Notes under the pieces: model-generated | Told to the model about the DNA's origin: nothing | Databases searched by the model: none | Seen by the model: the letters and a program-made list of their open reading frames with translations, nothing else | Position numbers and translations under genes: made by a program | Shown: positions 1-64,000 of the stretch, piece after piece | How the letters are laid out: every line of letters begins with the position of its first letter | How positions within the stretch are numbered: the stretch's first letter is position 1 | DNA from: Pseudomonas mendocina | GTDB taxonomy: Bacteria > Pseudomonadota > Gammaproteobacteria > Pseudomonadales > Pseudomonadaceae | Direction of reading: 5' to 3' | Assembly (NCBI GenBank): GCA_037482215.1 | Contig: CP148074.1 | Span: 124,001-188,000 of the forward strand | DNA length: 64,000 nt

Positions 1-13
1 GCTGCTGCTCCAT
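1..13 (-). CDS. start of a further gene of the hsd operon (partial)
   Basis: Only the first four codons are inside the window (ATG at 13-11, reading Met-Glu-Gln-Gln). The start follows the hsdM stop codon by about a dozen bases and has a very good ribosome binding site, AAGGAGG, just upstream and overlapping the end of hsdM. This shows that the operon continues leftwards with a translationally close gene. It could be hsdR, a second specificity subunit or an accessory gene; the sequence here cannot decide. Confidence 0.5.
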
Positions 14-24
14 TGATGGCCTCC

Positions 25-1557
25 TTACTTGGTCTCGGTGTGATAACCCAGCTCTACGAGGTAGCTTTCCATTTCTTTCTCTAAGGCCGCCATCTCTGCT
101 TGCAGCTGCAAACGCTCAGCGCGCACGGCCTCCAGATCAATCTCTTTCTCCTCCTCAAAGGTGTCCACATAGCGGGGGATGTTGAGGTTGTAATCGTTAT
201 CGCGAATTTCTTGCAGCTTGGCGCGGTGGCTGTATTTGTCGGAGTTGATGCGGTGGCGGTAGGTGACCAGGATATTGTTGATCTGTTCTTCGCCCAGCAG
301 GTTCTGGTTTTTGCCTGCGATAAACTCGCGGCTGGCATCGATAAACAGCACGGTGTCATCGGTTTTGCCTTTGCTAAACAGCAGAATGGCGGCCGGAATC
401 CCGGTGCCGTAAAAGAGTTTTTCCGGCAGGCCGATGACGGCATCCAGCAGGTTTTCTTCAATCAGCTTTTGGCGAATTTTGCCTTCACTGGAGCCGCGAA
501 ACAGTACGCCGTGGGGCACGATAACGGCCATGCGCCCGGTCTTAGCCTTGAGCGTTTCGATCATGTGCAGAATAAAGGCGTAGTCGCCTTTGGTTTTCGG
601 CGGAATGCCGCGATTAAAGCGGCCGAACTTGTCGTTTTCGGCTTCATCATGCCCCCACTTGTCGAGGGAGAACGGTGGATTGGCGGTCACGATGTCGAAC
701 TGCAGTAACTGGCCATTGCTATCGAGCAGCTTGGGGTTGCGCAGGGTGTCGCCCCATTCGATTTTGTGGTTGTCCTCGCCGTGCAGGAACATGTTCATTT
801 TGGCCAGCGACCAAGTAGAGCCGATGGCCTCCTGGCCATACAGGGCGTAGTGCTTGCTGTTGTGGTGTTCGCGCACTTTGCGCCCGCACTTCATCAGCAG
901 CGAGGCGGAGCCACAGGCCGGGTCGCAAATGCTGTCGCCCGGTTGCGGGTCGAGCAGTTCGGCAATCAGCTCGGAGACTTCTGGCGGGGTGTAGAACTCA
1001 CCGGCTTTCTGCCCACCGCTGGCGGCGAAGTTTTTAATCAAAAACTCATAGCCGTTGCCAATCACGTCCAAGCTGCCAACGCGGGATGGCTTAAGGTTGA
1101 GTTCGTCTTTGGCAAAGTCTTCCAGCAGGTGACGCAGGATGGTGTTCTTCTGCTTCTCTTCGCCAAGCTTGTCGGTATTAAAGGAGATGTCCTGGAACAC
1201 GCTTTTGCCGGCATCTTTTAGCTTGGTGCCGTTGGCTTCTTCGATGGCGTGCAGTGCCTGATCAATACGCTCGCCGTTACCGGGCTCGTGCCGCTGCTCA
1301 TAAAGGGCGTAAAAGTTAGCGCTAGGCGGGAGCACAAAACGCTCGTTATTGAGCATTTCCTCAATCAACTCTGGCTCATCGCCATATTCTTTTTTGTAGG
1401 CGTCGTAGTGGTCCTGCCAGACATCGCTGATGTATTTCAAAAACAGCATGGTCAGCACGAAGTCTTTATAGGTGTCCGCGCTGATGGTGCCACGGAAGGT
1501 GTCGCAGGCCGCCCAAAGGGCTTTGTTGATGGCGTCCTGGTTTACTTTGCTGTTCAT
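25..1557 (-). CDS. hsdM: type I restriction-modification system DNA methyltransferase subunit (HsdM)
   Basis: Adenine-N6 DNA methyltransferase subunit of a type I restriction-modification complex; with HsdS it methylates a bipartite target and so protects host DNA. The 510-aa protein has the helical HsdM N-terminal domain (about residues 8-150), then the N6-Mtase domain with FYTPPEVS (188-195), the SAM-binding motif DPACGSASLL (212-221) and the catalytic NPPF motif (293-296). The C-terminus is a charged coiled coil typical of contact with HsdS. Length is normal for the family. The ATG at 1557 is preceded by AAGGA. It lies two bases downstream of the hsdS stop, so the order is S then M, the reverse of many systems. 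The restriction subunit is not in the window. Confidence 0.95.
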   Translation of the reverse strand: MNSKVNQDAINKALWAACDTFRGTISADTYKDFVLTMLFLKYISDVWQDHYDAYKKEYGDEPELIEEMLNNERFVLPPSANFYALYEQRHEPGNGERIDQALHAIEEANGTKLKDAGKSVFQDISFNTDKLGEEKQKNTILRHLLEDFAKDELNLKPSRVGSLDVIGNGYEFLIKNFAASGGQKAGEFYTPPEVSELIAELLDPQPGDSICDPACGSASLLMKCGRKVREHHNSKHYALYGQEAIGSTWSLAKMNMFLHGEDNHKIEWGDTLRNPKLLDSNGQLLQFDIVTANPPFSLDKWGHDEAENDKFGRFNRGIPPKTKGDYAFILHMIETLKAKTGRMAVIVPHGVLFRGSSEGKIRQKLIEENLLDAVIGLPEKLFYGTGIPAAILLFSKGKTDDTVLFIDASREFIAGKNQNLLGEEQINNILVTYRHRINSDKYSHRAKLQEIRDNDYNLNIPRYVDTFEEEKEIDLEAVRAERLQLQAEMAALEKEMESYLVELGYHTETK

Positions 1558-1559
1558 AT

Positions 1560-2132
1560 CTATTCCTTAATAAGCTGCTGGTAGATGCCTTGCAGCATGT
1601 GCTCTCTGTTGGTTTGCAGGCGCGCGATCAGCCTATCCTCCTCGTCCCACAGCGCTTGCAGCGCAATCAGCTTCTGCTGAGTGGCGAGGGGTGGAAGGGG
1701 GATTTTCATGTCCATCAACGACGCTTTGCTGATGGCTTGAATCGCACTGCCGCTGCGCTCAAGGCTTCTCTGGCTTTGAGGCAGGTTGATAAGCCAGCAC
1801 AGGTATTCGGGTAAGACGTCCTGTTTTTTTGTGCTGACAATAAAGAATTGGCTGGTGACAACAACGGCGTGCTGCCCGGTAAACAGAGCGGCCTTGTTGG
1901 TATCACCACGGGCGATCACAGCGATATCGCCGGACTGGAGCAGTGGCGGCGAGGTGCGCGCATCCCAGTTGATGGCCGTTAGCGTGTCCGGTTCAATTAT
2001 CGAGTTCTGGCGCAGATCCTTGATCTGTAGAACACGAATATCACCAGCCGGGTCATGCTCCAACGCGCCGCGAAAGGTGTATCCGGAACGGATATCGGCC
2101 ACATCGCTCAATTTGAATAACGGGTTTGGCAT
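1560..2132 (-). CDS. hsdS: type I restriction enzyme specificity subunit, half length (single TRD)
   Basis: Target-recognition subunit of the type I system. The protein is 190 aa and contains one target recognition domain (about residues 5-150, with the typical IPLPPLATQQKL segment at its end) followed by one helical spacer. Classical HsdS proteins are 400-450 aa with two such domains. No second TRD is visible on either strand nearby, so this is either a half subunit that must dimerise (giving a palindromic target) or a truncated gene. The reading frame is clean and both ends abut neighbours tightly, which favours a functional half subunit. Confidence is high for family, moderate for function. 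Confidence 0.85.
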   Translation of the reverse strand: MPNPLFKLSDVADIRSGYTFRGALEHDPAGDIRVLQIKDLRQNSIIEPDTLTAINWDARTSPPLLQSGDIAVIARGDTNKAALFTGQHAVVVTSQFFIVSTKKQDVLPEYLCWLINLPQSQRSLERSGSAIQAISKASLMDMKIPLPPLATQQKLIALQALWDEEDRLIARLQTNREHMLQGIYQQLIKE

Positions 2133-2175
2133 AAGTAACTCGGAGTAAAAGCGCCATCCTTGGCGCAGATGTTTA

Positions 2176-2457
2176 TCAAGCTTCGCAGCGCTGATATTGA
2201 TTTTGTAGCCACTGAGTTTTTTCAGCGCTTAACCCAAACCAGGCGGCGTCTCCCTGTAGTCGGGTCACCAGCAGGCCGTCGTCAGCGTCCATCGCGGACC
2301 AGAGATTATCTCTAACCTGGGCTGCGGATTGGTCGGTGGCGATGATCCAAGTGGACTCCAGCGCATGGCACCAAGTGCCATAGGCTTTAATCCGGTCATA
2401 TAGGGCTTGGTAGTTACGCTGCTTACGCAGGTCGTAGGCGATTTGATACAGTTTCAT
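2176..2457 (-). CDS. small Cas2/VapD-like ferredoxin-fold protein in the hsd operon
   Basis: A 93-aa protein with an N-terminal strand MKLYQIAYDL, then a helix and LESTWII, a pattern like the beta-alpha-beta start of Cas2 and related 'SinR-like' proteins; the Asp of YDL sits where Cas2 has its metal-binding Asp. The start at 2457 has a good AGGAG site. It is the first gene of the hsd operon, 43 bases before hsdS. No cas1 or CRISPR repeats occur in the window, so a spacer-acquisition role is not supported. A nuclease, toxin or accessory role in the restriction system is possible but is inference from position alone. Confidence 0.6.
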   Translation of the reverse strand: MKLYQIAYDLRKQRNYQALYDRIKAYGTWCHALESTWIIATDQSAAQVRDNLWSAMDADDGLLVTRLQGDAAWFGLSAEKTQWLQNQYQRCEA

Positions 2458-3067
2458 AGCTTTAGCTCTCCTAACGGGTCAGTTATTGCACTCGCGGCAG
2501 GCTGCAACCTGCCGCACCTTATTTTTACTCCGTACGAATCGTACTGAGATGAAGGCGAGATGAATATCGCTCGCTTGAGCGCTGCTGTCAATTTGTTTTT
2601 TTGCAGTAGGGGCTCTATGGAGTTTGCGTCAGATTAGCTTCATGCCGCCTTCTTCTATATGAATTACCTAGAAGATAGGCTGACTCTGTTGCGTGGCTGT
2701 TCCCGCTACACGCGCAGCGCTAAGCTCGCCAGTCGAGATGCTGTTGAAAGGCTCAACTCGCTAGACCTCCTATTTGATGGCTAAATCAGCTCAGCAACTG
2801 AGGCAGTAAGGGGCTTGACTCAGGATGGGGCAATGCCTGACGCAGTGATTACCAATTCTTAATGAAGTAATCGATATTCCATCCCTGTTTGCGGCACTCG
2901 ATAAGGCCGAGGCGAAAGCAAGGTCTAAGGCTCGCCTAGCTGAGGTCTAGGCAAGCGTTCGTCGCTATTTGGCCAGACTGGATGGAAAAGATTTTTTGGC
3001 GGGAATCGACTTAGAGGTCAGAAAGACCTGAAACCATAAGAGGGGAGATGCTTGACGCTCGGGAAGA
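2458..3067. other. 610-bp region without a convincing gene between the hsd operon and tRNA-Arg
   Basis: No supported coding sequence. The stretch lies on the 3' side of the tRNA gene, where integrative elements normally insert. It contains a 41-codon open frame (2659-2784) and, near 2880-2950, a short frame rich in Ala, Lys and Arg that ends in a stop; both look like debris but I cannot match either to a family. No integrase, repeat array or clear terminator was recognised. Confidence 0.5.
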
Positions 3068-3144
3068 TGGCGCACTCGGCGGGATTCGAACCCACGACCC
3101 CTGCCTTCGGAGGGCAGTACTCTATCCAGCTGAGCTACGAGTGC
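3068..3144 (-). tRNA. tRNA-Arg (anticodon CCG)
   Basis: On the minus strand a full cloverleaf can be read: acceptor stem GCACTCG pairing with CGAGTGC, D-arm with AGCTCAGCTGGATAGAGT, anticodon stem-loop CTGCC-CTCCGAA-GGCAG with anticodon CCG (decodes CGG), a five-base variable region and the T-arm with GTTCGAAT. The discriminator is G and the CCA end is encoded at 3070-3068. Length is 77 nt including CCA. The 3' end faces the restriction-modification genes. Confidence 0.97.
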
Positions 3145-3473
3145 GTTGCGGGGCGCAATCATACGCATCTCGTTTGCGGGCGTCCATGTGTACGGTCGCT
3201 ATGTTGGTGATTCTGAACGCGTAATACGAATTGACGATGTCGTGAACAGCGTCACTTGTGTCAAATTGTGCGTTAATTTTTTCGAACGGCTATTGCCCTT
3301 TAATTGCGTTGACCCTAGCATTCGTTTGAGATTTCAAACGCTTCGGCTGGGATTCTTTGCACTTAAGGGCGCAATCAGTCGGAGCTTAGCCACCAAGAAC
3401 AAGTCCAGGCGCACCGCCGCGGCGCAGCCAATTACTGGCTCTGCACCGGGTGTCAGGGGTTTAGGAGACCGCC
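3145..3473. other. 329-bp upstream region of tRNA-Arg and gabD
   Basis: Divergent intergenic region that must carry the tRNA promoter (reading left) and the gabD promoter (reading right). I see no convincing sigma-54 element, operator palindrome or small gene in it. The gabD ribosome binding site (TAGGAGAC) lies at its right end. Confidence 0.4.
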
Positions 3474-4922
3474 ATGCAATTGAAAGACCCTCAACTGTTC
3501 CGCCAGCAGGCTTATATCGATGGCCAGTGGCTGGATGCGGACAACGGCCAGACCATCAAGGTCAACAACCCGGCCACCGGCGAGATCATTGGCAGCGTGC
3601 CGAAAATGGGCACCGCTGAAACCCGTCGCGCGATTGAAGCGGCTGAGAAAGCCCTGCCGGCTTGGCGTGCACTGACCGCTAAAGAGCGTGCGGCCAAACT
3701 GCGTCGTTGGTTTGAGCTGATGATGGAAAACCAGGACGACTTGGGTCGCCTGATGACCATTGAGCAGGGCAAGCCGCTGGCTGAAGCCAAGGGCGAGATT
3801 GCTTACGCGGCCTCCTTCTTGGAGTGGTTCGCTGAAGAGTCCAAACGCATTTACGGTGACGTGATTCCGGGCCACCAGCCAGACAAGCGCCTGATCGTGA
3901 TCAAGCAGCCTATCGGTGTGACCGCAGCAATTACGCCGTGGAACTTCCCGTCCGCGATGATCACCCGTAAAGCGGGCCCGGCCCTTGCTGCCGGTTGCAC
4001 CATGGTGCTCAAGCCTGCTTCGCAAACTCCGTACTCTGCACTGGCGCTGGCTGAGCTGGCTGAGCGCGCTGGCATCCCGAAAGGCGTGTTCAGTGTGGTA
4101 ACCGGCAGCGCGGGCGAAGTCGGTGGCGAGCTGACCAGCAACCCGACTGTGCGCAAGCTGAGCTTCACCGGCTCCACTGAGATTGGCCGTCAGTTGATGG
4201 CTGAGTGCGCTCAGGACATCAAAAAGGTGTCGCTGGAACTGGGCGGTAACGCACCGTTCATCGTGTTCGATGATGCCGATCTGGATAAGGCCGTAGAAGG
4301 CGCACTGATCTCCAAATACCGCAACAACGGTCAGACCTGCGTATGCGCTAACCGCCTGTACGTTCAGGAAGGCGTGTACGACGCATTCGCTGAGAAGCTG
4401 GCTGCCGCTGTAGCTAAGCTGAAAATCGGTAACGGTCTGGAAGAAGGCATCACCACCGGCCCGCTGATCGACGACAAAGCCAAGGCCAAGGTGCAAGAGC
4501 ACATCGACGACGCGCTGAGCAAAGGTGCTCGCGTACTGGCCGGTGGCAAGCCGCACGCACTGGGTGGCAGCTTCTTTGAGCCAACCATTCTGGTGGACGT
4601 GCCGCGTGATGCCGCCGTTGCCAAAGAAGAAACCTTCGGCCCACTGGCTCCGCTGTTCCGCTTTAAAGACGAAGCTGACGTGATCGCCATGTCTAACGAC
4701 ACCGAGTTCGGTCTGGCCTCTTACTTCTACGCCCGTGATCTGGGCCGCGTGTTCCGCGTTGCGGAAGCACTGGAGTACGGCATGGTGGGTGTGAACACCG
4801 GCCTGATCTCTAACGAAGTGGCTCCGTTCGGTGGCATCAAGGCATCGGGCCTGGGTCGCGAAGGTTCCAAGTACGGCATTGAGGACTACCTGGAAATCAA
4901 ATACCTGTGCCTGGGTATCTGA
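3474..4922 (+). CDS. gabD: succinate-semialdehyde dehydrogenase (NADP+)
   Basis: Oxidises succinic semialdehyde to succinate, the last step of GABA catabolism, in the cytoplasm. The 482-aa protein has the complete aldehyde dehydrogenase fold: the conserved TPWNFP segment (154-159), the FTGST nucleotide-binding loop (231-235), the general base Glu255 in LELGGN and the catalytic Cys289 in GQTCVC. Length matches GabD. The start at 3474 has an AGGAG site. gabT follows 279 bases downstream on the same strand; REP-like sequence between them may separate or modulate the two messages. In this window GabD would complete a route from 2-ketoarginine through GABA to succinate. Confidence 0.96.
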   Translation: MQLKDPQLFRQQAYIDGQWLDADNGQTIKVNNPATGEIIGSVPKMGTAETRRAIEAAEKALPAWRALTAKERAAKLRRWFELMMENQDDLGRLMTIEQGKPLAEAKGEIAYAASFLEWFAEESKRIYGDVIPGHQPDKRLIVIKQPIGVTAAITPWNFPSAMITRKAGPALAAGCTMVLKPASQTPYSALALAELAERAGIPKGVFSVVTGSAGEVGGELTSNPTVRKLSFTGSTEIGRQLMAECAQDIKKVSLELGGNAPFIVFDDADLDKAVEGALISKYRNNGQTCVCANRLYVQEGVYDAFAEKLAAAVAKLKIGNGLEEGITTGPLIDDKAKAKVQEHIDDALSKGARVLAGGKPHALGGSFFEPTILVDVPRDAAVAKEETFGPLAPLFRFKDEADVIAMSNDTEFGLASYFYARDLGRVFRVAEALEYGMVGVNTGLISNEVAPFGGIKASGLGREGSKYGIEDYLEIKYLCLGI

Positions 4923-4947
4923 TCAATCAGAGCAGTTAAGTAATACC

Positions 4948-5006
4948 TTTCGCGGCGAGACCGCTCCTACGGGCGAGTGTTTTGTAGGAGCGGCTTCAGC
5001 CGCGAA
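4948..5006. repeat. REP-like palindrome pair between gabD and gabT
   Basis: Two units in opposite orientation: one reads TTCGCGGCGAGACCGCTCCTAC and the other GTAGGAGCGGCTTCAGCCGCGAA. They resemble the Pseudomonas REP/REPIN elements found between genes. They could fold into a large cruciform and affect stability of the gabD transcript. No transposase is adjacent. Confidence 0.75.
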
Positions 5007-5201
5007 CAGCAGCTTCAGGCTGCACAGTTTTGTAGTACCGATACACCCCAGGTGTTACCAAAGAGTCGGGCATCCGGGCAGCTACACCACAAAGAACCAA
5101 GGTAACTTGCGAGTTGAGGCAGTCGATCATCGAATGCTGCCGGGGCTTAGCGGGTTCCAAATCCTTAATCAACGTCGGCAATTCCGGCGAATGAGGAAGT
5201 T

Positions 5202-6482
5202 ATGAGCAAGACCAACGAATCCCTGTTGCAACGTCGTCAGGCCGCTGTACCGCGCGGTGTCGGCCAGATCCACCCGGTTGTCGCTGAGCGCGCCGAGAAC
5301 TCCACTGTTTGGGACGTGGAAGGCCGTGAGTACATCGACTTCGCAGGCGGTATCGCCGTACTGAACACTGGCCACCTGCACCCGAAAGTGGTTGCAGCGG
5401 TTCAGGAGCAACTGGGCAAGCTGAGCCACACCTGCTTCCAGGTTCTGGCTTATGAGCCGTACATCGAACTGTGCGAAGAAATCGCTAAGCGTGTACCGGG
5501 CAACTTCGCTAAGAAAACCCTGCTGGTCACCTCTGGTTCTGAAGCTGTTGAAAACGCCGTGAAAATCGCCCGTGCTGCCACTGGCCGCGCTGGCGTAATC
5601 GCTTTCACCGGCGCTTACCACGGTCGTACCATGATGACCCTGTCCCTGACCGGTAAGGTTGTGCCTTACTCCGCCGGTATGGGCCTGATGCCTGCTGGCG
5701 TGTACCGTGCACAAGCACCGTGCCCGCTGCATGGCGTGAGTGAAGACGAGGCTATCGCCAGCATCGAGCGCATCTTCAAGAACGACGCGCAGCCGAGCGA
5801 CATCGCTGCCATCATCATCGAGCCGGTTCAGGGCGAAGGCGGTTTCTACGTTAACTCCCCGGCCTTCATGCAGCGTCTGCGCGCCCTGTGCGACCAGCAC
5901 GGCATCCTGCTGATCGCTGACGAAGTGCAGACTGGCGCTGGCCGTACTGGCACCTTCTTCGCCACTGAGCAGCTGGGCATCGTTCCTGATCTGACCACGT
6001 TTGCTAAGTCCGTTGGCGGTGGTTTCCCGATTTCCGGCGTGTGCGGTAAAGCCGAAATCATGGACGCTATTGCTCCGGGCGGTCTGGGTGGCACTTATGC
6101 CGGTAGCCCGATTGCTTGTGCTGCTGCGCTGGCCGTGCTGAAAGTGTTTGAAGAAGAGAAACTGCTGGAGCGCTCGCAGGCTGTTGGCGAGAAGCTGAAA
6201 GCAGGCCTGAAAGCTATCGCTGCCAAGCACAACGTGATTGGTGACGTGCGTGGTCTGGGTTCGATGGTTGCTATCGAGCTGTTCGAAGGCGGCGACGTGC
6301 ACAAACCAGCTGCTGAGCTGGTTGGCAAGATCGTGACCCGCGCCCGCGAGAAAGGCCTGATCCTGCTGTCGTGCGGTACGTACTACAACGTTATCCGCTT
6401 CCTGATGCCGGTTACTATTCCAGACGCGCAATTGGAAAAAGGTATTTCGATCGTCGCCGAGTGCTTCGACGAGCTGGCATAA
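5202..6482 (+). CDS. gabT: 4-aminobutyrate--2-oxoglutarate transaminase
   Basis: PLP-dependent aminotransferase that transfers the amino group of GABA to 2-oxoglutarate, giving succinic semialdehyde and glutamate. The 426-aa protein is a class III aminotransferase of normal length: SGSEAVE for phosphate binding (111-117), the cofactor Asp240 in IADEVQTG and the Schiff-base Lys269 in TFAKSVGGG. It begins with ATG at 5202 after an AGGAAG site and is followed by a strong terminator at 6507. It lies downstream of gabD in the order usual for Pseudomonas. Its substrate could come from the GbuA product encoded 3 kb downstream. Confidence 0.96.
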   Translation: MSKTNESLLQRRQAAVPRGVGQIHPVVAERAENSTVWDVEGREYIDFAGGIAVLNTGHLHPKVVAAVQEQLGKLSHTCFQVLAYEPYIELCEEIAKRVPGNFAKKTLLVTSGSEAVENAVKIARAATGRAGVIAFTGAYHGRTMMTLSLTGKVVPYSAGMGLMPAGVYRAQAPCPLHGVSEDEAIASIERIFKNDAQPSDIAAIIIEPVQGEGGFYVNSPAFMQRLRALCDQHGILLIADEVQTGAGRTGTFFATEQLGIVPDLTTFAKSVGGGFPISGVCGKAEIMDAIAPGGLGGTYAGSPIACAAALAVLKVFEEEKLLERSQAVGEKLKAGLKAIAAKHNVIGDVRGLGSMVAIELFEGGDVHKPAAELVGKIVTRAREKGLILLSCGTYYNVIRFLMPVTIPDAQLEKGISIVAECFDELA

Positions 6483-6506
6483 TTAGCGTTCTGTAAGCGT
6501 CACAGA

Positions 6507-6534
6507 AAAGACCCGCTGCTGCGGGTCTTTTTTT
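6507..6534 (+). terminator. rho-independent terminator after gabT
   Basis: Ten-base-pair stem AAAGACCCGC / GCGGGTCTTT with loop TGCT, followed by a run of T, 25 bases after the gabT stop codon. Confidence 0.93.
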
Positions 6535-6677
6535 ACAAGCAGGGATTGCACGCGTCATTTGGTCATCTGGTACCAAAGTACTTTTTGATGATCAAATACA
6601 ACACTTTGTGTATTCGAATATCCTTTCTGCGCCACAAGCAGAATTCGGAATCTCGGAATTTCCCTGTTTGAGGCGTT

Positions 6678-7889
6678 ATGGTTGTTTCGGTCAAAAGTGC
6701 GGATGTCGTTATTGCCGATACCGACCCCTGGACAGCTGATCTGCTGGTTCAACTGGTTCGCGATGTGTGGCCGGGGGCGCGGGTCGAGAAGTTCTCGGAT
6801 GGCCAATCGGTTCTGACTCTGTGCAAACGACGTCTGCCGAAACTGATCATTGCTGACTGTGATCTGCCGGTTCTGGATGGTGTGGAGCTGTTGCGTCAAG
6901 TGCGCAGGCTGGCTCCGGCCACTGCCCTTCCCTTTGTTCTGATCAGCGACCGTTTGGATGCCCAGAGTGTTCGTGCGGTGCGTCCGCTGACACCTTCGGC
7001 CTATCTGGCTAAACCGTTTAATGCCGAGATGCTCAGGCAGCGTCTCAGTGCTTTGGTGGGCCCTGCGAAAAGTAAATCGGCTGAGCCGGTAAACAGGGCT
7101 AAGAGCTTGCAGGCTCATTTGGAGGCTGCGCGCTTAGGTGGTCAGGGGGCTCCGCTGCTGAGTGAGGTTCGCGACGCGGTTAGTCAGCGCCTAAATGGTC
7201 AAAACGTTGACCTGCGTGAGCTGGAGCAGATGTTTATCCGCGATCCGCAGATTACTGCTCGGCTGATCGCCGCCGCCAACAGTGCTGCGCAGCACAATGG
7301 CGCACCTTGCCAGACTCTTCATCAGGCCATTGGACGCTTGGGCCAGGCGCGCACGCTGAATCTGGTATTGGGCATGACCTTGCAGCGCAGTGCCCGTCTG
7401 AGTGATCCACGCTTGGCTGAGCTTGCTCAGACTGTCTGGCAGCAGGCTCAGGACAGCGCTGAGTTGGCAAACTGGCTGGCTGAAGACCAGAAGCTCAATA
7501 CCGATCTGTGCTTTACCGCAGGCTTGCTGCACAACATCGGTGAGCTGGCTTTGTTGCGCAGTCTTCAGGATTGGGTCGATGCTGGCGGGGAACTGAACGA
7601 GATTGATATTCAGGACAGCTTCACCATGCGCTCTGCGAGCTTCGGCTCCGCATTACGTATGCAGTGGCGCTTGCCTCTGAGTCTGCGTGAGTTGATTGCC
7701 GCGTTTTATCAGCTTAGCCAAGGGGTTTTCAGCCGCGAAGCATTGGTGCTGAACTTAACCCGTTTGATCATGTGCACGCCCGCTGACAAGCCCTTGACCA
7801 GCCTTCGGGATGAGCGCTGTGTGCGCTTGCTGAGGATGGATGTCAGCGTGTTGGGGTGCGTACCCCGCCCCTCATCGGTTATTTGCTGA
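6678..7889 (+). CDS. response regulator receiver / HDOD domain protein
   Basis: Two-domain signalling protein of 403 aa. The N-terminal receiver (about 8-130) has the acidic pocket Asp14/Asp16, phosphoacceptor Asp60 in IADCDLPVLDG and the conserved Lys in LAKPF. After a linker there is an HDOD domain (about 155-345) with the helical pattern DPQITARLIAAANSA and FTAGLLHNIGELALL. HDOD proteins are non-enzymatic relatives of HD phosphohydrolases. No cognate kinase is adjacent. The gene stands between the gabT terminator and a convergent LysR gene whose 3' end it overlaps by 11 bases. Its input and output are unknown from the sequence. Confidence 0.85.
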   Translation: MVVSVKSADVVIADTDPWTADLLVQLVRDVWPGARVEKFSDGQSVLTLCKRRLPKLIIADCDLPVLDGVELLRQVRRLAPATALPFVLISDRLDAQSVRAVRPLTPSAYLAKPFNAEMLRQRLSALVGPAKSKSAEPVNRAKSLQAHLEAARLGGQGAPLLSEVRDAVSQRLNGQNVDLRELEQMFIRDPQITARLIAAANSAAQHNGAPCQTLHQAIGRLGQARTLNLVLGMTLQRSARLSDPRLAELAQTVWQQAQDSAELANWLAEDQKLNTDLCFTAGLLHNIGELALLRSLQDWVDAGGELNEIDIQDSFTMRSASFGSALRMQWRLPLSLRELIAAFYQLSQGVFSREALVLNLTRLIMCTPADKPLTSLRDERCVRLLRMDVSVLGCVPRPSSVIC

Positions 7890-8778
7890 ACTGCACTTTG
7901 AGCAGGTCGCGGAAAGCCTGAATCAGGGGCTCACGGAGGCGACCGCGGCGCAAAATCAGTGAGAATGGCGCTTGATAACCGAAAGTCGCCGGAGACAGCA
8001 CCCGCAACTTGCCTTGATCAACCCAGTGCTGTGCGTAGTGTTCCGGCAGGTAGCCGATATAGGCGCCTGACAACACGAGAATCAGCTGGGCTTCCATTGA
8101 CTCCACCGTCGCCGCGCTGTGCTTGAAGCCATGCCGCGCTAACTCCGCCTGACTCCAGTAGCCGCGCCCGACCATGCGTTGCTGGGTGATCACTTCTGCC
8201 GGTATACGTCGGGCTTTAAATAGCGAGTGCCGCTCGCTGCAATACAGCCAGTGCTGTTCACGGTACAGAGGCTGGTAAACCAAGCCGTTCATGCGGGTAA
8301 AAAATGCGCCGATGGCCAGGTCGAGACGGTTTTCCATCACGGCCATTTGCAGCTCGTGTGGGCTCTGTACCGATAAATACAGGTGCACGGCCGGGTATTC
8401 CTGGCTGTAGGCACCGATGACATCGGCCAGTGGCAGTGCCGAGTCACCCACCACCGCATCCAGTACGCCGAGGTTGAGGGTGCCGCGCAGTTCGCCTTTA
8501 AGGGCGGCGGAATAGCGCTCGAAACTCTCCATTTCTCCCAGCAGGCGCAAACATTCCTGATAGAACAGCTCGCCTTTACTGGTCAGGGTGAAGCCGCCCC
8601 GGCCGCGATGGCACAGCACAATGCCCAGCTGATTTTCCAGCTGACTCATGTAGGTGCTAATGGCGGATGTGGAGAGGTTGAGTTCCTGCTGGGCAGCAGC
8701 AAAACCCTGATGGCGAACGACAGCAGTGAAGATTCGCAGCAGTTTGAGGTCGGGCAGAACGGACGACATAACGATCAT
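7879..8778 (-). CDS. LysR-family transcriptional regulator (GbuR-like)
   Basis: DNA-binding regulator of 299 aa with the LysR N-terminal helix-turn-helix (about residues 8-67: LRIFTAVVRHQGFAAAQQELNLSTSAISTYMSQLE) and a C-terminal periplasmic-binding-protein-like effector domain. It is transcribed away from gbuA, 595 bases apart. In P. aeruginosa a LysR gene, gbuR, lies beside gbuA and activates it with 4-guanidinobutyrate; position and family suggest the same role here, but this is inference. Two in-frame starts (8778 and 8769) are possible, neither with a clear ribosome binding site. The 3' end overlaps the neighbouring HDOD gene. Confidence 0.85.
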   Translation of the reverse strand: MIVMSSVLPDLKLLRIFTAVVRHQGFAAAQQELNLSTSAISTYMSQLENQLGIVLCHRGRGGFTLTSKGELFYQECLRLLGEMESFERYSAALKGELRGTLNLGVLDAVVGDSALPLADVIGAYSQEYPAVHLYLSVQSPHELQMAVMENRLDLAIGAFFTRMNGLVYQPLYREQHWLYCSERHSLFKARRIPAEVITQQRMVGRGYWSQAELARHGFKHSAATVESMEAQLILVLSGAYIGYLPEHYAQHWVDQGKLRVLSPATFGYQAPFSLILRRGRLREPLIQAFRDLLKVQFSK

Positions 8779-9373
8779 TCAGGCTTGGACCTGAGGCAGT
8801 TTAGCGCGCCTCAAGAGCGTATTCACTCGCTAGTTTACGATTTTTTAAAGTTATTAGAGCAGCAATGCGGCTACATTCGCTGATGCTTAGGTTAGCGGTT
8901 TCACGGAGAGGATTCGGGCGATTGTTGTACGGCAAGTGCATGAGAAAAGATTGACTAGGCAGATCTACAAGCCTTGCTTTGAAAGGCATTGGCGGCTTTC
9001 TCAGGCTTTTATCTGGCTGCGGTTGCTATGAGATATAGCCATTTCTAGAGCACTCATATTCAGGCTGTATTTAATGATTCCGCATTCAGTTCGAGCATTT
9101 ATGAACACTCTCATTGAAGTTTGAATGACTCGAAGCAGAGTTTCTGGGTGATATCGGCACGGTGAGTTGATGTATTACAGGACATAAATCAATAGATTTT
9201 CCTGAAAACAGGCCTCTGGCAGCACTTGAAAATCCTATCTGGCCCCCATGGGAACTGGCTTTCATTAGTTAGTTTATAAAATCATGAACTAAATATTTGG
9301 TATTGGCGATTCTTTCGGAAATTGTCCTGACCAAGAATCAATCCACAACCATAACTAACCGTGAGGCCCACCC
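8779..9373. other. 595-bp divergent region between the LysR gene and gbuA
   Basis: Regulatory region with no convincing gene; a 62-codon frame at 8801-8989 on the minus strand has no ribosome binding site or recognisable motif. The right third (about 9190-9330) is AT-rich and holds an inverted repeat described separately. The length is larger than usual for a LysR-target divergent promoter. Confidence 0.5.
9269..9292. promoter_or_regulatory. inverted repeat, possible LysR (GbuR) operator upstream of gbuA
   Basis: TTAGTT and AACTAA arms separated by 12 bases, centred about 93 bases before the gbuA start codon, in AT-rich DNA. Size and position fit a LysR-type binding site, but the arms are only six bases and no consensus for this regulator was available to compare. 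Confidence 0.35.
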
Positions 9374-10333
9374 ATGGACAAGATCCTGCACCAACCCCTG
9401 GGCGGCAATGAAATGCCCCGTTTCGGTGGCATCGCCACCATGATGCGTTTGCCCCATATCCAGACCTCGGAAGAGAAGCGCAAACTCGACGCCGCCTTTG
9501 TCGGCATTCCACTGGATATCGGCACCTCCCTGCGCTCCGGCACCCGTTTTGGTCCGCGTGAAATTCGCGCTCAGTCGGTGATGATCCGCCCGTACAACAT
9601 GGCCACCGGTGCTGCTCCGTTTGATTCGCTGAATGTGGCCGATATTGGCGACGTTGCGATTAACACCTTCAACATGGCCGAAGCGGTGCGCATCATCGAA
9701 GAAGCCTACGATGACATCCTCGATCACGGCATCATCCCGCTCACGTTGGGTGGTGATCACACCCTGACGTTGCCGATTCTGCGAGCCATCAAGAAGAAAT
9801 ATGGCAAGGTTGGTTTGGTCCACGTAGATGCTCACGCCGACGTTAACGACCATATGTTCGGCGAAAAAATCGCCCACGGAACCACCTTCCGCCGCGCTGT
9901 GGAAGAAGGCCTGCTGGACTGCGACCGCGTGGTGCAAATCGGTCTGCGCGCGCAGGGCTATACCGCTGAAGACTTCAACTGGAGCCGTAAGCAGGGCTTC
10001 CGCGTGGTGCAGGCTGAAGAGTGCTGGCACAAATCGCTGGAACCGCTGATGGCTGAAGTGCGTGAGAAAGTCGGCGGTGGCCCGGTTTACCTGTCTTTCG
10101 ATATCGACGGCATCGACCCGGCTTGGGCGCCTGGTACTGGCACCCCAGAAATCGGCGGTCTCACGACCATTCAGGGTATGGAAATCATCCGTGGTTGCGC
10201 GGGTCTGGATCTGATCGGTTGCGACCTGGTTGAGGTCTCCCCGCCTTATGACACCACCGGCAACACCTCGCTGCTGGGTGCCAACCTGCTGTACGAAATG
10301 CTCTGCGTTTTGCCCGGTGTAGAGAAGCGCTGA
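9374..10333 (+). CDS. gbuA: guanidinobutyrase (4-guanidinobutyrate ureohydrolase)
   Basis: Binuclear-manganese ureohydrolase that cleaves 4-guanidinobutyrate to GABA and urea. The 319-aa protein has all ureohydrolase metal ligands: His129 in GGDHT, Asp152, His154 and Asp156 in DAHADVND, and Asp243/Asp245 in SFDIDGIDP. Its N-terminus (MDKILHQPLGGNEMPRFGGI) and overall length match what I recall of P. aeruginosa GbuA rather than agmatinase SpeB or arginase. The transporters that follow and the LysR gene upstream also match the P. aeruginosa gbuA neighbourhood. The product GABA would feed GabT and GabD encoded 3-6 kb upstream. Confidence 0.92.
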   Translation: MDKILHQPLGGNEMPRFGGIATMMRLPHIQTSEEKRKLDAAFVGIPLDIGTSLRSGTRFGPREIRAQSVMIRPYNMATGAAPFDSLNVADIGDVAINTFNMAEAVRIIEEAYDDILDHGIIPLTLGGDHTLTLPILRAIKKKYGKVGLVHVDAHADVNDHMFGEKIAHGTTFRRAVEEGLLDCDRVVQIGLRAQGYTAEDFNWSRKQGFRVVQAEECWHKSLEPLMAEVREKVGGGPVYLSFDIDGIDPAWAPGTGTPEIGGLTTIQGMEIIRGCAGLDLIGCDLVEVSPPYDTTGNTSLLGANLLYEMLCVLPGVEKR

Positions 10334-10366
10334 TTTACCCAACAAGCTGATCATAAAAACAACAAA

Positions 10367-10407
10367 GAGCCGCTCATGAAGTTCCATGTTCTCGGGAGGA
10401 GCGGCTC
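10367..10407 (+). other. stem-loop in the gbuA-permease spacer
   Basis: Nine-base perfect arms GAGCCGCTC (10367-10375) and GAGCGGCTC (10399-10407) around a 23-base loop, ending 12 bases before the permease start codon. There is no T run, so it is not a typical terminator. It may protect the upstream gbuA message or limit translation of the permease. Confidence 0.6.
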
Positions 10408-10419
10408 GGGAGAGAAAAC

Positions 10420-11907
10420 ATGCGTGACGCTGACAATGCTAAGCCGATAACGCGGGTTGAGACGTTCGGGATCGAGGAGATTCCGGCCAGCGAGCGGCAT
10501 GCCAAGCCACTTGATCTGTTCCGGTTGGTATTTGGTGGTGCCAATACCTTTGCAACGGCGGTGCTGGGGAGTTTCCCGGTGCTGTTCGGGTTGTCTTTTC
10601 AGGCTGGTCTGATGGCCATTCTGCTGGGGGTGGTAGTCGGTGCGCTGATTCTGGCGCCGATGGGTATCTTTGGTGCGCTGAATGGCACCAACAATGCAGT
10701 CTCGTCCAGCGCTCACTTTGGTGTGCATGGCCGGATCGTCGGTTCGTTCCTGTCGCTGCTGACGGCGGTCGCGTTCTTCTCGCTGTCAGTGTGGAGTTCC
10801 GGTGATGCGTTGGTTGGCGGTGCCCATCGCCTATTTGGCCTTCCGGAGAGCAACCTGACCCTGGGCTTGGCCTATGGCCTGTTCGCGGTGCTGGTGCTTG
10901 CGGTGTGTATCTATGGCTTCCGCTTCATGCTGTGGGTCAACAAGATCGCTGTAGTCAGTGCCAGTGCGCTGTTCCTGCTGGGTATTTTTGCTTTCGCCGG
11001 TGCATTCGATTTTGACTACGCCGGTAGCATCAGCATGGACGATGCAGGCTTCTGGGCTTCGTTCCTCGGCGCTGCGCTGATCGCCATGAGTAACCCGGTT
11101 TCCTTCGGGGCTTTCCTCGGTGATTGGTCGCGTTATATCCCGCGTGAAACCTCCAAGCTGGGCATCATGGGTGCGGTGTTCGGTGCGCAGATCGCGACGC
11201 TGATCCCGTTCATCTTTGGTCTGGCTACGGCCACCATCGTGGCGGTACAGGCGCCGCAGTATGTCGAGCAGAACAACTATGTGGGTGGCCTGCTGAGCAT
11301 CTCTCCGGCTTGGTACTTCCTGCCGGTGTGCCTGCTGGCAGTGATTGGTGGTATGTCCACCGGCACTACGGCGCTGTATGGCACCGGGTTGGATATGTCG
11401 AGCATGTTCCCACGTGTGCTGAGCCGCGTACGGGCGACGATGCTGATCGGTTTGGCGGCGATTGCGTTCATCTTTATCGGCCGCTTTGTGGCGGATCTGG
11501 TGCAGAGCGTATCGACCTTTGCCGTGCTGATCGTGACCTGCACCACACCGTGGATTGTGATCATGATCATCGGACTGCTCGACCGCCGTGGCTTCTACGA
11601 TTCCCATGACTTGCAGGTGTTCACCCGCGGTGAGCGCGGTGGTCGTTACTGGTTCAGCAATGGCTGGAACTGGCGCGCCATGATCGCCTGGATTCCGAGT
11701 GCGGCGGTAGGTCTGTGCTTCGTCAACCTGCCGGGGCAGTTCGTCGGCCCGTTCGGTGAGTCGGTTGGCGGGATTGATATCAGCCTGCCGCTGACCATGG
11801 GCATGGCCTGTGTGCTGTATCTGTTGCTGTTACGTGTGTTCCCGGAGCCGGCTGAGGTGTTTGGCCCGAAAGGTGCCCTGTGGTCGCGTACGAGAAATAG
11901 CCGGTAA
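10420..11907 (+). CDS. NCS1-family purine-cytosine permease-like transporter
   Basis: Inner-membrane transporter of 495 aa. After a cytosolic N-terminus (about 1-35) the NCS1 signature FGGANTFATAVLGSFPVLFGLSF begins the first membrane segment, with about twelve hydrophobic segments in total and the GALNGTNNAVSSSAHFGVHGR loop typical of cytosine permease relatives. NCS1 carriers bring in nucleobases, allantoin, hydantoins or thiamine by ion symport. Because the gene follows gbuA by 86 bases and an equivalent gene sits beside gbuA in P. aeruginosa, import of 4-guanidinobutyrate or a related guanidino compound is a reasonable inference. The ATG at 10420 has a GGGAG site. Confidence 0.85.
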   Translation: MRDADNAKPITRVETFGIEEIPASERHAKPLDLFRLVFGGANTFATAVLGSFPVLFGLSFQAGLMAILLGVVVGALILAPMGIFGALNGTNNAVSSSAHFGVHGRIVGSFLSLLTAVAFFSLSVWSSGDALVGGAHRLFGLPESNLTLGLAYGLFAVLVLAVCIYGFRFMLWVNKIAVVSASALFLLGIFAFAGAFDFDYAGSISMDDAGFWASFLGAALIAMSNPVSFGAFLGDWSRYIPRETSKLGIMGAVFGAQIATLIPFIFGLATATIVAVQAPQYVEQNNYVGGLLSISPAWYFLPVCLLAVIGGMSTGTTALYGTGLDMSSMFPRVLSRVRATMLIGLAAIAFIFIGRFVADLVQSVSTFAVLIVTCTTPWIVIMIIGLLDRRGFYDSHDLQVFTRGERGGRYWFSNGWNWRAMIAWIPSAAVGLCFVNLPGQFVGPFGESVGGIDISLPLTMGMACVLYLLLLRVFPEPAEVFGPKGALWSRTRNSR

Positions 11908-11914
11908 AAACGAA

Positions 11915-11941
11915 AGTGGCCGGTTCTGAGATCCGGCCACT
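11915..11941 (+). other. stem-loop between the two transporter genes
   Basis: Perfect nine-base stem AGTGGCCGG / CCGGCCACT with a nine-base loop, eight bases after the stop of the NCS1 permease. No T run follows, so it is more likely an mRNA processing or stability hairpin than a terminator. Confidence 0.55.
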
Positions 11942-12002
11942 GCATTCAGTTAGATAACAGCTGGATGCAGATGAAGTTCTACAACAATAAGAGGTTTTCA
12001 TC

Positions 12003-13385
12003 ATGGTCACTGACCTGATTGTTATTCTGCTGTATGTAGCTGCCATGCTAGCGCTGGGTTGGTACGGTATGCGCCGCGCTAAAACCCGTGAAGATTATCT
12101 GGTAGCCGGGCGTAATCTGGGCCCGGTGTTTTATACCGGCACCATGGCGGCCACCGTGCTTGGCGGTGCTTCCACCATCGGTTCCGTTCGCTTGGGTTAT
12201 GTCCACGGTGTCTCCGGTATCTGGCTGTGTGCCGCGCTGGGTCTGGGCATCATCGGTATCAGCCTGCTGCTGGCCAAGCCACTGATGCGCCTGAAGGTGT
12301 ACACCGTGACGCAAGTACTGGAGCGTCGCTATAACCCGACTGCCCGCCATTCCAGTGCTGCGATCATGCTGGTGTACGCGCTGATGATCGGTGCCACCTC
12401 CATCATCGGTATGGGCAGCGTGATGAGTGTGCTGCTGGGTCTACCGTTCTGGGTGTGCGTATTGCTCGGCGGCGGTATTGTGGTGCTGTATTCCACCATC
12501 GGTGGTATGTGGTCGCTAACCCTGACTGACATCGTGCAGTTCATGATCATGACCATCGGCCTGGTGTTTGTACTGATGCCGATGTCCATTAGCGATGCGG
12601 GTGGTTGGGATGCATTGGTAGCGGCTCTGCCTGCCAGCGCGTTCGATTTCACGGCGATCGGCTGGGACACCATCATCACCTACTTCCTGATCTACTTCTT
12701 CGGCATCTTCATTGGTCAGGACATTTGGCAGCGTGTGTTTACCGCACGTAGCGAGACGGTTGCCCGCGTTGCCGGTACAACCGCAGGCATCTACTGCGTC
12801 CTGTATGGTCTGGCCATGGTGCTGATCGGTATGGCGGCAAAAGTGCTGCTGCCGGATCTGGCCAATGCCAACGACGCGTTTGCCAGCATTGTGCAGACCA
12901 GCCTGCCGGACGGTATCCGTGGTCTGGTGGTTGCAGCGGCTCTGGCTGCGCTGATGTCCACTGCCAGTGCCGGTCTGTTGGCCGCCTCCACTACTGCCGC
13001 TCAGGATCTGTGGCCGCTGGTCAGCGGTAAGCAGAGCAATGAGGGCGTGCATGTAAACCGCGTGTTCACCCTGCTGCTGGGCGTGCTGGTGCTGGGTATC
13101 GCACTGGTGGTCAGCGATGTGATCAGTGCCCTGACCATGGCCTATAACCTGTTGGTAGGCGGCATGCTGATTCCGCTGCTGGGTGCGGTGTACTGGAAAC
13201 GTGCAAGCACCTTCGCCGCTATCGTCAGCATGGCGCTGGGCAGCATCGGTGCAATGGTGTTCATGATCATCGACGGTCTGGATGCCAACACGCCGATTTA
13301 CTGGGGCTTGGCCCTGAGCGTTACCAGCTTTGTCCTGATCAGCCTGTTCTCACCGCGCAAATCCCCCGTCGCGCATACAGCCTGA
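12003..13385 (+). CDS. sodium:solute symporter (SSS family)
   Basis: Inner-membrane symporter of 460 aa with about thirteen hydrophobic segments. The N-terminal block (YGMRRAKTREDYLVAGRNLG) and AATVLGGASTIGSVRLGY are characteristic of the sodium:solute symporter family, as is the AALAALMSTASAGLLAASTT segment near residues 308-327. Substrate cannot be told from sequence. It is the last gene of the gbuA block, closed by a strong terminator 7 bases downstream, and occurs in the same place in P. aeruginosa, so uptake of a guanidino or carboxylate compound of this pathway is inferred. Start ATG at 12003 has an AGAGG site. Confidence 0.88.
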   Translation: MVTDLIVILLYVAAMLALGWYGMRRAKTREDYLVAGRNLGPVFYTGTMAATVLGGASTIGSVRLGYVHGVSGIWLCAALGLGIIGISLLLAKPLMRLKVYTVTQVLERRYNPTARHSSAAIMLVYALMIGATSIIGMGSVMSVLLGLPFWVCVLLGGGIVVLYSTIGGMWSLTLTDIVQFMIMTIGLVFVLMPMSISDAGGWDALVAALPASAFDFTAIGWDTIITYFLIYFFGIFIGQDIWQRVFTARSETVARVAGTTAGIYCVLYGLAMVLIGMAAKVLLPDLANANDAFASIVQTSLPDGIRGLVVAAALAALMSTASAGLLAASTTAAQDLWPLVSGKQSNEGVHVNRVFTLLLGVLVLGIALVVSDVISALTMAYNLLVGGMLIPLLGAVYWKRASTFAAIVSMALGSIGAMVFMIIDGLDANTPIYWGLALSVTSFVLISLFSPRKSPVAHTA

Positions 13386-13391
13386 ATGGAT

Positions 13392-13418
13392 GGCACCGCC
13401 TGATGGCGGTGCCTTTTT
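13392..13418 (+). terminator. rho-independent terminator closing the gbuA transporter block
   Basis: Nine-base stem GGCACCGCC / GGCGGTGCC with loop TGAT and five T. It separates the transporters from the decarboxylase gene that starts 22 bases later, whose own promoter would then have to overlap this region or depend on read-through. Confidence 0.9.
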
Positions 13419-13439
13419 ACTCAATAGGGAGGTGACTGC

Positions 13440-15041
13440 ATGAGCACATGCGGCGAGTTTCTGGTTCAGCAATTACAAGCCTGGGGTGTGGATACCGTAT
13501 TCGGCATTCCTGGTGTTCATACGGTGGAGCTGTATCGCGGTTTGCCTGAGAGCCGTATCCGCCACATCACTCCGCGCCACGAACAGGGCGCAGGCTTTAT
13601 GGCCGATGGTTATGCACGGGTGACGGGTAAGCCCGGCGTGTGCTTCATCATCACCGGACCGGGGATGACCAACATCCTCACGGCCATGGGCCAAGCCTAC
13701 GCCGACTCAATCCCCATGCTGGTGATCTCCAGCGTCAACGAGCGTGAGCGCCTCGGCCTGGGCAAGGGCTATCTGCATGAGCTGCCCAACCAGCGCGCGA
13801 TGGTCGCCGGTGTTTCGGCCTTCAGCCATACCCTGATGAGTGTCGAAGAACTGCCTGCGGTGTTGGCCCGTGCTTTCACCGTATTTGAGGGTGAGCGTCC
13901 GCGTCCGGTGCATATCGAGTTGCCGCTGGACATCATCACTGCCGATGCCTCGCACATGCAGTTGGCGCCCAAGCCGACGGTACGTCGTCCGGCGCCGAAC
14001 CGCACGCTGATCCGTGAAGCGGCTGGTCTGCTCAAGCAGGCCAAACGGCCATTGCTATTGCTCGGTGGCGGCTGTGTGGCTGCTGAGTCAGAAGCCCGTG
14101 CGCTGGCGGCTGCGTTGGATGCGCCGACGGCCCTGACCATTAATGCCAAAGGCTTGCTGCCAGGTGGCCATCCACTGCTGTTGGGCAGTAATCAGTCGCT
14201 GGTGCCGGTGCGTGAGTTGGCGCTGCAGGCGGACGTGGTGTTAGCGATTGGCACTGAGCTGGGCGAGACCGATTACGACGTGGTGTTCGATGGCAACTTT
14301 AAGTTGCCCGGCCGCCTGATTCGTATCGACATCGACGGCCAGCAACTGCAACGCAACTTCACCCCGCATCTGGCGATTCAGGGCGATGCCCGTCTGGCCA
14401 TGCGCATGCTGCTGGCCGAACTGGGCCCGCAGGAGATCAACCCGAACGGCCCTGGTGTGCAACGTACGGCAGCGGTACAGCAACAGTTGGCCGAAGATTT
14501 TGCCGGCTGGGCGCACTACCGTCAGCTGTTCGACTGCATTCTGGAAGCCTTACCAGATGCCCGTTTTGTCGGTGATTCGACGCAAACCGTCTACAGCGGT
14601 AATCACCTGGTCGAGATGGACGGCGCGCGGCGCTGGTTCAACGCCTCCACCGGTTACGGAACGCTGGGTTACGGTTTGCCTGCGGCAATTGGCGCCAAGC
14701 TGGCCGAGCCTTCGCGTCCGGTCATCAGCCTGATGGGCGACGGTGGCATTCAGTTCACTCTGCCTGAGCTGGCCAGTGCGGTTGAGGCCAAAGTCGGTGT
14801 CATTGTGTTGCTGTGGAATAACAGCGGCTATGGCGAAATCAAACGCTACATGGAGCGCCGCGATATCACCCCGCTGGGGGTGGATATCTATACGCCTGAT
14901 CTGCTCGCGATCGCCCGAGGCTTTGGTTGTGAGGCGGAACGCGCCCGCGACCATCAGCATTTGCAGGAGCTGCTGCGCAACGCGCCGCAGGATCGCCCGC
15001 TGATTATCGAGGTGCTTGAGCAAGCGCCGTTCCATCCGTAA
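13440..15041 (+). CDS. AruI-type 5-guanidino-2-oxopentanoate (2-ketoarginine) decarboxylase
   Basis: Thiamine-diphosphate enzyme of 533 aa. The N-terminal pyrimidine-binding domain contains FGIPGVHTVELYRG and the activating Glu in TPRHEQGAGFMADGYAR; the C-terminal pyrophosphate-binding domain has the GDGG...NN motif (SLMGDGGIQFTLPE to LLWNNSGYG). The GVHTVELYRG and HELPNQRAMVAGV segments resemble AruI, which decarboxylates 2-ketoarginine to 4-guanidinobutanal in the arginine transaminase pathway. P. aeruginosa also has a related decarboxylase gene beside its gbuA block, and this may be its ortholog, so the exact substrate is inferred. The next gene encodes the aldehyde dehydrogenase expected for the product. 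The ribosome binding site GGGAGG is strong. Confidence 0.8.
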   Translation: MSTCGEFLVQQLQAWGVDTVFGIPGVHTVELYRGLPESRIRHITPRHEQGAGFMADGYARVTGKPGVCFIITGPGMTNILTAMGQAYADSIPMLVISSVNERERLGLGKGYLHELPNQRAMVAGVSAFSHTLMSVEELPAVLARAFTVFEGERPRPVHIELPLDIITADASHMQLAPKPTVRRPAPNRTLIREAAGLLKQAKRPLLLLGGGCVAAESEARALAAALDAPTALTINAKGLLPGGHPLLLGSNQSLVPVRELALQADVVLAIGTELGETDYDVVFDGNFKLPGRLIRIDIDGQQLQRNFTPHLAIQGDARLAMRMLLAELGPQEINPNGPGVQRTAAVQQQLAEDFAGWAHYRQLFDCILEALPDARFVGDSTQTVYSGNHLVEMDGARRWFNASTGYGTLGYGLPAAIGAKLAEPSRPVISLMGDGGIQFTLPELASAVEAKVGVIVLLWNNSGYGEIKRYMERRDITPLGVDIYTPDLLAIARGFGCEAERARDHQHLQELLRNAPQDRPLIIEVLEQAPFHP

Positions 15042-15087
15042 GCCACTCATTGTCAGCCCAGCGGGCTGGCATTAGAGGATCTCGTTC

Positions 15088-16518
15088 ATGACAACCCAAC
15101 TCTTTATCAATGGCGACTGGTGCGCTTCGAGCATCAGCACACAACTGCCGGTGTACAACCCGGCAACAGCTGAGCAAATCGCTAGCGTGGCCTGCGCCGC
15201 ACCGGCGGATGTAGACCGTGCCGTACAAGCTGCTCAGGCGGCTTTCCCTGCATGGAGCCAACTCAGTGGCAGCCAGCGCGCCGTATACCTGCGCGGATTT
15301 GCCGAGCAGATTAGCAGTCGCAGCGAAGAGCTGATCGCCCTGCAAATGCGCAATAACGGCAAGCCCCGGCATGAGGCTGAGGTGGATATTGGCGATGCCA
15401 TCGCCACCTTCGCCTATTACGCCGAACAGGCGGATGCGATGGATGCTGGGCAGAACGCCGAAGTGTCGCTGCCGGACAACGCCTTCCGTTCCTACACTCG
15501 CCGCGAGCCGGTAGGCGTGGTCAGTTTGATTGTGCCGTGGAACTTCCCGCTGGTGACCAGCGCCTGGAAGATTGCTCCGGCGTTGGCAGCAGGATGCTGT
15601 GTGCTGCTCAAGCCGTCCGAATTGACCCCGCTGATCGAGTTGAAGCTGGGCGAAATGGCCCAGACTATTGGCCTACCGGCTGGCGTCCTGAATATCCTGC
15701 CCGGTGCGGCGGACGTAGGTACGGCGCTGACGACTCATCCGCAGATCGCCAAAGTCTCATTCACCGGCAGCAATGCAGTGGGTCGCAAAGTCATGCAGGC
15801 AGCAGCTGAGCGCACGCTGCCAGTGAGCCTTGAGCTGGGTGGCAAGTCACCCATTGTGGTGTTTGCCGACGCCGATCTGGACCAAGCCGTGGAATGGATC
15901 ATCGGTGGTATCTGTTGGAACGCTGGGCAAATGTGTTCGGCTACTTCACGTCTGCTGGTGCAGGACGAGATTGCCGATGCGCTGCTGGATCGTCTGGCCA
16001 GCGCCATGCACAACCTCAAGGTCGCTGCACCGGATGAAGACGGTTGCGAGATGGGGCCGATGACCAGCCAAGTGCAACTGAACAAGGTACTGGGGTTTTT
16101 CGTCATTGCTGAGCAGGAAGGTCTGGATTGCCGCGCTGGCGGACACGCTCTGTCCGGTGAAGGCTGGTTTGTTGCACCGACGCTGTATGCCGATGTGCCT
16201 GCAACTAGCCGCCTGTGGAACGCAGAAATCTTCGGTCCTGTGCTATGTGCCCGTCGTTTCACGGATGAAGCCGATGCTCTGCGCCAGGCCAATGACTGTG
16301 CGTTTGCGTTGGCTGCCACAGTGGTCAGTGCCGACGCGCAGCGCGCCATGCGCGTGGCCAATGCGCTGGAGGCTGGGCATGTATGGATCAACTCCATGCA
16401 GGTGGTTTATCCACAGACCTCCTGGGGCGGTGGTAAAGCCAGCGGTATTGGCCGTGAGCTCGGGCCGTGGGGGTTGGCTGCTTTTCAGCAGATCAAGCAC
16501 ATCACCGTGCCCGTCTGA
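15088..16518 (+). CDS. aldehyde dehydrogenase, probably 4-guanidinobutyraldehyde dehydrogenase
   Basis: NAD(P)-dependent aldehyde dehydrogenase of 476 aa with IVPWNFPL (148-155), FTGSNAVG (225-232), general base Glu249 in LELGGKSP and catalytic Cys283 in NAGQMCSA. The sequence is most like betaine aldehyde and aminobutyraldehyde dehydrogenases. It lies 46 bases after the AruI-type decarboxylase, with an AGAGGA site, so the likely substrate is 4-guanidinobutanal, giving 4-guanidinobutyrate for GbuA. That assignment comes from context; 4-aminobutanal or betaine aldehyde would be alternatives. Confidence 0.85.
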   Translation: MTTQLFINGDWCASSISTQLPVYNPATAEQIASVACAAPADVDRAVQAAQAAFPAWSQLSGSQRAVYLRGFAEQISSRSEELIALQMRNNGKPRHEAEVDIGDAIATFAYYAEQADAMDAGQNAEVSLPDNAFRSYTRREPVGVVSLIVPWNFPLVTSAWKIAPALAAGCCVLLKPSELTPLIELKLGEMAQTIGLPAGVLNILPGAADVGTALTTHPQIAKVSFTGSNAVGRKVMQAAAERTLPVSLELGGKSPIVVFADADLDQAVEWIIGGICWNAGQMCSATSRLLVQDEIADALLDRLASAMHNLKVAAPDEDGCEMGPMTSQVQLNKVLGFFVIAEQEGLDCRAGGHALSGEGWFVAPTLYADVPATSRLWNAEIFGPVLCARRFTDEADALRQANDCAFALAATVVSADAQRAMRVANALEAGHVWINSMQVVYPQTSWGGGKASGIGRELGPWGLAAFQQIKHITVPV

Positions 16519-16589
16519 ACGATTAAACGCCGGTAAACGAACTGGGTACACCGGCGGTAGTTCCTTTCTGACGGTGTAAGTCATTACCA

Positions 16590-16614
16590 TGGGCAGCATG
16601 TTCTGTGCTGCCCA
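16590..16614 (+). other. hairpin directly before the oxidoreductase start codon
   Basis: Perfect nine-base stem TGGGCAGCA / TGCTGCCCA with a seven-base loop, ending three bases before the ATG at 16618. It occupies the place where a ribosome binding site should be, and no other site is visible, so it could restrain translation or mark a wrong start choice. Confidence 0.5.
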
Positions 16615-16617
16615 CGG

Positions 16618-17697
16618 ATGATCCGTTTGACTGAATATGACCTGTTGCTGATTGGTGCCGGCCATGCCCATTTGGGTGTGCTGCGGCGCTGGGCGTTGAT
16701 TGAGCGTCCACCGGGGCGTATTGCCTTGATCGCAGCTAGCCCATTTGCCTGGTATGCAGGGATGATTCCTGCCGTTGTCTCCGGCCGCGCCAGTGCTGAT
16801 GACGCGCAGATTGATTTGCAATCATTGTGTCGTGCGGCCAAGGTCGATCTGATCGTCAATCCTGTACACAGTCTTTCAGCCGCCCAGCAGCAAGTGCAGC
16901 TGGAAGATGGCCGCACATTGCGTGGCAAATGGCTGTCTCTGAATGTGGGCGGGAAGACCAAGGCCCCCGAGCAGAGCGGCGATGCCATGCAGGTCATCGC
17001 TGTTAAGCCTTTCGATGCGTTTATCCGCAATTGGCAACAGTGGCAGGCAGAGCCCAAGCCGCTGGCGATTTTGGGTGCTGGTGCGGCGGGCGTGGAACTG
17101 GCCTTTGCCTTCGCCGGGCGTGTGCCACAAGTGACACTGATGTGTGCGGGGCATCTGCTTGAGCGGCAGTCACCGGCTCTGCGTTTACGCACCTTGGGCC
17201 TGCTGCGCTTGCGTGGGGTTCGGGTACGTGAAGATTGCCCGGTAACCCGGATTGAGCACGACCATCTGTTCAGTGAAAAAGAATGTGTCTGGAGTGGCTC
17301 GCGGCTGATTCTGGCCAGCGGTCTTAAGGCACTGGCATGGCCCGAACTGAGCGGTCTGGGCTGCGATGAAAAAGGCTATGTGCTGGTTGCGCCGACCTTG
17401 CAGAGTTACACCCACCCACCGATTTTTGCGGTGGGCGATTGCGCCCGCTTTAGCGGGGTGCGCAAGAGTGCCGTCAGCGCTCAGGAGCAGGCTACGATTT
17501 TGGCGCATAACCTTGGGGCAGCCCTGCGTGGTTTGCCACTTAAGCAATACCGACCCGGTAAGCAGCGCTTGATGCTGCTGGATACCGGGGATGGCAGTGC
17601 CCTATTTGAGTGGCACGGTTATACCGCCAACGGCCCGCTTTACGGGCGGTGGAAAACCTGGCGTGACGAAACTTTCGTACGTCGTCACCGCCTGTAG
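16618..17697 (+). CDS. FAD-dependent pyridine nucleotide oxidoreductase (SelD-associated family type)
   Basis: Flavoprotein of 359 aa, NDH-2/pyridine nucleotide-disulfide oxidoreductase fold. The FAD-binding GAGHAHL motif follows the start (LLLIGAGHAHLGVLRR, about 9-24), a second nucleotide-binding GAGAAGVELA lies near 154-163, and the FAD-contacting IFAVGDCARF near 268-277. This pattern matches the family often found next to or fused with selenide, water dikinase; no selD is in this window. It lies 99 bases after the aldehyde dehydrogenase on the same strand. The reaction is unknown. A hairpin covers the initiation region. Confidence 0.75.
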   Translation: MIRLTEYDLLLIGAGHAHLGVLRRWALIERPPGRIALIAASPFAWYAGMIPAVVSGRASADDAQIDLQSLCRAAKVDLIVNPVHSLSAAQQQVQLEDGRTLRGKWLSLNVGGKTKAPEQSGDAMQVIAVKPFDAFIRNWQQWQAEPKPLAILGAGAAGVELAFAFAGRVPQVTLMCAGHLLERQSPALRLRTLGLLRLRGVRVREDCPVTRIEHDHLFSEKECVWSGSRLILASGLKALAWPELSGLGCDEKGYVLVAPTLQSYTHPPIFAVGDCARFSGVRKSAVSAQEQATILAHNLGAALRGLPLKQYRPGKQRLMLLDTGDGSALFEWHGYTANGPLYGRWKTWRDETFVRRHRL

Positions 17698-17947
17698 CTG
17701 ACCCATCCTGCAGATTCCACTTAGGTAGCGCTCCTACTAGACCAAAGTGTCATGGCCGAGTCGTGGCATGGATGCTCGAATTTGTCCTCTGCCAGAAATG
17801 GCTGCATAGAGCGACATCGCCATGGACTACAGAATTGCCGACAGCAGCCGATCACCTGCACAGGTTTTCGGTACTTCGCGCTCCCAGTCTTCTGCCTTTA
17901 CGGACATGAGCACCGAGCAGCACAGAACAATAATAATGAGGTTTCTC

Positions 17948-19519
17948 ATGCGCTCCGCGTTTGTAGCCTACCCCAAGACCTTTCTATTGCATGCGGCCGG
18001 GCTCATTGCTCTGGCATTTGTATACCAGTCCGTTCAGGTTCCTTGGTTTATCAGCTTACCGTCATTTCTGCTGCTGGCGCTGTGGCCCTGGCTGGGGCCG
18101 TGGCAGCGTGAGGAGTCATCGGCGCAATCTGGTGCTGCCAATGCGCATGTGTCATTTAACGAGTTGAGCCAGAACCTCTCACGGCATACCTGCCATAACG
18201 CCCTGGCAGCAGCCGAGGTGGCTCACGCGGCCTTGCAACTCAGTGGTCGCTTGCAATCACAGCTCAGTGCCACTGAGCAGATTAATCAGGCCGCTGAAGC
18301 CATTACCCACACCGAGCACGAAAACGCCCTGCTCGCCGAACAAACCTTGGGCGCTGCGCAAAATGTGCGCCAAAGCAGTACCAGCGGGCAGCAGGACTTA
18401 CGTGAAGCCATCGAGGCGATGCAGCAGCTCAGTGCGCAAACGGCGACCAGCCGTGAATTGATTGACGGGCTTAGTAGTCGCACAGAACAGATCGAAAAAG
18501 TCACCCAGGTGATACAGGCCATCGCCAGCCAAACCAATTTGTTGGCGCTTAACGCCGCTATCGAAGCCGCCCGTGCCGGTGAGATGGGACGCGGCTTTGC
18601 TGTGGTCGCAGATGAGGTGCGTAACCTGGCTGGGCGCACCAGCAGTGCCACTGAAGAAGTGGCACAAATCGTCAACGATATACGCCAGCAGAGTGGCGCA
18701 GTGGTTGAGCACATGCAGCGCCAAGCCGAGCAATTGACCCAGGCTGCCGAGCAGGTAGAGCGCACCGGTGAGCAGCTGCAAGGAATTGCCAGCCTGGCCG
18801 AAGATGTCGCTGCGCAAGTGGGGCAGATTGACAGTGGCACTCGGCATAACCATGAGCGGCTGGCTGAACTGTCTGTCGCGGTGGGCCAGCTGCGCAGTGA
18901 CGTCAGTGACAGTGAAGTGCAGACCCGACAGTTGAGCAGCTCCTCTGATCGACTTGTGGAGCTGGCCGAAAGCGTCAGCGAGCAACTCTCAGCCGTTAAG
19001 TTGGATGACTACCATCAGCGTGTATATGACCTCGCGCGTATGGCGGCGCAACAAATCAGCGAGCAATTTGAATGTGATGTGGACAACAATCGCATCTCCT
19101 TAGGCGATTTGTTCGACCGTAATTACCAGCCGATTCCCAATACGTATCCGGCCAAGTACAAAACCCGTTTCGATGACTATGCTGACCGTGTTTTGCCGCA
19201 GATACAGGAACCCTTATTGCAGCAGCACGAAGGGCTGGTATTCGCCATTGCCACCACGGCGGAAGGGTATGTGCCGACCCACAACCGCGCCTTTAACCAT
19301 CCCCCAACCGGTGACCGCACCGTGGATACTGCACGCAGCCGTGGCAAGCGTTTGTTCAACGACCGCACCGGTATTCGTTGTGGCAGCCATCAGCAACCGT
19401 TGCTGCTACAGACTTACACCCGCGATACCGGCGAGCTGATGCACGACCTCTCTGTTCCAATCATGGTCAAGGGGCGGCACTGGGGCGGGATTCGGTTGGG
19501 CTACAAGCCGGAGAAGTAG
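17948..19519 (+). CDS. methyl-accepting chemotaxis protein with a C-terminal domain after the signalling module
   Basis: Membrane chemoreceptor, about 523 aa from the ATG at 17948, chosen because GAGG lies seven bases before it; the frame is open further upstream to 17822 but without a ribosome binding site. The N-terminus has two closely spaced hydrophobic segments and almost no periplasmic domain. The MCP signalling domain contains the hairpin-tip sequence [18 protein letters not shown], followed by [17 protein letters not shown]. Unusually, about 170 residues follow this module, starting near [15 protein letters not shown] and including HNRAFNHPP and SRGKRLFND, which look like a Cache-type ligand domain placed in the cytoplasm. 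Ligand unknown. Confidence 0.85.
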
Positions 19520-20026
19520 TGGGCGTGCGTACTCGCGACTGAAGTCGCTTCCACGAGGCGTGTGTGCTGCCGTTTTTGTGGGAACGGCTTTAGCCGTGAA
19601 TCGGGCATTCGGGCAACAGTTCATTCAGATAGGTATGCACTGTTCGCGGTTGAAAGCGCTTCCACGAGCGCGGGTGGAGGGGGTAAACGCATGGTGTGGT
19701 TGCTGATTAATGTTTAGCCCTTACTTAACCAAGCATACAAAAAACAAGATTTAACGCATGCATCGGGCTGTGTGAATCTGCAGAACATGCGTACTCAAGT
19801 GCCGCTGTCTCTTATCCCCATGACCGTCTCACACCTGCGTGAGCGCTCCCGCTTCGCCGTTCCACGTGACGGCCGTTTGCTTCAGGTCATTCTTGCTTTT
19901 TGGGCACTGTGGCATTGTCGCCATGCCCGTCCGCCGGATGCTGTAGGTCTCTGCTGATCTTCTTAGCTATCCGCTCTGCGCTGGCGTTGCCAGGCAGCCA
20001 CTGTTACCTGCATCAGGAACCTCGAT
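19520..20026. other. 507-bp spacer with REP units upstream of the PuuB-like gene
   Basis: No supported gene. The left part holds three REP-like units (annotated separately); the right part (19720-20026) is a leader region for the oxidoreductase. A 61-codon frame at 19772-19957 has no convincing initiation signal. I found no clear sigma-54 element or riboswitch-like fold. Confidence 0.5.
19532..19669. repeat. cluster of three REP-like palindromes
   Basis: Units at 19532-19556, 19578-19603 and 19644-19669 share the core (T)CGCGGnTnAAnnCGCTTCCAC or its complement; the middle one is in the opposite orientation. This is the arrangement of Pseudomonas REP doublets/triplets. The units have diverged from one another, suggesting age. 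Confidence 0.65.
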
Positions 20027-21340
20027 ATGAATGCCGCGATAAAAAACGTGACGCCGGCTGCTGTACGCAGTCCGTCCTATTACAGCGCAACCCTTAACGA
20101 AGAAACCGATTACCCCACACTGGAAGGCACCGTTGAGGCGGATGTTGTCATCATTGGTGGTGGTTTTACCGGTGTGGCGACTGCCGTTGAACTGGCGGAG
20201 CGCGGGCTTAAAGTTGCGATCGTCGAAACCAACAAAATAGGTTGGGGCGCGGCCGGGCGTAACGGTGGGCAGGTCACGGGTAGCCTCTCGGGTGATGAGG
20301 CCATGCGCAAACAGATGCGCAATACCTTGGGGGCTGAAGTCGATGACTTTATCTGGCACCTGCGCTGGCGCGGTCACGAGATCATCAAAAGCCGTGTGGA
20401 GAAATACGGCATTCAGTGCGACCTCAAGCATGGTCACTTGCATGCGGCCATGAAAGATAGCCACATGAAGGAGCTGGAAGCAGCCTATGAAGAGGCTGTG
20501 CGCCGTGGCATGAGTCAGGACGTATCGCTCTTGGATGCCAGCGGCGTTCGTGAGCATTTGGGCAGTGAGTTGTACTGCGGGGCGATCAAAAACACCCGCA
20601 ATATGCACCTGCACCCGCTGAACCTGTGCATCGGTGAGGCCAAGGCGGCCGCCAGCCTGGGAGCGCTGATTTTTGAAAACTCCGAAGTGCTGGAAATCAT
20701 CCACGGTGCCAAGCCTGCGGTGGTCACAGCCAAGGGCCGGATCAATGCCAAGCAGGTGATGCTGGCAGGCGACGTTTACCACAAGCTGGAGCAGAAGAAG
20801 CTCAAGGGTATGATCTTCCCAGCCATGGGTGGCATTGTTACCACTGCTCCGTTGGGTGATCTGGCTGAGCAGATCAACCCGCAGGATCTGGCGGTGTATG
20901 ACTGCCGCTTCGTGCTGGATTATTACCGCCTGACGGCTGACAAGCGCCTGCTGTTCGGAGGTGGTTGTAACTACTCAGGTCGTGACTCCCGTGATATTGC
21001 AGCTGAATTGCGTCCGGGCATCGAGCAGACCTTCCCGCAGCTTAAAGGTGTGGCCATCGACTTCCAGTGGAGTTGTGCGATGGGCATTGTGATCAATCGG
21101 ATTCCGCAACTGGGCAAGCTGTCGGATAACGTTTGGTACTGCCAGGGCTACTCGGGCCACGGTATCGCGACGACTCACATCATGGGTGAGATCATGGCCA
21201 ATGCCCTGACCGGCACCCTGGGCCATTACGACACCTTTGCTGCCTGCAAGCACATCAAAGTGCCGTTGGGTGATGTGTTCGGCAACCCGATGCTGGCGGC
21301 GGGTATGTGGTACTACCAGATGATGGAAAAGCTGCGCTGA
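20027..21340 (+). CDS. FAD-dependent oxidoreductase, gamma-glutamylputrescine oxidase (PuuB)-like
   Basis: DAO-family flavoprotein of 437 aa. The N-terminal Rossmann motif VVIIGGGFTGVATAVELAERG and the following WGAAGRNGGQV are characteristic of PuuB/PauB-type amine oxidases, and WYCQGYSGHGIATTHIMGEIMA near the C-terminus is the FAD-contacting end. PuuB enzymes oxidise gamma-glutamylated putrescine to the aldehyde; several close paralogs exist in pseudomonads with different amines. The gene is alone, after a 507-bp spacer, with AGGAA before the ATG. Because it lies near GABA-forming genes a polyamine role is plausible, but the substrate is not established. Confidence 0.8.
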   Translation: MNAAIKNVTPAAVRSPSYYSATLNEETDYPTLEGTVEADVVIIGGGFTGVATAVELAERGLKVAIVETNKIGWGAAGRNGGQVTGSLSGDEAMRKQMRNTLGAEVDDFIWHLRWRGHEIIKSRVEKYGIQCDLKHGHLHAAMKDSHMKELEAAYEEAVRRGMSQDVSLLDASGVREHLGSELYCGAIKNTRNMHLHPLNLCIGEAKAAASLGALIFENSEVLEIIHGAKPAVVTAKGRINAKQVMLAGDVYHKLEQKKLKGMIFPAMGGIVTTAPLGDLAEQINPQDLAVYDCRFVLDYYRLTADKRLLFGGGCNYSGRDSRDIAAELRPGIEQTFPQLKGVAIDFQWSCAMGIVINRIPQLGKLSDNVWYCQGYSGHGIATTHIMGEIMANALTGTLGHYDTFAACKHIKVPLGDVFGNPMLAAGMWYYQMMEKLR

Positions 21341-21446
21341 GTGTTTGGGGTGGGTAAGCCTTCGGCCTTACCCACCCTGCATGACACGGGCCCTGCAGGG
21401 GGCGCGTGGCAACTTAACCACAGTGGGCTATGTGGCATGCAGTGCT

Positions 21447-22646
21447 TTAGAAGTAACGCACGATCTGTGTCCAGAAACGCGGTGTCTTGTCGTTATCGCT
21501 GGTGGCGTCCGCATTGCCCAGCTTCCATGCAGCCACGGCATTGATATACCAGTTATCCGCTGCCCAGCGCAGGCCCAGTCCGGTGCCTGAGCGCTGTGTG
21601 CGGAGGTCTTCGCTGGTATTCAGTCCGGCGGCATTGCGACGCGACTCGCCATGATCAACAAACGTGGCGGCCTGCCAGCTCTCAGTGAGGGCATAACGCA
21701 GTTCCAGGCTCGCCAGCCAGCCACTGTCTGCTAAGCCTTCACTCTGCGGGTAGGCGTTCACACCCAGTGCGCCGCCTATTTGCATCTTCTCGGATTCGTC
21801 GAGGCTGTCGTTGCTCCACTGCCCATTAACTTGAGCATGCAGGCTCAGGCGTGGTGTCAGGTGCTGCACGCGGGCCAAGCTGGCGTGGATTACGTCGAAG
21901 CGGCCTTCATCGGTATAGCCTGTCACCGTGTAAGGCGTACCGCTGATTTCAACGTCGCCTTGCGTCCAGCCCAGGCTGAACTGGTTTGTAGCACCGCCGA
22001 AGAACGCGTCTTGGCTGTCGGCATTCAGGCTCAGGCTGATGCTTTTACTGTCCTTCTCGCTGCGCATGTAGACCAGGTCGATGGTGTCATCGAATCGCTT
22101 GTCGTCGTACTGCAGGCGCAGGTTGAGGTTGAGGTCCTGGCGCTTAATCAGTGGCTGAATAACAAATGCGCTGAGCGTGCTGACATCCCCTTCCGCTTTG
22201 AGCACGGTGAGTTCTTTCTTTAACTCGTAGGCCATGTCAGCCCACATCACGCCCACCTGTGTATCCCACGGCCCCGCAGTGAGGTGATAGGCAACCCGAT
22301 AGTAATGGCCCCCCTCACCCGAGCCTGGGCTGCGAAAACTGAGTTGATCATTCAGGCCAAGCAGGTTGTTCAGATTCAGGGTGCTACCGGGACGATTCAC
22401 CCCAACGTAGCGGTTGCCATAGTTATCAAACTCAAGATTCCCGGTGACAGTGGGGGTGTCATGGTTGACCGTCTGTGGGGTGTAGTGACGTGTCGCTCCC
22501 AGGATCAACGTGCTGCGTAGATCAACGCCAGGGGCTTCCTGAAAGCGCAGGTCAGCTGGTGGTTTAGCCACGTCCGGTGGCGTGTACGCATGGGCAAGAT
22601 CTGAGACGCAAACAACTGCGAACAGCAGACCAGGGGTCTTTCGCAT
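21447..22646 (-). CDS. FhaC/ShlB (TpsB)-type outer-membrane barrel without POTRA domains
   Basis: Predicted outer-membrane protein of 399 aa from the ATG at 22646, which has an AGGA site and starts a signal peptide (MRKTPGLLFAVVCVSDLAHA); the frame also extends to 22691 without a site. From about residue 55 the sequence matches the barrel of two-partner secretion translocators: DNYGNRYVGV, LNNLLGLNDQLSF, a run of alternating strands, and the ending RFWTQIVRYF. Family members are usually about 550 aa with two POTRA domains; here the signal peptide runs almost straight into the barrel. The conserved loop motif VRGY/VRAYP reads VNAYP. No TpsA partner is in the window. Confidence 0.75.
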   Translation of the reverse strand: MRKTPGLLFAVVCVSDLAHAYTPPDVAKPPADLRFQEAPGVDLRSTLILGATRHYTPQTVNHDTPTVTGNLEFDNYGNRYVGVNRPGSTLNLNNLLGLNDQLSFRSPGSGEGGHYYRVAYHLTAGPWDTQVGVMWADMAYELKKELTVLKAEGDVSTLSAFVIQPLIKRQDLNLNLRLQYDDKRFDDTIDLVYMRSEKDSKSISLSLNADSQDAFFGGATNQFSLGWTQGDVEISGTPYTVTGYTDEGRFDVIHASLARVQHLTPRLSLHAQVNGQWSNDSLDESEKMQIGGALGVNAYPQSEGLADSGWLASLELRYALTESWQAATFVDHGESRRNAAGLNTSEDLRTQRSGTGLGLRWAADNWYINAVAAWKLGNADATSDNDKTPRFWTQIVRYF

Positions 22647-22733
22647 TACGGGTGTTCCTGAGTGGCAATGTGTAGCACCGGCGTTAAGCATCGACGGTTA
22701 ATGAGCGAATTGCACTAGTGTGCTGTCTAGAGT

Positions 22734-22748
22734 GTTCGCAGTGCGAAC
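22734..22748. promoter_or_regulatory. 7-1-7 inverted repeat between the TpsB-like gene and the two-component genes
   Basis: Perfect palindrome GTTCGCA-G-TGCGAAC in the 286-bp divergent spacer, about 87 bases from the TpsB-like start codon and 185 bases from the regulator start codon. It could be the binding site of the NarL-type regulator encoded next to it, or another operator. Confidence 0.45.
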
Positions 22749-22932
22749 GGTAAGTTGACGCCAGATAAAATGCAAAGGCTTTGTGATATCAATTTGATTT
22801 CACGCATTTGCTGCGTCCGCATGCTCTGGTGAGGGTTCTACGACTTAAGATTGTGAACCGGTGGTGGCTATTGGCCTGCCTTCCATGTAAGACTTCAGTG
22901 CAAACAATGTGAAAAACTGAGTCTAGTCACCC

Positions 22933-23613
22933 ATGTTGAATGCTTCAGTTCCTTCCGGTGAGTACCTGCTGCCGGCCCCTGTACTGGTTGTTGAAGACGA
23001 TTCCTTGATGCGCCAGCGGCTTGATCGGGTGCTAGTTGAGTTGGGGTATGGCAGTGAGGCGGTTTCATACGCCTCGACGTTGGCGCAAGCGCGTGAATAC
23101 ATCAGTGCACATCCTCTGGCCATGGCCTTGGTTGACCTGGGACTGCCCGATGGCAACGGTATTGAGCTGATCGCTGAATTGCGCGCGCAGAATCCAGATG
23201 TTTGGATTCTGGTCATCTCTGCGTGGACCACTGAGGAATGCATTTTGGGGGCGCTGCGTGCTGGTGCCACCGGTTATGTGCTCAAGGAGCGTGACGACCT
23301 TGAGGTGAGCCTTTCGATTCGCAGCGTACTGCGTGGTGGAGCGCCGATTGATCCGTTTATTGCCCGACGAATCCTGACTCTGCTGCCCACTGCAGAGCCT
23401 GCTACGGCCCCTGATCCCGGCGTGCTCAGCGCCCGTGAACACGAAATCCTGCAATTGGTTTCCCAAGGCTTGAGCAACCGGGAAATTGCCGAACAGCTGA
23501 TCATTTCCCGTTATACCGTCGAATGTCATATCAAGCATATTTACCGCAAGCTGGAAGTCTCCTCCCGTACCCGTGCGGTAAACGAAGCTCGTCAGCGCGG
23601 CATTTTGGCCTAA
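22933..23613 (+). CDS. NarL/FixJ-family response regulator
   Basis: DNA-binding response regulator of 226 aa. The receiver domain (about 15-130) has the acidic pair in VVEDDS (19-24), phosphoacceptor Asp68 in ALVDLGLPDGNG and a conserved Lys in VLKERDD. The C-terminal LuxR-type helix-turn-helix (about 165-222) reads LSAREHEILQLVSQGLSNREIAEQL and ISRYTVECHIKHIYRKL. The kinase gene overlaps its 3' end. It is divergent from the TpsB-like gene, with a palindrome between them, so control of that barrel gene is a testable inference. Confidence 0.92.
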   Translation: MLNASVPSGEYLLPAPVLVVEDDSLMRQRLDRVLVELGYGSEAVSYASTLAQAREYISAHPLAMALVDLGLPDGNGIELIAELRAQNPDVWILVISAWTTEECILGALRAGATGYVLKERDDLEVSLSIRSVLRGGAPIDPFIARRILTLLPTAEPATAPDPGVLSAREHEILQLVSQGLSNREIAEQLIISRYTVECHIKHIYRKLEVSSRTRAVNEARQRGILA

Positions 23614-25433
23614 CGCTCCTGCTGAGTTTGTTGCTGTGGTTGCCCCACACGGTGTGGGGCTGCTCGGTGCAGATCACCGGCACTGAGGTCGCAGCCGAGC
23701 AGAGCCCACACAAGGCGCCGCAAAACGGCTGGACACACGTTGCCCTGCCCGACTTATGGAAATCCCGTGAAGGGGACTCTCCGCGCGTATTGTGGTACCG
23801 CATTAGCTGGGTTTCAGCCTGTACAGACCAGCCCGTATCTTTGGCTGTGGATCGCATGGTGCTGGCGGCCCAGGTGTTCTTCAACGGTGATCTGCTCTGG
23901 CAGGACGAATCCCTGCAAAGCCCGCTATCACGCAGTTGGAACATGCCGCGTTACTGGCTGTTGCCCATGTCTGTCATGAAATCGGAAAACACATTGCTGT
24001 TCCGGGTGGTCAGTGAGCGACATCCTGCTCCTGGTTTGGGCAATGTGTGGTTGGGCGATCCGCAGAAAATACAGGCGCTGCATAAAAAGAATCTCTGGCA
24101 GCAGCGTCAAGCTTTCAGCATCAACATGATCATTTCGTTGGTGATCGCCTGTCTGTTCCTAGTGATATGGCTCATGCGTCCGAAAGAGCGCGCCTTGGGA
24201 TGGTTTGGTCTGAGCTCACTGCTGTGGACGTTCGGCATAATCAATATGTTCATCACCTCGCCCTGGCCATTTGAGCTGGGTACGACGTGGGATCGACTGA
24301 GCCTGATTACCCTGATTTTCTACAACTGCACATTCGCAATGTTTGCTTGGTCGTATGTTGGGCTGCACTTCCCCAGACTTACGCCGCTTCTCTGGGGCTC
24401 GACCATTGCGGTCTCCGGTTATATTGCCCTGGCAGAGGCCGAACAGATCGCGGGTTTGCAGTTCATTTGCACGCTGCTGTACCGGGCCATTTTTAATTTG
24501 GTGTGTCTGGGCTTTGTTGTGCACGTGCTGAAAACACGTAAGTCTGACCAGCTATTGCTGGGGCTGTGTATGTTGATATTTCTGTTGCTCAATACCTACG
24601 ACCTGCTGGCATTTTTGGGGCTGATGACGTACTTACAGGATGTTAAAACCTTGTCAGCTCCACTGGGTTCGTTGGTGATGTTTATCATCGTGGCCTGGCG
24701 TTTTGTGTCCGGTTTGCGGCGCATTGAGAGTTTTAACGAGGAGTTGCAGCTGGCAGTGGGCAACACCCGTGATGAACTGACCCGGATTCTCAAGCGTGAG
24801 TATGAACTTGAGAGTGCGAACATCCGCCTTAATGAGCGATTGCGCCTGACTCACGACCTGCATGACAGCATGGGCAGTTCGCTGATGCGGTCAATTATCC
24901 TCACCGAGCAGAACCGCTCCCTTGAACGGTCTCAGTTTTTATCCATGCTCAAGGAGCTGCGTAATGATTTGCGCCATGTCATTGATGGCAGCTCCTCGGT
25001 CGTCTCTGCCGATAGCTCGACCCCATCTATCTGGATAGCGCCTCTGCGCCGCCGCTTTTCTGTGCTGTTTGATGAGTTAGACGTGAGCACAGTGTGGCGT
25101 TTGCCTGAGCAATGGCCGTTTGAAGTTGACGCGATGCGCTTGCTGGCCCTGACTCGGTTTCTCGAGGAGGCCCTAACCAACGTGCTCAAGCACAGCCGTT
25201 GCACCCGTTTGGAAATCGACATGCAGCCCCTGCCGGGAAAAGGGTTGACGCTGAGTGTTAAAGACAATGGCTGTGGGTTTGACCCTCAGCAAATCAGCGG
25301 ACAGGGCCAAGGCATTGGGATGAACAGTATGCGTATGCGTATCGAGCGTATCGGCGGAAATCTGGCTATTACCTCCCGCCCAGGTGAAACCCAGCTGACC
25401 GTAACTCTGCGCGAAGAGGCGCCTGCCACCTGA
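23523..25433 (+). CDS. sensor histidine kinase, 7TMR-DISM type, partner of the NarL-type regulator
   Basis: Inner-membrane sensor kinase, up to 636 aa. A signal-like hydrophobic segment (LTLLLSLLLWLPHTVWG) precedes a periplasmic beta-rich domain (about 55-190, with WYRISW and VFFNGDLLWQDES) of the 7TMR-DISM extracellular type, then seven hydrophobic segments (about 195-400). The kinase part is HisKA_3 with phospho-acceptor His447 in THDLHDSMG and a HATPase domain with EALTNVLKHS, VKDNGCGFD and GQGIGMNSMRMR. The listed ATG lies 91 bases inside the regulator gene; a later TTG near 23628 is another possible start. A palindromic terminator follows. Confidence 0.85.
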   Translation: MSYQAYLPQAGSLLPYPCGKRSSSARHFGLTLLLSLLLWLPHTVWGCSVQITGTEVAAEQSPHKAPQNGWTHVALPDLWKSREGDSPRVLWYRISWVSACTDQPVSLAVDRMVLAAQVFFNGDLLWQDESLQSPLSRSWNMPRYWLLPMSVMKSENTLLFRVVSERHPAPGLGNVWLGDPQKIQALHKKNLWQQRQAFSINMIISLVIACLFLVIWLMRPKERALGWFGLSSLLWTFGIINMFITSPWPFELGTTWDRLSLITLIFYNCTFAMFAWSYVGLHFPRLTPLLWGSTIAVSGYIALAEAEQIAGLQFICTLLYRAIFNLVCLGFVVHVLKTRKSDQLLLGLCMLIFLLLNTYDLLAFLGLMTYLQDVKTLSAPLGSLVMFIIVAWRFVSGLRRIESFNEELQLAVGNTRDELTRILKREYELESANIRLNERLRLTHDLHDSMGSSLMRSIILTEQNRSLERSQFLSMLKELRNDLRHVIDGSSSVVSADSSTPSIWIAPLRRRFSVLFDELDVSTVWRLPEQWPFEVDAMRLLALTRFLEEALTNVLKHSRCTRLEIDMQPLPGKGLTLSVKDNGCGFDPQQISGQGQGIGMNSMRMRIERIGGNLAITSRPGETQLTVTLREEAPAT

Positions 25434-25474
25434 GTAGTCGGAGTCGTGCCTTGCTGCCTTCGGCAATTTCTTCT

Positions 25475-25499
25475 GCGGCTTAAGCCGCGCACGTTTTTT
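25475..25499 (+). terminator. terminator after the sensor kinase gene
   Basis: Self-complementary GCGGCTTAAGCCGC followed five bases later by six T, 42 bases after the kinase stop. The short stem makes it moderate strength; it also isolates the flagellar operon that begins downstream. Confidence 0.6.
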
Positions 25500-25640
25500 G
25501 TCGCCCTTATCTGGGAAGAGTCCGTCATCGGTGCGGGTGCGGAAGTATTACTTCCTCATGTTTGAAAAAACGCCGATTACGGAAGCGCCTTTTCACCTGA
25601 TGCCTGCACCAGAGCCCACTATTCATAGGGCTTCAGCTGT

Positions 25641-25656
25641 TGGCACTGCTATTGCT
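25641..25656 (+). promoter_or_regulatory. sigma-54 promoter of the fliD operon
   Basis: TGGCACTGCTATTGCT matches the -24/-12 consensus TGGCACGnnnnTTGCW at all but one fixed position, with exactly ten bases between the GG and GC. Transcription would start near 25667, leaving a leader of about 16 bases for the ATG at 25683 and making the earlier GTG at 25674 unlikely. Confidence 0.8.
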
Positions 25657-25682
25657 AAATCACAGAAAAATGGGTGTCGACT

Positions 25683-26987
25683 ATGGCTATTGATTCAGAT
25701 TACGTGCAAAGCATGGCCACGCAGTTGGCTCAGCTTGAAATTCAGGGGCAACTGACCAAGGCTCAGCGCAATGAGAGCAATTACAATGCGCAGCTGAAGG
25801 CCGTGACCTCCCTTGATTCTGCGCTGAAAAGTTTCAAATCAACGGCCAGTGGATTGAAAAGCACCAGCAGTGGCGGCTCGATGCTGGTCACCAGTGCTAA
25901 ATTCAGCCAAGAAGGTTATGCCACCGCAACCGTGAGCTCCAAGGCTGTAGAGGGCTCTTACGACTTCTTTGTCGCGCAACTGGCCAGCAAAAGTCAGATT
26001 GCCTTGTCGGGGCTGACTGATGCCGATATGGGCAGCGGCAGCCTGACCCTGGGTCAAAACGGCGAAACCTTCACCGTTGATATGTCGGGTGTTGCAACCC
26101 TAAGTGAGCTAGCGGCCGCTATCAATGGCGCTGCAGACAACACCGGTGTCAAAGCCTCGCTGGTGCGTAGCAATGGCGAGATCAATCTGGTTCTGAGCAG
26201 CGAAAAAACCGGAGCAGACCAGGCCATTAGCCTCTCTGCGTCCGGCAATGCAGCCCTGAGTGACGCGCTCAGCAACCAGACCGTGCTTAGCGAAGCGAAG
26301 GATGCCGAGGTTTATCTGGGGGGCGAAGGCGGCATCAAGCTGACCAGCACCACCAATACCTTCGAAAATATTATTGATGGCGTCAGCCTGACGTTCACCA
26401 AAGCACAGGCCAGTGGCGATACAGCCATCAGCCTTGAAGTTGCGCAGGACCAGAAGGCAACAAAGGAAAAGGCTCAGGCCTTTGTTTCCGCCTTCAACAC
26501 GTTGATGAGCACCTTCGATAGTCTGACCACCAGTGGTAGCGAAACCTCCGCCCGTGGCTCACTGGCAGGCGACAGCAGCGTGCGCGCGATTGAGAGCATG
26601 CTCAACAACCTGATTCGCACCTCTTTTGGCGGTGCCAGCTTGATTGACTTCGGTATTTCCGCTGACCGCAGCGGCAAGCTGACGATTGATGCCACGCGTT
26701 TTGAGAAAGCCATCACTGCTAACCCGGAAGGCTTCGACAAGTTGTTCACCGATAAGGGCAACTTGCTCGATACCCTCGACAAGAATCTGAATCTCTATAC
26801 CTCCAGTGCCAGTGGCGTGCTGACCAAGCGTAAAGACACGCTTAATACCCAATTGCGTCGTCTGGATACCGAGTACGACAACATCCAGAAGCAATACGAC
26901 AACTACTACAACCGCTACCTTCGTCAGTACACCAGTCTGATGCAGACCATGTCGTCGATGGAGCAGACTTCAGGGATGTTTGGATGA
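25683..26987 (+). CDS. fliD: flagellar filament cap protein FliD (LafB-type)
   Basis: Filament capping protein (HAP2) that promotes flagellin assembly at the tip, exported by the flagellar type III system. About 434 aa with the FliD N-terminal domain (roughly 1-100) and C-terminal domain (roughly 200-430: GVSLTFTKAQASGDTAIS, FGISADRSGKLTID, KRKDTLNTQLRRLDTEYDNIQKQYDNYYNRY). It is shorter and more divergent at the N-terminus than the polar FliD of pseudomonads. The ATG at 25683 was preferred over the GTG at 25674 because of the sigma-54 promoter position. First gene of an eight-gene operon; its stop overlaps fliS (ATGA). Confidence 0.93.
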   Translation: MAIDSDYVQSMATQLAQLEIQGQLTKAQRNESNYNAQLKAVTSLDSALKSFKSTASGLKSTSSGGSMLVTSAKFSQEGYATATVSSKAVEGSYDFFVAQLASKSQIALSGLTDADMGSGSLTLGQNGETFTVDMSGVATLSELAAAINGAADNTGVKASLVRSNGEINLVLSSEKTGADQAISLSASGNAALSDALSNQTVLSEAKDAEVYLGGEGGIKLTSTTNTFENIIDGVSLTFTKAQASGDTAISLEVAQDQKATKEKAQAFVSAFNTLMSTFDSLTTSGSETSARGSLAGDSSVRAIESMLNNLIRTSFGGASLIDFGISADRSGKLTIDATRFEKAITANPEGFDKLFTDKGNLLDTLDKNLNLYTSSASGVLTKRKDTLNTQLRRLDTEYDNIQKQYDNYYNRYLRQYTSLMQTMSSMEQTSGMFG

Positions 26988-27379
26988 GTTATCACCCCAA
27001 CGAAAGCTACGAAAACTACCGCTCTGTAGATTTAGAGTCGCGGGCTGCTGCTGCCTCGCCCTACGAGCTGGTGCTGGTGCTGTTTGACGGCCTGCTGGAT
27101 GAGTTAGCCCGTGCCCGTGGCCATATCGAAGCCAAGCGTTATCAACAGAAAGGCCAGTCGCTGGAGAAGTGCCTGAACATTCTCAACGGCCTGAACAGTG
27201 CGCTGGACTACGACGCAGGTGGTGAGACGGTGCAAAGCCTGTCGCGTTTGTATGAATACTGCATCTACCGGCTTTCTGATGTCAGCGTCAGTCTCTCATT
27301 GGAAGGCTTGGACGAGGTCGTCGGCTTGCTCAGCGTGTTGCGTGAAGGCTGGGAAGGTGTGAATGCCGCCAGGAAGTGA
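26984..27379 (+). CDS. fliS: flagellin export chaperone FliS (LafC-type)
   Basis: Cytoplasmic chaperone that keeps flagellin monomeric before export. The 131-aa four-helix protein has the conserved Tyr-rich N-terminus (YENYRSVDLESRAAAASPYELVLVLFDGLL) and the ending of the third helix with SLSRLYEYCIYRL. It overlaps fliD by four bases and the next gene by 17 bases, indicating translational coupling. Confidence 0.93.
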   Translation: MSYHPNESYENYRSVDLESRAAAASPYELVLVLFDGLLDELARARGHIEAKRYQQKGQSLEKCLNILNGLNSALDYDAGGETVQSLSRLYEYCIYRLSDVSVSLSLEGLDEVVGLLSVLREGWEGVNAARK

Positions 27380-27668
27380 GCTGCGTGCCTTGCAGGTGCT
27401 GCATGAGCAGCTCGCAGAGGCCTTTGCCAGTTCACAGTGGGAGCGTATCGGTGAAATTGATGCGCGCATCCGTACGTGCCTTGAGTTGCTGAATGGTTTG
27501 CCACACCTCAGCGCAGAAGTGCTCGAGGCCAGGCGGCGGCTTAAACACCTGCATGATGAAGTGCGGGTTGCCGGTGCTGAAGAGTGTGAGCGCCTGCGGG
27601 TGACATTGTTGCGTCATTTGGAATACGCCGAAGGGCGCAGCGCGTATATGCGCATCGATCAGTTTTAA
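27363..27668 (+). CDS. FliT-like flagellar chaperone (LafD position)
   Basis: A 101-aa all-helical protein in the position of fliT/lafD, overlapping the end of fliS. It has the size, charge and heptad-like pattern of FliT-type chaperones (LRALQVLHEQLAEAFASSQWERIGEIDARIRTCLELL) but little direct sequence similarity that I can see. FliT binds the FliD cap protein before export; that role here is inferred mainly from gene order. Confidence 0.65.
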   Translation: MPPGSELRALQVLHEQLAEAFASSQWERIGEIDARIRTCLELLNGLPHLSAEVLEARRRLKHLHDEVRVAGAEECERLRVTLLRHLEYAEGRSAYMRIDQF

Positions 27669-27675
27669 GCGGGAG

Positions 27676-28746
27676 TTGGTGAAGGTGTTGCAGTCGATCC
27701 ATTCAAATGCCGTCCAGGCCGCAGGCCCAGTGCCTGCAGAGGCCGTTGCAGCAAGCCCGCTGGAGCCGTCTGGTGAGCTGGCGCTCGCTTCATTTGGCCT
27801 GCAACTGGCGGTTGATGAGGTGGCAGCCGAGAGCTTACTCGTGGGTGATGCACAACCCCAAACTCAAGCGCAGCCCCTCCCCGTCGAGCCTGCAGTGATC
27901 GACGCTGAGCACTGGTTGAACAGTATGCTGCAGCAACAGGCTGCTCAAATTGAAGCCCGTGAGTCCGACCTACCCGCTACGCCGCTTCCCGAGCAGTCGT
28001 CCGCTGTGGTGGATGAACTGGCTGAGCTGCAGCTTGCCGCTGTGGTGCCGTCGCAGGCTGCAACTCAGCCGGATGCACGCGTCTGGCAATCGCTCGCAGC
28101 CCGTAACCCCGTACTCACTGGCAGTGAGCTTGCTTCACCGGCAGCAACGGCGAGCGCTGTGCTGCCATCAACCGCCGCGGTTATGACGGCTACCGGTGCT
28201 GCTTTGCTCACCACTCAAACCGCCGGTGAGTTGCCAGTAGCCACTTCGACGGATGCCGCTGTACTCAACGGCCTCTCGGAGGCGCCGCAGTCGCAGACTG
28301 CCCAGCTGCAATCGACCCTCAAGTTACACGCACCTCAGGCGCGTTGGGGGGAGCAGATGCTGCAAAGCCTGCGTGAGACGGTTGAGCTGCAAATTAACCA
28401 GCGTGTGCAAAACGCCACGATCCGCCTTGATCCTCCAGAGCTGGGAAGTCTGGAAATTTTCCTCAGCCATGAGGCCGGTCGAATCACCGTGCAGCTCTCG
28501 GCAGCCAACGCTGACGTGGCGCGCCTGTTACAGCAGACCAGCGATCGCCTGCGTCAGGAACTGGTGGCGCAGAACTTTGTGCAGGTCAACGTACAGGTCT
28601 CGGCCGACTCTCAGGGCGGCCGTCAGCAAGGACAAACCATGCAGCATCTGGCATCGCTGGATGAACAGGTACAGGCCCAAGTCGAGCCTGAGGCCGAGCG
28701 CACTAATCAGCAGGACTCTGCCAGCGATGTGCTGGTGACCGTATAA
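27676..28746 (+). CDS. fliK: flagellar hook-length control protein FliK (LafE-type)
   Basis: Molecular ruler that sets hook length and switches export specificity. About 355 aa, with a low-complexity Ala/Gln/Pro-rich N-terminal two thirds and the conserved C-terminal Flg_hook domain (about 225-320: ATIRLDPPELGSLEIFLS, ITVQLSAANADVARLLQ, LVAQNFVQVNVQVS). The frame opens with TTG at 27676 and GTG at 27679 or 27685; a GGAG site at 27672 fits the GTG at 27685 best by spacing. It follows the FliT-like gene by seven bases. Confidence 0.88.
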   Translation: MVKVLQSIHSNAVQAAGPVPAEAVAASPLEPSGELALASFGLQLAVDEVAAESLLVGDAQPQTQAQPLPVEPAVIDAEHWLNSMLQQQAAQIEARESDLPATPLPEQSSAVVDELAELQLAAVVPSQAATQPDARVWQSLAARNPVLTGSELASPAATASAVLPSTAAVMTATGAALLTTQTAGELPVATSTDAAVLNGLSEAPQSQTAQLQSTLKLHAPQARWGEQMLQSLRETVELQINQRVQNATIRLDPPELGSLEIFLSHEAGRITVQLSAANADVARLLQQTSDRLRQELVAQNFVQVNVQVSADSQGGRQQGQTMQHLASLDEQVQAQVEPEAERTNQQDSASDVLVTV

Positions 28747-28771
28747 CCCATTTCAGGAATCAGAATTCTTC

Positions 28772-29248
28772 ATGACCATGCCGCGGATTGTTGTCCTGTT
28801 GCTCATTCTCAACACGCTGGTGGTGTTGGGCGGTACCGCTGCCAACTACATGATGCTGCGCTCACTCAAGGGGGTGCATAGCACTGCTTCAGCAGATGTT
28901 GCCGGTGAGGCAGTGAAGGAGGAGGAAGAGGTCAAAGAGTATGGTTTTTTCCCCATCCCAAAGGTCATCGTTACCCTGAAAGGTAAGGATCGCGAGCACT
29001 ACTTCGTGCTGGATCTGGTGCTGCAAACTGATATCAAGGCTGACCAGAAAAAGCTCGCGCAGATTGACCCGATGGTACGTAGCTCGGTGGTCGCCAATCT
29101 GTCTGTAATGGACTACGACACCCTGCGCAACATGCCGATCGAAGAACTGCAACGTCGTCTCGAAACGGCAGTGATTGAAGATTTTTCCAGCAAGCACCTG
29201 CAGCGACCTTTCGAGCATGTGCTGGTCAGCAAGCTGATCGTGCAATAA
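28772..29248 (+). CDS. fliL: flagellar basal body-associated protein FliL (LafF-type)
   Basis: Single-span inner-membrane protein near the stator, supporting torque generation. The 158 aa start with a membrane segment (IVVLLLILNTLVVLGGTAANYMML), then a charged linker with a Glu-rich run and the periplasmic FliL domain (about 55-158: YFVLDLVLQTDIKADQKKLAQIDPMVRSSVVANLS). It lies between fliK and fliA, as lafF does in lateral systems, and close to motAB. Confidence 0.88.
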   Translation: MTMPRIVVLLLILNTLVVLGGTAANYMMLRSLKGVHSTASADVAGEAVKEEEEVKEYGFFPIPKVIVTLKGKDREHYFVLDLVLQTDIKADQKKLAQIDPMVRSSVVANLSVMDYDTLRNMPIEELQRRLETAVIEDFSSKHLQRPFEHVLVSKLIVQ

Positions 29249-29258
29249 GGCCGTCTGC

Positions 29259-29993
29259 ATGCACGCTCCGAGTCTGGACCAGCAAGGTTATGCCGCCGAA
29301 CAGGGCGGTGTGCCGCTGCTCGCGCCCGCTGCGGAGCAAAAGTGGATGCTGCAGTACCTGCCGCTGGTTAAGCGTATTGTCAGCCAGTTGGCCCTGCAAG
29401 CCAACGCAGTGCTTGATCGGGAGGATATGGAACAGATCGGTCTGATGGGGCTGATGGAGTGCTTGCGTCGGTACGGCACTCCAGATGAGCAGTTTGGACG
29501 TTTTGCTGCGCTGCGCATTCGTGGGGCCATCCTCGATGAATTGCGCCGTCAAGACTGGCGTCCGCGGCAGGTTCGGCAGCAGACCCATCGTATTCGCGAT
29601 GCCATCCGTGAGTTGGCGCGCAAGCTGGGGCGTGTGCCTCAGGATGAAGAAATTTTGGCCAGCACCGGGCTCAGCGAAAAGCAGTACCAGGACTTCCTTC
29701 AGGCTGATGCCTGTGAAGCCATTGAAAGCCTGGATGAACTGCTTAGTAGCGGTCAGGAGCACTTTGCTCAGGGCGGCAGCAACGTTGAAGAGCGTGTGCT
29801 TAAGGAGCGTCTGCTGACCCAGGCGCTCAGCCAGCTGAGCGAGCGTGAGCAACTGGTGTTGAGCCTGTATTACCAACACGAATTGAGCCTGAAGGAAATT
29901 GCTCTGGTGCTTGATCTGAGCGACGCCCGCGTCTGCCAGCTAAGCAAACAGGCTATTGCCAAGGCAAGTCGTTACCTGAACGAGAGAGGCTAG
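29259..29993 (+). CDS. fliA: flagellar sigma factor sigma-28 (FliA/LafS-type)
   Basis: RNA polymerase sigma factor for late flagellar genes. The 244-aa protein has region 2 (PLVKRIVSQLA, LDREDMEQIGLMGLMECLRRY, FGRFAALRIRGAILDELRRQDW), region 3 (VRQQTHRIRDAIRELARKLGRVPQDEEI) and region 4 with the helix-turn-helix HELSLKEIALVLDLSDARVCQLSKQAIAK. It lies inside the operon between fliL and motA, the place of lafS in lateral flagellar systems, rather than near fleN and the chemotaxis genes as in the polar system. No flgM anti-sigma gene occurs in the window. Confidence 0.95.
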   Translation: MHAPSLDQQGYAAEQGGVPLLAPAAEQKWMLQYLPLVKRIVSQLALQANAVLDREDMEQIGLMGLMECLRRYGTPDEQFGRFAALRIRGAILDELRRQDWRPRQVRQQTHRIRDAIRELARKLGRVPQDEEILASTGLSEKQYQDFLQADACEAIESLDELLSSGQEHFAQGGSNVEERVLKERLLTQALSQLSEREQLVLSLYYQHELSLKEIALVLDLSDARVCQLSKQAIAKASRYLNERG

Positions 29994-29994
29994 G

Positions 29995-30867
29995 GTGCAG
30001 AAATTACTTGGAATCATGATCATCGTGGCGTGCGTGCTCGGTGGTTATTTGATGGCACAGGGGCAGTTGAGCATGCTCTGGCAGCCTGCCGAGTTGGTGA
30101 TCATCCTGGGGGCTGGTCTGGGCGCGCTGATTGTCGGCAACCCGAAAGAAGTCCTGATTGAGATGCTTACCCAAGTTAAGGGCGTTTTTGTCTACAAGCG
30201 TCGCGGTGAGGAGTTTCAACGGCAGCTGCTGATGTTGCTCTATGAACTGTTGGAGATGGTGGAGATCGGCGGTCTTAAGGTGCTCGACAGCCACATCGAA
30301 GAGCCTGAGCAGAGCGAGCTGTTTGCCAAGTACCCGCTGATTCGTCAGGAAAAAAACCTGATGGCCTTCATCGCGGACAACTTCCGCCTTATGGCCATGG
30401 GCAAGATCAGTTCCCATGAACTGGAGGGTTTCCTCGATCAGGAGCTTGAGGCCATGGAACACATTCTCCTGCAGCCTTCTCGCTCATTAAACAAAATTGG
30501 CGAAGCCATGCCGGGCTTCGGCATCCTGGCGGCGATTCTCGGCATCATCATCACCATGGGCAGTATTGGTGGCTCGGTGGCTGAGGTTGGTGCCCACGTG
30601 GCCGCAGCGCTGGTCGGTACTTTCATTGGTATTTTCATGTGCTACTGCGTGATGGAACCGCTTTCTAATGCCATGAGTCAGCGCATTAAAACCGAGCTGT
30701 CGGCGTTGGAATGCGTGCGCACCACACTGGTGGCCCATGTGGCGGGCAAGCCGACCCTGCTGGCGGTGGACGCTGGTCGAAAACTGATCGAGCAGGACGT
30801 AAAGCCTGCCTTCAAGCAGTTGGAGATCTGGGTAAACCGTTACGAGGATGAAAGGGACGCAGCATGA
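29995..30867 (+). CDS. motA: flagellar motor stator protein MotA (LafT-type)
   Basis: Ion-channel stator subunit of the flagellar motor, 290 aa, with four membrane segments. The first pair is near residues 1-50, the second pair near 165-220, with the conserved Pro-Gly in AMPGFGILAAILGIIITMG and a large cytoplasmic loop between that contacts the rotor. It starts with GTG two bases after the fliA stop and overlaps motB by four bases. The motA-motB pair at the end of the operon corresponds to lafT-lafU. Confidence 0.94.
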   Translation: MQKLLGIMIIVACVLGGYLMAQGQLSMLWQPAELVIILGAGLGALIVGNPKEVLIEMLTQVKGVFVYKRRGEEFQRQLLMLLYELLEMVEIGGLKVLDSHIEEPEQSELFAKYPLIRQEKNLMAFIADNFRLMAMGKISSHELEGFLDQELEAMEHILLQPSRSLNKIGEAMPGFGILAAILGIIITMGSIGGSVAEVGAHVAAALVGTFIGIFMCYCVMEPLSNAMSQRIKTELSALECVRTTLVAHVAGKPTLLAVDAGRKLIEQDVKPAFKQLEIWVNRYEDERDAA

Positions 30868-31826
30868 GAAAGCGCGGGTCCGACGGCCACGAAATTATTG
30901 TCAAACGGCGTGGCAAGAAGGGCCATGATGAGGCTCATGGTGGTGCCTGGAAGGTGGCCTTTGCCGACTTTACGCTGGCCATGATGGCGCTGTTCATGGT
31001 GTTGTGGATTGTTCAGCCGCGCCTTGATGTGATCAGCCAGTCCGATGGCTCTATCTCCAACCCAATCGTGGATGGCGGCATTGATATCTTCGATGGCAGT
31101 AGTGTGACGGTGTTGGAGCTGGATGGTGTGCCGGTACAGACTGCGCGTCGTGACGATGTCGCTAACACAGCAAAAAAACCTGAGGATAAGCAGTCAGAAA
31201 CGGTCTCAGACAAGGAGGCACCGGAGCTAACGGCGCAGCAGCTTGAGTTGCTGGAGCAGGTTCGTCCGTATTACGGAGAGCCGGGCCAAATGCGCGTGCT
31301 GGTTGAGCTGATGGACCAACTGGCGAAACAACTGAATGCCGAGGCCAATATCGAGGTTCAGGTGGTGCCGCAAGGGTTGAGAGTGTTGATCAAGGACGAC
31401 AAAGATCGCTTTATGTTCACCCGCGGTAGTGCCCGACTTGATCCTCACTTCGAGACCCTTTTGCAGCGTCTGGCAGGGATTCTCGGCAAAGTTGAAAACC
31501 ACTTGATCATCAGTGGTCATACCGATGCTGCACCCTATCGAGGTGTGGTCAATGGCTATAACAACTGGAACCTCTCAGGCGACCGCGCACTGCGCGCTCG
31601 TAATGTGATGGTGGCCGCTGGATTGCCCGCATCCTCCGTGCTGCAGGTGACAGCGCAGGCTGATGTAATGCCGCTGTTACCCGATGATCCAAGGAATGGC
31701 GCCAACCGGCGTATTGAGGTGCTGGTGCTGACCAGTCAGGCTGAAGGGCTCTACCGTGAGCTGTTTGGTGAAGGGCAGCTACGCGCTGACTTTAAAGGCG
31801 CCGAGAAAGCCACCCCCGCTCAATAA
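30864..31826 (+). CDS. motB: flagellar motor stator protein MotB (LafU-type)
   Basis: Stator subunit of 320 aa that anchors MotA to peptidoglycan and conducts ions. A basic N-terminus precedes one membrane segment (WKVAFADFTLAMMALFMVLWI) containing the essential Asp35. After a variable linker the OmpA-like peptidoglycan-binding domain spans about 170-300 (FTRGSARLDPHF, IISGHTDAAPYRG, NWNLSGDRALRARNVM, NRRIEVLVL). Last gene of the fliD operon; a stem-loop terminator lies in the short gap to the convergent ToxS-like gene. Confidence 0.95.
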   Translation: MRKRGSDGHEIIVKRRGKKGHDEAHGGAWKVAFADFTLAMMALFMVLWIVQPRLDVISQSDGSISNPIVDGGIDIFDGSSVTVLELDGVPVQTARRDDVANTAKKPEDKQSETVSDKEAPELTAQQLELLEQVRPYYGEPGQMRVLVELMDQLAKQLNAEANIEVQVVPQGLRVLIKDDKDRFMFTRGSARLDPHFETLLQRLAGILGKVENHLIISGHTDAAPYRGVVNGYNNWNLSGDRALRARNVMVAAGLPASSVLQVTAQADVMPLLPDDPRNGANRRIEVLVLTSQAEGLYRELFGEGQLRADFKGAEKATPAQ

Positions 31827-31848
31827 TCTGCTTCGGTGGCAGGTCGTA

Positions 31849-31884
31849 CCCCGGATTCACAGCGAGCACAATCCGGGGGCTTTA
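31849..31884. terminator. terminator between convergent motB and the ToxS-like gene
   Basis: Nine-base stem CCCCGGATT / AATCCGGGG with a 12-base loop, followed on the plus strand by a short T-rich stretch. It lies just after the motB stop, next to the stop of the opposing gene, and may serve both directions, but the T run is weak. Confidence 0.5.
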
Positions 31885-32346
31885 TGTTTCCGGGCAATAA
31901 ACCTGCTGGGTTTCTTCTGCATACAAGCAGCCATTGAGCTTGCGCAGCGTGATGGTCGAGCCCGGATTCTTGGCATACATCAGGTTGAAAACTAGCGAGT
32001 TATCAACCTCCGGGGTCAGGCTACTGACCTCACCCCTCTCGACGCGCAGTCTGAAGTTGCCGAAAAAGCCATGCTCAACCACCCCCGACGTTTCCAGGAT
32101 GCTGTCCCCTTGGCGGGTCATGCAGTAGAAGCGTCCATTGTGAATGCGCAGGTTGTGCGTCACCTCCTGCACCTGACCGTTGCTCAGCTGCACTTGTCCC
32201 GTCGCATGGTGGTAGCCATCAATCTCGGAACTTGAGCGAAAGAACAGGTACTGCGTGATGCAGATCGCCAGTAGTAACAGGCCCGTCAGTGCTGGAATCA
32301 GCCAGCGGGCGCGGCTCAGGCCGCCTCCGGTGCTCAAGAAAGGCAC
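31882..32346 (-). CDS. single-span membrane protein, ToxS-like partner of the ToxR-like regulator
   Basis: A 154-aa protein of unrecognised family. A short cytoplasmic N-terminus, one strong membrane segment (WLIPALTGLLLLAICITQYLFF, about 15-36) and a roughly 115-residue periplasmic domain with three Cys (near FYCMTR, NGCLYA and VYCPET). Its start overlaps the end of the upstream regulator gene by 13 bases, so the two are co-translated. Small effector partners of this kind (ToxS, TcpH) accompany ToxR-like regulators; the role here is inferred from that arrangement. Confidence 0.65.
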   Translation of the reverse strand: MPFLSTGGGLSRARWLIPALTGLLLLAICITQYLFFRSSSEIDGYHHATGQVQLSNGQVQEVTHNLRIHNGRFYCMTRQGDSILETSGVVEHGFFGNFRLRVERGEVSSLTPEVDNSLVFNLMYAKNPGSTITLRKLNGCLYAEETQQVYCPET

Positions 32347-33173
32347 CGGAGCAGCTGCGCGTCCTTGAGCAGGTTAAATTGGTTAATGTGGAACATGAGC
32401 GTGCGCGCCTGACCCTGGCTGCGTTGGCATACCAACTGGTAGTAACCCTGACGCTGAGTGAGTGTAAGGGTGATGGGTTGTGTATTCAGTGTGCTCAGGC
32501 GTGTGCTCAGCGCTTGGGTGTCAGACATGAGCTGCTCAAGACGCTGCGGCGATTGTTCAATGTAATGCATGTCGGCCATACCCAGCGTCACTTGATCTGA
32601 GTAGGTGGCGCCAGGTTGGCTGGCTGAGCTTAGCAGGGCAAACAAGCCGCTTCCCGCAGCCAGAACTCCAGCGAGCATGGCCGATATCCGCTTGCGGTTA
32701 AGCCTACGACCGTGATGCTGAGGCTGACTGGGTGCGATGGCCTGCGCGGGCTGCTCGTCGCTGTCGTTGGCCGACGCTGCGAGGTAGCCAGGGTTGATCT
32801 GGTATCCGCGGCGCGGCAGTGTCTGAATGATTTCGCGATTTTTTTCGTCGCCCAGTACTTGGCGCAACGTGTAGATCTGCTGATTCAGGCTGCCCTGGCC
32901 GACTACCCGGTCGGCCCAGGCGTAACTCATTAGCTCATCACGGGAGACGACTTCCCCAGGCACCTGCAACAGGCGCTCAAGCAAGCGGGTGCCAGAAAAA
33001 CCCAGGTCAATCTTTTCCGTGTGCTCACCTTGCACCAGCGTGAGTTGAAAAAGCGATGGGCTGAACAACGCATAGCAATCACTGCGACCGGTCTTGATCG
33101 TCAGGAAACTTGATGTTGCGGGATCAGCCGGAGGAGGTGCTAAGGAGGTGTTGAGACGATCTGGAAAGGACAT
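32334..33173 (-). CDS. ToxR-like transmembrane winged-helix regulator (LafZ position)
   Basis: Membrane-bound transcription factor of 279 aa. The cytoplasmic N-terminus holds an OmpR/PhoB-type winged helix (about 45-125: LLERLLQVPGEVVSRDELMSYAW, GSLNQQIYTLRQVLGD, IIQTLPRRGYQI). A single membrane segment follows (about 163-182, ISAMLAGVLAAGSGLFALL), then a periplasmic domain of about 95 residues with two Cys near the end. In the E. coli Flag-2 locus a transmembrane regulator gene, lafZ, occupies a comparable place next to the flagellin gene, so a flagellar regulatory role is likely. It forms a two-gene unit with the ToxS-like gene. Confidence 0.8.
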   Translation of the reverse strand: MSFPDRLNTSLAPPPADPATSSFLTIKTGRSDCYALFSPSLFQLTLVQGEHTEKIDLGFSGTRLLERLLQVPGEVVSRDELMSYAWADRVVGQGSLNQQIYTLRQVLGDEKNREIIQTLPRRGYQINPGYLAASANDSDEQPAQAIAPSQPQHHGRRLNRKRISAMLAGVLAAGSGLFALLSSASQPGATYSDQVTLGMADMHYIEQSPQRLEQLMSDTQALSTRLSTLNTQPITLTLTQRQGYYQLVCQRSQGQARTLMFHINQFNLLKDAQLLRCLS

Positions 33174-33309
33174 GGCTATCGCAGAACTTACGTACCATAA
33201 ACGAGTGATGGTATTTTGGCGTCAAGGAAATACACTTACAAGTCTTGTGCTTTCTCCGATTTTGTGATGATTGTCACTTAAATTGGGTATGCGCGCCAAG
33301 CGCACAAAC

Positions 33310-33339
33310 AAAAACGCCCCGTAAAGACGGGGCGTTTTT
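33310..33339 (-). terminator. rho-independent terminator after the flagellin gene
   Basis: Eight-base GC-rich stem CGCCCCGT / ACGGGGCG with a four-base loop, flanked by A and T runs on both sides, so it works in either orientation. It lies 30 bases past the flagellin stop and fits termination of a highly expressed gene. Confidence 0.93.
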
Positions 33340-33368
33340 GTGGGCGATTAACGCCCGGATGCTGCAGA

Positions 33369-34256
33369 TTAGCCCAGCAGGGACATAACCATGCCTGGCA
33401 TCTGACCCGCTTGTTTCAGCATGGAGATGCCGGACTGCATCAGCATGCTGTTTTTGGTCATGCTGGCGCTTTCTTGGGCGAAGTCGGCATCCATGATGCG
33501 GCCTTTGGACATGTCGGTGTTGTCCTTCATGTTGGCCAGGTTGTTAGCGGTGTGGTTCAGGCGGTTGATGGTGGCGCCGAACTGGGAACGCAGGGTGCCA
33601 ACGGCGTCCAGAGCAGTCTTAACCAGGTCGATGGTCGCGTTAGCTGCGCCAGTGATTTCGACGCCTGCTGTGGCGGCGCTACCAGAGGTGTAAACAGTGG
33701 ACATGCCGTCCAGTGCGGTAGTCAGCGTCTTAACGGCGTCGGTACCTGATGCGGTCAGGTCCAGAGTCATGGTTTCGGCAGAGGTTGCGCCGATCTGGAA
33801 GTTAACGGCAGTAGCGAATTTACCCGCGGTGCCGTCTTTGCTGAACAGGGCCTCACCGGCAAAGCTGGTGTTGTCCATGATGTTGGCCATCTCTTCGCCC
33901 AGCTGGTCGTACTCAGCCTGCATGGATTTCAGGTCGTCGGCGCTGTTGGTGCCGTTGGCGCCTTGAGTGGCCAGATCCTTCATGCGTTGCAGGATGTCGG
34001 TCATCTCATTGAACGCACCTTCTGCAGTTTGCAGCAGGGAGATGGAGTCGCCAGTGTTGCGGATGGCAACGGCCATGCCGCGGGATTGGGTTTCCAGGCG
34101 TACGGCGATTTGCAGGCCAGCAGCATCATCAGCGGCGCTGTTTACGCGGAAGCCAGTGCCCAGACGCTGTTGGTTAGTGCTCAGCGCGTTGTTGGTTTTG
34201 CTCAGGTTAGTCTGAGTAACCAGCGAGGAGTAGTTAGTGTGAATAGACAGAGCCAT
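33369..34256 (-). CDS. lafA: flagellin of the second (lateral) flagellum, LafA-type
   Basis: Filament subunit of 295 aa with the conserved D0/D1 ends: N-terminal ALSIHTNYSSLVTQTNLSKT and RLGTGFRVNSAADDAAGLQIA, C-terminal NNLANMKDNTDMSKGRIMD and MLKQAGQMPGMVMSLLG. The central D2/D3 region is short (about 60 residues), as in lateral flagellins and smaller than typical polar FliC. The start has a strong GAAGGAAG site and a terminator follows. It lies alone on the minus strand, beside lafZ- and flgA-like genes, rather than next to fliD. Whether sigma-28 reads its promoter is uncertain; I could not find a good sigma-28 element. Confidence 0.93.
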   Translation of the reverse strand: MALSIHTNYSSLVTQTNLSKTNNALSTNQQRLGTGFRVNSAADDAAGLQIAVRLETQSRGMAVAIRNTGDSISLLQTAEGAFNEMTDILQRMKDLATQGANGTNSADDLKSMQAEYDQLGEEMANIMDNTSFAGEALFSKDGTAGKFATAVNFQIGATSAETMTLDLTASGTDAVKTLTTALDGMSTVYTSGSAATAGVEITGAANATIDLVKTALDAVGTLRSQFGATINRLNHTANNLANMKDNTDMSKGRIMDADFAQESASMTKNSMLMQSGISMLKQAGQMPGMVMSLLG

Positions 34257-34455
34257 TTGATTCTTCCTTCGTGCGAGATCGCTTGATTGGAGCTGGCTGT
34301 AATTGCCTGCTGTAGATGAAGGGCGACCAGTTTCTGGCGGTGCTTAAATGGCGCGTGCAAAAAATATGAAATTTCTTGGATGCCTCACTGATAAAGGCTT
34401 TGCTCACCCTAAAAAGCTGTCTGTGCAGACAGCTATTACACAGGCTTCAGTGATT

Positions 34456-35268
34456 TTATTGAAACGTGCTGCTGACAACGCCGGGCTCAAGCACTTTGGC
34501 TTCAATGACTTTTTCACTGGAGAGGTTGCGCACCCGAATCACTTCCCCTGCCCTGCCATTGGCCAGAGCTTGGCCTTTGGTGGCTGCGCTGATGCCATCT
34601 TGGCTGGCGCGTATGGTCACAGGGTCGCCGCGACGAATCATTAAGGGTGTGCTGAGTAAGCTGGGGGTTATCAGCTGCCCTTCGCGAATACGCCGTTTGG
34701 CACCTTGGCCACTGACCTCTTGGGGAGTCTGAAAGAAGCCCCTGTTGCTTTTGCTCCACTGAATTTCTTCAAGACGCAGTTGGTTGCTGCTCAGGGTGCT
34801 GTTGCGATCAATGAGTGTGGCCGCATGCACCGCTTGTACATACAGGGTGGTCTGGGCGAATGCGCTAAGCGTCCAGCCGGGGGTGTCGGTGCAGGTCAGT
34901 TGCAGGCGCATGCGTGCGCTGATGTCGGCAACCGGTTCCGCTTGTAGTTGTAAGGGCTGCATGCAGGGGCTGAGTTGCTCGCTTTTGCCGATGAGGCTGA
35001 TTTGCACGGTGTGTCGCACATTTCGCCAACCTTGTTGGCGGGCGTACTCATCGACGGTGTGCTGCACGTGTTCAGTCACCCGCGCTTCGATTTGCCCTGT
35101 GGCCGTAGTGGCGGTGGCATGGCTGGGTAGGAAGAGGAAAAGCAGCGCCAGGCATGCGGAAAAAATACTTCCGCATGCTGGCACTGAAGCGTCATTGCGC
35201 GTAAGTCCAGCATGGTTTTGCGCACTGTGATCGCCAGTAAAATCGTTATAAATCAATTGCATAGTCAT
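34456..35268 (-). CDS. flgA: flagellar P-ring assembly chaperone FlgA (LfgA)
   Basis: Periplasmic chaperone for P-ring (FlgI) assembly, about 270 aa. A long hydrophilic N-terminus precedes the hydrophobic secretion segment (FSACLALLFLFLPSHATA, about 37-54); starts at 35268 or 35262 are possible. The C-terminal SAF-type domain is clear: NRGFFQTPQEVSGQGAKRRI, IREGQLITPSLLSTPLMIRRGDPVTI and GRAGEVIRVRNLSSEKVIEAKV. It diverges from flgB across a 67-base promoter region. In other lateral systems flgM and flgN follow flgA; here the 200 bases downstream hold neither. Confidence 0.92.
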   Translation of the reverse strand: MTMQLIYNDFTGDHSAQNHAGLTRNDASVPACGSIFSACLALLFLFLPSHATATTATGQIEARVTEHVQHTVDEYARQQGWRNVRHTVQISLIGKSEQLSPCMQPLQLQAEPVADISARMRLQLTCTDTPGWTLSAFAQTTLYVQAVHAATLIDRNSTLSSNQLRLEEIQWSKSNRGFFQTPQEVSGQGAKRRIREGQLITPSLLSTPLMIRRGDPVTIRASQDGISAATKGQALANGRAGEVIRVRNLSSEKVIEAKVLEPGVVSSTFQ

Positions 35269-35280
35269 CTATATGGCGGT

Positions 35281-35296
35281 GGGCACGTTTTGTGCT
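35281..35296 (+). promoter_or_regulatory. sigma-54 promoter of the flgB-L operon
   Basis: GGGCACGTTTTGTGCT fits the -24/-12 consensus TGGCACGnnnnTTGCW with two mismatches and the required ten-base spacing between GG and GC. It lies in the 67-base gap between flgA and flgB, and would start transcription near 35308, 28 bases before flgB. Confidence 0.72.
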
Positions 35297-35335
35297 CAGT
35301 GCACCGCATGCTAACCGGTTGAAAGGTAACGGTGG

Positions 35336-35689
35336 ATGAGTATACGGATTGATGACGTAGTCGGCCCGCACGCGCGTGCGCTTGAATTGCGTATGCAGCG
35401 CAGCGAAATTCTGGCGGCCAACCTGGCCAACGAAGATACGCCGGGATTTCTTGCCCGGGATATCGACTTTGCCAGTGAAATGCAGCGGCTGGATTCGTCA
35501 TCCTTGGTTGCCTCCGCCGGTGCCGATCTCAAATACCGCGTACCGACTCAACCTTCGCAGGATGGCAACAGCGTCGAGCTGAGTGTCGAGCAGGCGGAGT
35601 TTTCCAAAAATTCCATGGACTTCCAGACCAGTCTGACCTTTCTCAGCATGAAGTTCCGTGGCCTGAAACAAGCGATAGAGGGACGCTGA
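35336..35689 (+). CDS. flgB: flagellar proximal rod protein FlgB (LfgB)
   Basis: Proximal rod subunit of the basal body, 117 aa, exported by the flagellar type III system. It has the rod-protein N-terminal motif LAANLANEDTPGFLARDIDF (about 27-46) and the C-terminal amphipathic helix NSMDFQTSLTFLSMKFRGLKQAI. It is the first gene of the operon that continues to flgL and the lafW-like gene, two bases before flgC, and starts with ATG after a GGTAACGGTGG leader. Confidence 0.94.
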   Translation: MSIRIDDVVGPHARALELRMQRSEILAANLANEDTPGFLARDIDFASEMQRLDSSSLVASAGADLKYRVPTQPSQDGNSVELSVEQAEFSKNSMDFQTSLTFLSMKFRGLKQAIEGR

Positions 35690-35691
35690 TC

Positions 35692-36120
35692 GTGGCATTC
35701 GATTCCATCTACCGGATTGCCGGTTCGTCCATGAACGCGCAGACCGTTCGTCTCAATACCGTAGCCAGCAACTTGGCCAATGCCGACTCCTCCGCGGCTA
35801 AGCCTGAGGACGTCTATCAGGCGCGCAAGCCCGTGTTTGCTGCGGTTTACAACAATGACCTGATGAGCCGTGGTGCCGGTATGGGCGGTGCCCATGTGCA
35901 GGTGCTGGATGTGGTCAGCGCTGGGCGCGACCCCGTGCGCCGCTACGAGCCAGGCAATCCAATGGCCGATGGTCGTGGCTATGTCTATTACGCCGATATC
36001 AATCAGATCGAAGAAATGACCGACATGATGTCGGCCACCCGCAGTTTTGAAACCGGTGTTGAAGTACTCAATCGCCTGAAGAGCATGCAGCAGGGTCTGC
36101 TTAAGCTGGGAGAGAGCTGA
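35692..36120 (+). CDS. flgC: flagellar proximal rod protein FlgC (LfgC)
   Basis: Proximal rod subunit, 142 aa, starting with GTG two bases after flgB. The N-terminal rod motif is LNTVASNLANADSSAAKPEDVYQARKPVF and the C-terminal part has YYADINQIEEMTDMMSATRSFETGVEVLNRLKSM, both typical of FlgC. Its stop codon overlaps the start of flgD by one base (TGATG). Confidence 0.94.
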   Translation: MAFDSIYRIAGSSMNAQTVRLNTVASNLANADSSAAKPEDVYQARKPVFAAVYNNDLMSRGAGMGGAHVQVLDVVSAGRDPVRRYEPGNPMADGRGYVYYADINQIEEMTDMMSATRSFETGVEVLNRLKSMQQGLLKLGES

Positions 36121-36797
36121 TGAGCCAAGTCACTAACAACACGTCTGCCAATAGCGGCTACGGTGCGGATGAAATCGTAAAACAGGCGGTTAACGTCAGC
36201 GATGCAGCGCAGATGGAGAACAACTTCATCACCCTGATGGTTGCCCAGATCAAGAATCAGGATCCGACCGATCCTGTTGATAGCAGCGAGTTCCTCAATC
36301 AGTACTCGGCCATGAGCCAGGTTAAGAGCCTGGAGAACATGGCGAGCATGACCCAGAGCAATCTGGTGCTGCTGGACAACCTGCAAACCCTCACCGCAGC
36401 CGGCCTTGTGGGGCAAGAGGTAAAGGTAACCAGTGATTCCGTGCAGCTCGCTGATGAGCCGGTGACCGGCATCATCAATCTTGAGTATGCCGCAGGCGCG
36501 TTGTCACTGGTGCTGACTGACAGCCGTGGCGTCAGCCGGGAAATTAACCTGGGCTCGCAGGCGCCGGGCAAGGTGCCGTTCGAACTGGACGCCGAGAAGC
36601 TTGGGCTGACGCCGGGTACTTATCAGCTCTCCGTTAAGAGTGACAGCGGTGAGTACCCGACTACCGAGCTGGCTGGAGTGGTCAAGCAGGTGCGTGTCAG
36701 CACTGAAGGCCCGGTACTGGATATCGCCGGTATTGGCTCTGTGCCCTTCTACAACATTACCGAGTTCGGCCCGGCCCCTGTTGCCGGTCTGCTCTGA
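36120..36797 (+). CDS. flgD: flagellar hook capping protein FlgD (LfgD)
   Basis: Scaffold cap that directs hook assembly and is later replaced by FlgK. The 225-aa protein has the conserved FlgD N-terminus (MENNFITLMVAQIKNQDPTDPVDSSEFLNQYSAMSQVKSLE, about 31-71) and C-terminal Ig-like/FLG domains with EYPTTELAGVVKQV. It is translationally coupled to flgC. Confidence 0.94.
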   Translation: MSQVTNNTSANSGYGADEIVKQAVNVSDAAQMENNFITLMVAQIKNQDPTDPVDSSEFLNQYSAMSQVKSLENMASMTQSNLVLLDNLQTLTAAGLVGQEVKVTSDSVQLADEPVTGIINLEYAAGALSLVLTDSRGVSREINLGSQAPGKVPFELDAEKLGLTPGTYQLSVKSDSGEYPTTELAGVVKQVRVSTEGPVLDIAGIGSVPFYNITEFGPAPVAGLL

Positions 36798-36830
36798 TCC
36801 CGTTTGCCGATTATTTAAGGTTTTGACGCC

Positions 36831-38024
36831 ATGAGTTTCAACGTAGCCCTGACTGGTTTGAACGCCGTCAACGAACAGCTCAACACCATCAGTAACAACA
36901 TCGCCAACGCCGGTACTACGGGTTTCAAATCATCCCGTACCGAGTTCGGCAGCATCTATGCCGACTCACAGGCCATGGGTGTTGAGGTGCTCGGTACAAC
37001 CCAGAGCATCAGCCAGAATGGCTCGCTGGTCACAACCGGTCGTACCCTCGACCTGGCCATTGCCGGCAGTGGTTTCTACATCACGCGTACACCTACTGGC
37101 GAAGTCAGCTACACCCGTGCGGGTGTATTCACTGCCAATAAAGACAACCTGATCGTAAACGCGGCAGGGCAGCGTTTGCAGGGCTACACCGTAGATGCGG
37201 CGGGCAACCTGCTGGAAGGCGTCATGGGTGATATGCAGCTGCAAAGCGCTAACCTCCCGGCTAAGGCCACCGAGACGCTGGATTTCGTCATGAACCTGGA
37301 TTCAAACGAAGAAGTCCCGCTGCTGGCGTTCGATGCCAATGACGTCAACACCTACAACTCCACTTACACCACCAAGGTGTTTGACTCCCAGGGCAAAGAG
37401 CACACTCTGACTCAGTATTTCGTTAAAACATCGCCCAACAACTGGAACGCCTACTACTTTGCCGATGGCGTGGATGTGACGCCAGCTGCGGGTCCTCAAG
37501 CGATTAGCTTCACCACAGGCGGTGCGTTGGCCTCCCCGACGGCTCCAGTAAACGTCAGCTTCAACCTGGTCGGGGTTGATGCCATGAACGTGGCGGTGAA
37601 CTACAGCAACTCCAGCCAATATGGCACCGACTTTGTGGTGACCAGCAACCGCGCTTCGGGCTATGCCGCAGGTGAACAAACCGGTCTTTCCATCGAGAAA
37701 GACGGCATGGTCTACGCCAACTACAGCAACGGCCAGCGCATGCTGCAAGGTCAGGTTGCCCTGGCTAACTTCGCCAACCCCGGTGGTCTGCGCAGCGTAG
37801 ACGGTACCGCCTGGCAAGAGACGGCTGAATCCGGCCAGGTGCTGATTGGTATTCCGGGTGCAGGTGCATTCGGTGAGCTGGTGGCTGGCGCCCTGGAGAA
37901 CTCCAACGTCGACCTGACTGAGCAGCTGGTGGGGTTGATGGAAGGCCAGCGTAACTACCAGGCCAACACCCGCGTGCTGACCACTAACAAAGAACTGATT
38001 CAAAGCCTGTTTGGCGCGATCTGA
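36831..38024 (+). CDS. flgE: flagellar hook protein FlgE (LfgE)
   Basis: Major hook subunit, 397 aa. The N-terminus (MSFNVALTGLNAVNEQLNTISNNIANAGTTGFKSSRTEFG) and the C-terminus (NVDLTEQLVGLMEGQRNYQANTRVLTTNKELIQSLF) are the conserved rod/hook family ends; the intervening domains include GSGFYITRTPTGEVSYTRAG. Length is at the short end of the FlgE range, consistent with the other compact lateral-type components here. Confidence 0.95.
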   Translation: MSFNVALTGLNAVNEQLNTISNNIANAGTTGFKSSRTEFGSIYADSQAMGVEVLGTTQSISQNGSLVTTGRTLDLAIAGSGFYITRTPTGEVSYTRAGVFTANKDNLIVNAAGQRLQGYTVDAAGNLLEGVMGDMQLQSANLPAKATETLDFVMNLDSNEEVPLLAFDANDVNTYNSTYTTKVFDSQGKEHTLTQYFVKTSPNNWNAYYFADGVDVTPAAGPQAISFTTGGALASPTAPVNVSFNLVGVDAMNVAVNYSNSSQYGTDFVVTSNRASGYAAGEQTGLSIEKDGMVYANYSNGQRMLQGQVALANFANPGGLRSVDGTAWQETAESGQVLIGIPGAGAFGELVAGALENSNVDLTEQLVGLMEGQRNYQANTRVLTTNKELIQSLFGAI

Positions 38025-38033
38025 GGCTGATCC

Positions 38034-38765
38034 ATGGACCGTTTGGGTTACACCGCAATGAGCGCAGCCAGCCGCACCATGAGTTCGCTGACGGTGCGTG
38101 CTAACAACCTCGCCAACGTCAACACGCCGGGCTTCCGTGCCGACATGGAACAGGCCGAGAGCGTCTCGTTGGAAGGCTATGGCTACGACAGCCGGCATAT
38201 GGCTGTGGCGCGTAACAACGGCATTGATCTTACGCCGGGTGAGCTGATGGCGACCGGGCGTGAACTGGATGTGGCCATTCAGGGCGCAGGCCTGCTGGTG
38301 GTCGAAAATGCCGAAGGTGAAGAGCGTTACACCCGCCACGGTGCGTTACAGGTGGATGCTCAGCTGCGCCTGACCGTGAATGGCTTGCCGCTGATGGGTG
38401 AAGGTGGCCCGATCGTTCTGCCTGAATACGACCAGCTCAGCATCGGCCGTGACGGCACCGTTTCGGTGGTGCCGCGCGGTGATTACCTGACAGCCGAAGT
38501 TGACCGTATCCGTATGGTGGATGTGCCCGCCACCAACCTGACCAAAGACGCGACCGGCCTGCTCACCACGCTGGATGGGACGCCTGCGGCTGACGCTGAA
38601 AATGCGGTCTTGGCCAGCGGTTACCTGGAGGCCAGCAACGTGTCTTCAATTGACCAGTTGATGGCCACCATGAGCCTCAACCGCCTGTTTGAAACCCAGG
38701 TGAAAATGATGAAAGCGGCCGAGGATCTGTCCGAAGCCGGCAACCGCATGATCCGCGGCAGCTAA
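38034..38765 (+). CDS. flgF: flagellar proximal rod protein FlgF (LfgF)
   Basis: Rod subunit of 243 aa. It has the rod-family N-terminus (SSLTVRANNLANVNTPGFRADMEQA), the central GRELDVAIQGAGLLVVENAEGEERYTRHG and the C-terminal helix SIDQLMATMSLNRLFETQVKMMKAAED. It sits nine bases after flgE and 22 bases before flgG in the normal operon order. Confidence 0.94.
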   Translation: MDRLGYTAMSAASRTMSSLTVRANNLANVNTPGFRADMEQAESVSLEGYGYDSRHMAVARNNGIDLTPGELMATGRELDVAIQGAGLLVVENAEGEERYTRHGALQVDAQLRLTVNGLPLMGEGGPIVLPEYDQLSIGRDGTVSVVPRGDYLTAEVDRIRMVDVPATNLTKDATGLLTTLDGTPAADAENAVLASGYLEASNVSSIDQLMATMSLNRLFETQVKMMKAAEDLSEAGNRMIRGS

Positions 38766-38787
38766 GCGGGCAGACAGGAGAAAGCAT

Positions 38788-39573
38788 ATGAGTTCGGCAT
38801 TGTGGGTCAGCAAAACCGGTCTGGCCGCCCAGGACAAAGCCATGGGCGCTGTGGCCAATAACCTGGCCAACGTCAACACCAAAGGCTTCAAGAGCGACCG
38901 CGTGGTTTTTGAAGACCTGTTCTATTCCATCGAAAAGCAGCCGGGTGCACAGGCTGATGAGATCAACACCGTACCTTCCGGCATTCAGCTAGGCAGTGGT
39001 GTACGCATTGCCGGTACGCAGAAAGTCTTCACTGAAGGCAACATCGAACCCACCGGCCAGCCGATGGATCTGGCCATTGTGGGCAGCGGCTTCTTTCAGG
39101 TTGAAGCGCCAAACGGTGACATCTACTACACCGAAAACGGTCAGTTTCAGCTGAACAACGAAAGCATGCTGGTCAATTCTCAGGGCCTGCCACTGGTGCC
39201 GGGGATCGAAGTGCCTGCGGGCAGCACTCGCTTTACCGTCGGTGCGGACGGCATCGTCACCGCTGTATTGCCGGGCGATAGCCTGCCCAGTGAACTGGGG
39301 CAGATCACTTTGGTGAACTTCACCAACCCCACTGGCTTGGAGGCGTTGGGCGGTAACCTGTACCGTGAGACCGCCGCCAGCGGTGAGCCTGTTGAGGGTG
39401 TGGCCGGTCAAGATGGCCTCGGCCAGCTCAAGCAAGGTGTATTGGAAGGTTCCAACGTAGAAGTGGTCGAGGCCATGGTCAATATGATCTCCATCCAGCG
39501 CGCTTATGAGGCCAATGCCAAGGTGCTGGATGCCGCATCCGGCATGCAGCAGTTCCTCAACCAGACGGTGTAA
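38788..39573 (+). CDS. flgG: flagellar distal rod protein FlgG (LfgG)
   Basis: Distal rod subunit, 261 aa, the usual length. Conserved features are DKAMGAVANNLANVNTKGFKSDRVVFEDLFY (about 15-45), QPMDLAIVGSGFFQVEAPNGDIYYTENGQFQ in the middle and GSNVEVVEAMVNMISIQRAYEANAKVLDAASGM at the end. The ATG follows an AGGAGA site. Confidence 0.95.
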   Translation: MSSALWVSKTGLAAQDKAMGAVANNLANVNTKGFKSDRVVFEDLFYSIEKQPGAQADEINTVPSGIQLGSGVRIAGTQKVFTEGNIEPTGQPMDLAIVGSGFFQVEAPNGDIYYTENGQFQLNNESMLVNSQGLPLVPGIEVPAGSTRFTVGADGIVTAVLPGDSLPSELGQITLVNFTNPTGLEALGGNLYRETAASGEPVEGVAGQDGLGQLKQGVLEGSNVEVVEAMVNMISIQRAYEANAKVLDAASGMQQFLNQTV

Positions 39574-39577
39574 TGGG

Positions 39578-40240
39578 ATGACCCGCCTGACTCTGCTTGC
39601 GCTGAGCCTGTTGCTCGGTGGCTGTGCCAGCTTCAACGAAATGCTGCCTGAAGAAGACTCCAGCCGTTATGAACCGCTGGAGTTGGACTACAGCCAGCCG
39701 CCGACTGTCAGTGGTGGGCTGTTCCGCAGTGGCTATGCCGGTTCGCTGATCAGCGACAAGCGCGCCGTGCGCGTGGGTGACATCCTCACCGTGGTGTTGG
39801 ATGAGTCCACCCAGTCGAGCAAGAGTGCAGGTACCAGCTTTGGTAAGAGCTCAAGCATCGGCATTGGCATCCCGACGATTCTCGACAAGCAGTTCGATCA
39901 GCTGAATACCCAGGCTGAGGCCGAGCGGGATTTTGATGGCTCGGCCAAAAGCTCGCAGCAGAACACCCTGCGCGGGGCCATCGCGGTCACTGTGCATCAG
40001 GTATTGCCCAACGGCACCCTGCTGATTCGTGGCGAGAAAGCCCTGCGCCTGAACCAGGGCGACGAATACATCCGCCTGGAAGGTCTGGTGCGCATGGATG
40101 ACATCAGCCGTGGCAACCGCATCTCCTCGCAGAATGTCGCCAATGCGCGCATCTCCTACGCCGGTCGCGGTGTGCTCAATGACAGCAACAGTGCCGGTTG
40201 GCTGAGCCGTTTCTTCAGCAGCCCGCTGTTCCCACTGTAA
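39578..40240 (+). CDS. flgH: flagellar L-ring lipoprotein FlgH (LfgH)
   Basis: Outer-membrane L-ring subunit, 220 aa, a lipoprotein with signal peptide MTRLTLLALSLLLGGCASF and lipobox LLGGC. The conserved FlgH core includes RVGDILTVVLDESTQSSKSAGT, LRGAIAVTVHQVLPNGTLLIRGEKAL and VANARISYAGRGVL. The open frame extends upstream into flgG, but the ATG at 39578, five bases after the flgG stop, is chosen because it begins the lipoprotein signal. Confidence 0.95.
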   Translation: MTRLTLLALSLLLGGCASFNEMLPEEDSSRYEPLELDYSQPPTVSGGLFRSGYAGSLISDKRAVRVGDILTVVLDESTQSSKSAGTSFGKSSSIGIGIPTILDKQFDQLNTQAEAERDFDGSAKSSQQNTLRGAIAVTVHQVLPNGTLLIRGEKALRLNQGDEYIRLEGLVRMDDISRGNRISSQNVANARISYAGRGVLNDSNSAGWLSRFFSSPLFPL

Positions 40241-40250
40241 GAGGCCCGTC

Positions 40251-41345
40251 ATGTTTCAACGTTTAATCCTTGCCTGCGCCTTGAGCTTTCCCCTGTCAGC
40301 GCTGGCGGTGCCGCTGATGGATTTGGTGGATGTCGAAGGCATCCGCGGTAACCAGTTGGTGGGCTATGGCCTGGTGGTGGGCCTGGACGGCACGGGTGAC
40401 AAAAATCAGGTGAAATTCACCAGCCAGTCCGTGGCCAACATGATCAAACAGTTCGGCATCAACCTGCCGGACAACGTGGATCCAAAACTGAAAAACGTCG
40501 CGGCTGTTAGCGTCACGGCCGACATTCCGCCTTCCTACAGCCCCGGTCAGACCGTAGATGTCACCGTCGCCTCATTGGGCGATGCCAAGAGCCTGCGCGG
40601 CGGCCAGTTGATGATGACCCCGCTGCATGGCGTGGACGGCGAAATCTACGCCTTGGCGCAAGGTGCAATCGTGGTTGGCGGGCTGAATGCCAGCGGCGCC
40701 AGCGGTTCCAGTGTGGCGATCAATTCTGCCAACAGCGGCCGCGTACCCAATGGTGCGACCGTGGAGCGGATGATCCCCACTGACTTTAGTGAGCGCCCTG
40801 ACGTCATGCTTAACCTGCGCGAGCCGAGTTTCCAGACTGCAACGCGAGTGGTCGAAGCGGTTAACCAGCGTTTTGGTATGGGCACCGCGACGGCGCTGAA
40901 TGCCACCAAGATTTCCTTGCGTGCCCCGCAGGCCAGCACTCAGCGCATTAGCTTTATGGCGATGCTCGAAGGGCTGGAGATTGCCGAAGGTCGTGAGCGG
41001 CCAAAGGTAGTATTCAACAGCCGTACGGGGACTGTTGTGGTGGGTGAAGGTGTGCGGGTTAAGGCGGCAGCCGTCAGCCATGGCAGCTTGACGGTGACGA
41101 TCAGCGAAACTCCGCAGGTTAGCCAGCCCAATGCGTTTTCTCAGGGGCAGACCGCTGTGGTGCCGCGCTCTGATGTAGAGGTCGCGCAAGACCGCAACGG
41201 CATGTTCCGCTGGCCGGAAGGGGCGAGCCTGGACAGCATCATCAACACGGTGAACAGCCTGGGCGCGACCCCAGATGATGTGATGAGCATCCTTCAGGCC
41301 CTGGAGCGTGCGGGTGCCCTTAATGCTGAATTGATTGTGATCTGA
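40251..41345 (+). CDS. flgI: flagellar P-ring protein FlgI (LfgI)
   Basis: Periplasmic P-ring subunit of 364 aa with a cleavable signal peptide (MFQRLILACALSFPLSALA). Conserved segments include DVEGIRGNQLVGYGLVVGLDGTGDK, VAAVSVTADIPPSYSPGQTVDVTVASLGDAKSLRGG and the C-terminal DSIINTVNSLGATPDDVMSILQALERAGAL. Assembly would use the FlgA encoded upstream. Starts 11 bases after flgH. Confidence 0.96.
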   Translation: MFQRLILACALSFPLSALAVPLMDLVDVEGIRGNQLVGYGLVVGLDGTGDKNQVKFTSQSVANMIKQFGINLPDNVDPKLKNVAAVSVTADIPPSYSPGQTVDVTVASLGDAKSLRGGQLMMTPLHGVDGEIYALAQGAIVVGGLNASGASGSSVAINSANSGRVPNGATVERMIPTDFSERPDVMLNLREPSFQTATRVVEAVNQRFGMGTATALNATKISLRAPQASTQRISFMAMLEGLEIAEGRERPKVVFNSRTGTVVVGEGVRVKAAAVSHGSLTVTISETPQVSQPNAFSQGQTAVVPRSDVEVAQDRNGMFRWPEGASLDSIINTVNSLGATPDDVMSILQALERAGALNAELIVI

Positions 41346-41347
41346 CC

Positions 41348-42463
41348 ATGAGCATTGTTTCTTTCACGCAACACCTCGGCACGCAACGTGCGGGCTCCGA
41401 CACCATCAGCCGCGCCCGCGAGCAGAAGTTGCAACTGGCCGCCGAGCAATTCGAAGCGCTGTTCCTGCAACAGATCCTCAAGCAGATGCGCAAAGCCAGC
41501 GACGTGCTCAGTGACGGTAACCCCATGCGCAGTCGCGAACTGGACAGCATGCGCGATTTTTACGATCAGGCACTGGCTGACACCCTGTCCAAGCGTAAGC
41601 AAACCGGCATTGCCGATATGCTGGTGGCGCAGTTATCCCCAGGCGCCCTGCCCGATTACGAGGCTGCTGCCCTGGCCGCCCGCGAGGCCGAACTGCCTGC
41701 TCGCACGGCCACCAGCTTCCAGGAGCCGATACGCAGCACGTGGCAGCGGAGCCGCAGCGAATCGCCCTGGCCTGTTGCGCAGGCGGCTAATGAGCCGGTG
41801 GATTTCAAGTCGCTGGTGCAGCGCGTGATCAATCAAGAGTCTGATGGCCGGGTGGATGCTGTGTCACCAAAAGGTGCCTTGGGCCTTATGCAGCTGATGC
41901 CTGGTACGGCACAAGACATGGCGGCAGAGCTGGGCATTGAGTTTGATCAGGCCCGTTTGACCACTGATGCCGACTACAACATGCAGCTGGGTACGGCGTA
42001 CCTGCAGCGTATGTTGCAGCGCTACGACGGCAGCCCAGCGCTGGCCTTGGCGGCCTATAACGCAGGCCCGGGTAAAGTGGATGAGTGGCTGCAGGTCAAC
42101 GGTGACCCGCGTACGGGCGAAATTGGCGAGCAGGCCTGGATTGCGCGTATCCCTTATCAGGAAACCCGGGACTACGCCCGTAAGATTCTTGCTGCTATGG
42201 ATGACGCCGACGCACCGGCCCGCGAGCAGGCCGCCGTGCAGCGCGCTGAGTCTCAGCAGCGACTGGCCAGCGCCCTGAGCGCCGACAGCGGTGTGTTGTT
42301 GAGCAACCTCGCCAGCCAACAGTTAAACCTGCCGCTGCAAACAACCCTTAAGTCTGACGCCAGTCGTGTCGCCTTAAATTCAGTAACACGTGAATTATCT
42401 GCTGAAGGCGACGCTGCTGCGCGCCTTCCGGCGTTTGCTCAGCCTGTTCGGCTTGAGCGTTAG
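41348..42463 (+). CDS. flgJ: FlgJ-type rod cap with a C-terminal SLT lytic transglycosylase domain (LfgJ)
   Basis: Rod-scaffold protein of 371 aa that also opens the peptidoglycan. The N-terminal rod-cap domain is FlgJ-like (about 25-95: AAEQFEALFLQQILKQMRKA, LDSMRDFYDQALADTL). The C-terminal catalytic domain (about 152-290) is not the usual GH73 glucosaminidase of FlgJ but an SLT/GH23 lytic transglycosylase: catalytic Glu164 in VINQESDGRVD, then PKGALGLMQLMPGTAQD and LALAAYNAGPGKVD. A further tail of about 70 residues has no recognised domain. Located normally between flgI and flgK. Confidence 0.9.
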   Translation: MSIVSFTQHLGTQRAGSDTISRAREQKLQLAAEQFEALFLQQILKQMRKASDVLSDGNPMRSRELDSMRDFYDQALADTLSKRKQTGIADMLVAQLSPGALPDYEAAALAAREAELPARTATSFQEPIRSTWQRSRSESPWPVAQAANEPVDFKSLVQRVINQESDGRVDAVSPKGALGLMQLMPGTAQDMAAELGIEFDQARLTTDADYNMQLGTAYLQRMLQRYDGSPALALAAYNAGPGKVDEWLQVNGDPRTGEIGEQAWIARIPYQETRDYARKILAAMDDADAPAREQAAVQRAESQQRLASALSADSGVLLSNLASQQLNLPLQTTLKSDASRVALNSVTRELSAEGDAAARLPAFAQPVRLER

Positions 42464-42474
42464 GAGAGTCCGTT

Positions 42475-43842
42475 GTGAGCATCCTCAGTCAGATCGCCTA
42501 TAGCGGTGTGCGCGCCAACCAAGCCGCACTTGCCAGCACCGGGCAGAACATCGCCAACGTCAACACACCGGGCTTCAGCCGTCTGCAAACTCTGACCGCA
42601 TCACTGTCCGGCCAGGGTGGGTTGAGCGTGGGGGGCGGGGTTGAGGTCACCAGCATCCGCCGCATGACCAACGACTTTCACAATCAGCAATTGTGGCGAG
42701 CGACCACCGAGCAAGAATATTACAGCGCGTCCCAGCAATACCTGACTTCGCTGGAAACCTTGATGGCAGGCGACGGCTCAAGCATCAGTGTGGGCCTGGA
42801 TCAGTTCTTTGCGGCTGTCAGTGAAGCCAGTGCCACGCCAAGCTCCATCGCCCTGCGTCAGCAGATCATCAGCGAAGCGGGCAACCTCGCCCAGCGTTTC
42901 AATGTGCTGAACAGCAACATCGACGCTCAGATCAAAGCCCTGCAAGAGCAGCGCGTGGCAATGGCCACTGAAGTTAACGGTGTGACCGCCAACATCGCCC
43001 TGCTGAACAAGAAAATCATCGAAACCGAATCAGTCCAAGGTGACAGCTCGGCACTGCGTGATCAGCGCGAGAGCCTCATCGGACAGCTCAGCCAATACGC
43101 CAAAATTCGCGTTAACGAAACCCCGGACGGTTCGATCACTGTCGCCATGGCCAATGGTCAGCCCTTGGTCGCCGGGCCTACCGCTGCACAGCTCACCGTC
43201 ACGCCTACTGCCAGCGGCGAGCAAGACATCAGCCTGAGTTTCGCGGGCACGCGGTTCAACCTGCGCATGGACGGTTTTGGTGGCGCATTCGGTGGTCTTT
43301 ACGACGTTGAGTACCAGAGCCTGCGGCCTAACCAAGAGGCCCTGCACACCATGGCGTCTGGTCTGGCGCAGATGATCAACGATGCCTTGGGCAATGGCTA
43401 TGACCTGGCAGGTAACCCAGGCCGCGCGCTGTTCTACTATGACCCCAGCAGCACCACGGGCATGATCAGCGCGGAGAACTTAACACCGGAGGAGCTGGGC
43501 TTTTCTTCCTCCGTCGGTGAGAGCGGTAACAACGAAGCCTTGCTGGCATTGCTGGAGCTGAAGAACAGCACCATTACCCTGCGCGGCAGCCAAGTCAGTG
43601 TTAACGATGCCTATGCAGGCCTACTGGGCCGTGTGGCCAGCGACAGCCGCCAGAATCAGGCTGACCTGAACTCGGCCACCACCGTTACACAGCAGGCCCA
43701 GGCACAGCGTGACAGCGTCAGTGCAGTAAACCTCGATGAAGAGGCGGTCAACTTGATGACCTATCAGCAGGCCTATCAGGCCAACATGAAAGTCATCACC
43801 ACCGCTAACCAACTTTTTGAAGACATGCTGGCCGCGTTCTGA
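42475..43842 (+). CDS. flgK: flagellar hook-associated protein FlgK (LfgK)
   Basis: Hook-filament junction protein HAP1, 455 aa. The N-terminus (ALASTGQNIANVNTPGFSRLQTL) and C-terminus (VNLDEEAVNLMTYQQAYQANMKVITTANQLFEDMLAAF) are the conserved family ends. The protein is short compared with polar FlgK proteins of Pseudomonas, which have large inserted domains. It begins with GTG at 42475 after an AGGAG site. Confidence 0.95.
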   Translation: MSILSQIAYSGVRANQAALASTGQNIANVNTPGFSRLQTLTASLSGQGGLSVGGGVEVTSIRRMTNDFHNQQLWRATTEQEYYSASQQYLTSLETLMAGDGSSISVGLDQFFAAVSEASATPSSIALRQQIISEAGNLAQRFNVLNSNIDAQIKALQEQRVAMATEVNGVTANIALLNKKIIETESVQGDSSALRDQRESLIGQLSQYAKIRVNETPDGSITVAMANGQPLVAGPTAAQLTVTPTASGEQDISLSFAGTRFNLRMDGFGGAFGGLYDVEYQSLRPNQEALHTMASGLAQMINDALGNGYDLAGNPGRALFYYDPSSTTGMISAENLTPEELGFSSSVGESGNNEALLALLELKNSTITLRGSQVSVNDAYAGLLGRVASDSRQNQADLNSATTVTQQAQAQRDSVSAVNLDEEAVNLMTYQQAYQANMKVITTANQLFEDMLAAF

Positions 43843-43865
43843 CGCGCCCTTGTGAGAGCTGAATC

Positions 43866-44783
43866 ATGATGCGGATCACTAACGCGCAGATTACTGCGAT
43901 GATGCACAACTCGATGAATACCAATTCGGCCGAGCTGGGCAAACTCATGCAGCAGATGGCCACTGGTCAGCGCATCATGGTGCCTTCCGACGACCCGATT
44001 TCAAGTGTGCGCGTGCTAAGGGTTGAGCGCGAAGAGGCGAGTGTTCAGCAGTACATCAAGAACATCGCCAACGTCTCCAGCAGCCTGTCGGTACAAGAAA
44101 CCAATCTGACCTCAACCTCCGATGCCCTGCTGAATGTGCGTGACATCCTGCTCTGGGCCTCCAATGGTAAGAACTCCGGGGATGACCTCGCCTCGATGGC
44201 GACCGAGCTGGAGATCATTGAGGCGACGATTTTCAGCTTCGCCAATGCCCGTGACGAAGAAGGGCGCTACCTGTTTTCCGGCACGATCAGTGACACCCCA
44301 GCACTGACCTACGATGCCGCTACACAGACATACAGGGTAACGGGCAATGACAAGCATCGTCAGGCGGCAGTCGCGAACGGTGTGCTGGTGGACGAGAACG
44401 TCACCGCTGTGGAGATTTATGGCAACAACGCCGAGATGCTCAATCAACTACACGGATTGATCGCCAGCTTGAAGACCCCTGGCGTGCAATCCAATGATCC
44501 CGCGTTGCGCCAGCAGTTGACCGACACCCTGGCTGCGCTGGATGCGAGCCACAATCGAGTGTTAGGCTCCATCACCGAACTGGGTGGGCGGCAAAATGCC
44601 CTGGAGCTGCTCAACAGCAGTAACGAGGAAGTGTCGCTGGTGAATCAAAAGATCGCCCGTGAGCTTTCCGAGCTGGATTATGCCGGTGCCACCATCGACC
44701 TCAATAACTACCAGTTGGCTTTGAATGCGACGCAGAAAACGTATCTGAAGATCAATGAAATGTCGTTGTTCAGCCTGCTGTAA
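43866..44783 (+). CDS. flgL: flagellar hook-associated protein FlgL (LfgL)
   Basis: Junction protein HAP3, 305 aa, related to flagellin at both ends: MRITNAQITAMMHNSMNTNSAELGKLMQQMATGQRIMVPSDDPISSVRVLRVE at the start and LSELDYAGATIDLNNYQLALNATQKTYLKINEMSLFSLL at the end. Starts at 43866 or 43869 are adjacent in-frame ATGs. It precedes the lafW-like gene by nine bases. Confidence 0.94.
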   Translation: MMRITNAQITAMMHNSMNTNSAELGKLMQQMATGQRIMVPSDDPISSVRVLRVEREEASVQQYIKNIANVSSSLSVQETNLTSTSDALLNVRDILLWASNGKNSGDDLASMATELEIIEATIFSFANARDEEGRYLFSGTISDTPALTYDAATQTYRVTGNDKHRQAAVANGVLVDENVTAVEIYGNNAEMLNQLHGLIASLKTPGVQSNDPALRQQLTDTLAALDASHNRVLGSITELGGRQNALELLNSSNEEVSLVNQKIARELSELDYAGATIDLNNYQLALNATQKTYLKINEMSLFSLL

Positions 44784-44792
44784 GGAACACTT

Positions 44793-45824
44793 ATGGTCAT
44801 CAAGGTTGATAAGCAGCTGCCCGCAGCGGGAGCCATAGCCCCGCAAACACGCCGCACGCCGGTTGCGTTGCCACCTCGCAGCAATCGCGCTCACGCTGCC
44901 AGCGCGCCTCAGGTGCAGCCGCAGAGCAACAGTAAAAGCGCGTCGTTCAGCTTGCAGCTTAACCAGCAGCTGACGTCGATGCAGGCTGCTGATAACTACC
45001 TGGGTGACCTGCAAGCACGTCTTGGCCAGCTCAAATTGCGCCTGAGTCGCGACTTGGGCAACAGCCAGTCAAGCCCTGCCGCTCGCGAAGAGTTGGAAGC
45101 TGAAATGCAGGCTGTGCGTGAGCTGCTCGCTGAGCGCAGCCAACGCAGTGCGCAGTCTTTGGATTCACGTCTGCGCCTGTCATTGAATGAACCGGTACGC
45201 AGCCGATTCACCCTGCAAGGGTTTGACTCCATCGAGCAGGTTCAACAAGCCGGTAAGGAAACCTTGCTGTTCAGCGCCGGACGCAAACTCGCTGAGCCTT
45301 TGGCTGTGGTGCTGGATGAAGGCCTCACCGAACAGCAGATTTTGCGCCGCTTCAACAATGGCTTGAGCCCTGCAGGTATCCGCGCTGAACTGGATGCTGG
45401 CGGGGAGCTGAAATTCAGTGCCCGTGAGTCAGATTGGTACGCGATTAAGGATGAGCTGCGGGTTCAGGGTGAAGGCAAACTGGCTGAAAAGACAGCCGCT
45501 TATGTTGCCAGCGAAGAAGATCAGTTGCTGCGTTTGCCTGCCGCCACCCAGCTTGATGGGGCCCGTGATTTGCGCCGTGTGCTGGATCAGGTGGTAACGT
45601 CCTTGGACCGCATCACCGCTCTGCGCGAACAGCTTGCTCAGCGCCAGGATGAGGTCCGCGAGTTTCTTGCCCGGCATACGGATGAGAACGAGCAGCAGTG
45701 GGCCAGCGCGTTTGCCGGTGAAGTCTTCCATCTGTTGCGTGGCAACAACTACGGCGCGTCGGCACAAACCGTTGTGGCCCAGTCCACCATCAGCCGCTAC
45801 ACCGTAGTCAGCTTGCTCTCATAA
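44793..45824 (+). CDS. LafW-like protein of lateral flagellar loci
   Basis: A 343-aa protein with no domain that I recognise directly. The first 60 residues are Pro/Ser/Gln-rich and flexible; the rest is mainly helical, with a strong coiled-coil stretch (about 60-125) and a second helical part near 245-300. No signal peptide or membrane segment, so export by the flagellar system would be the route if it is secreted. In E. coli Flag-2 and Aeromonas lateral clusters the gene after lfgL is lafW, described as a putative hook-associated protein; the position here is the same. The role is therefore inferred from context. Confidence 0.6.
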   Translation: MVIKVDKQLPAAGAIAPQTRRTPVALPPRSNRAHAASAPQVQPQSNSKSASFSLQLNQQLTSMQAADNYLGDLQARLGQLKLRLSRDLGNSQSSPAAREELEAEMQAVRELLAERSQRSAQSLDSRLRLSLNEPVRSRFTLQGFDSIEQVQQAGKETLLFSAGRKLAEPLAVVLDEGLTEQQILRRFNNGLSPAGIRAELDAGGELKFSARESDWYAIKDELRVQGEGKLAEKTAAYVASEEDQLLRLPAATQLDGARDLRRVLDQVVTSLDRITALREQLAQRQDEVREFLARHTDENEQQWASAFAGEVFHLLRGNNYGASAQTVVAQSTISRYTVVSLLS

Positions 45825-45870
45825 GATCGGGCCTGCCTGCTCTTGGCGCGGCCCGCTCCTATGCTGAACG

Positions 45871-47355
45871 CTAATCGGTCAGGGTTTGCAGCAAACGGTA
45901 GTAAAAACCGCTGGCATTGCCCAAGTGCTCGATGGCCACGCGCTCGTTGGTGGCGTGCATGCGCCCCAAGTCTTCCTTCTCCATCAGCAATGGGCTGAAG
46001 CGGAATACGTTTTCAGTCAGCGCCTCGTAATAGCGAGCATCGGTGGCGCCCACCGTGAGGTTAGGGCTGACCAGGGTCTGGCTGAAACTCTGGCGGATGA
46101 CATCGGCAAAGCGCCTATAGGTCTCGCCATTAATGTCCGACACGGCGGATGGATTGCGTGCGGCTGGCATCACTTTGACCTGTACCTGATCGTCGTCGAT
46201 GCTGTGGCGAACGTGAGCCAGGACTTCGTCGATGGTGTCGCGTGGATGAATACGAATATTCACTGTGGCGCGGGCAACCGGTGCCAATACGTTGTCCTTC
46301 ACACCGGCGCGCAGCATGGTCGGGGCGATGGAGGTTTGCATCTGCGCGGCCCCAGCGGGCGTAGCGGCTAGCTGATCAGCCACCAATGGGCCAAACAGCC
46401 AAAGATTGGCGAAGATCACCCGGTAACCGAACGACTGCGCCGGTGTAAAACTTTCCAGCAGCGCTGCGGTTGGGCCGTCAAAGTCGCGTTTAAAGGGGGT
46501 ATCGGCCATCCGTTGCAGGGCGCGGCTCAGGCGGCCCACGGCGGTTTCATTGAACGCAGGCGGCTGTGAGGAGTGCCCGCCAGCAGCTGTGGTTTGCAGA
46601 ATCAGGCTCAAGTAGCCCTTCTCGGCAATGCCGACCACCGCCACATCCTGTTTCACGCCGGGGATTTGTCCGCGCACCACAAAGCCGCCTTCATCGCTCA
46701 CCCAGGCCAGGCGCGTGCCCTTTTCCTGAAGGTAGTGGGCGATGCGTTTATTGCCTTGCAGGCCGCCGATTTCTTCGTCGTGGCCGAACGCCAGGAAGAC
46801 ATCACGCTGAGGCTGAAAGCCTTGGCTGATTAAGGTTTCTACCGCTTCCAGCATGGCCACCATGGAGCCTTTGCTGTCGATCGCGCCGCGGCCCCAGACA
46901 AAACCCTCGGCAATGGCGCCGGAGAATGGCGGATGGTTCCAATCCTTTTCGGTGCCAGGCGTCACGGGGACCACATCGCTGTGGGCCATCAGCAGCGCTG
47001 GGGGTAACTGTCTGTCCTTGCCGGGCCAGCGCAGGAGAATGCTGGGGCCTTTGATCTCTTCCCGCAGGGCCGTAGCCACAAGGTGTGGATAGCGCTCTTG
47101 CAGCCACCTTTCCAAGGCTGCAAAGGCAGCATTACTGGCCGCTTGTTGAGCCGCTGGCGCACCAATTTGATGGGAAATGGTCGGTAAGCGAATGGCGGCG
47201 GAAAGGCTTTCCGCAGCGCGCTGAGGGTCCAGCCCTGCGGGGCGTGCAACCGGATCAGGATTGAATTGGGCGGCAGGCTGTAAAAGGGTGCGTCCGAGGA
47301 CGATAGCAAGCAGGATCAACACGGCTGACAGCAGCGTCAGAAACAAGCGCTTCAT
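45871..47355 (-). CDS. M20 family metallopeptidase (carboxypeptidase S-like), membrane-anchored
   Basis: Zinc-dependent M20 peptidase of 494 aa. An N-terminal hydrophobic segment (LFLTLLSAVLILLAIVLG) acts as signal or anchor. The metal-site motifs are in order: LLMAHSDVVPVTPG, VWGRGAIDSKGSMVA, the catalytic Glu pair in AFGHDEEIGG, an Asp in SDEGGF and the last ligand in RMHATNER. This set matches carboxypeptidase S/CPS1-type dipeptidases rather than acetylornithine deacetylase. It is convergent with the flagellar operon and not functionally linked to it. Confidence 0.85.
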   Translation of the reverse strand: MKRLFLTLLSAVLILLAIVLGRTLLQPAAQFNPDPVARPAGLDPQRAAESLSAAIRLPTISHQIGAPAAQQAASNAAFAALERWLQERYPHLVATALREEIKGPSILLRWPGKDRQLPPALLMAHSDVVPVTPGTEKDWNHPPFSGAIAEGFVWGRGAIDSKGSMVAMLEAVETLISQGFQPQRDVFLAFGHDEEIGGLQGNKRIAHYLQEKGTRLAWVSDEGGFVVRGQIPGVKQDVAVVGIAEKGYLSLILQTTAAGGHSSQPPAFNETAVGRLSRALQRMADTPFKRDFDGPTAALLESFTPAQSFGYRVIFANLWLFGPLVADQLAATPAGAAQMQTSIAPTMLRAGVKDNVLAPVARATVNIRIHPRDTIDEVLAHVRHSIDDDQVQVKVMPAARNPSAVSDINGETYRRFADVIRQSFSQTLVSPNLTVGATDARYYEALTENVFRFSPLLMEKEDLGRMHATNERVAIEHLGNASGFYYRLLQTLTD

Positions 47356-47457
47356 GCGGGCTCCGTTTTGTTAGAAGAATCGGCCGGTCGCTAGCATCGG
47401 ACAAATAGGCCCGCAGCGGAAGTCCACTGTATAGCCCTTAGGGCTCAGGCGTGGGTT

Positions 47458-48030
47458 TTAGTCTTGATTCCAGGCGCAGAAACAGGCCACCGCCAGGTTA
47501 TTACTGGCGACAACTTGGCGCCCGGCAAGCAGGGCTTCAAGAATGGGCTCGACAAAGCTGTTGCTGGAGCTGCACACCGCCCCTTCGCTGTAGGGGCCGA
47601 GGTAGGCTAACTTGCCGCTTTTGTCCCAGATGGCGACGGCTGGGCTGGCGGGAATCTGCTCGCTGCCGGGGAGCTCTGCCAGTGGCTTCAACGCCTTCAG
47701 GTTAGCGGGCAGCTCGCCACTGGTGCCGGGTTTCTGTACAACGTAGAAGCTGACACCTTGTTGACTGAAGCGCTCAATCAGCTCGCCAAGGTGCTGCTGG
47801 TTACCGACGTTGCACGGGCATTCCGGATCCCAGAAGTGCACTAAGCGAATATCCCCCGAACCCGCCAGTGCTTCAGGCAGTCTCAGGGTTTCCCCACTGA
47901 ACAGTGTGGTTTGGTCGCTGAAGCTGCGCATATAGCGGGCTTCGTACCACCAGTAAGCGCCAAACATGGTGGCGATCCAGGCCAGAAGGATGAGGCCGGC
48001 GAGCAATTTGGGGCGGGAAACAAGGGTCAT
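47458..48030 (-). CDS. membrane-anchored thioredoxin-like protein (DUF6436 type)
   Basis: A 190-aa protein with one N-terminal membrane segment (LLAGLILLAWIATMFGAYWW) and a periplasmic domain of thioredoxin-like pattern: HFWDPECPCNVGNQQHL carries a Cys-Pro-Cys in place of the usual CxxC, followed by a beta strand FYVVQKPG and a cis-Pro-like SPAVAIWD. Two further Cys near the end (ACFCAW) could form a second pair. A thiol redox role is suggested, but with a CPC motif it is not certain. It stands alone between the M20 peptidase and a divergent hydrolase gene. Confidence 0.65.
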   Translation of the reverse strand: MTLVSRPKLLAGLILLAWIATMFGAYWWYEARYMRSFSDQTTLFSGETLRLPEALAGSGDIRLVHFWDPECPCNVGNQQHLGELIERFSQQGVSFYVVQKPGTSGELPANLKALKPLAELPGSEQIPASPAVAIWDKSGKLAYLGPYSEGAVCSSSNSFVEPILEALLAGRQVVASNNLAVACFCAWNQD

Positions 48031-48151
48031 GAAGGTAATCTGAAATCAGGTGATTTGCTTGCTGTAGCTGACGCTAGAGCTGAATAACCCTAAGCTTCGC
48101 ACATTGGCAGCGCAATGGCCTTATTTAACGGCATGAACGGATGGAAGCCTT

Positions 48152-49084
48152 ATGCCCGAGTTATTCCAACCCGAAAATCTGATTTCTGCTCTGCGGCCCA
48201 TCGCCGCAGCCACGCAGTTGACTGTAGCAGAGCAAGGTTACCGACGCTTTTACGGCTTCAATGAATACGGTGCGCGGCAGACCCGCATGGGACAGATTCA
48301 GGTGGGTGGCTATCAGATCGCGGTGCAGGGCTGGTGGCCACAGGAGCCTCGCGCCACGTTGATTGTGTTGCATGGCTACTACGACCACGGCGGCTTATAC
48401 CGCCACGTGGTGGAGTGGGCCCTGGGCCTGGGCTTTGCTGTGCTTAGCTTCGACCTGCCAGGCCATGGCCTGTCCAGCGGCCCCCGAGCCAATATCAACG
48501 ATTTTGCCGAATACCAAACTGTGTTGCAGGCCGTCTTGGCCCAGGCGGGCGAGCTCGATCTGCCGCGCCCTTGGCACTTGTTTGGGCAGAGTACAGGCGG
48601 TGCCATTTTGATCGACTACCTGCTTAACGGCACGCCGCTGGACACGATCGGAGAAACCATCCTGATGGCGCCGCTGGTGCGGCCTCGGGCGTGGAACTGG
48701 TCGAAGCTCAGCTACCACGTGATGCGCAATTTCGTCAGCGAGATTCCTCGGCGTTTTAGCGTTAACTCAACCGACGCCGAATTTATCGACTTTGTGCATA
48801 ACCGCGATCCGCTGCAGCCACGCATGTTACCCACCGCTTGGGTTGGCGCGTTAAGCCGCTGGGTGCCGCGTATCGAGTCGGCCAGCCGTAGCACGCGCGC
48901 CCCACTGATCGTGCAGGGTGAGCAGGATATGACGGTGGCTTGGCAGCACAATCTTGAGGTGTTGCAGGATAAGTTCGCACAGCCAGAGATTTTGCGCCTC
49001 AAAGAGGCGCGCCACCACTTGTCTAATGAGTTGCCTGAATTCCGCGAGCAGTTCTTCGGCTTTCTTGGAGAACACTTGCGCTGA
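48152..49084 (+). CDS. alpha/beta hydrolase, monoacylglycerol lipase/serine aminopeptidase-like
   Basis: Cytoplasmic serine hydrolase of 310 aa. Motifs in order: the oxyanion strand LIVLHGYYDHGGLYRHVVEW, FDLPGHGLSSG, nucleophile elbow HLFGQSTGGAIL, an acidic residue in VQGEQDMTVAW and the catalytic His in EARHHLSNE. The family (serine aminopeptidase S33/hydrolase 4) includes monoglyceride lipases and lysophospholipases; the substrate cannot be told from sequence. ATG at 48152, no obvious operon partner. Confidence 0.8.
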   Translation: MPELFQPENLISALRPIAAATQLTVAEQGYRRFYGFNEYGARQTRMGQIQVGGYQIAVQGWWPQEPRATLIVLHGYYDHGGLYRHVVEWALGLGFAVLSFDLPGHGLSSGPRANINDFAEYQTVLQAVLAQAGELDLPRPWHLFGQSTGGAILIDYLLNGTPLDTIGETILMAPLVRPRAWNWSKLSYHVMRNFVSEIPRRFSVNSTDAEFIDFVHNRDPLQPRMLPTAWVGALSRWVPRIESASRSTRAPLIVQGEQDMTVAWQHNLEVLQDKFAQPEILRLKEARHHLSNELPEFREQFFGFLGEHLR

Positions 49085-49120
49085 CACGCAGGCCCGCTGT
49101 GGAGACGGCGGGCCGGTGAT

Positions 49121-49888
49121 TCAGATCCCGGTTGGTGCCGGGGCCAGGCTGGCGGCGCTTTGACCCACTGCCAGACCACTACGCAGTGCTGCCAGTGCGG
49201 CTTGATAGTAGGCTTGGCCGTCCGGCGACTGAGCAAAGCTGATAAACTCTTCCAGCTCGGCATCGCTCAGATCGCGATAGACAAACAGCAAGGTGTTATC
49301 CAGATCGGCATTCATTTGCTCAACCAGACGCTGGCGCTGGCTGTTGAGCAGCATGTGGGTGCTGTCACCGCCGAGCAGCCCGGGAAGCATCTGGGTCAGG
49401 CTGTCCGCAGCGATTCCCGCCAGTGCCAGGCTGACTTCGGCACCGGCCTGACTGGCCGGTAGTGCTTGTGCTAGGTGGCGGATTTGCAGGCGGCGAGTGG
49501 CGTCGGCCTCGATGCGCGGCAGGCCGTTGGCGTACCGCGCGAGTTGATCACTGCGGGTGGCGTTGGTTTCTGCACTGACAATCTTGCGCCCCAGCGGTGA
49601 CTCGAAGAACTGCAAGGCAGCGGCTGGGTTCGCCATATTTTCACGCATGCCTTGCTGGGCGCGCTGATCCATGGCCTGAGGGTTGAAGCGCTGGTTGCTG
49701 TTGTTGACCAAGGCCTGATACACCGCAGGGGGCAGGCTGCTGCGATAGCGCTCTTGAGCTGCTTGCAGGGCATCACTGAAATGCGTGCGTTGTTGTGGCC
49801 AGCCAGCTGCTTGATACAGGCGTAGAACGTCATCCGCGAAGGCGGGCAGGCTGAGCAAGAAGGTTAAAGCAAAGGTGATGGCACGCAT
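49121..49888 (-). CDS. DUF2059 domain periplasmic protein
   Basis: Secreted protein of 255 aa with signal peptide MRAITFALTFLLSLPAFA. The ATG at 49888 is preferred over 49930 because it has a GGGAG site and begins the signal. The C-terminal domain near residues 190-245 (FVYRDLSDAELEEFISFAQSPDGQAYYQAALAAL) matches DUF2059. No enzyme motif is visible and the function of this family is unknown. Confidence 0.75.
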   Translation of the reverse strand: MRAITFALTFLLSLPAFADDVLRLYQAAGWPQQRTHFSDALQAAQERYRSSLPPAVYQALVNNSNQRFNPQAMDQRAQQGMRENMANPAAALQFFESPLGRKIVSAETNATRSDQLARYANGLPRIEADATRRLQIRHLAQALPASQAGAEVSLALAGIAADSLTQMLPGLLGGDSTHMLLNSQRQRLVEQMNADLDNTLLFVYRDLSDAELEEFISFAQSPDGQAYYQAALAALRSGLAVGQSAASLAPAPTGI

Positions 49889-49971
49889 TGGAGACTCCCG
49901 TGAGGAACCATTATTTTCCGGGGTGTGCACGTGCTTGTCGAGGTGGCGGGTGACACTGATAAAATCCCACC

Positions 49972-50592
49972 ATGAACACTACCTCTAGCACCTGCCTGCC
50001 ACGCATTATTGATGACCTTGTTGAGCAAGGCTGGTCAGTTATGCCCCAGTTTATTCCACAAGCTCTGACCCTGCAGTTGGCGCAAGAGTGCCGTGAACGC
50101 GCAAAAAAGGGTGCCTTAACACCTGCCGGAGTGGGGCGTGGTAATCAGCAGCAAGTGCTTGAAGGGGTGCGTGGGGACCATATCCAGTGGCTTGAGCCGG
50201 GGCAGTCCAGTGTCACGGACGAGTATTTGCAGGTGCTGGATGCGCTGCGCAGCGAACTCAATCAGAGCCTGTATCTGGGGCTTGAGGATTTTGAAGGGCA
50301 TTTCGCCCTGTACCCGCCCGGCTCGTTTTACAAGCAGCATGTGGACCGCTTCCGCGATGACGACCGGCGCATGGTCACCACCGTTTTGTACCTCAATGCT
50401 GATTGGCAAGCCGAGCATGGTGGTGCGCTGCGTCTGCATTTCGCTGGTGATAAGACGCTGGACGTGCTCCCAGAGGCTGGAACGTTGGTGGTCTTTATGT
50501 CGGCTGATCTGCCCCATGAGGTATTGCTGGCACACCGGGAACGGTTGTCCCTGACCGGGTGGTTCCGGCGTCGTGGTGATACACCGGTCTAA
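49972..50592 (+). CDS. 2OG-Fe(II) oxygenase (prolyl 4-hydroxylase-like)
   Basis: Non-haem iron dioxygenase of 206 aa. Iron ligands are His123 and Asp125 in KQHVDRFRDD and the distal His182 in DLPHEVL; the basic residues in AHRERLSLTGWFRR would bind 2-oxoglutarate. The sequence around YPPGSFYKQHVDRF and LNADWQAEHGGALRLH is of the SM-20/prolyl hydroxylase type found widely in pseudomonads. Target protein or small molecule unknown. It is not part of the siderophore operon, from which it is separated by 244 bases and a Fur-like promoter. Confidence 0.85.
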   Translation: MNTTSSTCLPRIIDDLVEQGWSVMPQFIPQALTLQLAQECRERAKKGALTPAGVGRGNQQQVLEGVRGDHIQWLEPGQSSVTDEYLQVLDALRSELNQSLYLGLEDFEGHFALYPPGSFYKQHVDRFRDDDRRMVTTVLYLNADWQAEHGGALRLHFAGDKTLDVLPEAGTLVVFMSADLPHEVLLAHRERLSLTGWFRRRGDTPV

Positions 50593-50766
50593 CTGATCAA
50601 TTTTTATTCAGTTTTGCTGTTTTCGGGCATGCCATCGTTAGCGATATGGTGTGTACTTGTGTGCCATTTTCTCCAGCTCCAATAGCACGTTGGAACCACT
50701 TTAAGGCCCAGAAAAACCTGAAACTCGACCGTCTGGCTGAGAACTGAGAGTCAATCGCGCTTTTTG

Positions 50767-50786
50767 TTGACAGTGATTCTCATTTG
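50767..50786 (+). promoter_or_regulatory. Fur-regulated promoter of the siderophore biosynthesis operon
   Basis: A -35 hexamer TTGACA (50767-50772) overlaps a Fur-box-like sequence TGATTCTCATTT (50774-50785), which differs from the half-site pattern TGATAATCATTT by two bases. The position, 50-70 bases before the monooxygenase start, is typical for iron repression. Confidence 0.55.
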
Positions 50787-50836
50787 GCTTTAGCGTCTTG
50801 CACCTGCTCTGGTGCTGCACAAGGACGCGCGTTGTC

Positions 50837-52147
50837 ATGTATGACTTTATTGCTATCGGATTGGGTCCGTTCAACCTCAGCCTCGCCTGCATGGCTGAGC
50901 CGGTAGAAAACCTCAAATGCCTGTTTTTGGACAGGAAGACGGAATTCAACTGGCATCCAGGCATGTTGTTGGATGGAACGACGCTGCAGAATCCGTTCAT
51001 GGCCGATATGGTCACTCTGGCTGACCCCACCAGCCGCTATACCTACCTCAACTACGCCAAACAGCAGGGACGCCTGTATCGCTACTTTATTCGCGAGAAC
51101 TGGTACCTCGATCGACACGAGTTCAACCGCTACTGCCAGTGGGTATCAGCACAACTGAGCAATGTTCGTTTTGCTCAAGAGGTGCAGGACATCACCTACG
51201 ACGAACAGCATCAGGCCTATCAAGTCTGCGGCGTGCACACGCAAAGCGGCGAGCCCTTTGTATACCTGGCGCGCAAACTGGTGATCGGTATCGGCAGCTC
51301 ACCGCGCTTTCCCGATGTGTTTACAGACCCGGCAGACGCGGCGAAGGCCATCCACAGCGGCTTTTATCTGGACCATAAAGCGCACCTGCAACGCTGCAAG
51401 AACGTAACGGTGATTGGCAGCGGCCAGAGTGGCGCGGAAATCTTTTATGACCTGCTACAGGGCTCGGCGGAGCATGGTTACAGCCTGAGCTGGGTAACCC
51501 GCTCCGACCGCTTCTTCCAGATGGAAACCGCCAAGCTGACCCTTGAGCTGCTGACGCCGGAATATGCCGACTACTTTTACGGTCTGCCCGAGGCTGAGAA
51601 ATCGGCCACTTTGGGTAGCCAGCAGGGCGTGTTCAAAGGCATCAATCAATCCCTGATCAGCAAGATTTACGACTATCTCGACGAGCGCAGCCTGCATGAT
51701 CTGCCTCCAGTGAAACTGCTGACCAGCCTAAGTCTGAAACAGGCCTCGCGCGATGCAGATGGCCAGTGGGCGCTACGTTTGCAACATCAGAAACTCGGTT
51801 CTCAGTTTGAGCATGTCACCGATGGACTGGTATTCGCCAGTGGCTACGGTTACCAGTTGCCAGCTTTTATCGAAGGCATTCGTGAGCGAATCCGCTGGGA
51901 TGAACACGGTGGATATGATGCTTCCCGCAGCTGGGCTGTGGACCATCGCGAATGCGAAATCTACGTCCAGAACGTTGGGCTGCAAAGCCATGGCATGGCC
52001 AACCCAGACTTGGGGCTGGCTTGTTACCGCAACGGTCGTCTGCTGCATCAACTGACCGGCGTAGACCACTACCCCTCTGACCCACGGATTGCCTTTCAGG
52101 AGTTCAGCCCGAGTGCGGGTGGCCACTTCACTTTGTTGGCCGGTTAG
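50837..52147 (+). CDS. lysine/ornithine/diamine N-monooxygenase of hydroxamate siderophore synthesis
   Basis: FAD- and NADPH-dependent N-hydroxylase, 436 aa from the ATG at 50837 (the frame is open to 50798). Motifs: FAD-binding FIAIGLGPFNLSLA at the start, WHPGMLLDGTTLQNPFMADMVTL, NADPH-binding VTVIGSGQSGAEIF (about 190-203) and the C-terminal GLACYRNGRLLHQL. The family includes IucD (lysine), AlcA and PubA (putrescine) and DesB (cadaverine). The single AlcC/DesD-type synthetase downstream argues for a diamine substrate. First gene of the operon, preceded by a Fur-like box. Confidence 0.9.
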   Translation: MYDFIAIGLGPFNLSLACMAEPVENLKCLFLDRKTEFNWHPGMLLDGTTLQNPFMADMVTLADPTSRYTYLNYAKQQGRLYRYFIRENWYLDRHEFNRYCQWVSAQLSNVRFAQEVQDITYDEQHQAYQVCGVHTQSGEPFVYLARKLVIGIGSSPRFPDVFTDPADAAKAIHSGFYLDHKAHLQRCKNVTVIGSGQSGAEIFYDLLQGSAEHGYSLSWVTRSDRFFQMETAKLTLELLTPEYADYFYGLPEAEKSATLGSQQGVFKGINQSLISKIYDYLDERSLHDLPPVKLLTSLSLKQASRDADGQWALRLQHQKLGSQFEHVTDGLVFASGYGYQLPAFIEGIRERIRWDEHGGYDASRSWAVDHRECEIYVQNVGLQSHGMANPDLGLACYRNGRLLHQLTGVDHYPSDPRIAFQEFSPSAGGHFTLLAG

Positions 52148-52158
52148 GACCGAAGTCT

Positions 52159-53409
52159 GTGAGTCTACGTACCGCTATCTTGATCATGTCGGCGTTCGGT
52201 GTGATCAGCGATTCGATTCTGATCGCCTTTTATCCACAGTTTTTTGAGGCGCGCTATGGCGTAACCAACGCCGTTCACACCGGTGCCTACATTGCTGCCA
52301 TTTCGATCGCTGTCATGTGCATGCTGCCGGTGTGGGCGTATGTCGCGCGCTACGTCGAAACCATGCATTTGGTGGTCTACACGCAGTTTGCTGCCGGTGC
52401 GTTGTGCCTGATGGCGATTTGGGCGCCGACGGTTCAGGTGTTCTGGGTGTTGACGATGCTGATGTACATGGTCAAAGCCAGTTACCTGCTGATGTTCCCT
52501 TACCTGATGCGTTTGGAGAAATCACAGGATCACGCGGTGGTGATCGGTCTGCTGACGGTCATTGTCTATATCGCGGGTATTTTTGGGGCCGCAGTGGGTG
52601 GTTTGAGCTTGCAGCGGTTGGGGCCGGACTTCTCGCTGATGTTAATGGCCGGCGGTGACTTCATCCAAATGCTGCTGTGCTTGTACCTGATCTGCAGCGG
52701 CAAAGTGGTGAAGGTGATCTCTCGTGACGAGGATAACCGGGCCAAGGTTGTCCCCAAGCGTTCCCGCGAGGCTTTGGTGAAGTTGATGCAACTGAGCCTG
52801 CTGATGCTGCTGTTCGATTTCAGTGCCTACCTGATTCGTCCGTTCTTCACCTTGTATTGGGAAAACACCACTCAGATCACCAATCAGATGCTGACGGGGT
52901 TTGTCTTTGCCATTCCCGGCATGGTGGCGCTGATTGCCCTCATGCTGAAGCGGCGCTGGCTCAGTCCACCTTGGTGGGTTGAGCACAGTCAGTTCAACTT
53001 GCTGCTGGCGGCCATTGGCATGCTGATGCAGGCCACACCGTCGATGTGGCTGATTCTGTTGGGACGCTGCCTGTATGGCTGGGCCATCTTCCAGTTGGTG
53101 GTCAAGCTGGAAGTGACGCTGTTCAAGGTCAGCACGCCGGAGTCCTACGCACGAGACTTCAGTGTGGCCAATTTTTTCCAGAATTTCGGGGTGTTGCTGT
53201 CGTCCTTTGGCGCCGGGTATGTGGTGAGCCTGCTGGGCATCCCTATGACGTTTGTGATTGCCGCTGTTGGCATGGTGCTGACCCTGATCTTCGACCGCAG
53301 TGTGTTTGAACTAGACCGTCAGCAGCCGCTGAAAGCCCAAAGCGACGATGTGACATCTGGGGAACAACCCCCGCTGCTTGCCGCGCAAGGAGGCGCAGGC
53401 CATGACTGA
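52159..53409 (+). CDS. MFS transporter, probable siderophore exporter
   Basis: Inner-membrane protein of 416 aa with twelve hydrophobic segments of the major facilitator type. It starts with GTG 11 bases after the monooxygenase stop (AGGA upstream) and overlaps the acyltransferase gene by eight bases, so it is co-translated with siderophore biosynthesis genes. Comparable operons carry an MFS exporter (for example AlcS for alcaligin), and export of the finished siderophore is the likely job. Import of a precursor is the alternative. Confidence 0.85.
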   Translation: MSLRTAILIMSAFGVISDSILIAFYPQFFEARYGVTNAVHTGAYIAAISIAVMCMLPVWAYVARYVETMHLVVYTQFAAGALCLMAIWAPTVQVFWVLTMLMYMVKASYLLMFPYLMRLEKSQDHAVVIGLLTVIVYIAGIFGAAVGGLSLQRLGPDFSLMLMAGGDFIQMLLCLYLICSGKVVKVISRDEDNRAKVVPKRSREALVKLMQLSLLMLLFDFSAYLIRPFFTLYWENTTQITNQMLTGFVFAIPGMVALIALMLKRRWLSPPWWVEHSQFNLLLAAIGMLMQATPSMWLILLGRCLYGWAIFQLVVKLEVTLFKVSTPESYARDFSVANFFQNFGVLLSSFGAGYVVSLLGIPMTFVIAAVGMVLTLIFDRSVFELDRQQPLKAQSDDVTSGEQPPLLAAQGGAGHD

Positions 53410-53971
53410 TCTGATTTATCCGGCCCGTCAGCGCCCGTTGCTTAACCCGGACTTGGCTCTACGCGATCTCAATCTGGATACCGATGTCGCCATTCTGCAC
53501 CCCTGGTATCAGATGGATTACGCCCACTTCTGGAACATGCAGAACATGACGCCCGAAGCCACTCGCACCTTTTATGCGGACGCGCTGGCCAGTGGTGCGA
53601 TGCGCGCTTACATGGGCTTTTACCGGGGCGAGCCGGCCTTTGTAGTCGAGCGCTATGAGCCGCGCCTGGACGAAGTGTCCACCTGCTACGAAGTCGCTGA
53701 TGGCGATGTCGGCATGCATTTTTTTGTAGCACCCAGCAGCGCGCCAATTCGTGGTTTCACCCGCGATGTACTGCGCGTGGTGATGGCTTTTATGTTCGAT
53801 CACTGCCAGGCCAAACGTGTCGTGGTGGAGCCGGATATCCGCAACACCAAGGTGCACCGCCTCAATCATCAGGTCGGTTTCGTCGACAGCGCTGTCATTG
53901 AGCTGTCGTGGAAAACCGCCCAGCTGTCGTTCTGTACCGCCAGCGATTTTGCTCAAACACTTGAAGGATAA
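53402..53971 (+). CDS. GNAT-type N-acyltransferase of siderophore synthesis (AlcB/IucB-like)
   Basis: Acyl-CoA transferase of 189 aa that would acylate the hydroxylamine made by the monooxygenase, with succinyl-CoA in alcaligin, putrebactin and desferrioxamine pathways. Family features: HPWYQMDYAHFWNMQ near residue 37, a GNAT core with VGMHFFVAPSSAPIRGFTRDVLR and the C-terminal VVEPDIRNTKVHRLNHQVGF. Start at 53402 is chosen for the AAGGAGG site eight bases upstream; the open frame begins at 53378. It lies eight bases before the synthetase gene. Confidence 0.88.
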   Translation: MTDLIYPARQRPLLNPDLALRDLNLDTDVAILHPWYQMDYAHFWNMQNMTPEATRTFYADALASGAMRAYMGFYRGEPAFVVERYEPRLDEVSTCYEVADGDVGMHFFVAPSSAPIRGFTRDVLRVVMAFMFDHCQAKRVVVEPDIRNTKVHRLNHQVGFVDSAVIELSWKTAQLSFCTASDFAQTLEG

Positions 53972-53979
53972 AGACTCAG

Positions 53980-55818
53980 ATGACGTCTTCACGCATGGAT
54001 CAGCCCAACTCTGTTGTCAGCCACCTAGAGCCAGAGGTGTGGGCTCGGGTTAATCGCCATCTGGTGCGCAAGGCAATAGCCGAGTATTCCCACGAGCAGC
54101 TGTTTACCCCTGAGCGTATCGGCACATCGGCTCGCGAGGGCTGGGCGCGTTATCAGTTGCCCGCCAATACCGAGAACTGCCGCTATCTGTTTGAGGCCAA
54201 ACAGATGGAGCTGCGCAATTGGTGGGTGAATGCCGACAGCATCGTTCGCGAGCTGGATGGCAAAGCTGAAGCCGGGCTGGATGCGTTGACCTTTATCATC
54301 GACTTCAAACGCACCCTCGGTGTACCGGCGGACAAGCTGCCGATTTACCTGGATGAGATCAGCAGCACTCTGTTTGGCGCCGCTTACAAGATCAGCCGCG
54401 ACTACCTGACCAGCGCACAGCTGGCGGATGCTGACTATCAGCAGTTCGAAGTCAGCATGACTGAAGGCCATCCGGGCTTTGTCGCCAACAACGGCCGCCT
54501 CGGCTTTGATGCCTTCGACTATCAGGCTTTTGCACCTGAAGCGGGTTCGCCCTTCTCCATCATCTGGCTGGCAGTGCACACCAGCAATGCCCACTTCGCC
54601 TCCATTCCCGGCCTCGACCACCAGCGCTTGATGGATGAAGAACTGGGTACCGAGCAAGTGGTCCGCTTTCAGCAGCAGCTGCGTGATCTGGGCGTCGATC
54701 CGGCGGATTATGTGTTTATGCCGACCCACCCGTGGCAGTGGTACAGCAAGCTGAGCATCATGTTCAGCGCCGATGTGGCCAACCGCAAAATCATCGCCCT
54801 GGGGCGCAGTGACGATCAGTACCTGGCCCAGCAGTCGGTGCGCACCTACTTCAATATTTCTCAGCCGCATAAGCGCTATGTGAAGACTTCGCTGTCGGTC
54901 CTCAACATGGGCTTTATGCGTGGCCTGTCGCCTTACTACATGTCAGGCACTCCGGCGATTAATGCGTACCTGTACGAGCTGATCGAAAGTGACCCGGTGC
55001 TGCGTGATTACGGCTTCCGCATCCTCCGTGAAGTGGCGTCAGTGGGTTATCGCAACCGCTATTACGAAGCTGCGCTGGAAAGCGACAGCCCGTACAAGAA
55101 AATGCTCTCTGCGCTGTGGCGGGAAAACCCGCTTGGCCAGTTGCAGGCTGGCGAGCGCCTGATGAGCATGACCGCCCTGCTGCACACTGACCCGGACGGC
55201 GAAGCCCTGCTACCTGAGTTGATGCGCCGCTCCGGATTGGAGCCGGTGCAGTGGATGCGCCAGTACCTGAAAGCTTTCTTGCAGCCGTTGGTGCACTGCT
55301 TCTACGCCCACTCGCTGGTGTTTATGCCTCACGGCGAGAACCTGATTCTGGTGCTCAAGGAACACGTGCCAGTGCGCGTGTTTATGAAGGACATCGCAGA
55401 AGAGTCGGCCATCCTCGATAAGGACGCGAAGATGCCAGAAGGCTTGCAGCGCCTGGCCGTGGATGTGCCGGAAGACTACAAGCTGCTGGGTATCTTCATC
55501 GACGTATTCGACGGCGTTTTCCGCCATATGAGCCAGCTGCTGGAAGAGCATGGTTGCATGAGCGAGCAACTGTACTGGCGCACGGTGGCTGAGTCGGTGC
55601 TGGAGTATCAGCGTGCCCATCCAGAGTTGCAGCATCGTTTCGATACCTACGATTTCTTTGCTCCGACTTTCCTGCACTCGTGCCTGAATCGCCTGCAACT
55701 GCGCAACAACCTGCAAATGGTCGACCTGGCCAACCCGGCTGGCAGCACCATTCTGGCTGAACCATTGATTAACCCGCTGGCGGCTTATGCGCCGGATCGC
55801 AGTGGGCAGATTTCATAA
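53980..55818 (+). CDS. IucA/IucC-family NIS siderophore synthetase (AlcC/DesD type)
   Basis: ATP-dependent, NRPS-independent siderophore synthetase of 612 aa. The ATP-binding and catalytic motifs are MTEGHPGFVANNGRLGFD (about 155-170), FMPTHPWQWYSKLS and the later HGENLILVLKEHVPVRVFMKDIAE. EGHPxFVANNGR is the form seen in type C enzymes such as AlcC, PubC and DesD, which join N-hydroxy-N-succinyl diamines head to tail and close the ring. A single synthetase with one acyltransferase fits a macrocyclic dihydroxamate or trihydroxamate. No diamine decarboxylase is in the operon. Confidence 0.93.
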   Translation: MTSSRMDQPNSVVSHLEPEVWARVNRHLVRKAIAEYSHEQLFTPERIGTSAREGWARYQLPANTENCRYLFEAKQMELRNWWVNADSIVRELDGKAEAGLDALTFIIDFKRTLGVPADKLPIYLDEISSTLFGAAYKISRDYLTSAQLADADYQQFEVSMTEGHPGFVANNGRLGFDAFDYQAFAPEAGSPFSIIWLAVHTSNAHFASIPGLDHQRLMDEELGTEQVVRFQQQLRDLGVDPADYVFMPTHPWQWYSKLSIMFSADVANRKIIALGRSDDQYLAQQSVRTYFNISQPHKRYVKTSLSVLNMGFMRGLSPYYMSGTPAINAYLYELIESDPVLRDYGFRILREVASVGYRNRYYEAALESDSPYKKMLSALWRENPLGQLQAGERLMSMTALLHTDPDGEALLPELMRRSGLEPVQWMRQYLKAFLQPLVHCFYAHSLVFMPHGENLILVLKEHVPVRVFMKDIAEESAILDKDAKMPEGLQRLAVDVPEDYKLLGIFIDVFDGVFRHMSQLLEEHGCMSEQLYWRTVAESVLEYQRAHPELQHRFDTYDFFAPTFLHSCLNRLQLRNNLQMVDLANPAGSTILAEPLINPLAAYAPDRSGQIS

Positions 55819-55825
55819 ATTTCCG

Positions 55826-55857
55826 GGCGGGCGCGGCATTGATTTGCCCTGCCCGCC
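55826..55857 (+). other. stem-loop between the synthetase and receptor genes
   Basis: Seven-base arms GGCGGGC and GCCCGCC around an 18-base loop, eight bases after the synthetase stop. There is no T run. It may partly terminate or process the message between the biosynthetic genes and the receptor. Confidence 0.4.
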
Positions 55858-55963
55858 TCATTTGTAGATGCCGGATGCCAACAGGCTAAGGCGAAGCAAG
55901 GAAAGAACCGCTGCGTAATTAGGGCGCAGCACTATGGATTGACCTACAACCGAAGTAACCCGC

Positions 55964-58123
55964 ATGAAAAAAATCAATAAGCATGGCCGCCTGACAACGC
56001 TGAGCGCTGCATCCAGCCCCTGTGTCCTGATCCTGGCACTGGGCGTTATCACTCCACACGCTTGGGCTGAAGAACTGCCGATTGGGGCAGGGGAAACCTT
56101 GTCGCTTAAAGGGGCGGATATTGTTGGCAAAGAGTCGCCAGCGCCGACGGTGACCGAGAAGGGGGACTCCTACACCATCGAGTCGAGCAACACCGCGACC
56201 AAGCTCGATCTGTCGCCACGGCAGACACCGCAGACCATCGTCACGGTCACCAACCAGCAGCTTAAGGACTTCCACCTGACCGATATCAACAGCACGTTGG
56301 ATGCGGCAGGGGTCAATGTGCAGCGGGTCGAAACGGATCGTACCTACTTCTCTGTGCGCGGTTTTGATGTTTCCAACTTTCAACTGGATGGCATTGGCCT
56401 GCCATTCAGTTCTGAAGAGCAGATGGGCGATATCGACACCATCCTCTATGACCATATCGACGTGCTCAAAGGTGCTAACGGTCTGCTCTCGACCCCGGGT
56501 AACCCGGCAGCGACCGTCAACTTTGTACGCAAGCGCCCAACCCGGGAGTTTCAGGCCTCTGCCTCATTTGGTTATGGCTCGTGGGATAAGCGTCGCAGCG
56601 AGTTTGATTTGTCCGGTGCCTTAAATGAAGCAGGCACTGTGCGTGGACGGTTTATTGCAATGGACGAGGTGGGTGATTCTTATTTGGATCGCTACTCGAA
56701 AACCAAGAACGTGTTCAGCGGCATTCTTGAGTTCGACCTCAATGACAGCAATACCCTGACGGTGGGCCACTCCCAGCAACGCAACCGCCCGAACGGCATC
56801 ATGTGGGGAGGCGTTAACCTCTATAACAGTGATGGTTCTAAACATCACTTCAGTCAGCATTACAACACCGGCCCAGACTGGACCTACTGGGACACCAATG
56901 ACAAACAGACCTTTGTCGAGCTGGCCAGTGATCTAGGTTACGGTTGGCAGAGCAAAGCGACACTGAATTACAACGAAACCAGTGGTGATGGCGAAATGTT
57001 TATCGCTCAAGGTCTTCCCGATACCGGTGAGACCAGTTTCGCGTCGAAGTTCAAACGTGGAGAGCGGCAGATCTTGGGGGACTTCTATGTCAAAGGCCCT
57101 TTTGAGTTGTTTAGCCGTACTCATGAAGTGGTGCTTGGCACAAGTTGGGCCAAAGATGATGTGCAGTGGACCTCCCAAGATGCCGCAGCCGGTGTACTGC
57201 TGCCGCCGAATTTCGGTGGTAGGTTCCCTCATCCTGAGTTCGGCAAAGTCACCAGCAGCGCCGATTTCACCAACTTCCGCCGCAGTTATTACGCCGCAAC
57301 CACGTTAAATCTTACTGATGGACTGAAGTTTATCGGCGGCGCCAACTGGACCAAGCTGACCAGTAGCGGCGAGCAGACCGGCGATGCCCACGCTTACTCC
57401 AAATCCAAGGTCACTCCGTATTACGGGCTGGTGTATGACTTCCATCCAAACTACTCGGCGTACGTCAGCTACACCGAGATCTTCAATCCGCAGTTCAAGA
57501 ACAGTGTGGACGGTGGCCTGCTTGACCCGGTCGAAGGAGACAGCGTTGAAGGGGGGATTAAGGGTGAGTGGTTCGACAAGCGCCTAAATGCCAGCATCTC
57601 CCTGTTCCGCACCAAGCAGGACAACTATGGGGAGTATGCTGACCAAGTCGGGACCGTGAACCGATACAAAGGCATTGATATCAAATCGGAAGGTTATGAG
57701 CTGACGGTTGGTGGTGAGCTGTCGCCGGGCTGGCAGATGAATGCTGGTATGACCCACCTGTTCTCTCTGCGGAATAAGGATGGCAGTGCTGCACGGACTT
57801 ACATTCCACAGAATCAGGTCTACCTGAGCACCTCCTATAAAGTGCCGCAGATTCAAGGCCTGAAAGTCGGCGCGAGTATGAACTGGCAGAGCGAGATATT
57901 CCGTGATCAGGGCAAGACCGCTAGTGGACAGGAGATCGTCAGCAAGCAGGACTCCTATGCCGTGTTTAACACCATGGCCAGCTATGACATTGATCAAAAC
58001 TGGAACGTCGCACTGAACGTCAACAACATCTTTAACGAGAAATACTTAACCAGCCTGTATTGGGCTCAGTCCTTCTACGCCGCACCACGCAACACCATGG
58101 CGACGGTGACCTGGAAGTATTGA
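55964..58123 (+). CDS. TonB-dependent ferric hydroxamate siderophore receptor (FhuE-like)
   Basis: Outer-membrane receptor of 719 aa. A signal peptide ending near HAWA is followed by the plug domain (about 75-190: QTIVTVTNQQLKDFHLTDINSTLDAAGVNVQRVETDRTYFSVRGFDVSNFQLDGIGLPF) and a 22-strand barrel ending in FYAAPRNTMATVTWKY with the C-terminal aromatic residue. It has no N-terminal signalling domain, so it does not act through a sigma/anti-sigma pair. The plug resembles FhuE-type receptors for coprogen and other hydroxamates. It lies 145 bases after the synthetase and is followed by a strong terminator. Confidence 0.93.
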   Translation: MKKINKHGRLTTLSAASSPCVLILALGVITPHAWAEELPIGAGETLSLKGADIVGKESPAPTVTEKGDSYTIESSNTATKLDLSPRQTPQTIVTVTNQQLKDFHLTDINSTLDAAGVNVQRVETDRTYFSVRGFDVSNFQLDGIGLPFSSEEQMGDIDTILYDHIDVLKGANGLLSTPGNPAATVNFVRKRPTREFQASASFGYGSWDKRRSEFDLSGALNEAGTVRGRFIAMDEVGDSYLDRYSKTKNVFSGILEFDLNDSNTLTVGHSQQRNRPNGIMWGGVNLYNSDGSKHHFSQHYNTGPDWTYWDTNDKQTFVELASDLGYGWQSKATLNYNETSGDGEMFIAQGLPDTGETSFASKFKRGERQILGDFYVKGPFELFSRTHEVVLGTSWAKDDVQWTSQDAAAGVLLPPNFGGRFPHPEFGKVTSSADFTNFRRSYYAATTLNLTDGLKFIGGANWTKLTSSGEQTGDAHAYSKSKVTPYYGLVYDFHPNYSAYVSYTEIFNPQFKNSVDGGLLDPVEGDSVEGGIKGEWFDKRLNASISLFRTKQDNYGEYADQVGTVNRYKGIDIKSEGYELTVGGELSPGWQMNAGMTHLFSLRNKDGSAARTYIPQNQVYLSTSYKVPQIQGLKVGASMNWQSEIFRDQGKTASGQEIVSKQDSYAVFNTMASYDIDQNWNVALNVNNIFNEKYLTSLYWAQSFYAAPRNTMATVTWKY

Positions 58124-58156
58124 TAAATACAAAATCTGGTCGACTAAATTCACAAG

Positions 58157-58186
58157 CGGAGTCATTTGACGATGACTCCGTTTTTT
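58157..58186 (+). terminator. rho-independent terminator after the receptor gene
   Basis: Eight-base stem CGGAGTCA / TGACTCCG with an eight-base loop and six T, 33 bases after the receptor stop. Confidence 0.93.
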
Positions 58187-58389
58187 AGTTTTCTTAGTGA
58201 AAAAATTTATATTTTGTCTTAGGCGTTTATTGGTGTTAAGGGTATTTTATCTTTAGGTGTCAATCGCTAAGTTTGTTTTTTTGCATATTTTTTTGAATGT
58301 GCTAATTTCGCTAATAAACTCTCTGCACATCAACTCTGAAGAATTTCAGGTTTTGTTTTAGCGTTATATCAGTGTGAGAAATTTTGCCT

Positions 58390-59130
58390 ATGCGATTCTT
58401 GTATGGAGTTGTGGCTTTTTTGATGTGCAGCAGCCAGGCTTTTTCTGAACCTTCGGTTAAAACTAGTCCTGTACGAGGCAATGAGCCATTGGCTTATGAT
58501 GTGACTGTTGCTAATACATCTTGGCCCGGTAGCAAAGTTTCCGCTCCAGGAGATATTCTACAAGGTAGCTATGGATTCAAGGATTCTGATGGCGATTCAG
58601 AGAGTAATTCTAGAATTCAGTGGGTATACAGTGATGGTTCGTTAATATCTGGTGCTAATGGCCTTACTTATAAAGTTGTAGCGCAGGATGTTGGGCGTTC
58701 TATCAGCTTGCAGGTGACTCCATACACTGACCCTGCTATGACCGATCCGTCTCAGGGACTCCCGGCGTCATCTGAGCCGATATCTGTTAATTCTACTTAT
58801 ATACCGTATGGTATATTTAGGTATGATGAAGTTGTGGCTGCTTCAAATACTGCGGGTAAGTGTGAGTCTCTGGGAGGGAGAAGGCTTACTCCTCAGGAGT
58901 TAAAGAAACTATACCTCACGATGACCTCGGCGAACTCAATTCCTAGTGAAAATACAGATCTTTGTGATGTGTGGGGTTGGCGCTTGTATATGATGTGCGG
59001 CGCAGAAAGATTTGGTAATCTTTATCATACCAATACACCAGGTGAGGTTGTTCAGATGAGAACTGGAAATACGGAGTCAATTCCTCTTGGTGAAGTTGCT
59101 GGTAATCTCGTTTGTATAGCGTCTGAATAG
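58390..59130 (+). CDS. small secreted Ig-like/lectin-like protein, AT-rich, probably acquired
   Basis: A 246-aa predicted secreted protein (signal peptide MRFLYGVVAFLMCSSQAFS). Residues about 30-135 form one Ig-like module with GDILQGSYGFKDSDGD, IQWVYSDGSLISGANG and YKVVAQDVGRSISLQVTP, the repeat pattern seen in intimin/invasin-type and ZirU-like adhesins. The C-terminal part has four Cys and CESLGGRRLTPQELKKLY, CDVWGWRL and the ending NLVCIASE, resembling lectin-like caps of such adhesins. No barrel or anchor is present. Base composition is much more AT-rich than the neighbours. The ATG at 58390 is preferred over the TTG at 58384; no good ribosome binding site. Confidence 0.7.
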   Translation: MRFLYGVVAFLMCSSQAFSEPSVKTSPVRGNEPLAYDVTVANTSWPGSKVSAPGDILQGSYGFKDSDGDSESNSRIQWVYSDGSLISGANGLTYKVVAQDVGRSISLQVTPYTDPAMTDPSQGLPASSEPISVNSTYIPYGIFRYDEVVAASNTAGKCESLGGRRLTPQELKKLYLTMTSANSIPSENTDLCDVWGWRLYMMCGAERFGNLYHTNTPGEVVQMRTGNTESIPLGEVAGNLVCIASE

Positions 59131-59216
59131 AGTTTTTAAATATATAATTGGTATGAGTGGAATCATCTATTTGAATATATGATTTTACGTTTTGTTGCTC
59201 ACGGCTTTTGCTATTA

Positions 59217-59237
59217 AAGCTAATATGAAATTAGCTT
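59217..59237. other. hairpin overlapping the end of the binding-protein gene
   Basis: Seven-base stem AGCTAAT / ATTAGCT with a five-base loop, covering the stop codon of the binding-protein gene, with a short T-rich tract on the minus strand. It is a weak terminator candidate between convergent genes. Confidence 0.35.
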
Positions 59238-60145
59238 AGCGGAGGAGGAGAGTTCAGGGCTGCATCTGCCGGTAAATTGAGCAGTGCATCGCTGATTGTC
59301 TCAGCCAGATTCTCGATGCAAAAGATTCCACCGTGGGTCCACACGGGTTTCATCTCGGCCACATGACCTTTGCGTACAAATGGCATGCCCTGCCACAAGG
59401 CGGTGCTGAATACGCGCTCCTGCTGAGCAAATGGGCCGATGTACAACACCACACCATCGTTGATCTGGCCCAGATCGGTCACTGGTTTCTGCAAGGCGCC
59501 CCAGCGGCTTTTTTCCACTTTCATCGCCGGGCTCAGCCCTAAGCGTTGCAGGGCGTGTTCCGGCATGGAGTTGGGGCCCATGACATACACCACTGTAGGG
59601 GAGGCAAAGCGGATTACAGTGACTTTTGGCGGTTGGCCGTTGAAGTGCGCCAGCAATTGCTGGTGCAGTTGTATGAGGCGTCGATCCATTCGCATCAGTT
59701 CAAGCTCTGCACGGGCTTGTTGGCCTACCTGTGTGGCCAGATGCAGCAGGTTATTGCGTTGCAGGGTCTGATTATCCTGCTCTTGGGTGAAATCCTGATA
59801 GCTGAGCACTGGCGCTATGCGCTCCAGTTTGTCGCGAATGTCCTCAAGCAGCGGTGTGATCAGAATCAGCTGTGGTCGCGATTGCGCCAGCAGCTCCAGA
59901 TTTGGCTCGGTGCGAGTACCGACATTGGGCACGTCAGCAGGCAGCGTCGGGTGAACCACCCATTCCCGGTAAACCTGTGCGTCGGCCACCGCTACGGGCA
60001 GCACATTCAGCTTCAACAGGTGTTCGGTCATCTCCCAACTCAGGGATGCGATGCGCGGTGCTGTGGCTGCCCTCGCAAGGCCCCAAGGGAACAGTGCGGC
60101 AGCGAGCATGGCTTGGGTCAGCGTGCGGCGGGTGAGGTCGGTCAT
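59231..60145 (-). CDS. iron-siderophore ABC transporter substrate-binding protein (FhuD-like)
   Basis: Periplasmic binding protein of 304 aa. The start at 60145 overlaps the permease stop by four bases (ATGA) and begins a twin-arginine-like signal peptide (MTDLTRRTLTQAMLAAALFPWGLARA); the frame is open to 60190. Class III binding-protein features include ASLSWEMTEHLLKLNVLPVAVADAQVY, NVGTRTEPNLELLAQSRPQLILIT and the C-terminal LAETISDALLNLP. As in FhuD it would pass a ferric hydroxamate to the FhuB-like permease. Last gene of the minus-strand uptake operon. Confidence 0.9.
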   Translation of the reverse strand: MTDLTRRTLTQAMLAAALFPWGLARAATAPRIASLSWEMTEHLLKLNVLPVAVADAQVYREWVVHPTLPADVPNVGTRTEPNLELLAQSRPQLILITPLLEDIRDKLERIAPVLSYQDFTQEQDNQTLQRNNLLHLATQVGQQARAELELMRMDRRLIQLHQQLLAHFNGQPPKVTVIRFASPTVVYVMGPNSMPEHALQRLGLSPAMKVEKSRWGALQKPVTDLGQINDGVVLYIGPFAQQERVFSTALWQGMPFVRKGHVAEMKPVWTHGGIFCIENLAETISDALLNLPADAALNSPPPLS

Positions 60146-62154
60146 GCTCGCCTCGCCCGAATCAGCAGGATGACGAAATACAGCCCGCACACCACCGAAG
60201 CCACCAGCCCGACCGGTACCTGCAACGGGAAAATCAGATTACGCCCCAGCCAGTCCGCCAGCACCATCAGCAGGCCGCCAAGGGCCATGGCCAGCCACAG
60301 TTGCGGTTTCACTTTGCGTGCCCCGAGCATGGCTGCCATATGCGGTGCTAACAGGCCAACAAAGGCGGTCGGTCCAAGCAAACTGGTGACCCACGCGCAC
60401 AGCAGCGATGCCAGCAGCAATAGCAGCAGGCGTGTTCGCTTCAGGTTAAGGCCCCTGCTTAGGGCTATGCCGCCATCAATCGAAATCAAGGTGATAGCCC
60501 GGTGCACGAACAGGGTTAAGGCGCTAAGGGCGATTACCCCGCTCAGCAGCCAGAGCGCTTGGGTACCGCTGATACGATAGGTCGAGCCAGATAACCAGCC
60601 GAGCAGCGCCAAGGCATCTGATGAGCCCTTGCTCAGTACGAATTGCAGCGCGGTGGTGAGTAACGCGCTGAGGGCTACGCCGATCAGCACCATCACCGCC
60701 GGTGCATACTGGTGGCGTCGTCCCAACAGCAGCAAGACGGCCAGCACAGTCAGGCTTCCGGCAAACGCTGCCAGGGGCGCGAACAGCCAGAACAGTGAGC
60801 TGCCGAACACCACCAGCAGCGTCAGTACAGCCAAAGAGGCCCCTGCGGTCAGGCCGAGCAGGTCCGGGCTGGCCAGTGGGTTGCGTAGCAGGCGCTGGAG
60901 TAGCAGGCCGGACACTGCAAGGCCACAACCCGCGCTGGCTGCTGCAAGTACACGGGGCCAGCGCAGTGACCACATTGGCTCAGCTGGCCAGGCCAACTCC
61001 CAGCCTTGCAAGGTACGACTCAGGCACAGACCCGCCACGCTCAAGAGCAGCCCAGCCACTGCGATCAGCAGCACCGTGTGGGGTGACACGCGCACTGCAC
61101 CAGCAGGCAACTGCAGTGCGCCCTGATCCTTCGCGGCCAATTGGCGTCGGGACAACCATAGCAGTGCTGGCGCACCGATGAGGGCGGTAGTGGCCCCGGT
61201 CGGTACCAGCTCGAACAGCCCGCTGTTGAGCGCAATCGCCAGTGCATCGCTGCCGAGCAGCAGCAACATGCCCAGCAACAGGCTGTAGCAGAGCTCGTCA
61301 CGGGAGGATCTGGCTCCGAGCCAGCGGGCCAGGTTCGGGGCAATCAGGCCGATAAAACCAATCATGCCCACTGCGGTTATGGCCACTGAACTCAGCCAAA
61401 CGGCCAACAGAAACAGTACCAACAGCACCGGTAGCAGGTTCATCCCCCGGCCTTGTGCGGCTTGGCTGCCGAGCTGCAACAGGGTCAACGCACGGGGTGC
61501 CAGCAGCAAAGCGAGCAACCCGATGAGCAGGCGCGGCCACAGCCACTGCACCCAGCTCCAGTCGATTTGGGTCAGATCCCCTGCCCCCCAGACGAACAGG
61601 CCGCGGCTCTGCTCATGAAAGATCAGCATGATGGCCCCGGCAATGGCCCCCAGCAGCAGGTTTAGCGCCATCCCCGCGAGTACCAGCGGCAAACCAGAGA
61701 GACCGCTACGGCCGACGATCAGCAGCACTAAAACAATCGCCCCGAGGGCGCCGCCCAATGCCGCCCACTCGCCATGCTCGGCGGCAAACTGTGGCGCCAT
61801 ACTGCCGACGACTAACAGGCTCAACCAAGCCCCGGATGATGCGCCGATGGTCATGGGAGAGACCAAGCGGTTTTGCGTCATCTGTTGCAGCAGACTACCC
61901 GCCAGGCCAAGCGCCGCACCGATCAACAGCGCCACAGCAGTACGCGGTAGTACAGCCAGGTGGTAGTGCAGCGCGCTGAAGTCGCTTGTGTCCGGGGCGA
62001 AGAGCAACTGCCATTGCTGCGCCAGGGGCAATTGGGTTCCGAGGTTGATATGCAGCAGCATAAGGGCGATGCCCAGCAGCAGGGTCAGGCCGTAACGGTG
62101 CCACAGGGCCTGCTGGCTCGGAACGAGCTTGAAAGATGTGGGTTGAGCGGACAT
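60142..62154 (-). CDS. double-length iron-siderophore ABC permease (FhuB-like)
   Basis: Inner-membrane permease of 670 aa made of two fused FecCD domains (about 20-330 and 345-665), each with about ten membrane segments and the LAGSLLQQMTQNRLVSPMTIGASSGAW or GLLLQRLLRNPLASPDLLGLTAGAS block that contacts the ATPase. Only FhuB-type hydroxamate systems use such a fusion. It lies one base after the ATPase stop region and overlaps the binding-protein gene. The pair of halves removes the need for a second permease gene. Confidence 0.93.
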   Translation of the reverse strand: MSAQPTSFKLVPSQQALWHRYGLTLLLGIALMLLHINLGTQLPLAQQWQLLFAPDTSDFSALHYHLAVLPRTAVALLIGAALGLAGSLLQQMTQNRLVSPMTIGASSGAWLSLLVVGSMAPQFAAEHGEWAALGGALGAIVLVLLIVGRSGLSGLPLVLAGMALNLLLGAIAGAIMLIFHEQSRGLFVWGAGDLTQIDWSWVQWLWPRLLIGLLALLLAPRALTLLQLGSQAAQGRGMNLLPVLLVLFLLAVWLSSVAITAVGMIGFIGLIAPNLARWLGARSSRDELCYSLLLGMLLLLGSDALAIALNSGLFELVPTGATTALIGAPALLWLSRRQLAAKDQGALQLPAGAVRVSPHTVLLIAVAGLLLSVAGLCLSRTLQGWELAWPAEPMWSLRWPRVLAAASAGCGLAVSGLLLQRLLRNPLASPDLLGLTAGASLAVLTLLVVFGSSLFWLFAPLAAFAGSLTVLAVLLLLGRRHQYAPAVMVLIGVALSALLTTALQFVLSKGSSDALALLGWLSGSTYRISGTQALWLLSGVIALSALTLFVHRAITLISIDGGIALSRGLNLKRTRLLLLLLASLLCAWVTSLLGPTAFVGLLAPHMAAMLGARKVKPQLWLAMALGGLLMVLADWLGRNLIFPLQVPVGLVASVVCGLYFVILLIRARRA

Positions 62155-62155
62155 A

Positions 62156-62923
62156 TCAACTGACAGCAGCTACAGGTAAGCGCTGGCCGGGTTGCGGCAG
62201 AAGCTGAATGTCGATGTCGTAGAGTCGACTGAGACGTTTTTCATCCAGTAGCTGTTCAGGCGTGCCATCAAAAAACAGGCGGCCTTGCTTGAGCGCGATG
62301 ATGCGGTCGGCATAGCGGCAGCTGAGGTTGATGTCATGCAGGATCGCCACCACCCCAAGGCCCTGCTCCCGGTTGAGCTGGTGCAGCAGGTCGAGGAGCT
62401 GATACTGGTGGCCTAAGTCCAGTGCCGAGGTGGGCTCATCCAGCAGAATCATGGGGGCTGCCTGGGCCAGTAGCATGGCGATCCAGGCGCGCTGGCGCTC
62501 GCCGCCCGACAGACTGTCGGCCAAGTGCTCGGCATATTGCGCGGTATCAGTTTGCTGCATGGCCAGTTCAACACGCTGATAGTCGTCCTCCCGCCATAAG
62601 CCGAAGAGTCCGCGCCACGGGTAGCGTCCCAGACGTACCAACTCGCGTACGGTCAGCCCCGGTACATCGGGCAAGCGTTGCGGTAGATAGGCGATCTGGC
62701 GGGCAAAGGCCCGTTGGCTGAAGCTGTGTAACGGCTGGTCTAGCAGCTGCAGGTGACCGGTATCCGGTTCAATCTGGCGGGCCAGCAGATTGATCAGGGT
62801 CGATTTGCCTGAGCCGTTGTGGCCGAGGATCACGGTGAACTGGCCTGTACCGATGTGCAGCTGATCCAGTTTGAGGATGCTGCGCTGGTCCCTGAAGACT
62901 TCGATGTTGTGCAGTTTCAGCAT
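62156..62923 (-). CDS. iron-siderophore ABC transporter ATP-binding protein (FhuC-like)
   Basis: ATPase of 255 aa driving ferric siderophore import. Walker A is GHNGSGKSTL (about 34-43), the signature is LSGGERQRAW (about 138-147), Walker B MILLDEPTSALDLGHQ and the switch His in VAILHDINLSCRYADR. The ATG at 62923 is preferred: it lies seven bases inside the end of the reductase gene, typical of coupling, whereas the longer frame to 62992 has an atypical N-terminus. Confidence 0.93.
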   Translation of the reverse strand: MLKLHNIEVFRDQRSILKLDQLHIGTGQFTVILGHNGSGKSTLINLLARQIEPDTGHLQLLDQPLHSFSQRAFARQIAYLPQRLPDVPGLTVRELVRLGRYPWRGLFGLWREDDYQRVELAMQQTDTAQYAEHLADSLSGGERQRAWIAMLLAQAAPMILLDEPTSALDLGHQYQLLDLLHQLNREQGLGVVAILHDINLSCRYADRIIALKQGRLFFDGTPEQLLDEKRLSRLYDIDIQLLPQPGQRLPVAAVS

Positions 62924-63675
62924 GCGGCGAGCAGCTCCGCTTGCAGGCGTTGATCGCGCTCGGCTTTTTTCAGTTTCGGGCAACTGCTGCACAGCTCGCC
63001 ATCATGGCGGCGGAAGTGCTGACAGCACACTTGCCGTTGCAGGCACATGTGCTCTTTGCCGTCTTCGGTGTAAATGCTGGTCAGGCCGCTATTGGGCGCA
63101 AGCTTTAGGGCGTTCATCCACAAGCCTTCCAGTTCAACCAGATGGTCCTTGGATAGCGCAAGCTGCTCATGGGCCAGGAGCAACGCGGATACAACACAAT
63201 CTGCGGCGAGCAGGCGTGCCAGTTTGGGATAAATGCTGGCCACCTGATTGAATTCTGTCAGCTGATCATTGAGAAACCCGACGATTTGTCCGGCGGCAAA
63301 CTCGATCAACTCTTTGAGTTGTCCCTGACGCGGGCAATGTTCCGGCAGGCAAAATCCCCCCACAAAACCATCGCAGATTGTTTGCCCAATATCCTTCAGG
63401 CACGGCGCTTTGCCGTTTACATGCACGGCCAGAACGGTGAGGTAAATGGGCTGCCAGATTAACAATGTCCAGCTGCGTACGGACCAGTAATGGCGACCCG
63501 CCTCAGGGTGCTGGTGCTGCCACCAAGCATAGAGATTGCTGATGCGTTGAGGGTTGTCCTGAGTTCCGCAGACCAATTGATCGGCCTGCGCGGCACCAAT
63601 ATGCCCGCTTAAGCGCGGCACAATCTGACTCGCGGTGCTGAGTAACTGCTCAAGGTCGCAGGAGGTGTTGCCCAT
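62917..63675 (-). CDS. FhuF-like siderophore-iron reductase
   Basis: Cytoplasmic 2Fe-2S protein of about 252 aa that would release iron from the imported hydroxamate by reduction. The C-terminal cluster motif C-C-x10-C-x2-C is exact (VCCQHFRRHDGELCSSCP), preceded by the helical FhuF domain with LFAAGQIVGFLNDQ-like helices. The ATG at 63675 is chosen over the GTG at 63708; neither has a strong ribosome binding site. First gene of the uptake operon, 71 bases downstream of a Fur-like box. Confidence 0.88.
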   Translation of the reverse strand: MGNTSCDLEQLLSTASQIVPRLSGHIGAAQADQLVCGTQDNPQRISNLYAWWQHQHPEAGRHYWSVRSWTLLIWQPIYLTVLAVHVNGKAPCLKDIGQTICDGFVGGFCLPEHCPRQGQLKELIEFAAGQIVGFLNDQLTEFNQVASIYPKLARLLAADCVVSALLLAHEQLALSKDHLVELEGLWMNALKLAPNSGLTSIYTEDGKEHMCLQRQVCCQHFRRHDGELCSSCPKLKKAERDQRLQAELLAAC

Positions 63676-63745
63676 TGTGGTCAATCCATTGCCATTGGGA
63701 GGCTGCACGATGCACGCAGCCGAGCAGGAATTAGATCAGCCAATT

Positions 63746-63764
63746 GCGAATAATTCAAATTATC
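63746..63764 (-). promoter_or_regulatory. Fur box upstream of the siderophore uptake operon
   Basis: On the minus strand the sequence GATAATTTGAATTATTCGC agrees with the 19-base Fur consensus GATAATGATAATCATTATC at 13 positions by my count. It lies 38-71 bases before the two possible starts of the reductase gene, so it should overlap the promoter and give iron repression. Confidence 0.65.
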
Positions 63765-63821
63765 AGTGGCGGCGACGACAGTCGGGCGGGCTTGCGGCGG
63801 GATGGGATTGACAGGGTGGAC

Positions 63822-63846
63822 AAAAAAACGCGGCCATTTGGCCGCG
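63822..63846 (-). terminator. terminator of the CoA-transferase gene
   Basis: On the minus strand a seven-base stem CGCGGCC / GGCCGCG with a four-base loop is followed by seven T, 33 bases after the CoA-transferase stop codon. Confidence 0.9.
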
Positions 63847-63878
63847 TAGAGGAAAATCCGTAGTGATCTCAGAGCGGT

Positions 63879-64000
63879 TTATACGACGCCTGCCGCTCGC
63901 AGTGTGCTGATCTGCTCAGCACTCAAGCCCAAGTGCTTGGTCAGTACCTGTTCGGTGTGTTCGCCAAGCAATGGCGGCGCATTGCGGTATTCAACCGGGG
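63879..64000 (-). CDS. CaiB/BaiF-type (family III) CoA-transferase, C-terminal end (partial)
   Basis: The minus-strand frame entering from the right edge ends at 63879 and reads [20 protein letters not shown] then [18 protein letters not shown]. The [13 protein letters not shown]...LGLS...LRAAGVV ending is characteristic of family III CoA-transferases. About 40 residues are in the window, so the substrate cannot be judged. A terminator follows. Confidence 0.8.

Follow-up and report, generated by a model that had tools for sequence, protein, structure and literature searches.

A lateral (Flag-2-type) flagellar system encoded at two loci in Pseudomonas mendocina, with a candidate ToxR/ToxS-like sensor pair

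The 64-kb stretch of Pseudomonas mendocina DNA analysed here (the window) carries a block of flagellar genes, locus A, in a host with an ordinary polar flagellum as well. Pseudomonas is known for swimming by flagella at the cell pole, whereas lateral flagella serve other bacteria for movement across surfaces. Is it part of a lateral system complete in itself, or a set of hook and filament parts relying on the polar machinery? Locus A runs fliDSTKLA-motAB, lafZ, lafA, flgA, flgB-L, lafW at window positions 25674-45824 (Table 1). The laf/lfg-type genes named in the original prediction are all present, all open and in the order it gave. FliD, FliS, FliK, FliL, sigma-28, MotA, MotB, the ToxR-like winged helix, flagellin, FlgK and FlgL exceed Pfam cut-offs, and FlgA, FlgB, FlgC, FlgD, FlgE, FlgF, FlgG, FlgH and FlgI exceed NCBIfam cut-offs; that of the FlgE model, NF005286, is also exceeded by the FlgE of E. 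coli Flag-2 and of V. campbellii. For FliT and LafW no Pfam family is significant; their names rest on position and relatives. A sequence search for relatives of LafW with a solved structure returned none significant, and the structures that match its predicted model are flagellins and FlgL. The proteins are compact, as had been claimed: the lateral flagellin has 295 aa and FlgK 455 aa, where the corresponding polar open frames have 526 and 682 aa. The flanks are indeed unrelated genes: a response regulator and a histidine kinase on the left, an M20 peptidase on the right.

Table 1. Features of locus A (window coordinates) and position of locus B
Feature	Position	Strand	Evidence or remark
Putative sigma-54 (-24/-12) site upstream of fliD	25641..25656	+	11/12 consensus positions
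fliD (lafB)	25674..26987	+	Likely start ATG 25683; Pfam FliD_N, FliD_C
fliS (lafC)	26984..27379	+	Pfam FliS
fliT-like (lafD)	27363..27668	+	Position; kept in relatives; no significant Pfam family
fliK (lafE)	27676..28746	+	Pfam Flg_hook
fliL (lafF)	28772..29248	+	Pfam FliL
fliA, sigma-28 (lafS)	29259..29993	+	Pfam sigma-70 regions 2, 3, 4
motA (lafT)	29995..30867	+	Pfam MotA_N, MotA_ExbB; 65% identity to E. coli Flag-2 MotA
motB (lafU)	30864..31826	+	Pfam MotB_plug, OmpA
orfX, 154 aa, candidate VtrC/ToxS-like partner of LafZ	31882..32346	-	Predicted lipocalin-like beta-barrel membrane protein
lafZ, ToxR-like membrane transcription factor	32334..33173	-	Pfam Trans_reg_C
lafA, lateral flagellin, 295 aa	33369..34256	-	Pfam Flagellin_N, Flagellin_C
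flgA	34456..35268	-	TIGR03170 over cut-off
Putative sigma-54 site between flgA and flgB	35281..35296	+	10/12 consensus positions
flgB	35336..35689	+	TIGR01396 over cut-off
flgC	35692..36120	+	TIGR01395 over cut-off
flgD	36120..36797	+	NF007198 over cut-off
flgE, hook	36831..38024	+	NF005286, 514 bits vs cut-off 467
flgF	38034..38765	+	NF009280 over cut-off
flgG	38788..39573	+	TIGR02488 over cut-off
flgH	39581..40240	+	NF009072 over cut-off from ORF residue 26; listed ORF begins upstream, 39506
flgI	40251..41345	+	NF003676 over cut-off
flgJ-SLT lytic transglycosylase fusion	41348..42463	+	Pfam Rod-binding, SLT
flgK	42475..43842	+	Pfam FlgK_D1, Flg_bbr_C
flgL	43866..44783	+	Pfam Flagellin_N; position after flgK
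lafW, hook-associated	44793..45824	+	29% identity to E. coli Flag-2 LafW; predicted flagellin/FlgL-like fold
Locus B	Contig bases 4553589-4568111 (L003 3589-18112)		Outside the 64-kb window
flgM in locus B	L003 4029-4313		

We consider it very likely that locus A forms half of a complete lateral (Flag-2-type) flagellar system, operating by the mechanism proposed below. The export apparatus, C ring, FliE/F and LafK-type activator, correctly predicted to be missing from locus A, are found elsewhere in the same 4.76 Mb genome. Locus B (flgNM, fliJ-E, lafK, fliMNPQR, flhBA), about 340 kb away, encodes a separate MS ring, C ring, export gate and ATPase, together with FlgM, FlgN and the sigma-54 activator LafK. 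Locus A contributes the rod, the hook, the P and L rings, the junction proteins, the filament and its cap, and also sigma-28, the stator and LafZ. Sigma-28, FlgM and stator are thereby the lateral system's own. The lateral FliM is divergent (Pfam FliMN_C found, no NCBIfam match at 1e-8), and the lateral FliH model has its cut-off exceeded by both our protein and that of E. coli Flag-2. A separate polar set comprises a flg/fliC cluster at 1.65-1.67 Mb and a polar flhA at 3.08 Mb; with two FlhA, two FlgE and further flagellins in the genome, this is not its only flagellar locus.

In a tree of six concatenated rod, hook and ring proteins (22 taxa), our lateral proteins group with those of E. coli Flag-2 and the V. 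campbellii lateral system with a support of 100, and our polar proteins, E. coli Flag-1 and a P. silesiensis plasmid set fall outside this clade. The FlhA tree likewise has 30 lateral sequences monophyletic against 30 polar ones. Both trees place the lateral genes outside the polar clade and apart from the polar genes of the same genome, supporting the lateral (laf/lfg), not polar, character originally assigned to them. A lateral FlhA (75-97% identical) and a second, more distant FlhA occur in all 31 genomes picked from 69 named lateral loci. In contrast to polar FlhA and RpoB, the lateral genes seem to have passed between families. Simple vertical descent of the lateral set within Pseudomonadaceae was rejected. 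The FlhA search covered 31 of the 69 named loci, and the RpoB search 29 of those plus our own genome. FlhA and RpoB trees were compared for 28 genomes, and lateral FlhA, polar FlhA and RpoB three ways for 27, leaving out P. otitidis (no lateral FlhA stretch), Alkalilimnicola (RpoB in two pieces), two MAGs and Stutzerimonas RM2 (broken polar FlhA).

The original prediction offered two alternatives, a system split over two loci or a partial set using the polar export machinery. The second, in which the polar export apparatus exports the hook and filament parts of locus A, agrees with locus A taken alone, where export apparatus, C ring and FliE/F are lacking; but locus B is a full second set (fliE-J, fliMN, fliPQR, flhBA, lafK, flgMN) with matching relatives and order, and lateral FlhA is found beside lateral FlgE in 31 of the 31 genomes examined. 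Locus B bears out the split and refutes the partial set at the level of gene content, which leaves the latter highly improbable; judged by its genes, the lateral (Flag-2) system is complete but divided in two, and not a partial set dependent on the polar exporter. Still more improbable is a second flagellum of the FlhDC type, as in P. fluorescens F113 and Azotobacter. This type is documented as the second flagellum of a pseudomonad (excerpts of PMC5031763), but a LafK-type activator is present here and our genes group apart from E. coli Flag-1 and from the P. silesiensis plasmid set (40% identity), a stand-in assumed to be F113-type; with that stand-in, the six-protein tree disfavours an F113-type flagellum.

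A complete set of genes might still be cryptic or decaying in this strain, with the split as a first sign. In 14 of 19 informative relative stretches, though not here, the halves lie side by side, so the split looks derived, and in 376 of the 398 genomes sampled from the genus the lateral FliH model stays below its cut-off; moreover, the second flagellum of F113 is described as cryptic in the laboratory (excerpts of PMC5031763). Yet every gene is open, and Pseudomonas sp. TTU2014-080ASC keeps the identical split with identical flanks, which is therefore stable through some divergence. We regard decay as unlikely, and the complete lateral system as the better reading. Its gene order is common to relatives. 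Nor is it peculiar to this genome: the lateral FliH model exceeds its cut-off in 22 of the 398 genomes sampled from the genus and in 53 of 198 from the family. The empty-site comparison found the flanking peptidase in 3 of 24 relatives and the kinase in 2 of 24 (own genome counted, limits as used). In a class-wide sample of 229 genomes only our own exceeded the FliH cut-off, which speaks against a widespread system but, with the genomes drawn from 196 genera, says little on Vibrio or Aeromonas.

In the mechanism that we propose, LafK and sigma-54 would drive the fliD and flgB operons, and FliA, kept by FlgM until the hook is complete, would then drive the late genes. This promoter scheme is only partly backed by the sequence. 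The locus has three sigma-54-like sites against a shuffle mean of 0.81 and maximum of 4; because this number is not above shuffles, support for the fliD and flgB sites is positional. Scores of at least 10 recur upstream of fliD in 13 of 16 relative stretches (internal control 0/16) and at flgB in 29 of 69 relatives, where 11 is never reached (internal control 0/69). The search gave no sigma-54 site ahead of lafK or fliM. Nor does a sigma-28 site stand out ahead of lafA, either in our genome or in 43 relatives; the scores are like those of shuffles. LafT/LafU would turn the motor, with a FliM that has no CheY-binding motif. The motif is absent from all 21 lateral FliM examined and present in the single polar FliM examined, and in its absence the lateral motor probably does not respond to chemotaxis. 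The predicted product is side filaments formed on surfaces; these filaments, their surface induction and the sensor role described below are what we infer from the genes.

Two features had escaped the original prediction: the lytic transglycosylase domain of FlgJ and the 154-aa orfX that overlaps the end of lafZ. The FlgJ-SLT fusion is found in 67 of 69 lateral loci, and because its second domain is unusual the protein scores below every NCBIfam FlgJ cut-off. It would open the cell wall by lytic transglycosylase activity, whereas the polar FlgJ has a glucosaminidase.

As for orfX, its neighbour LafZ has the ToxR DNA-binding domain as best PDB match (E 2.5e-11), a domain held in a membrane-anchored factor whose membrane segment was judged by eye. 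The predicted model of OrfX (pLDDT 82) is a lipocalin-like periplasmic beta-barrel. Its best PDB matches are VtrC and then ToxS, among others, and the top four Foldseek rows are all VtrC; every Foldseek match has an E-value above 0.001. Relatives of orfX occur in 28 of 69 lateral loci, and the alignment holds 24 of 29 sequences. Accepting any ATG, GTG or TTG, the orfX start lies 1 nt upstream of the LafZ C-terminal Cys codon in our pair and in 23 of 29 pairs in all, the overlap of partner start and C-terminal Cys codon described for co-component pairs (excerpts of PMC9214523). This and the four VtrC rows argue against a LafZ that acts alone beside an unrelated small membrane protein, its barrel fold being coincidental. 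Such independence has in its favour that the LafZ of E. coli Flag-2 has no orfX partner, that 6 of 34 readable relative loci have no orfX next to lafZ, and that lipocalin-like barrels are common, a designed beta-barrel equalling ToxS in Z; on balance we find it doubtful. With OrfX as partner, lafZ may instead be part of a ToxR/ToxS-like membrane sensor pair, possibly helping to switch on the lateral flagella, in which binding of a small hydrophobic ligand by the periplasmic barrel may set lateral gene expression. The excerpts of PMC9214523 mention a P. fluorescens with an overlapping VtrC-like pair, and those of PMC10269533 include flagellum synthesis among YqeI/YqeJ responses; in the literature searched, these portions of PMC9214523 and PMC10269533 included, we found no co-component pair inside a flagellar cluster.

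What would such a system mean for the genus? There are old reports of lateral flagella in P. stutzeri and P. mendocina; the lateral genes offer a genetic basis for these reports and make the surface motility of the species testable gene by gene. The input of a lateral flagellum is usually taken as mechanical, and LafZ-OrfX is a candidate for a receptor pair that could place it under chemical control. We tentatively suggest, as somewhat short of an even prospect, that the lateral flagella of Pseudomonadaceae are a module mobile across family borders with its own ligand-sensing LafZ-OrfX switch, and that the lytic transglycosylase FlgJ and a chemotaxis-deaf motor mark a distinct sub-type. If true, the time at which side flagella are built would be decided by a hydrophobic signal in the periplasm, and not by contact or slowed polar rotation alone. 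About one in four of the family genomes sampled have lateral-type genes, although the portions considered of a 2021 review of Pseudomonas flagella name the F113 system as the only second flagellum; among the literature matches listed, no paper deals with lateral flagellar genes of Pseudomonas.

Compared with known systems, ours shares with P. fluorescens F113 a second flagellum in a pseudomonad. That of F113 is FlhDC-controlled, island-borne and forms a polar tuft (excerpts of PMC5031763), and its assumed stand-in, the P. silesiensis set, groups with E. coli Flag-1, apart from our lateral genes. The FleQ-type polar flagellum of the same cell has homologous core parts but forms a separate clade, with a glucosaminidase in FlgJ and a CheY-binding motif in FliM. 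The candidate LafZ-OrfX pair resembles VtrA/VtrC and ToxR/ToxS in its ToxR-like DNA-binding domain, its overlap with a start over the C-terminal Cys codon and its predicted lipocalin-like partner; unlike them, it is encoded inside a flagellar cluster. The V. campbellii lateral locus belongs to the same clade, has flgA divergent from flgB-L and a FlgE 50% identical to ours, but its FlgJ (182 aa) has no SLT domain and its 41 kb stretch gave no lafZ or lafW match. E. coli Flag-2, also of the same clade, has the same gene set including lafK, lafW and lafZ, named as distinguishing markers of Flag-2 in part of PMC6993521, with identities to our proteins of 50% for FlgE, 71% for FliI, 53% for LafK, 29% for LafW and 34% for LafZ. 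It occupies one locus, whereas ours occupies two; our laf operon lies upstream of flgA and not after lafW; and our FlgJ carries an SLT domain and our lafZ an overlapping partner gene, where E. coli has the rod-binding domain only and a lafZ on its own.

The genome is a single contig of 4,757,970 bases, and the window covers bases 124001-188000. Locus A, the lateral flagellar genes inside the window, opens with fliD, fliS, fliT, fliK, fliL, fliA, motA and motB on the plus strand, continues with orfX, lafZ, lafA and flgA on the minus strand, and ends with flgB to flgL and lafW on the plus strand. Its flanking genes encode a response regulator with a histidine kinase and, at the opposite end, an M20 peptidase. 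A search for FlhA returned two copies in the genome. The second is surrounded by locus B, where flgN, flgM, fliJ, I, H, G, F, E and lafK share a strand and fliM, N, P, Q, R, flhB and flhA occupy the opposite one. This is the second export, basal-body and lafK set that one of the two alternatives in the original prediction, a system split over at least two loci, had expected elsewhere in the genome. The two loci lie approximately 340 kb apart, if the contig is a circle. With two FlhA copies and a separate polar set in the genome, locus A is not the only flagellar locus. Polar rod and hook genes are at 1.65 Mb, and the polar set further includes a flagellin (1.67 Mb), a FleQ-domain regulator (1.68 Mb) and flhA (3.08 Mb).

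Features of the lateral flagellar system (w, window positions; c, contig bases)
Feature	Position	Strand	Remark
LuxR-type response regulator and overlapping histidine kinase	w 22933-25433	+	directly upstream of fliD operon
Locus A	w 25674-45824		lateral flagellar genes
orfX, 154-aa membrane protein of unannotated type, overlapping lafZ	w 31882-32346	-	candidate ToxS/VtrC-like partner
Region upstream of lafA	w 34257-34456	-	searched for sigma-28-like sites
Locus B	c 4553589-4568111		surrounds second FlhA copy

The lateral, non-polar affiliation is supported by the trees. In that of six proteins (FlgC, E, F, G, H and I; 22 sets, including 16 chosen relatives), the lateral proteins cluster with the 16 relatives, V. 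campbellii and E. coli Flag-2 (support 100). Opposite stand the genome's own polar set, E. coli Flag-1 and a P. silesiensis plasmid set, a stand-in of unconfirmed type for the F113-type second flagellum. Over the same columns, the lateral proteins share 55% identity with E. coli Flag-2 and 45% with the own polar proteins. In the FlhA tree, the 30 lateral sequences separate as a single clade from the 30 polar ones. The cut-off of the lateral FliH model NF009925 (192 bits) is exceeded both here, with 295 bits, and in E. coli Flag-2, with 317.

An FlgE search found 69 distinct named loci, a count that may exclude records of this genome, nearly all in Pseudomonas or Stutzerimonas; other hosts are Cellvibrio, Saccharophagus, Alkalilimnicola, a Lysobacteraceae MAG and other MAGs. 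All 31 genomes chosen from these loci have a lateral FlhA (75-97% identical) and a second, more distant one, which is uninterrupted in 28 (48-51% identical) and fragmented in three. In the genome of one locus, L064 (Stutzerimonas stutzeri RM2), the polar FlhA matches are spread over two open frames and the lateral FlhA is intact; since several other genes there are likewise matched in fragments, sequencing error is a likely cause. Six of the 69 loci (L060, L061, L063, L072, L083 and L090) have two adjacent lafA matches, which suggests tandem lateral flagellins. Genomes with an NF009925 score above the cut-off, own genome counted, number 22 of the 398 sampled across the genus, 53 of 198 across the family (8 of 19 genera) and 1 of 229 across the class.

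Twenty stretches around lateral flhA were examined, of which one ends early. Because flgN is followed directly by fliD, both halves forming a single cluster, in 14 of the 19 informative stretches, the split found here looks derived. This junction is missing in five: TTU2014-080ASC, sp. 8Z, P. mendocina, P. thermotolerans and, close to a contig end, P. citronellolis. Pseudomonas sp. TTU2014-080ASC, the closest of the named relatives (FlgE 95% identical), has about 331 kb between lateral flgE and flhA on one contig, and its locus A flanks match too. It also has the LuxR-type regulator and kinase pair; otherwise a histidine kinase beside the fliD operon is rare (2/24 relatives, own genome counted). 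In the P. mendocina group (stretches L024-L037), neither lafA nor the laf operon adjoins the flgA-flgL-lafW block, which suggests a system in three pieces in that group.

Median tree distances were compared in 25 Pseudomonadaceae and two Cellvibrionaceae genomes. Between the families, lateral FlhA differs by 0.351, versus 0.297 within Pseudomonadaceae; the values are 0.607 versus 0.202 for polar FlhA and 0.416 versus 0.112 for RpoB. Among the 25 Pseudomonadaceae, FlhA correlates with RpoB (lateral r 0.47, polar r 0.58; each reached by 0/5000 permutations). When eight lateral proteins are combined in one tree (24 sets, 2156 columns), a single clade of the 18 Pseudomonadaceae is rejected (AU p 0.0003; 0.0013 with a quick search), and this test and the FlhA and RpoB distances speak against simple vertical descent. 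As lateral FlhA tracks RpoB within the family and yet the clade is rejected, vertical descent would be mixed with transfer across families, a reading that depends on a single substitution model, on a root as distant as E. coli and Vibrio, and on several weakly supported deep branches. Loss of old duplicates, rather than transfer, is an alternative explanation of the same pattern.

One putative sigma-54-like site precedes the annotated fliD ORF by 17 bases, and a second is in the flgA-flgB intergenic region. Such sites are no more numerous in the locus than chance allows (3; shuffle mean 0.81, maximum 4). Sites matching at least 10 of 12 positions are kept upstream of fliD in 13/16 relatives (control 0/16) and at flgB in 29/69 (control 0/69), a conservation due in part to shared ancestry. 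This retention makes it plausible that LafK drives both operons. The regions upstream of lafK, fliM and lafA yielded no sigma-54-like site, and the one upstream of lafA no sigma-28-like site above shuffle level, here or in 43 relatives.

A literature search found no description of lateral flagella in this host group among the matches listed. Judged by its sequence, the system belongs to the lateral (Flag-2-type) flagella, a known kind, and shows several consistent variations. Of these, the most interesting is the ToxR-like LafZ with OrfX, which has two invariant Cys among 24 aligned sequences; the two are probably a sensor pair.
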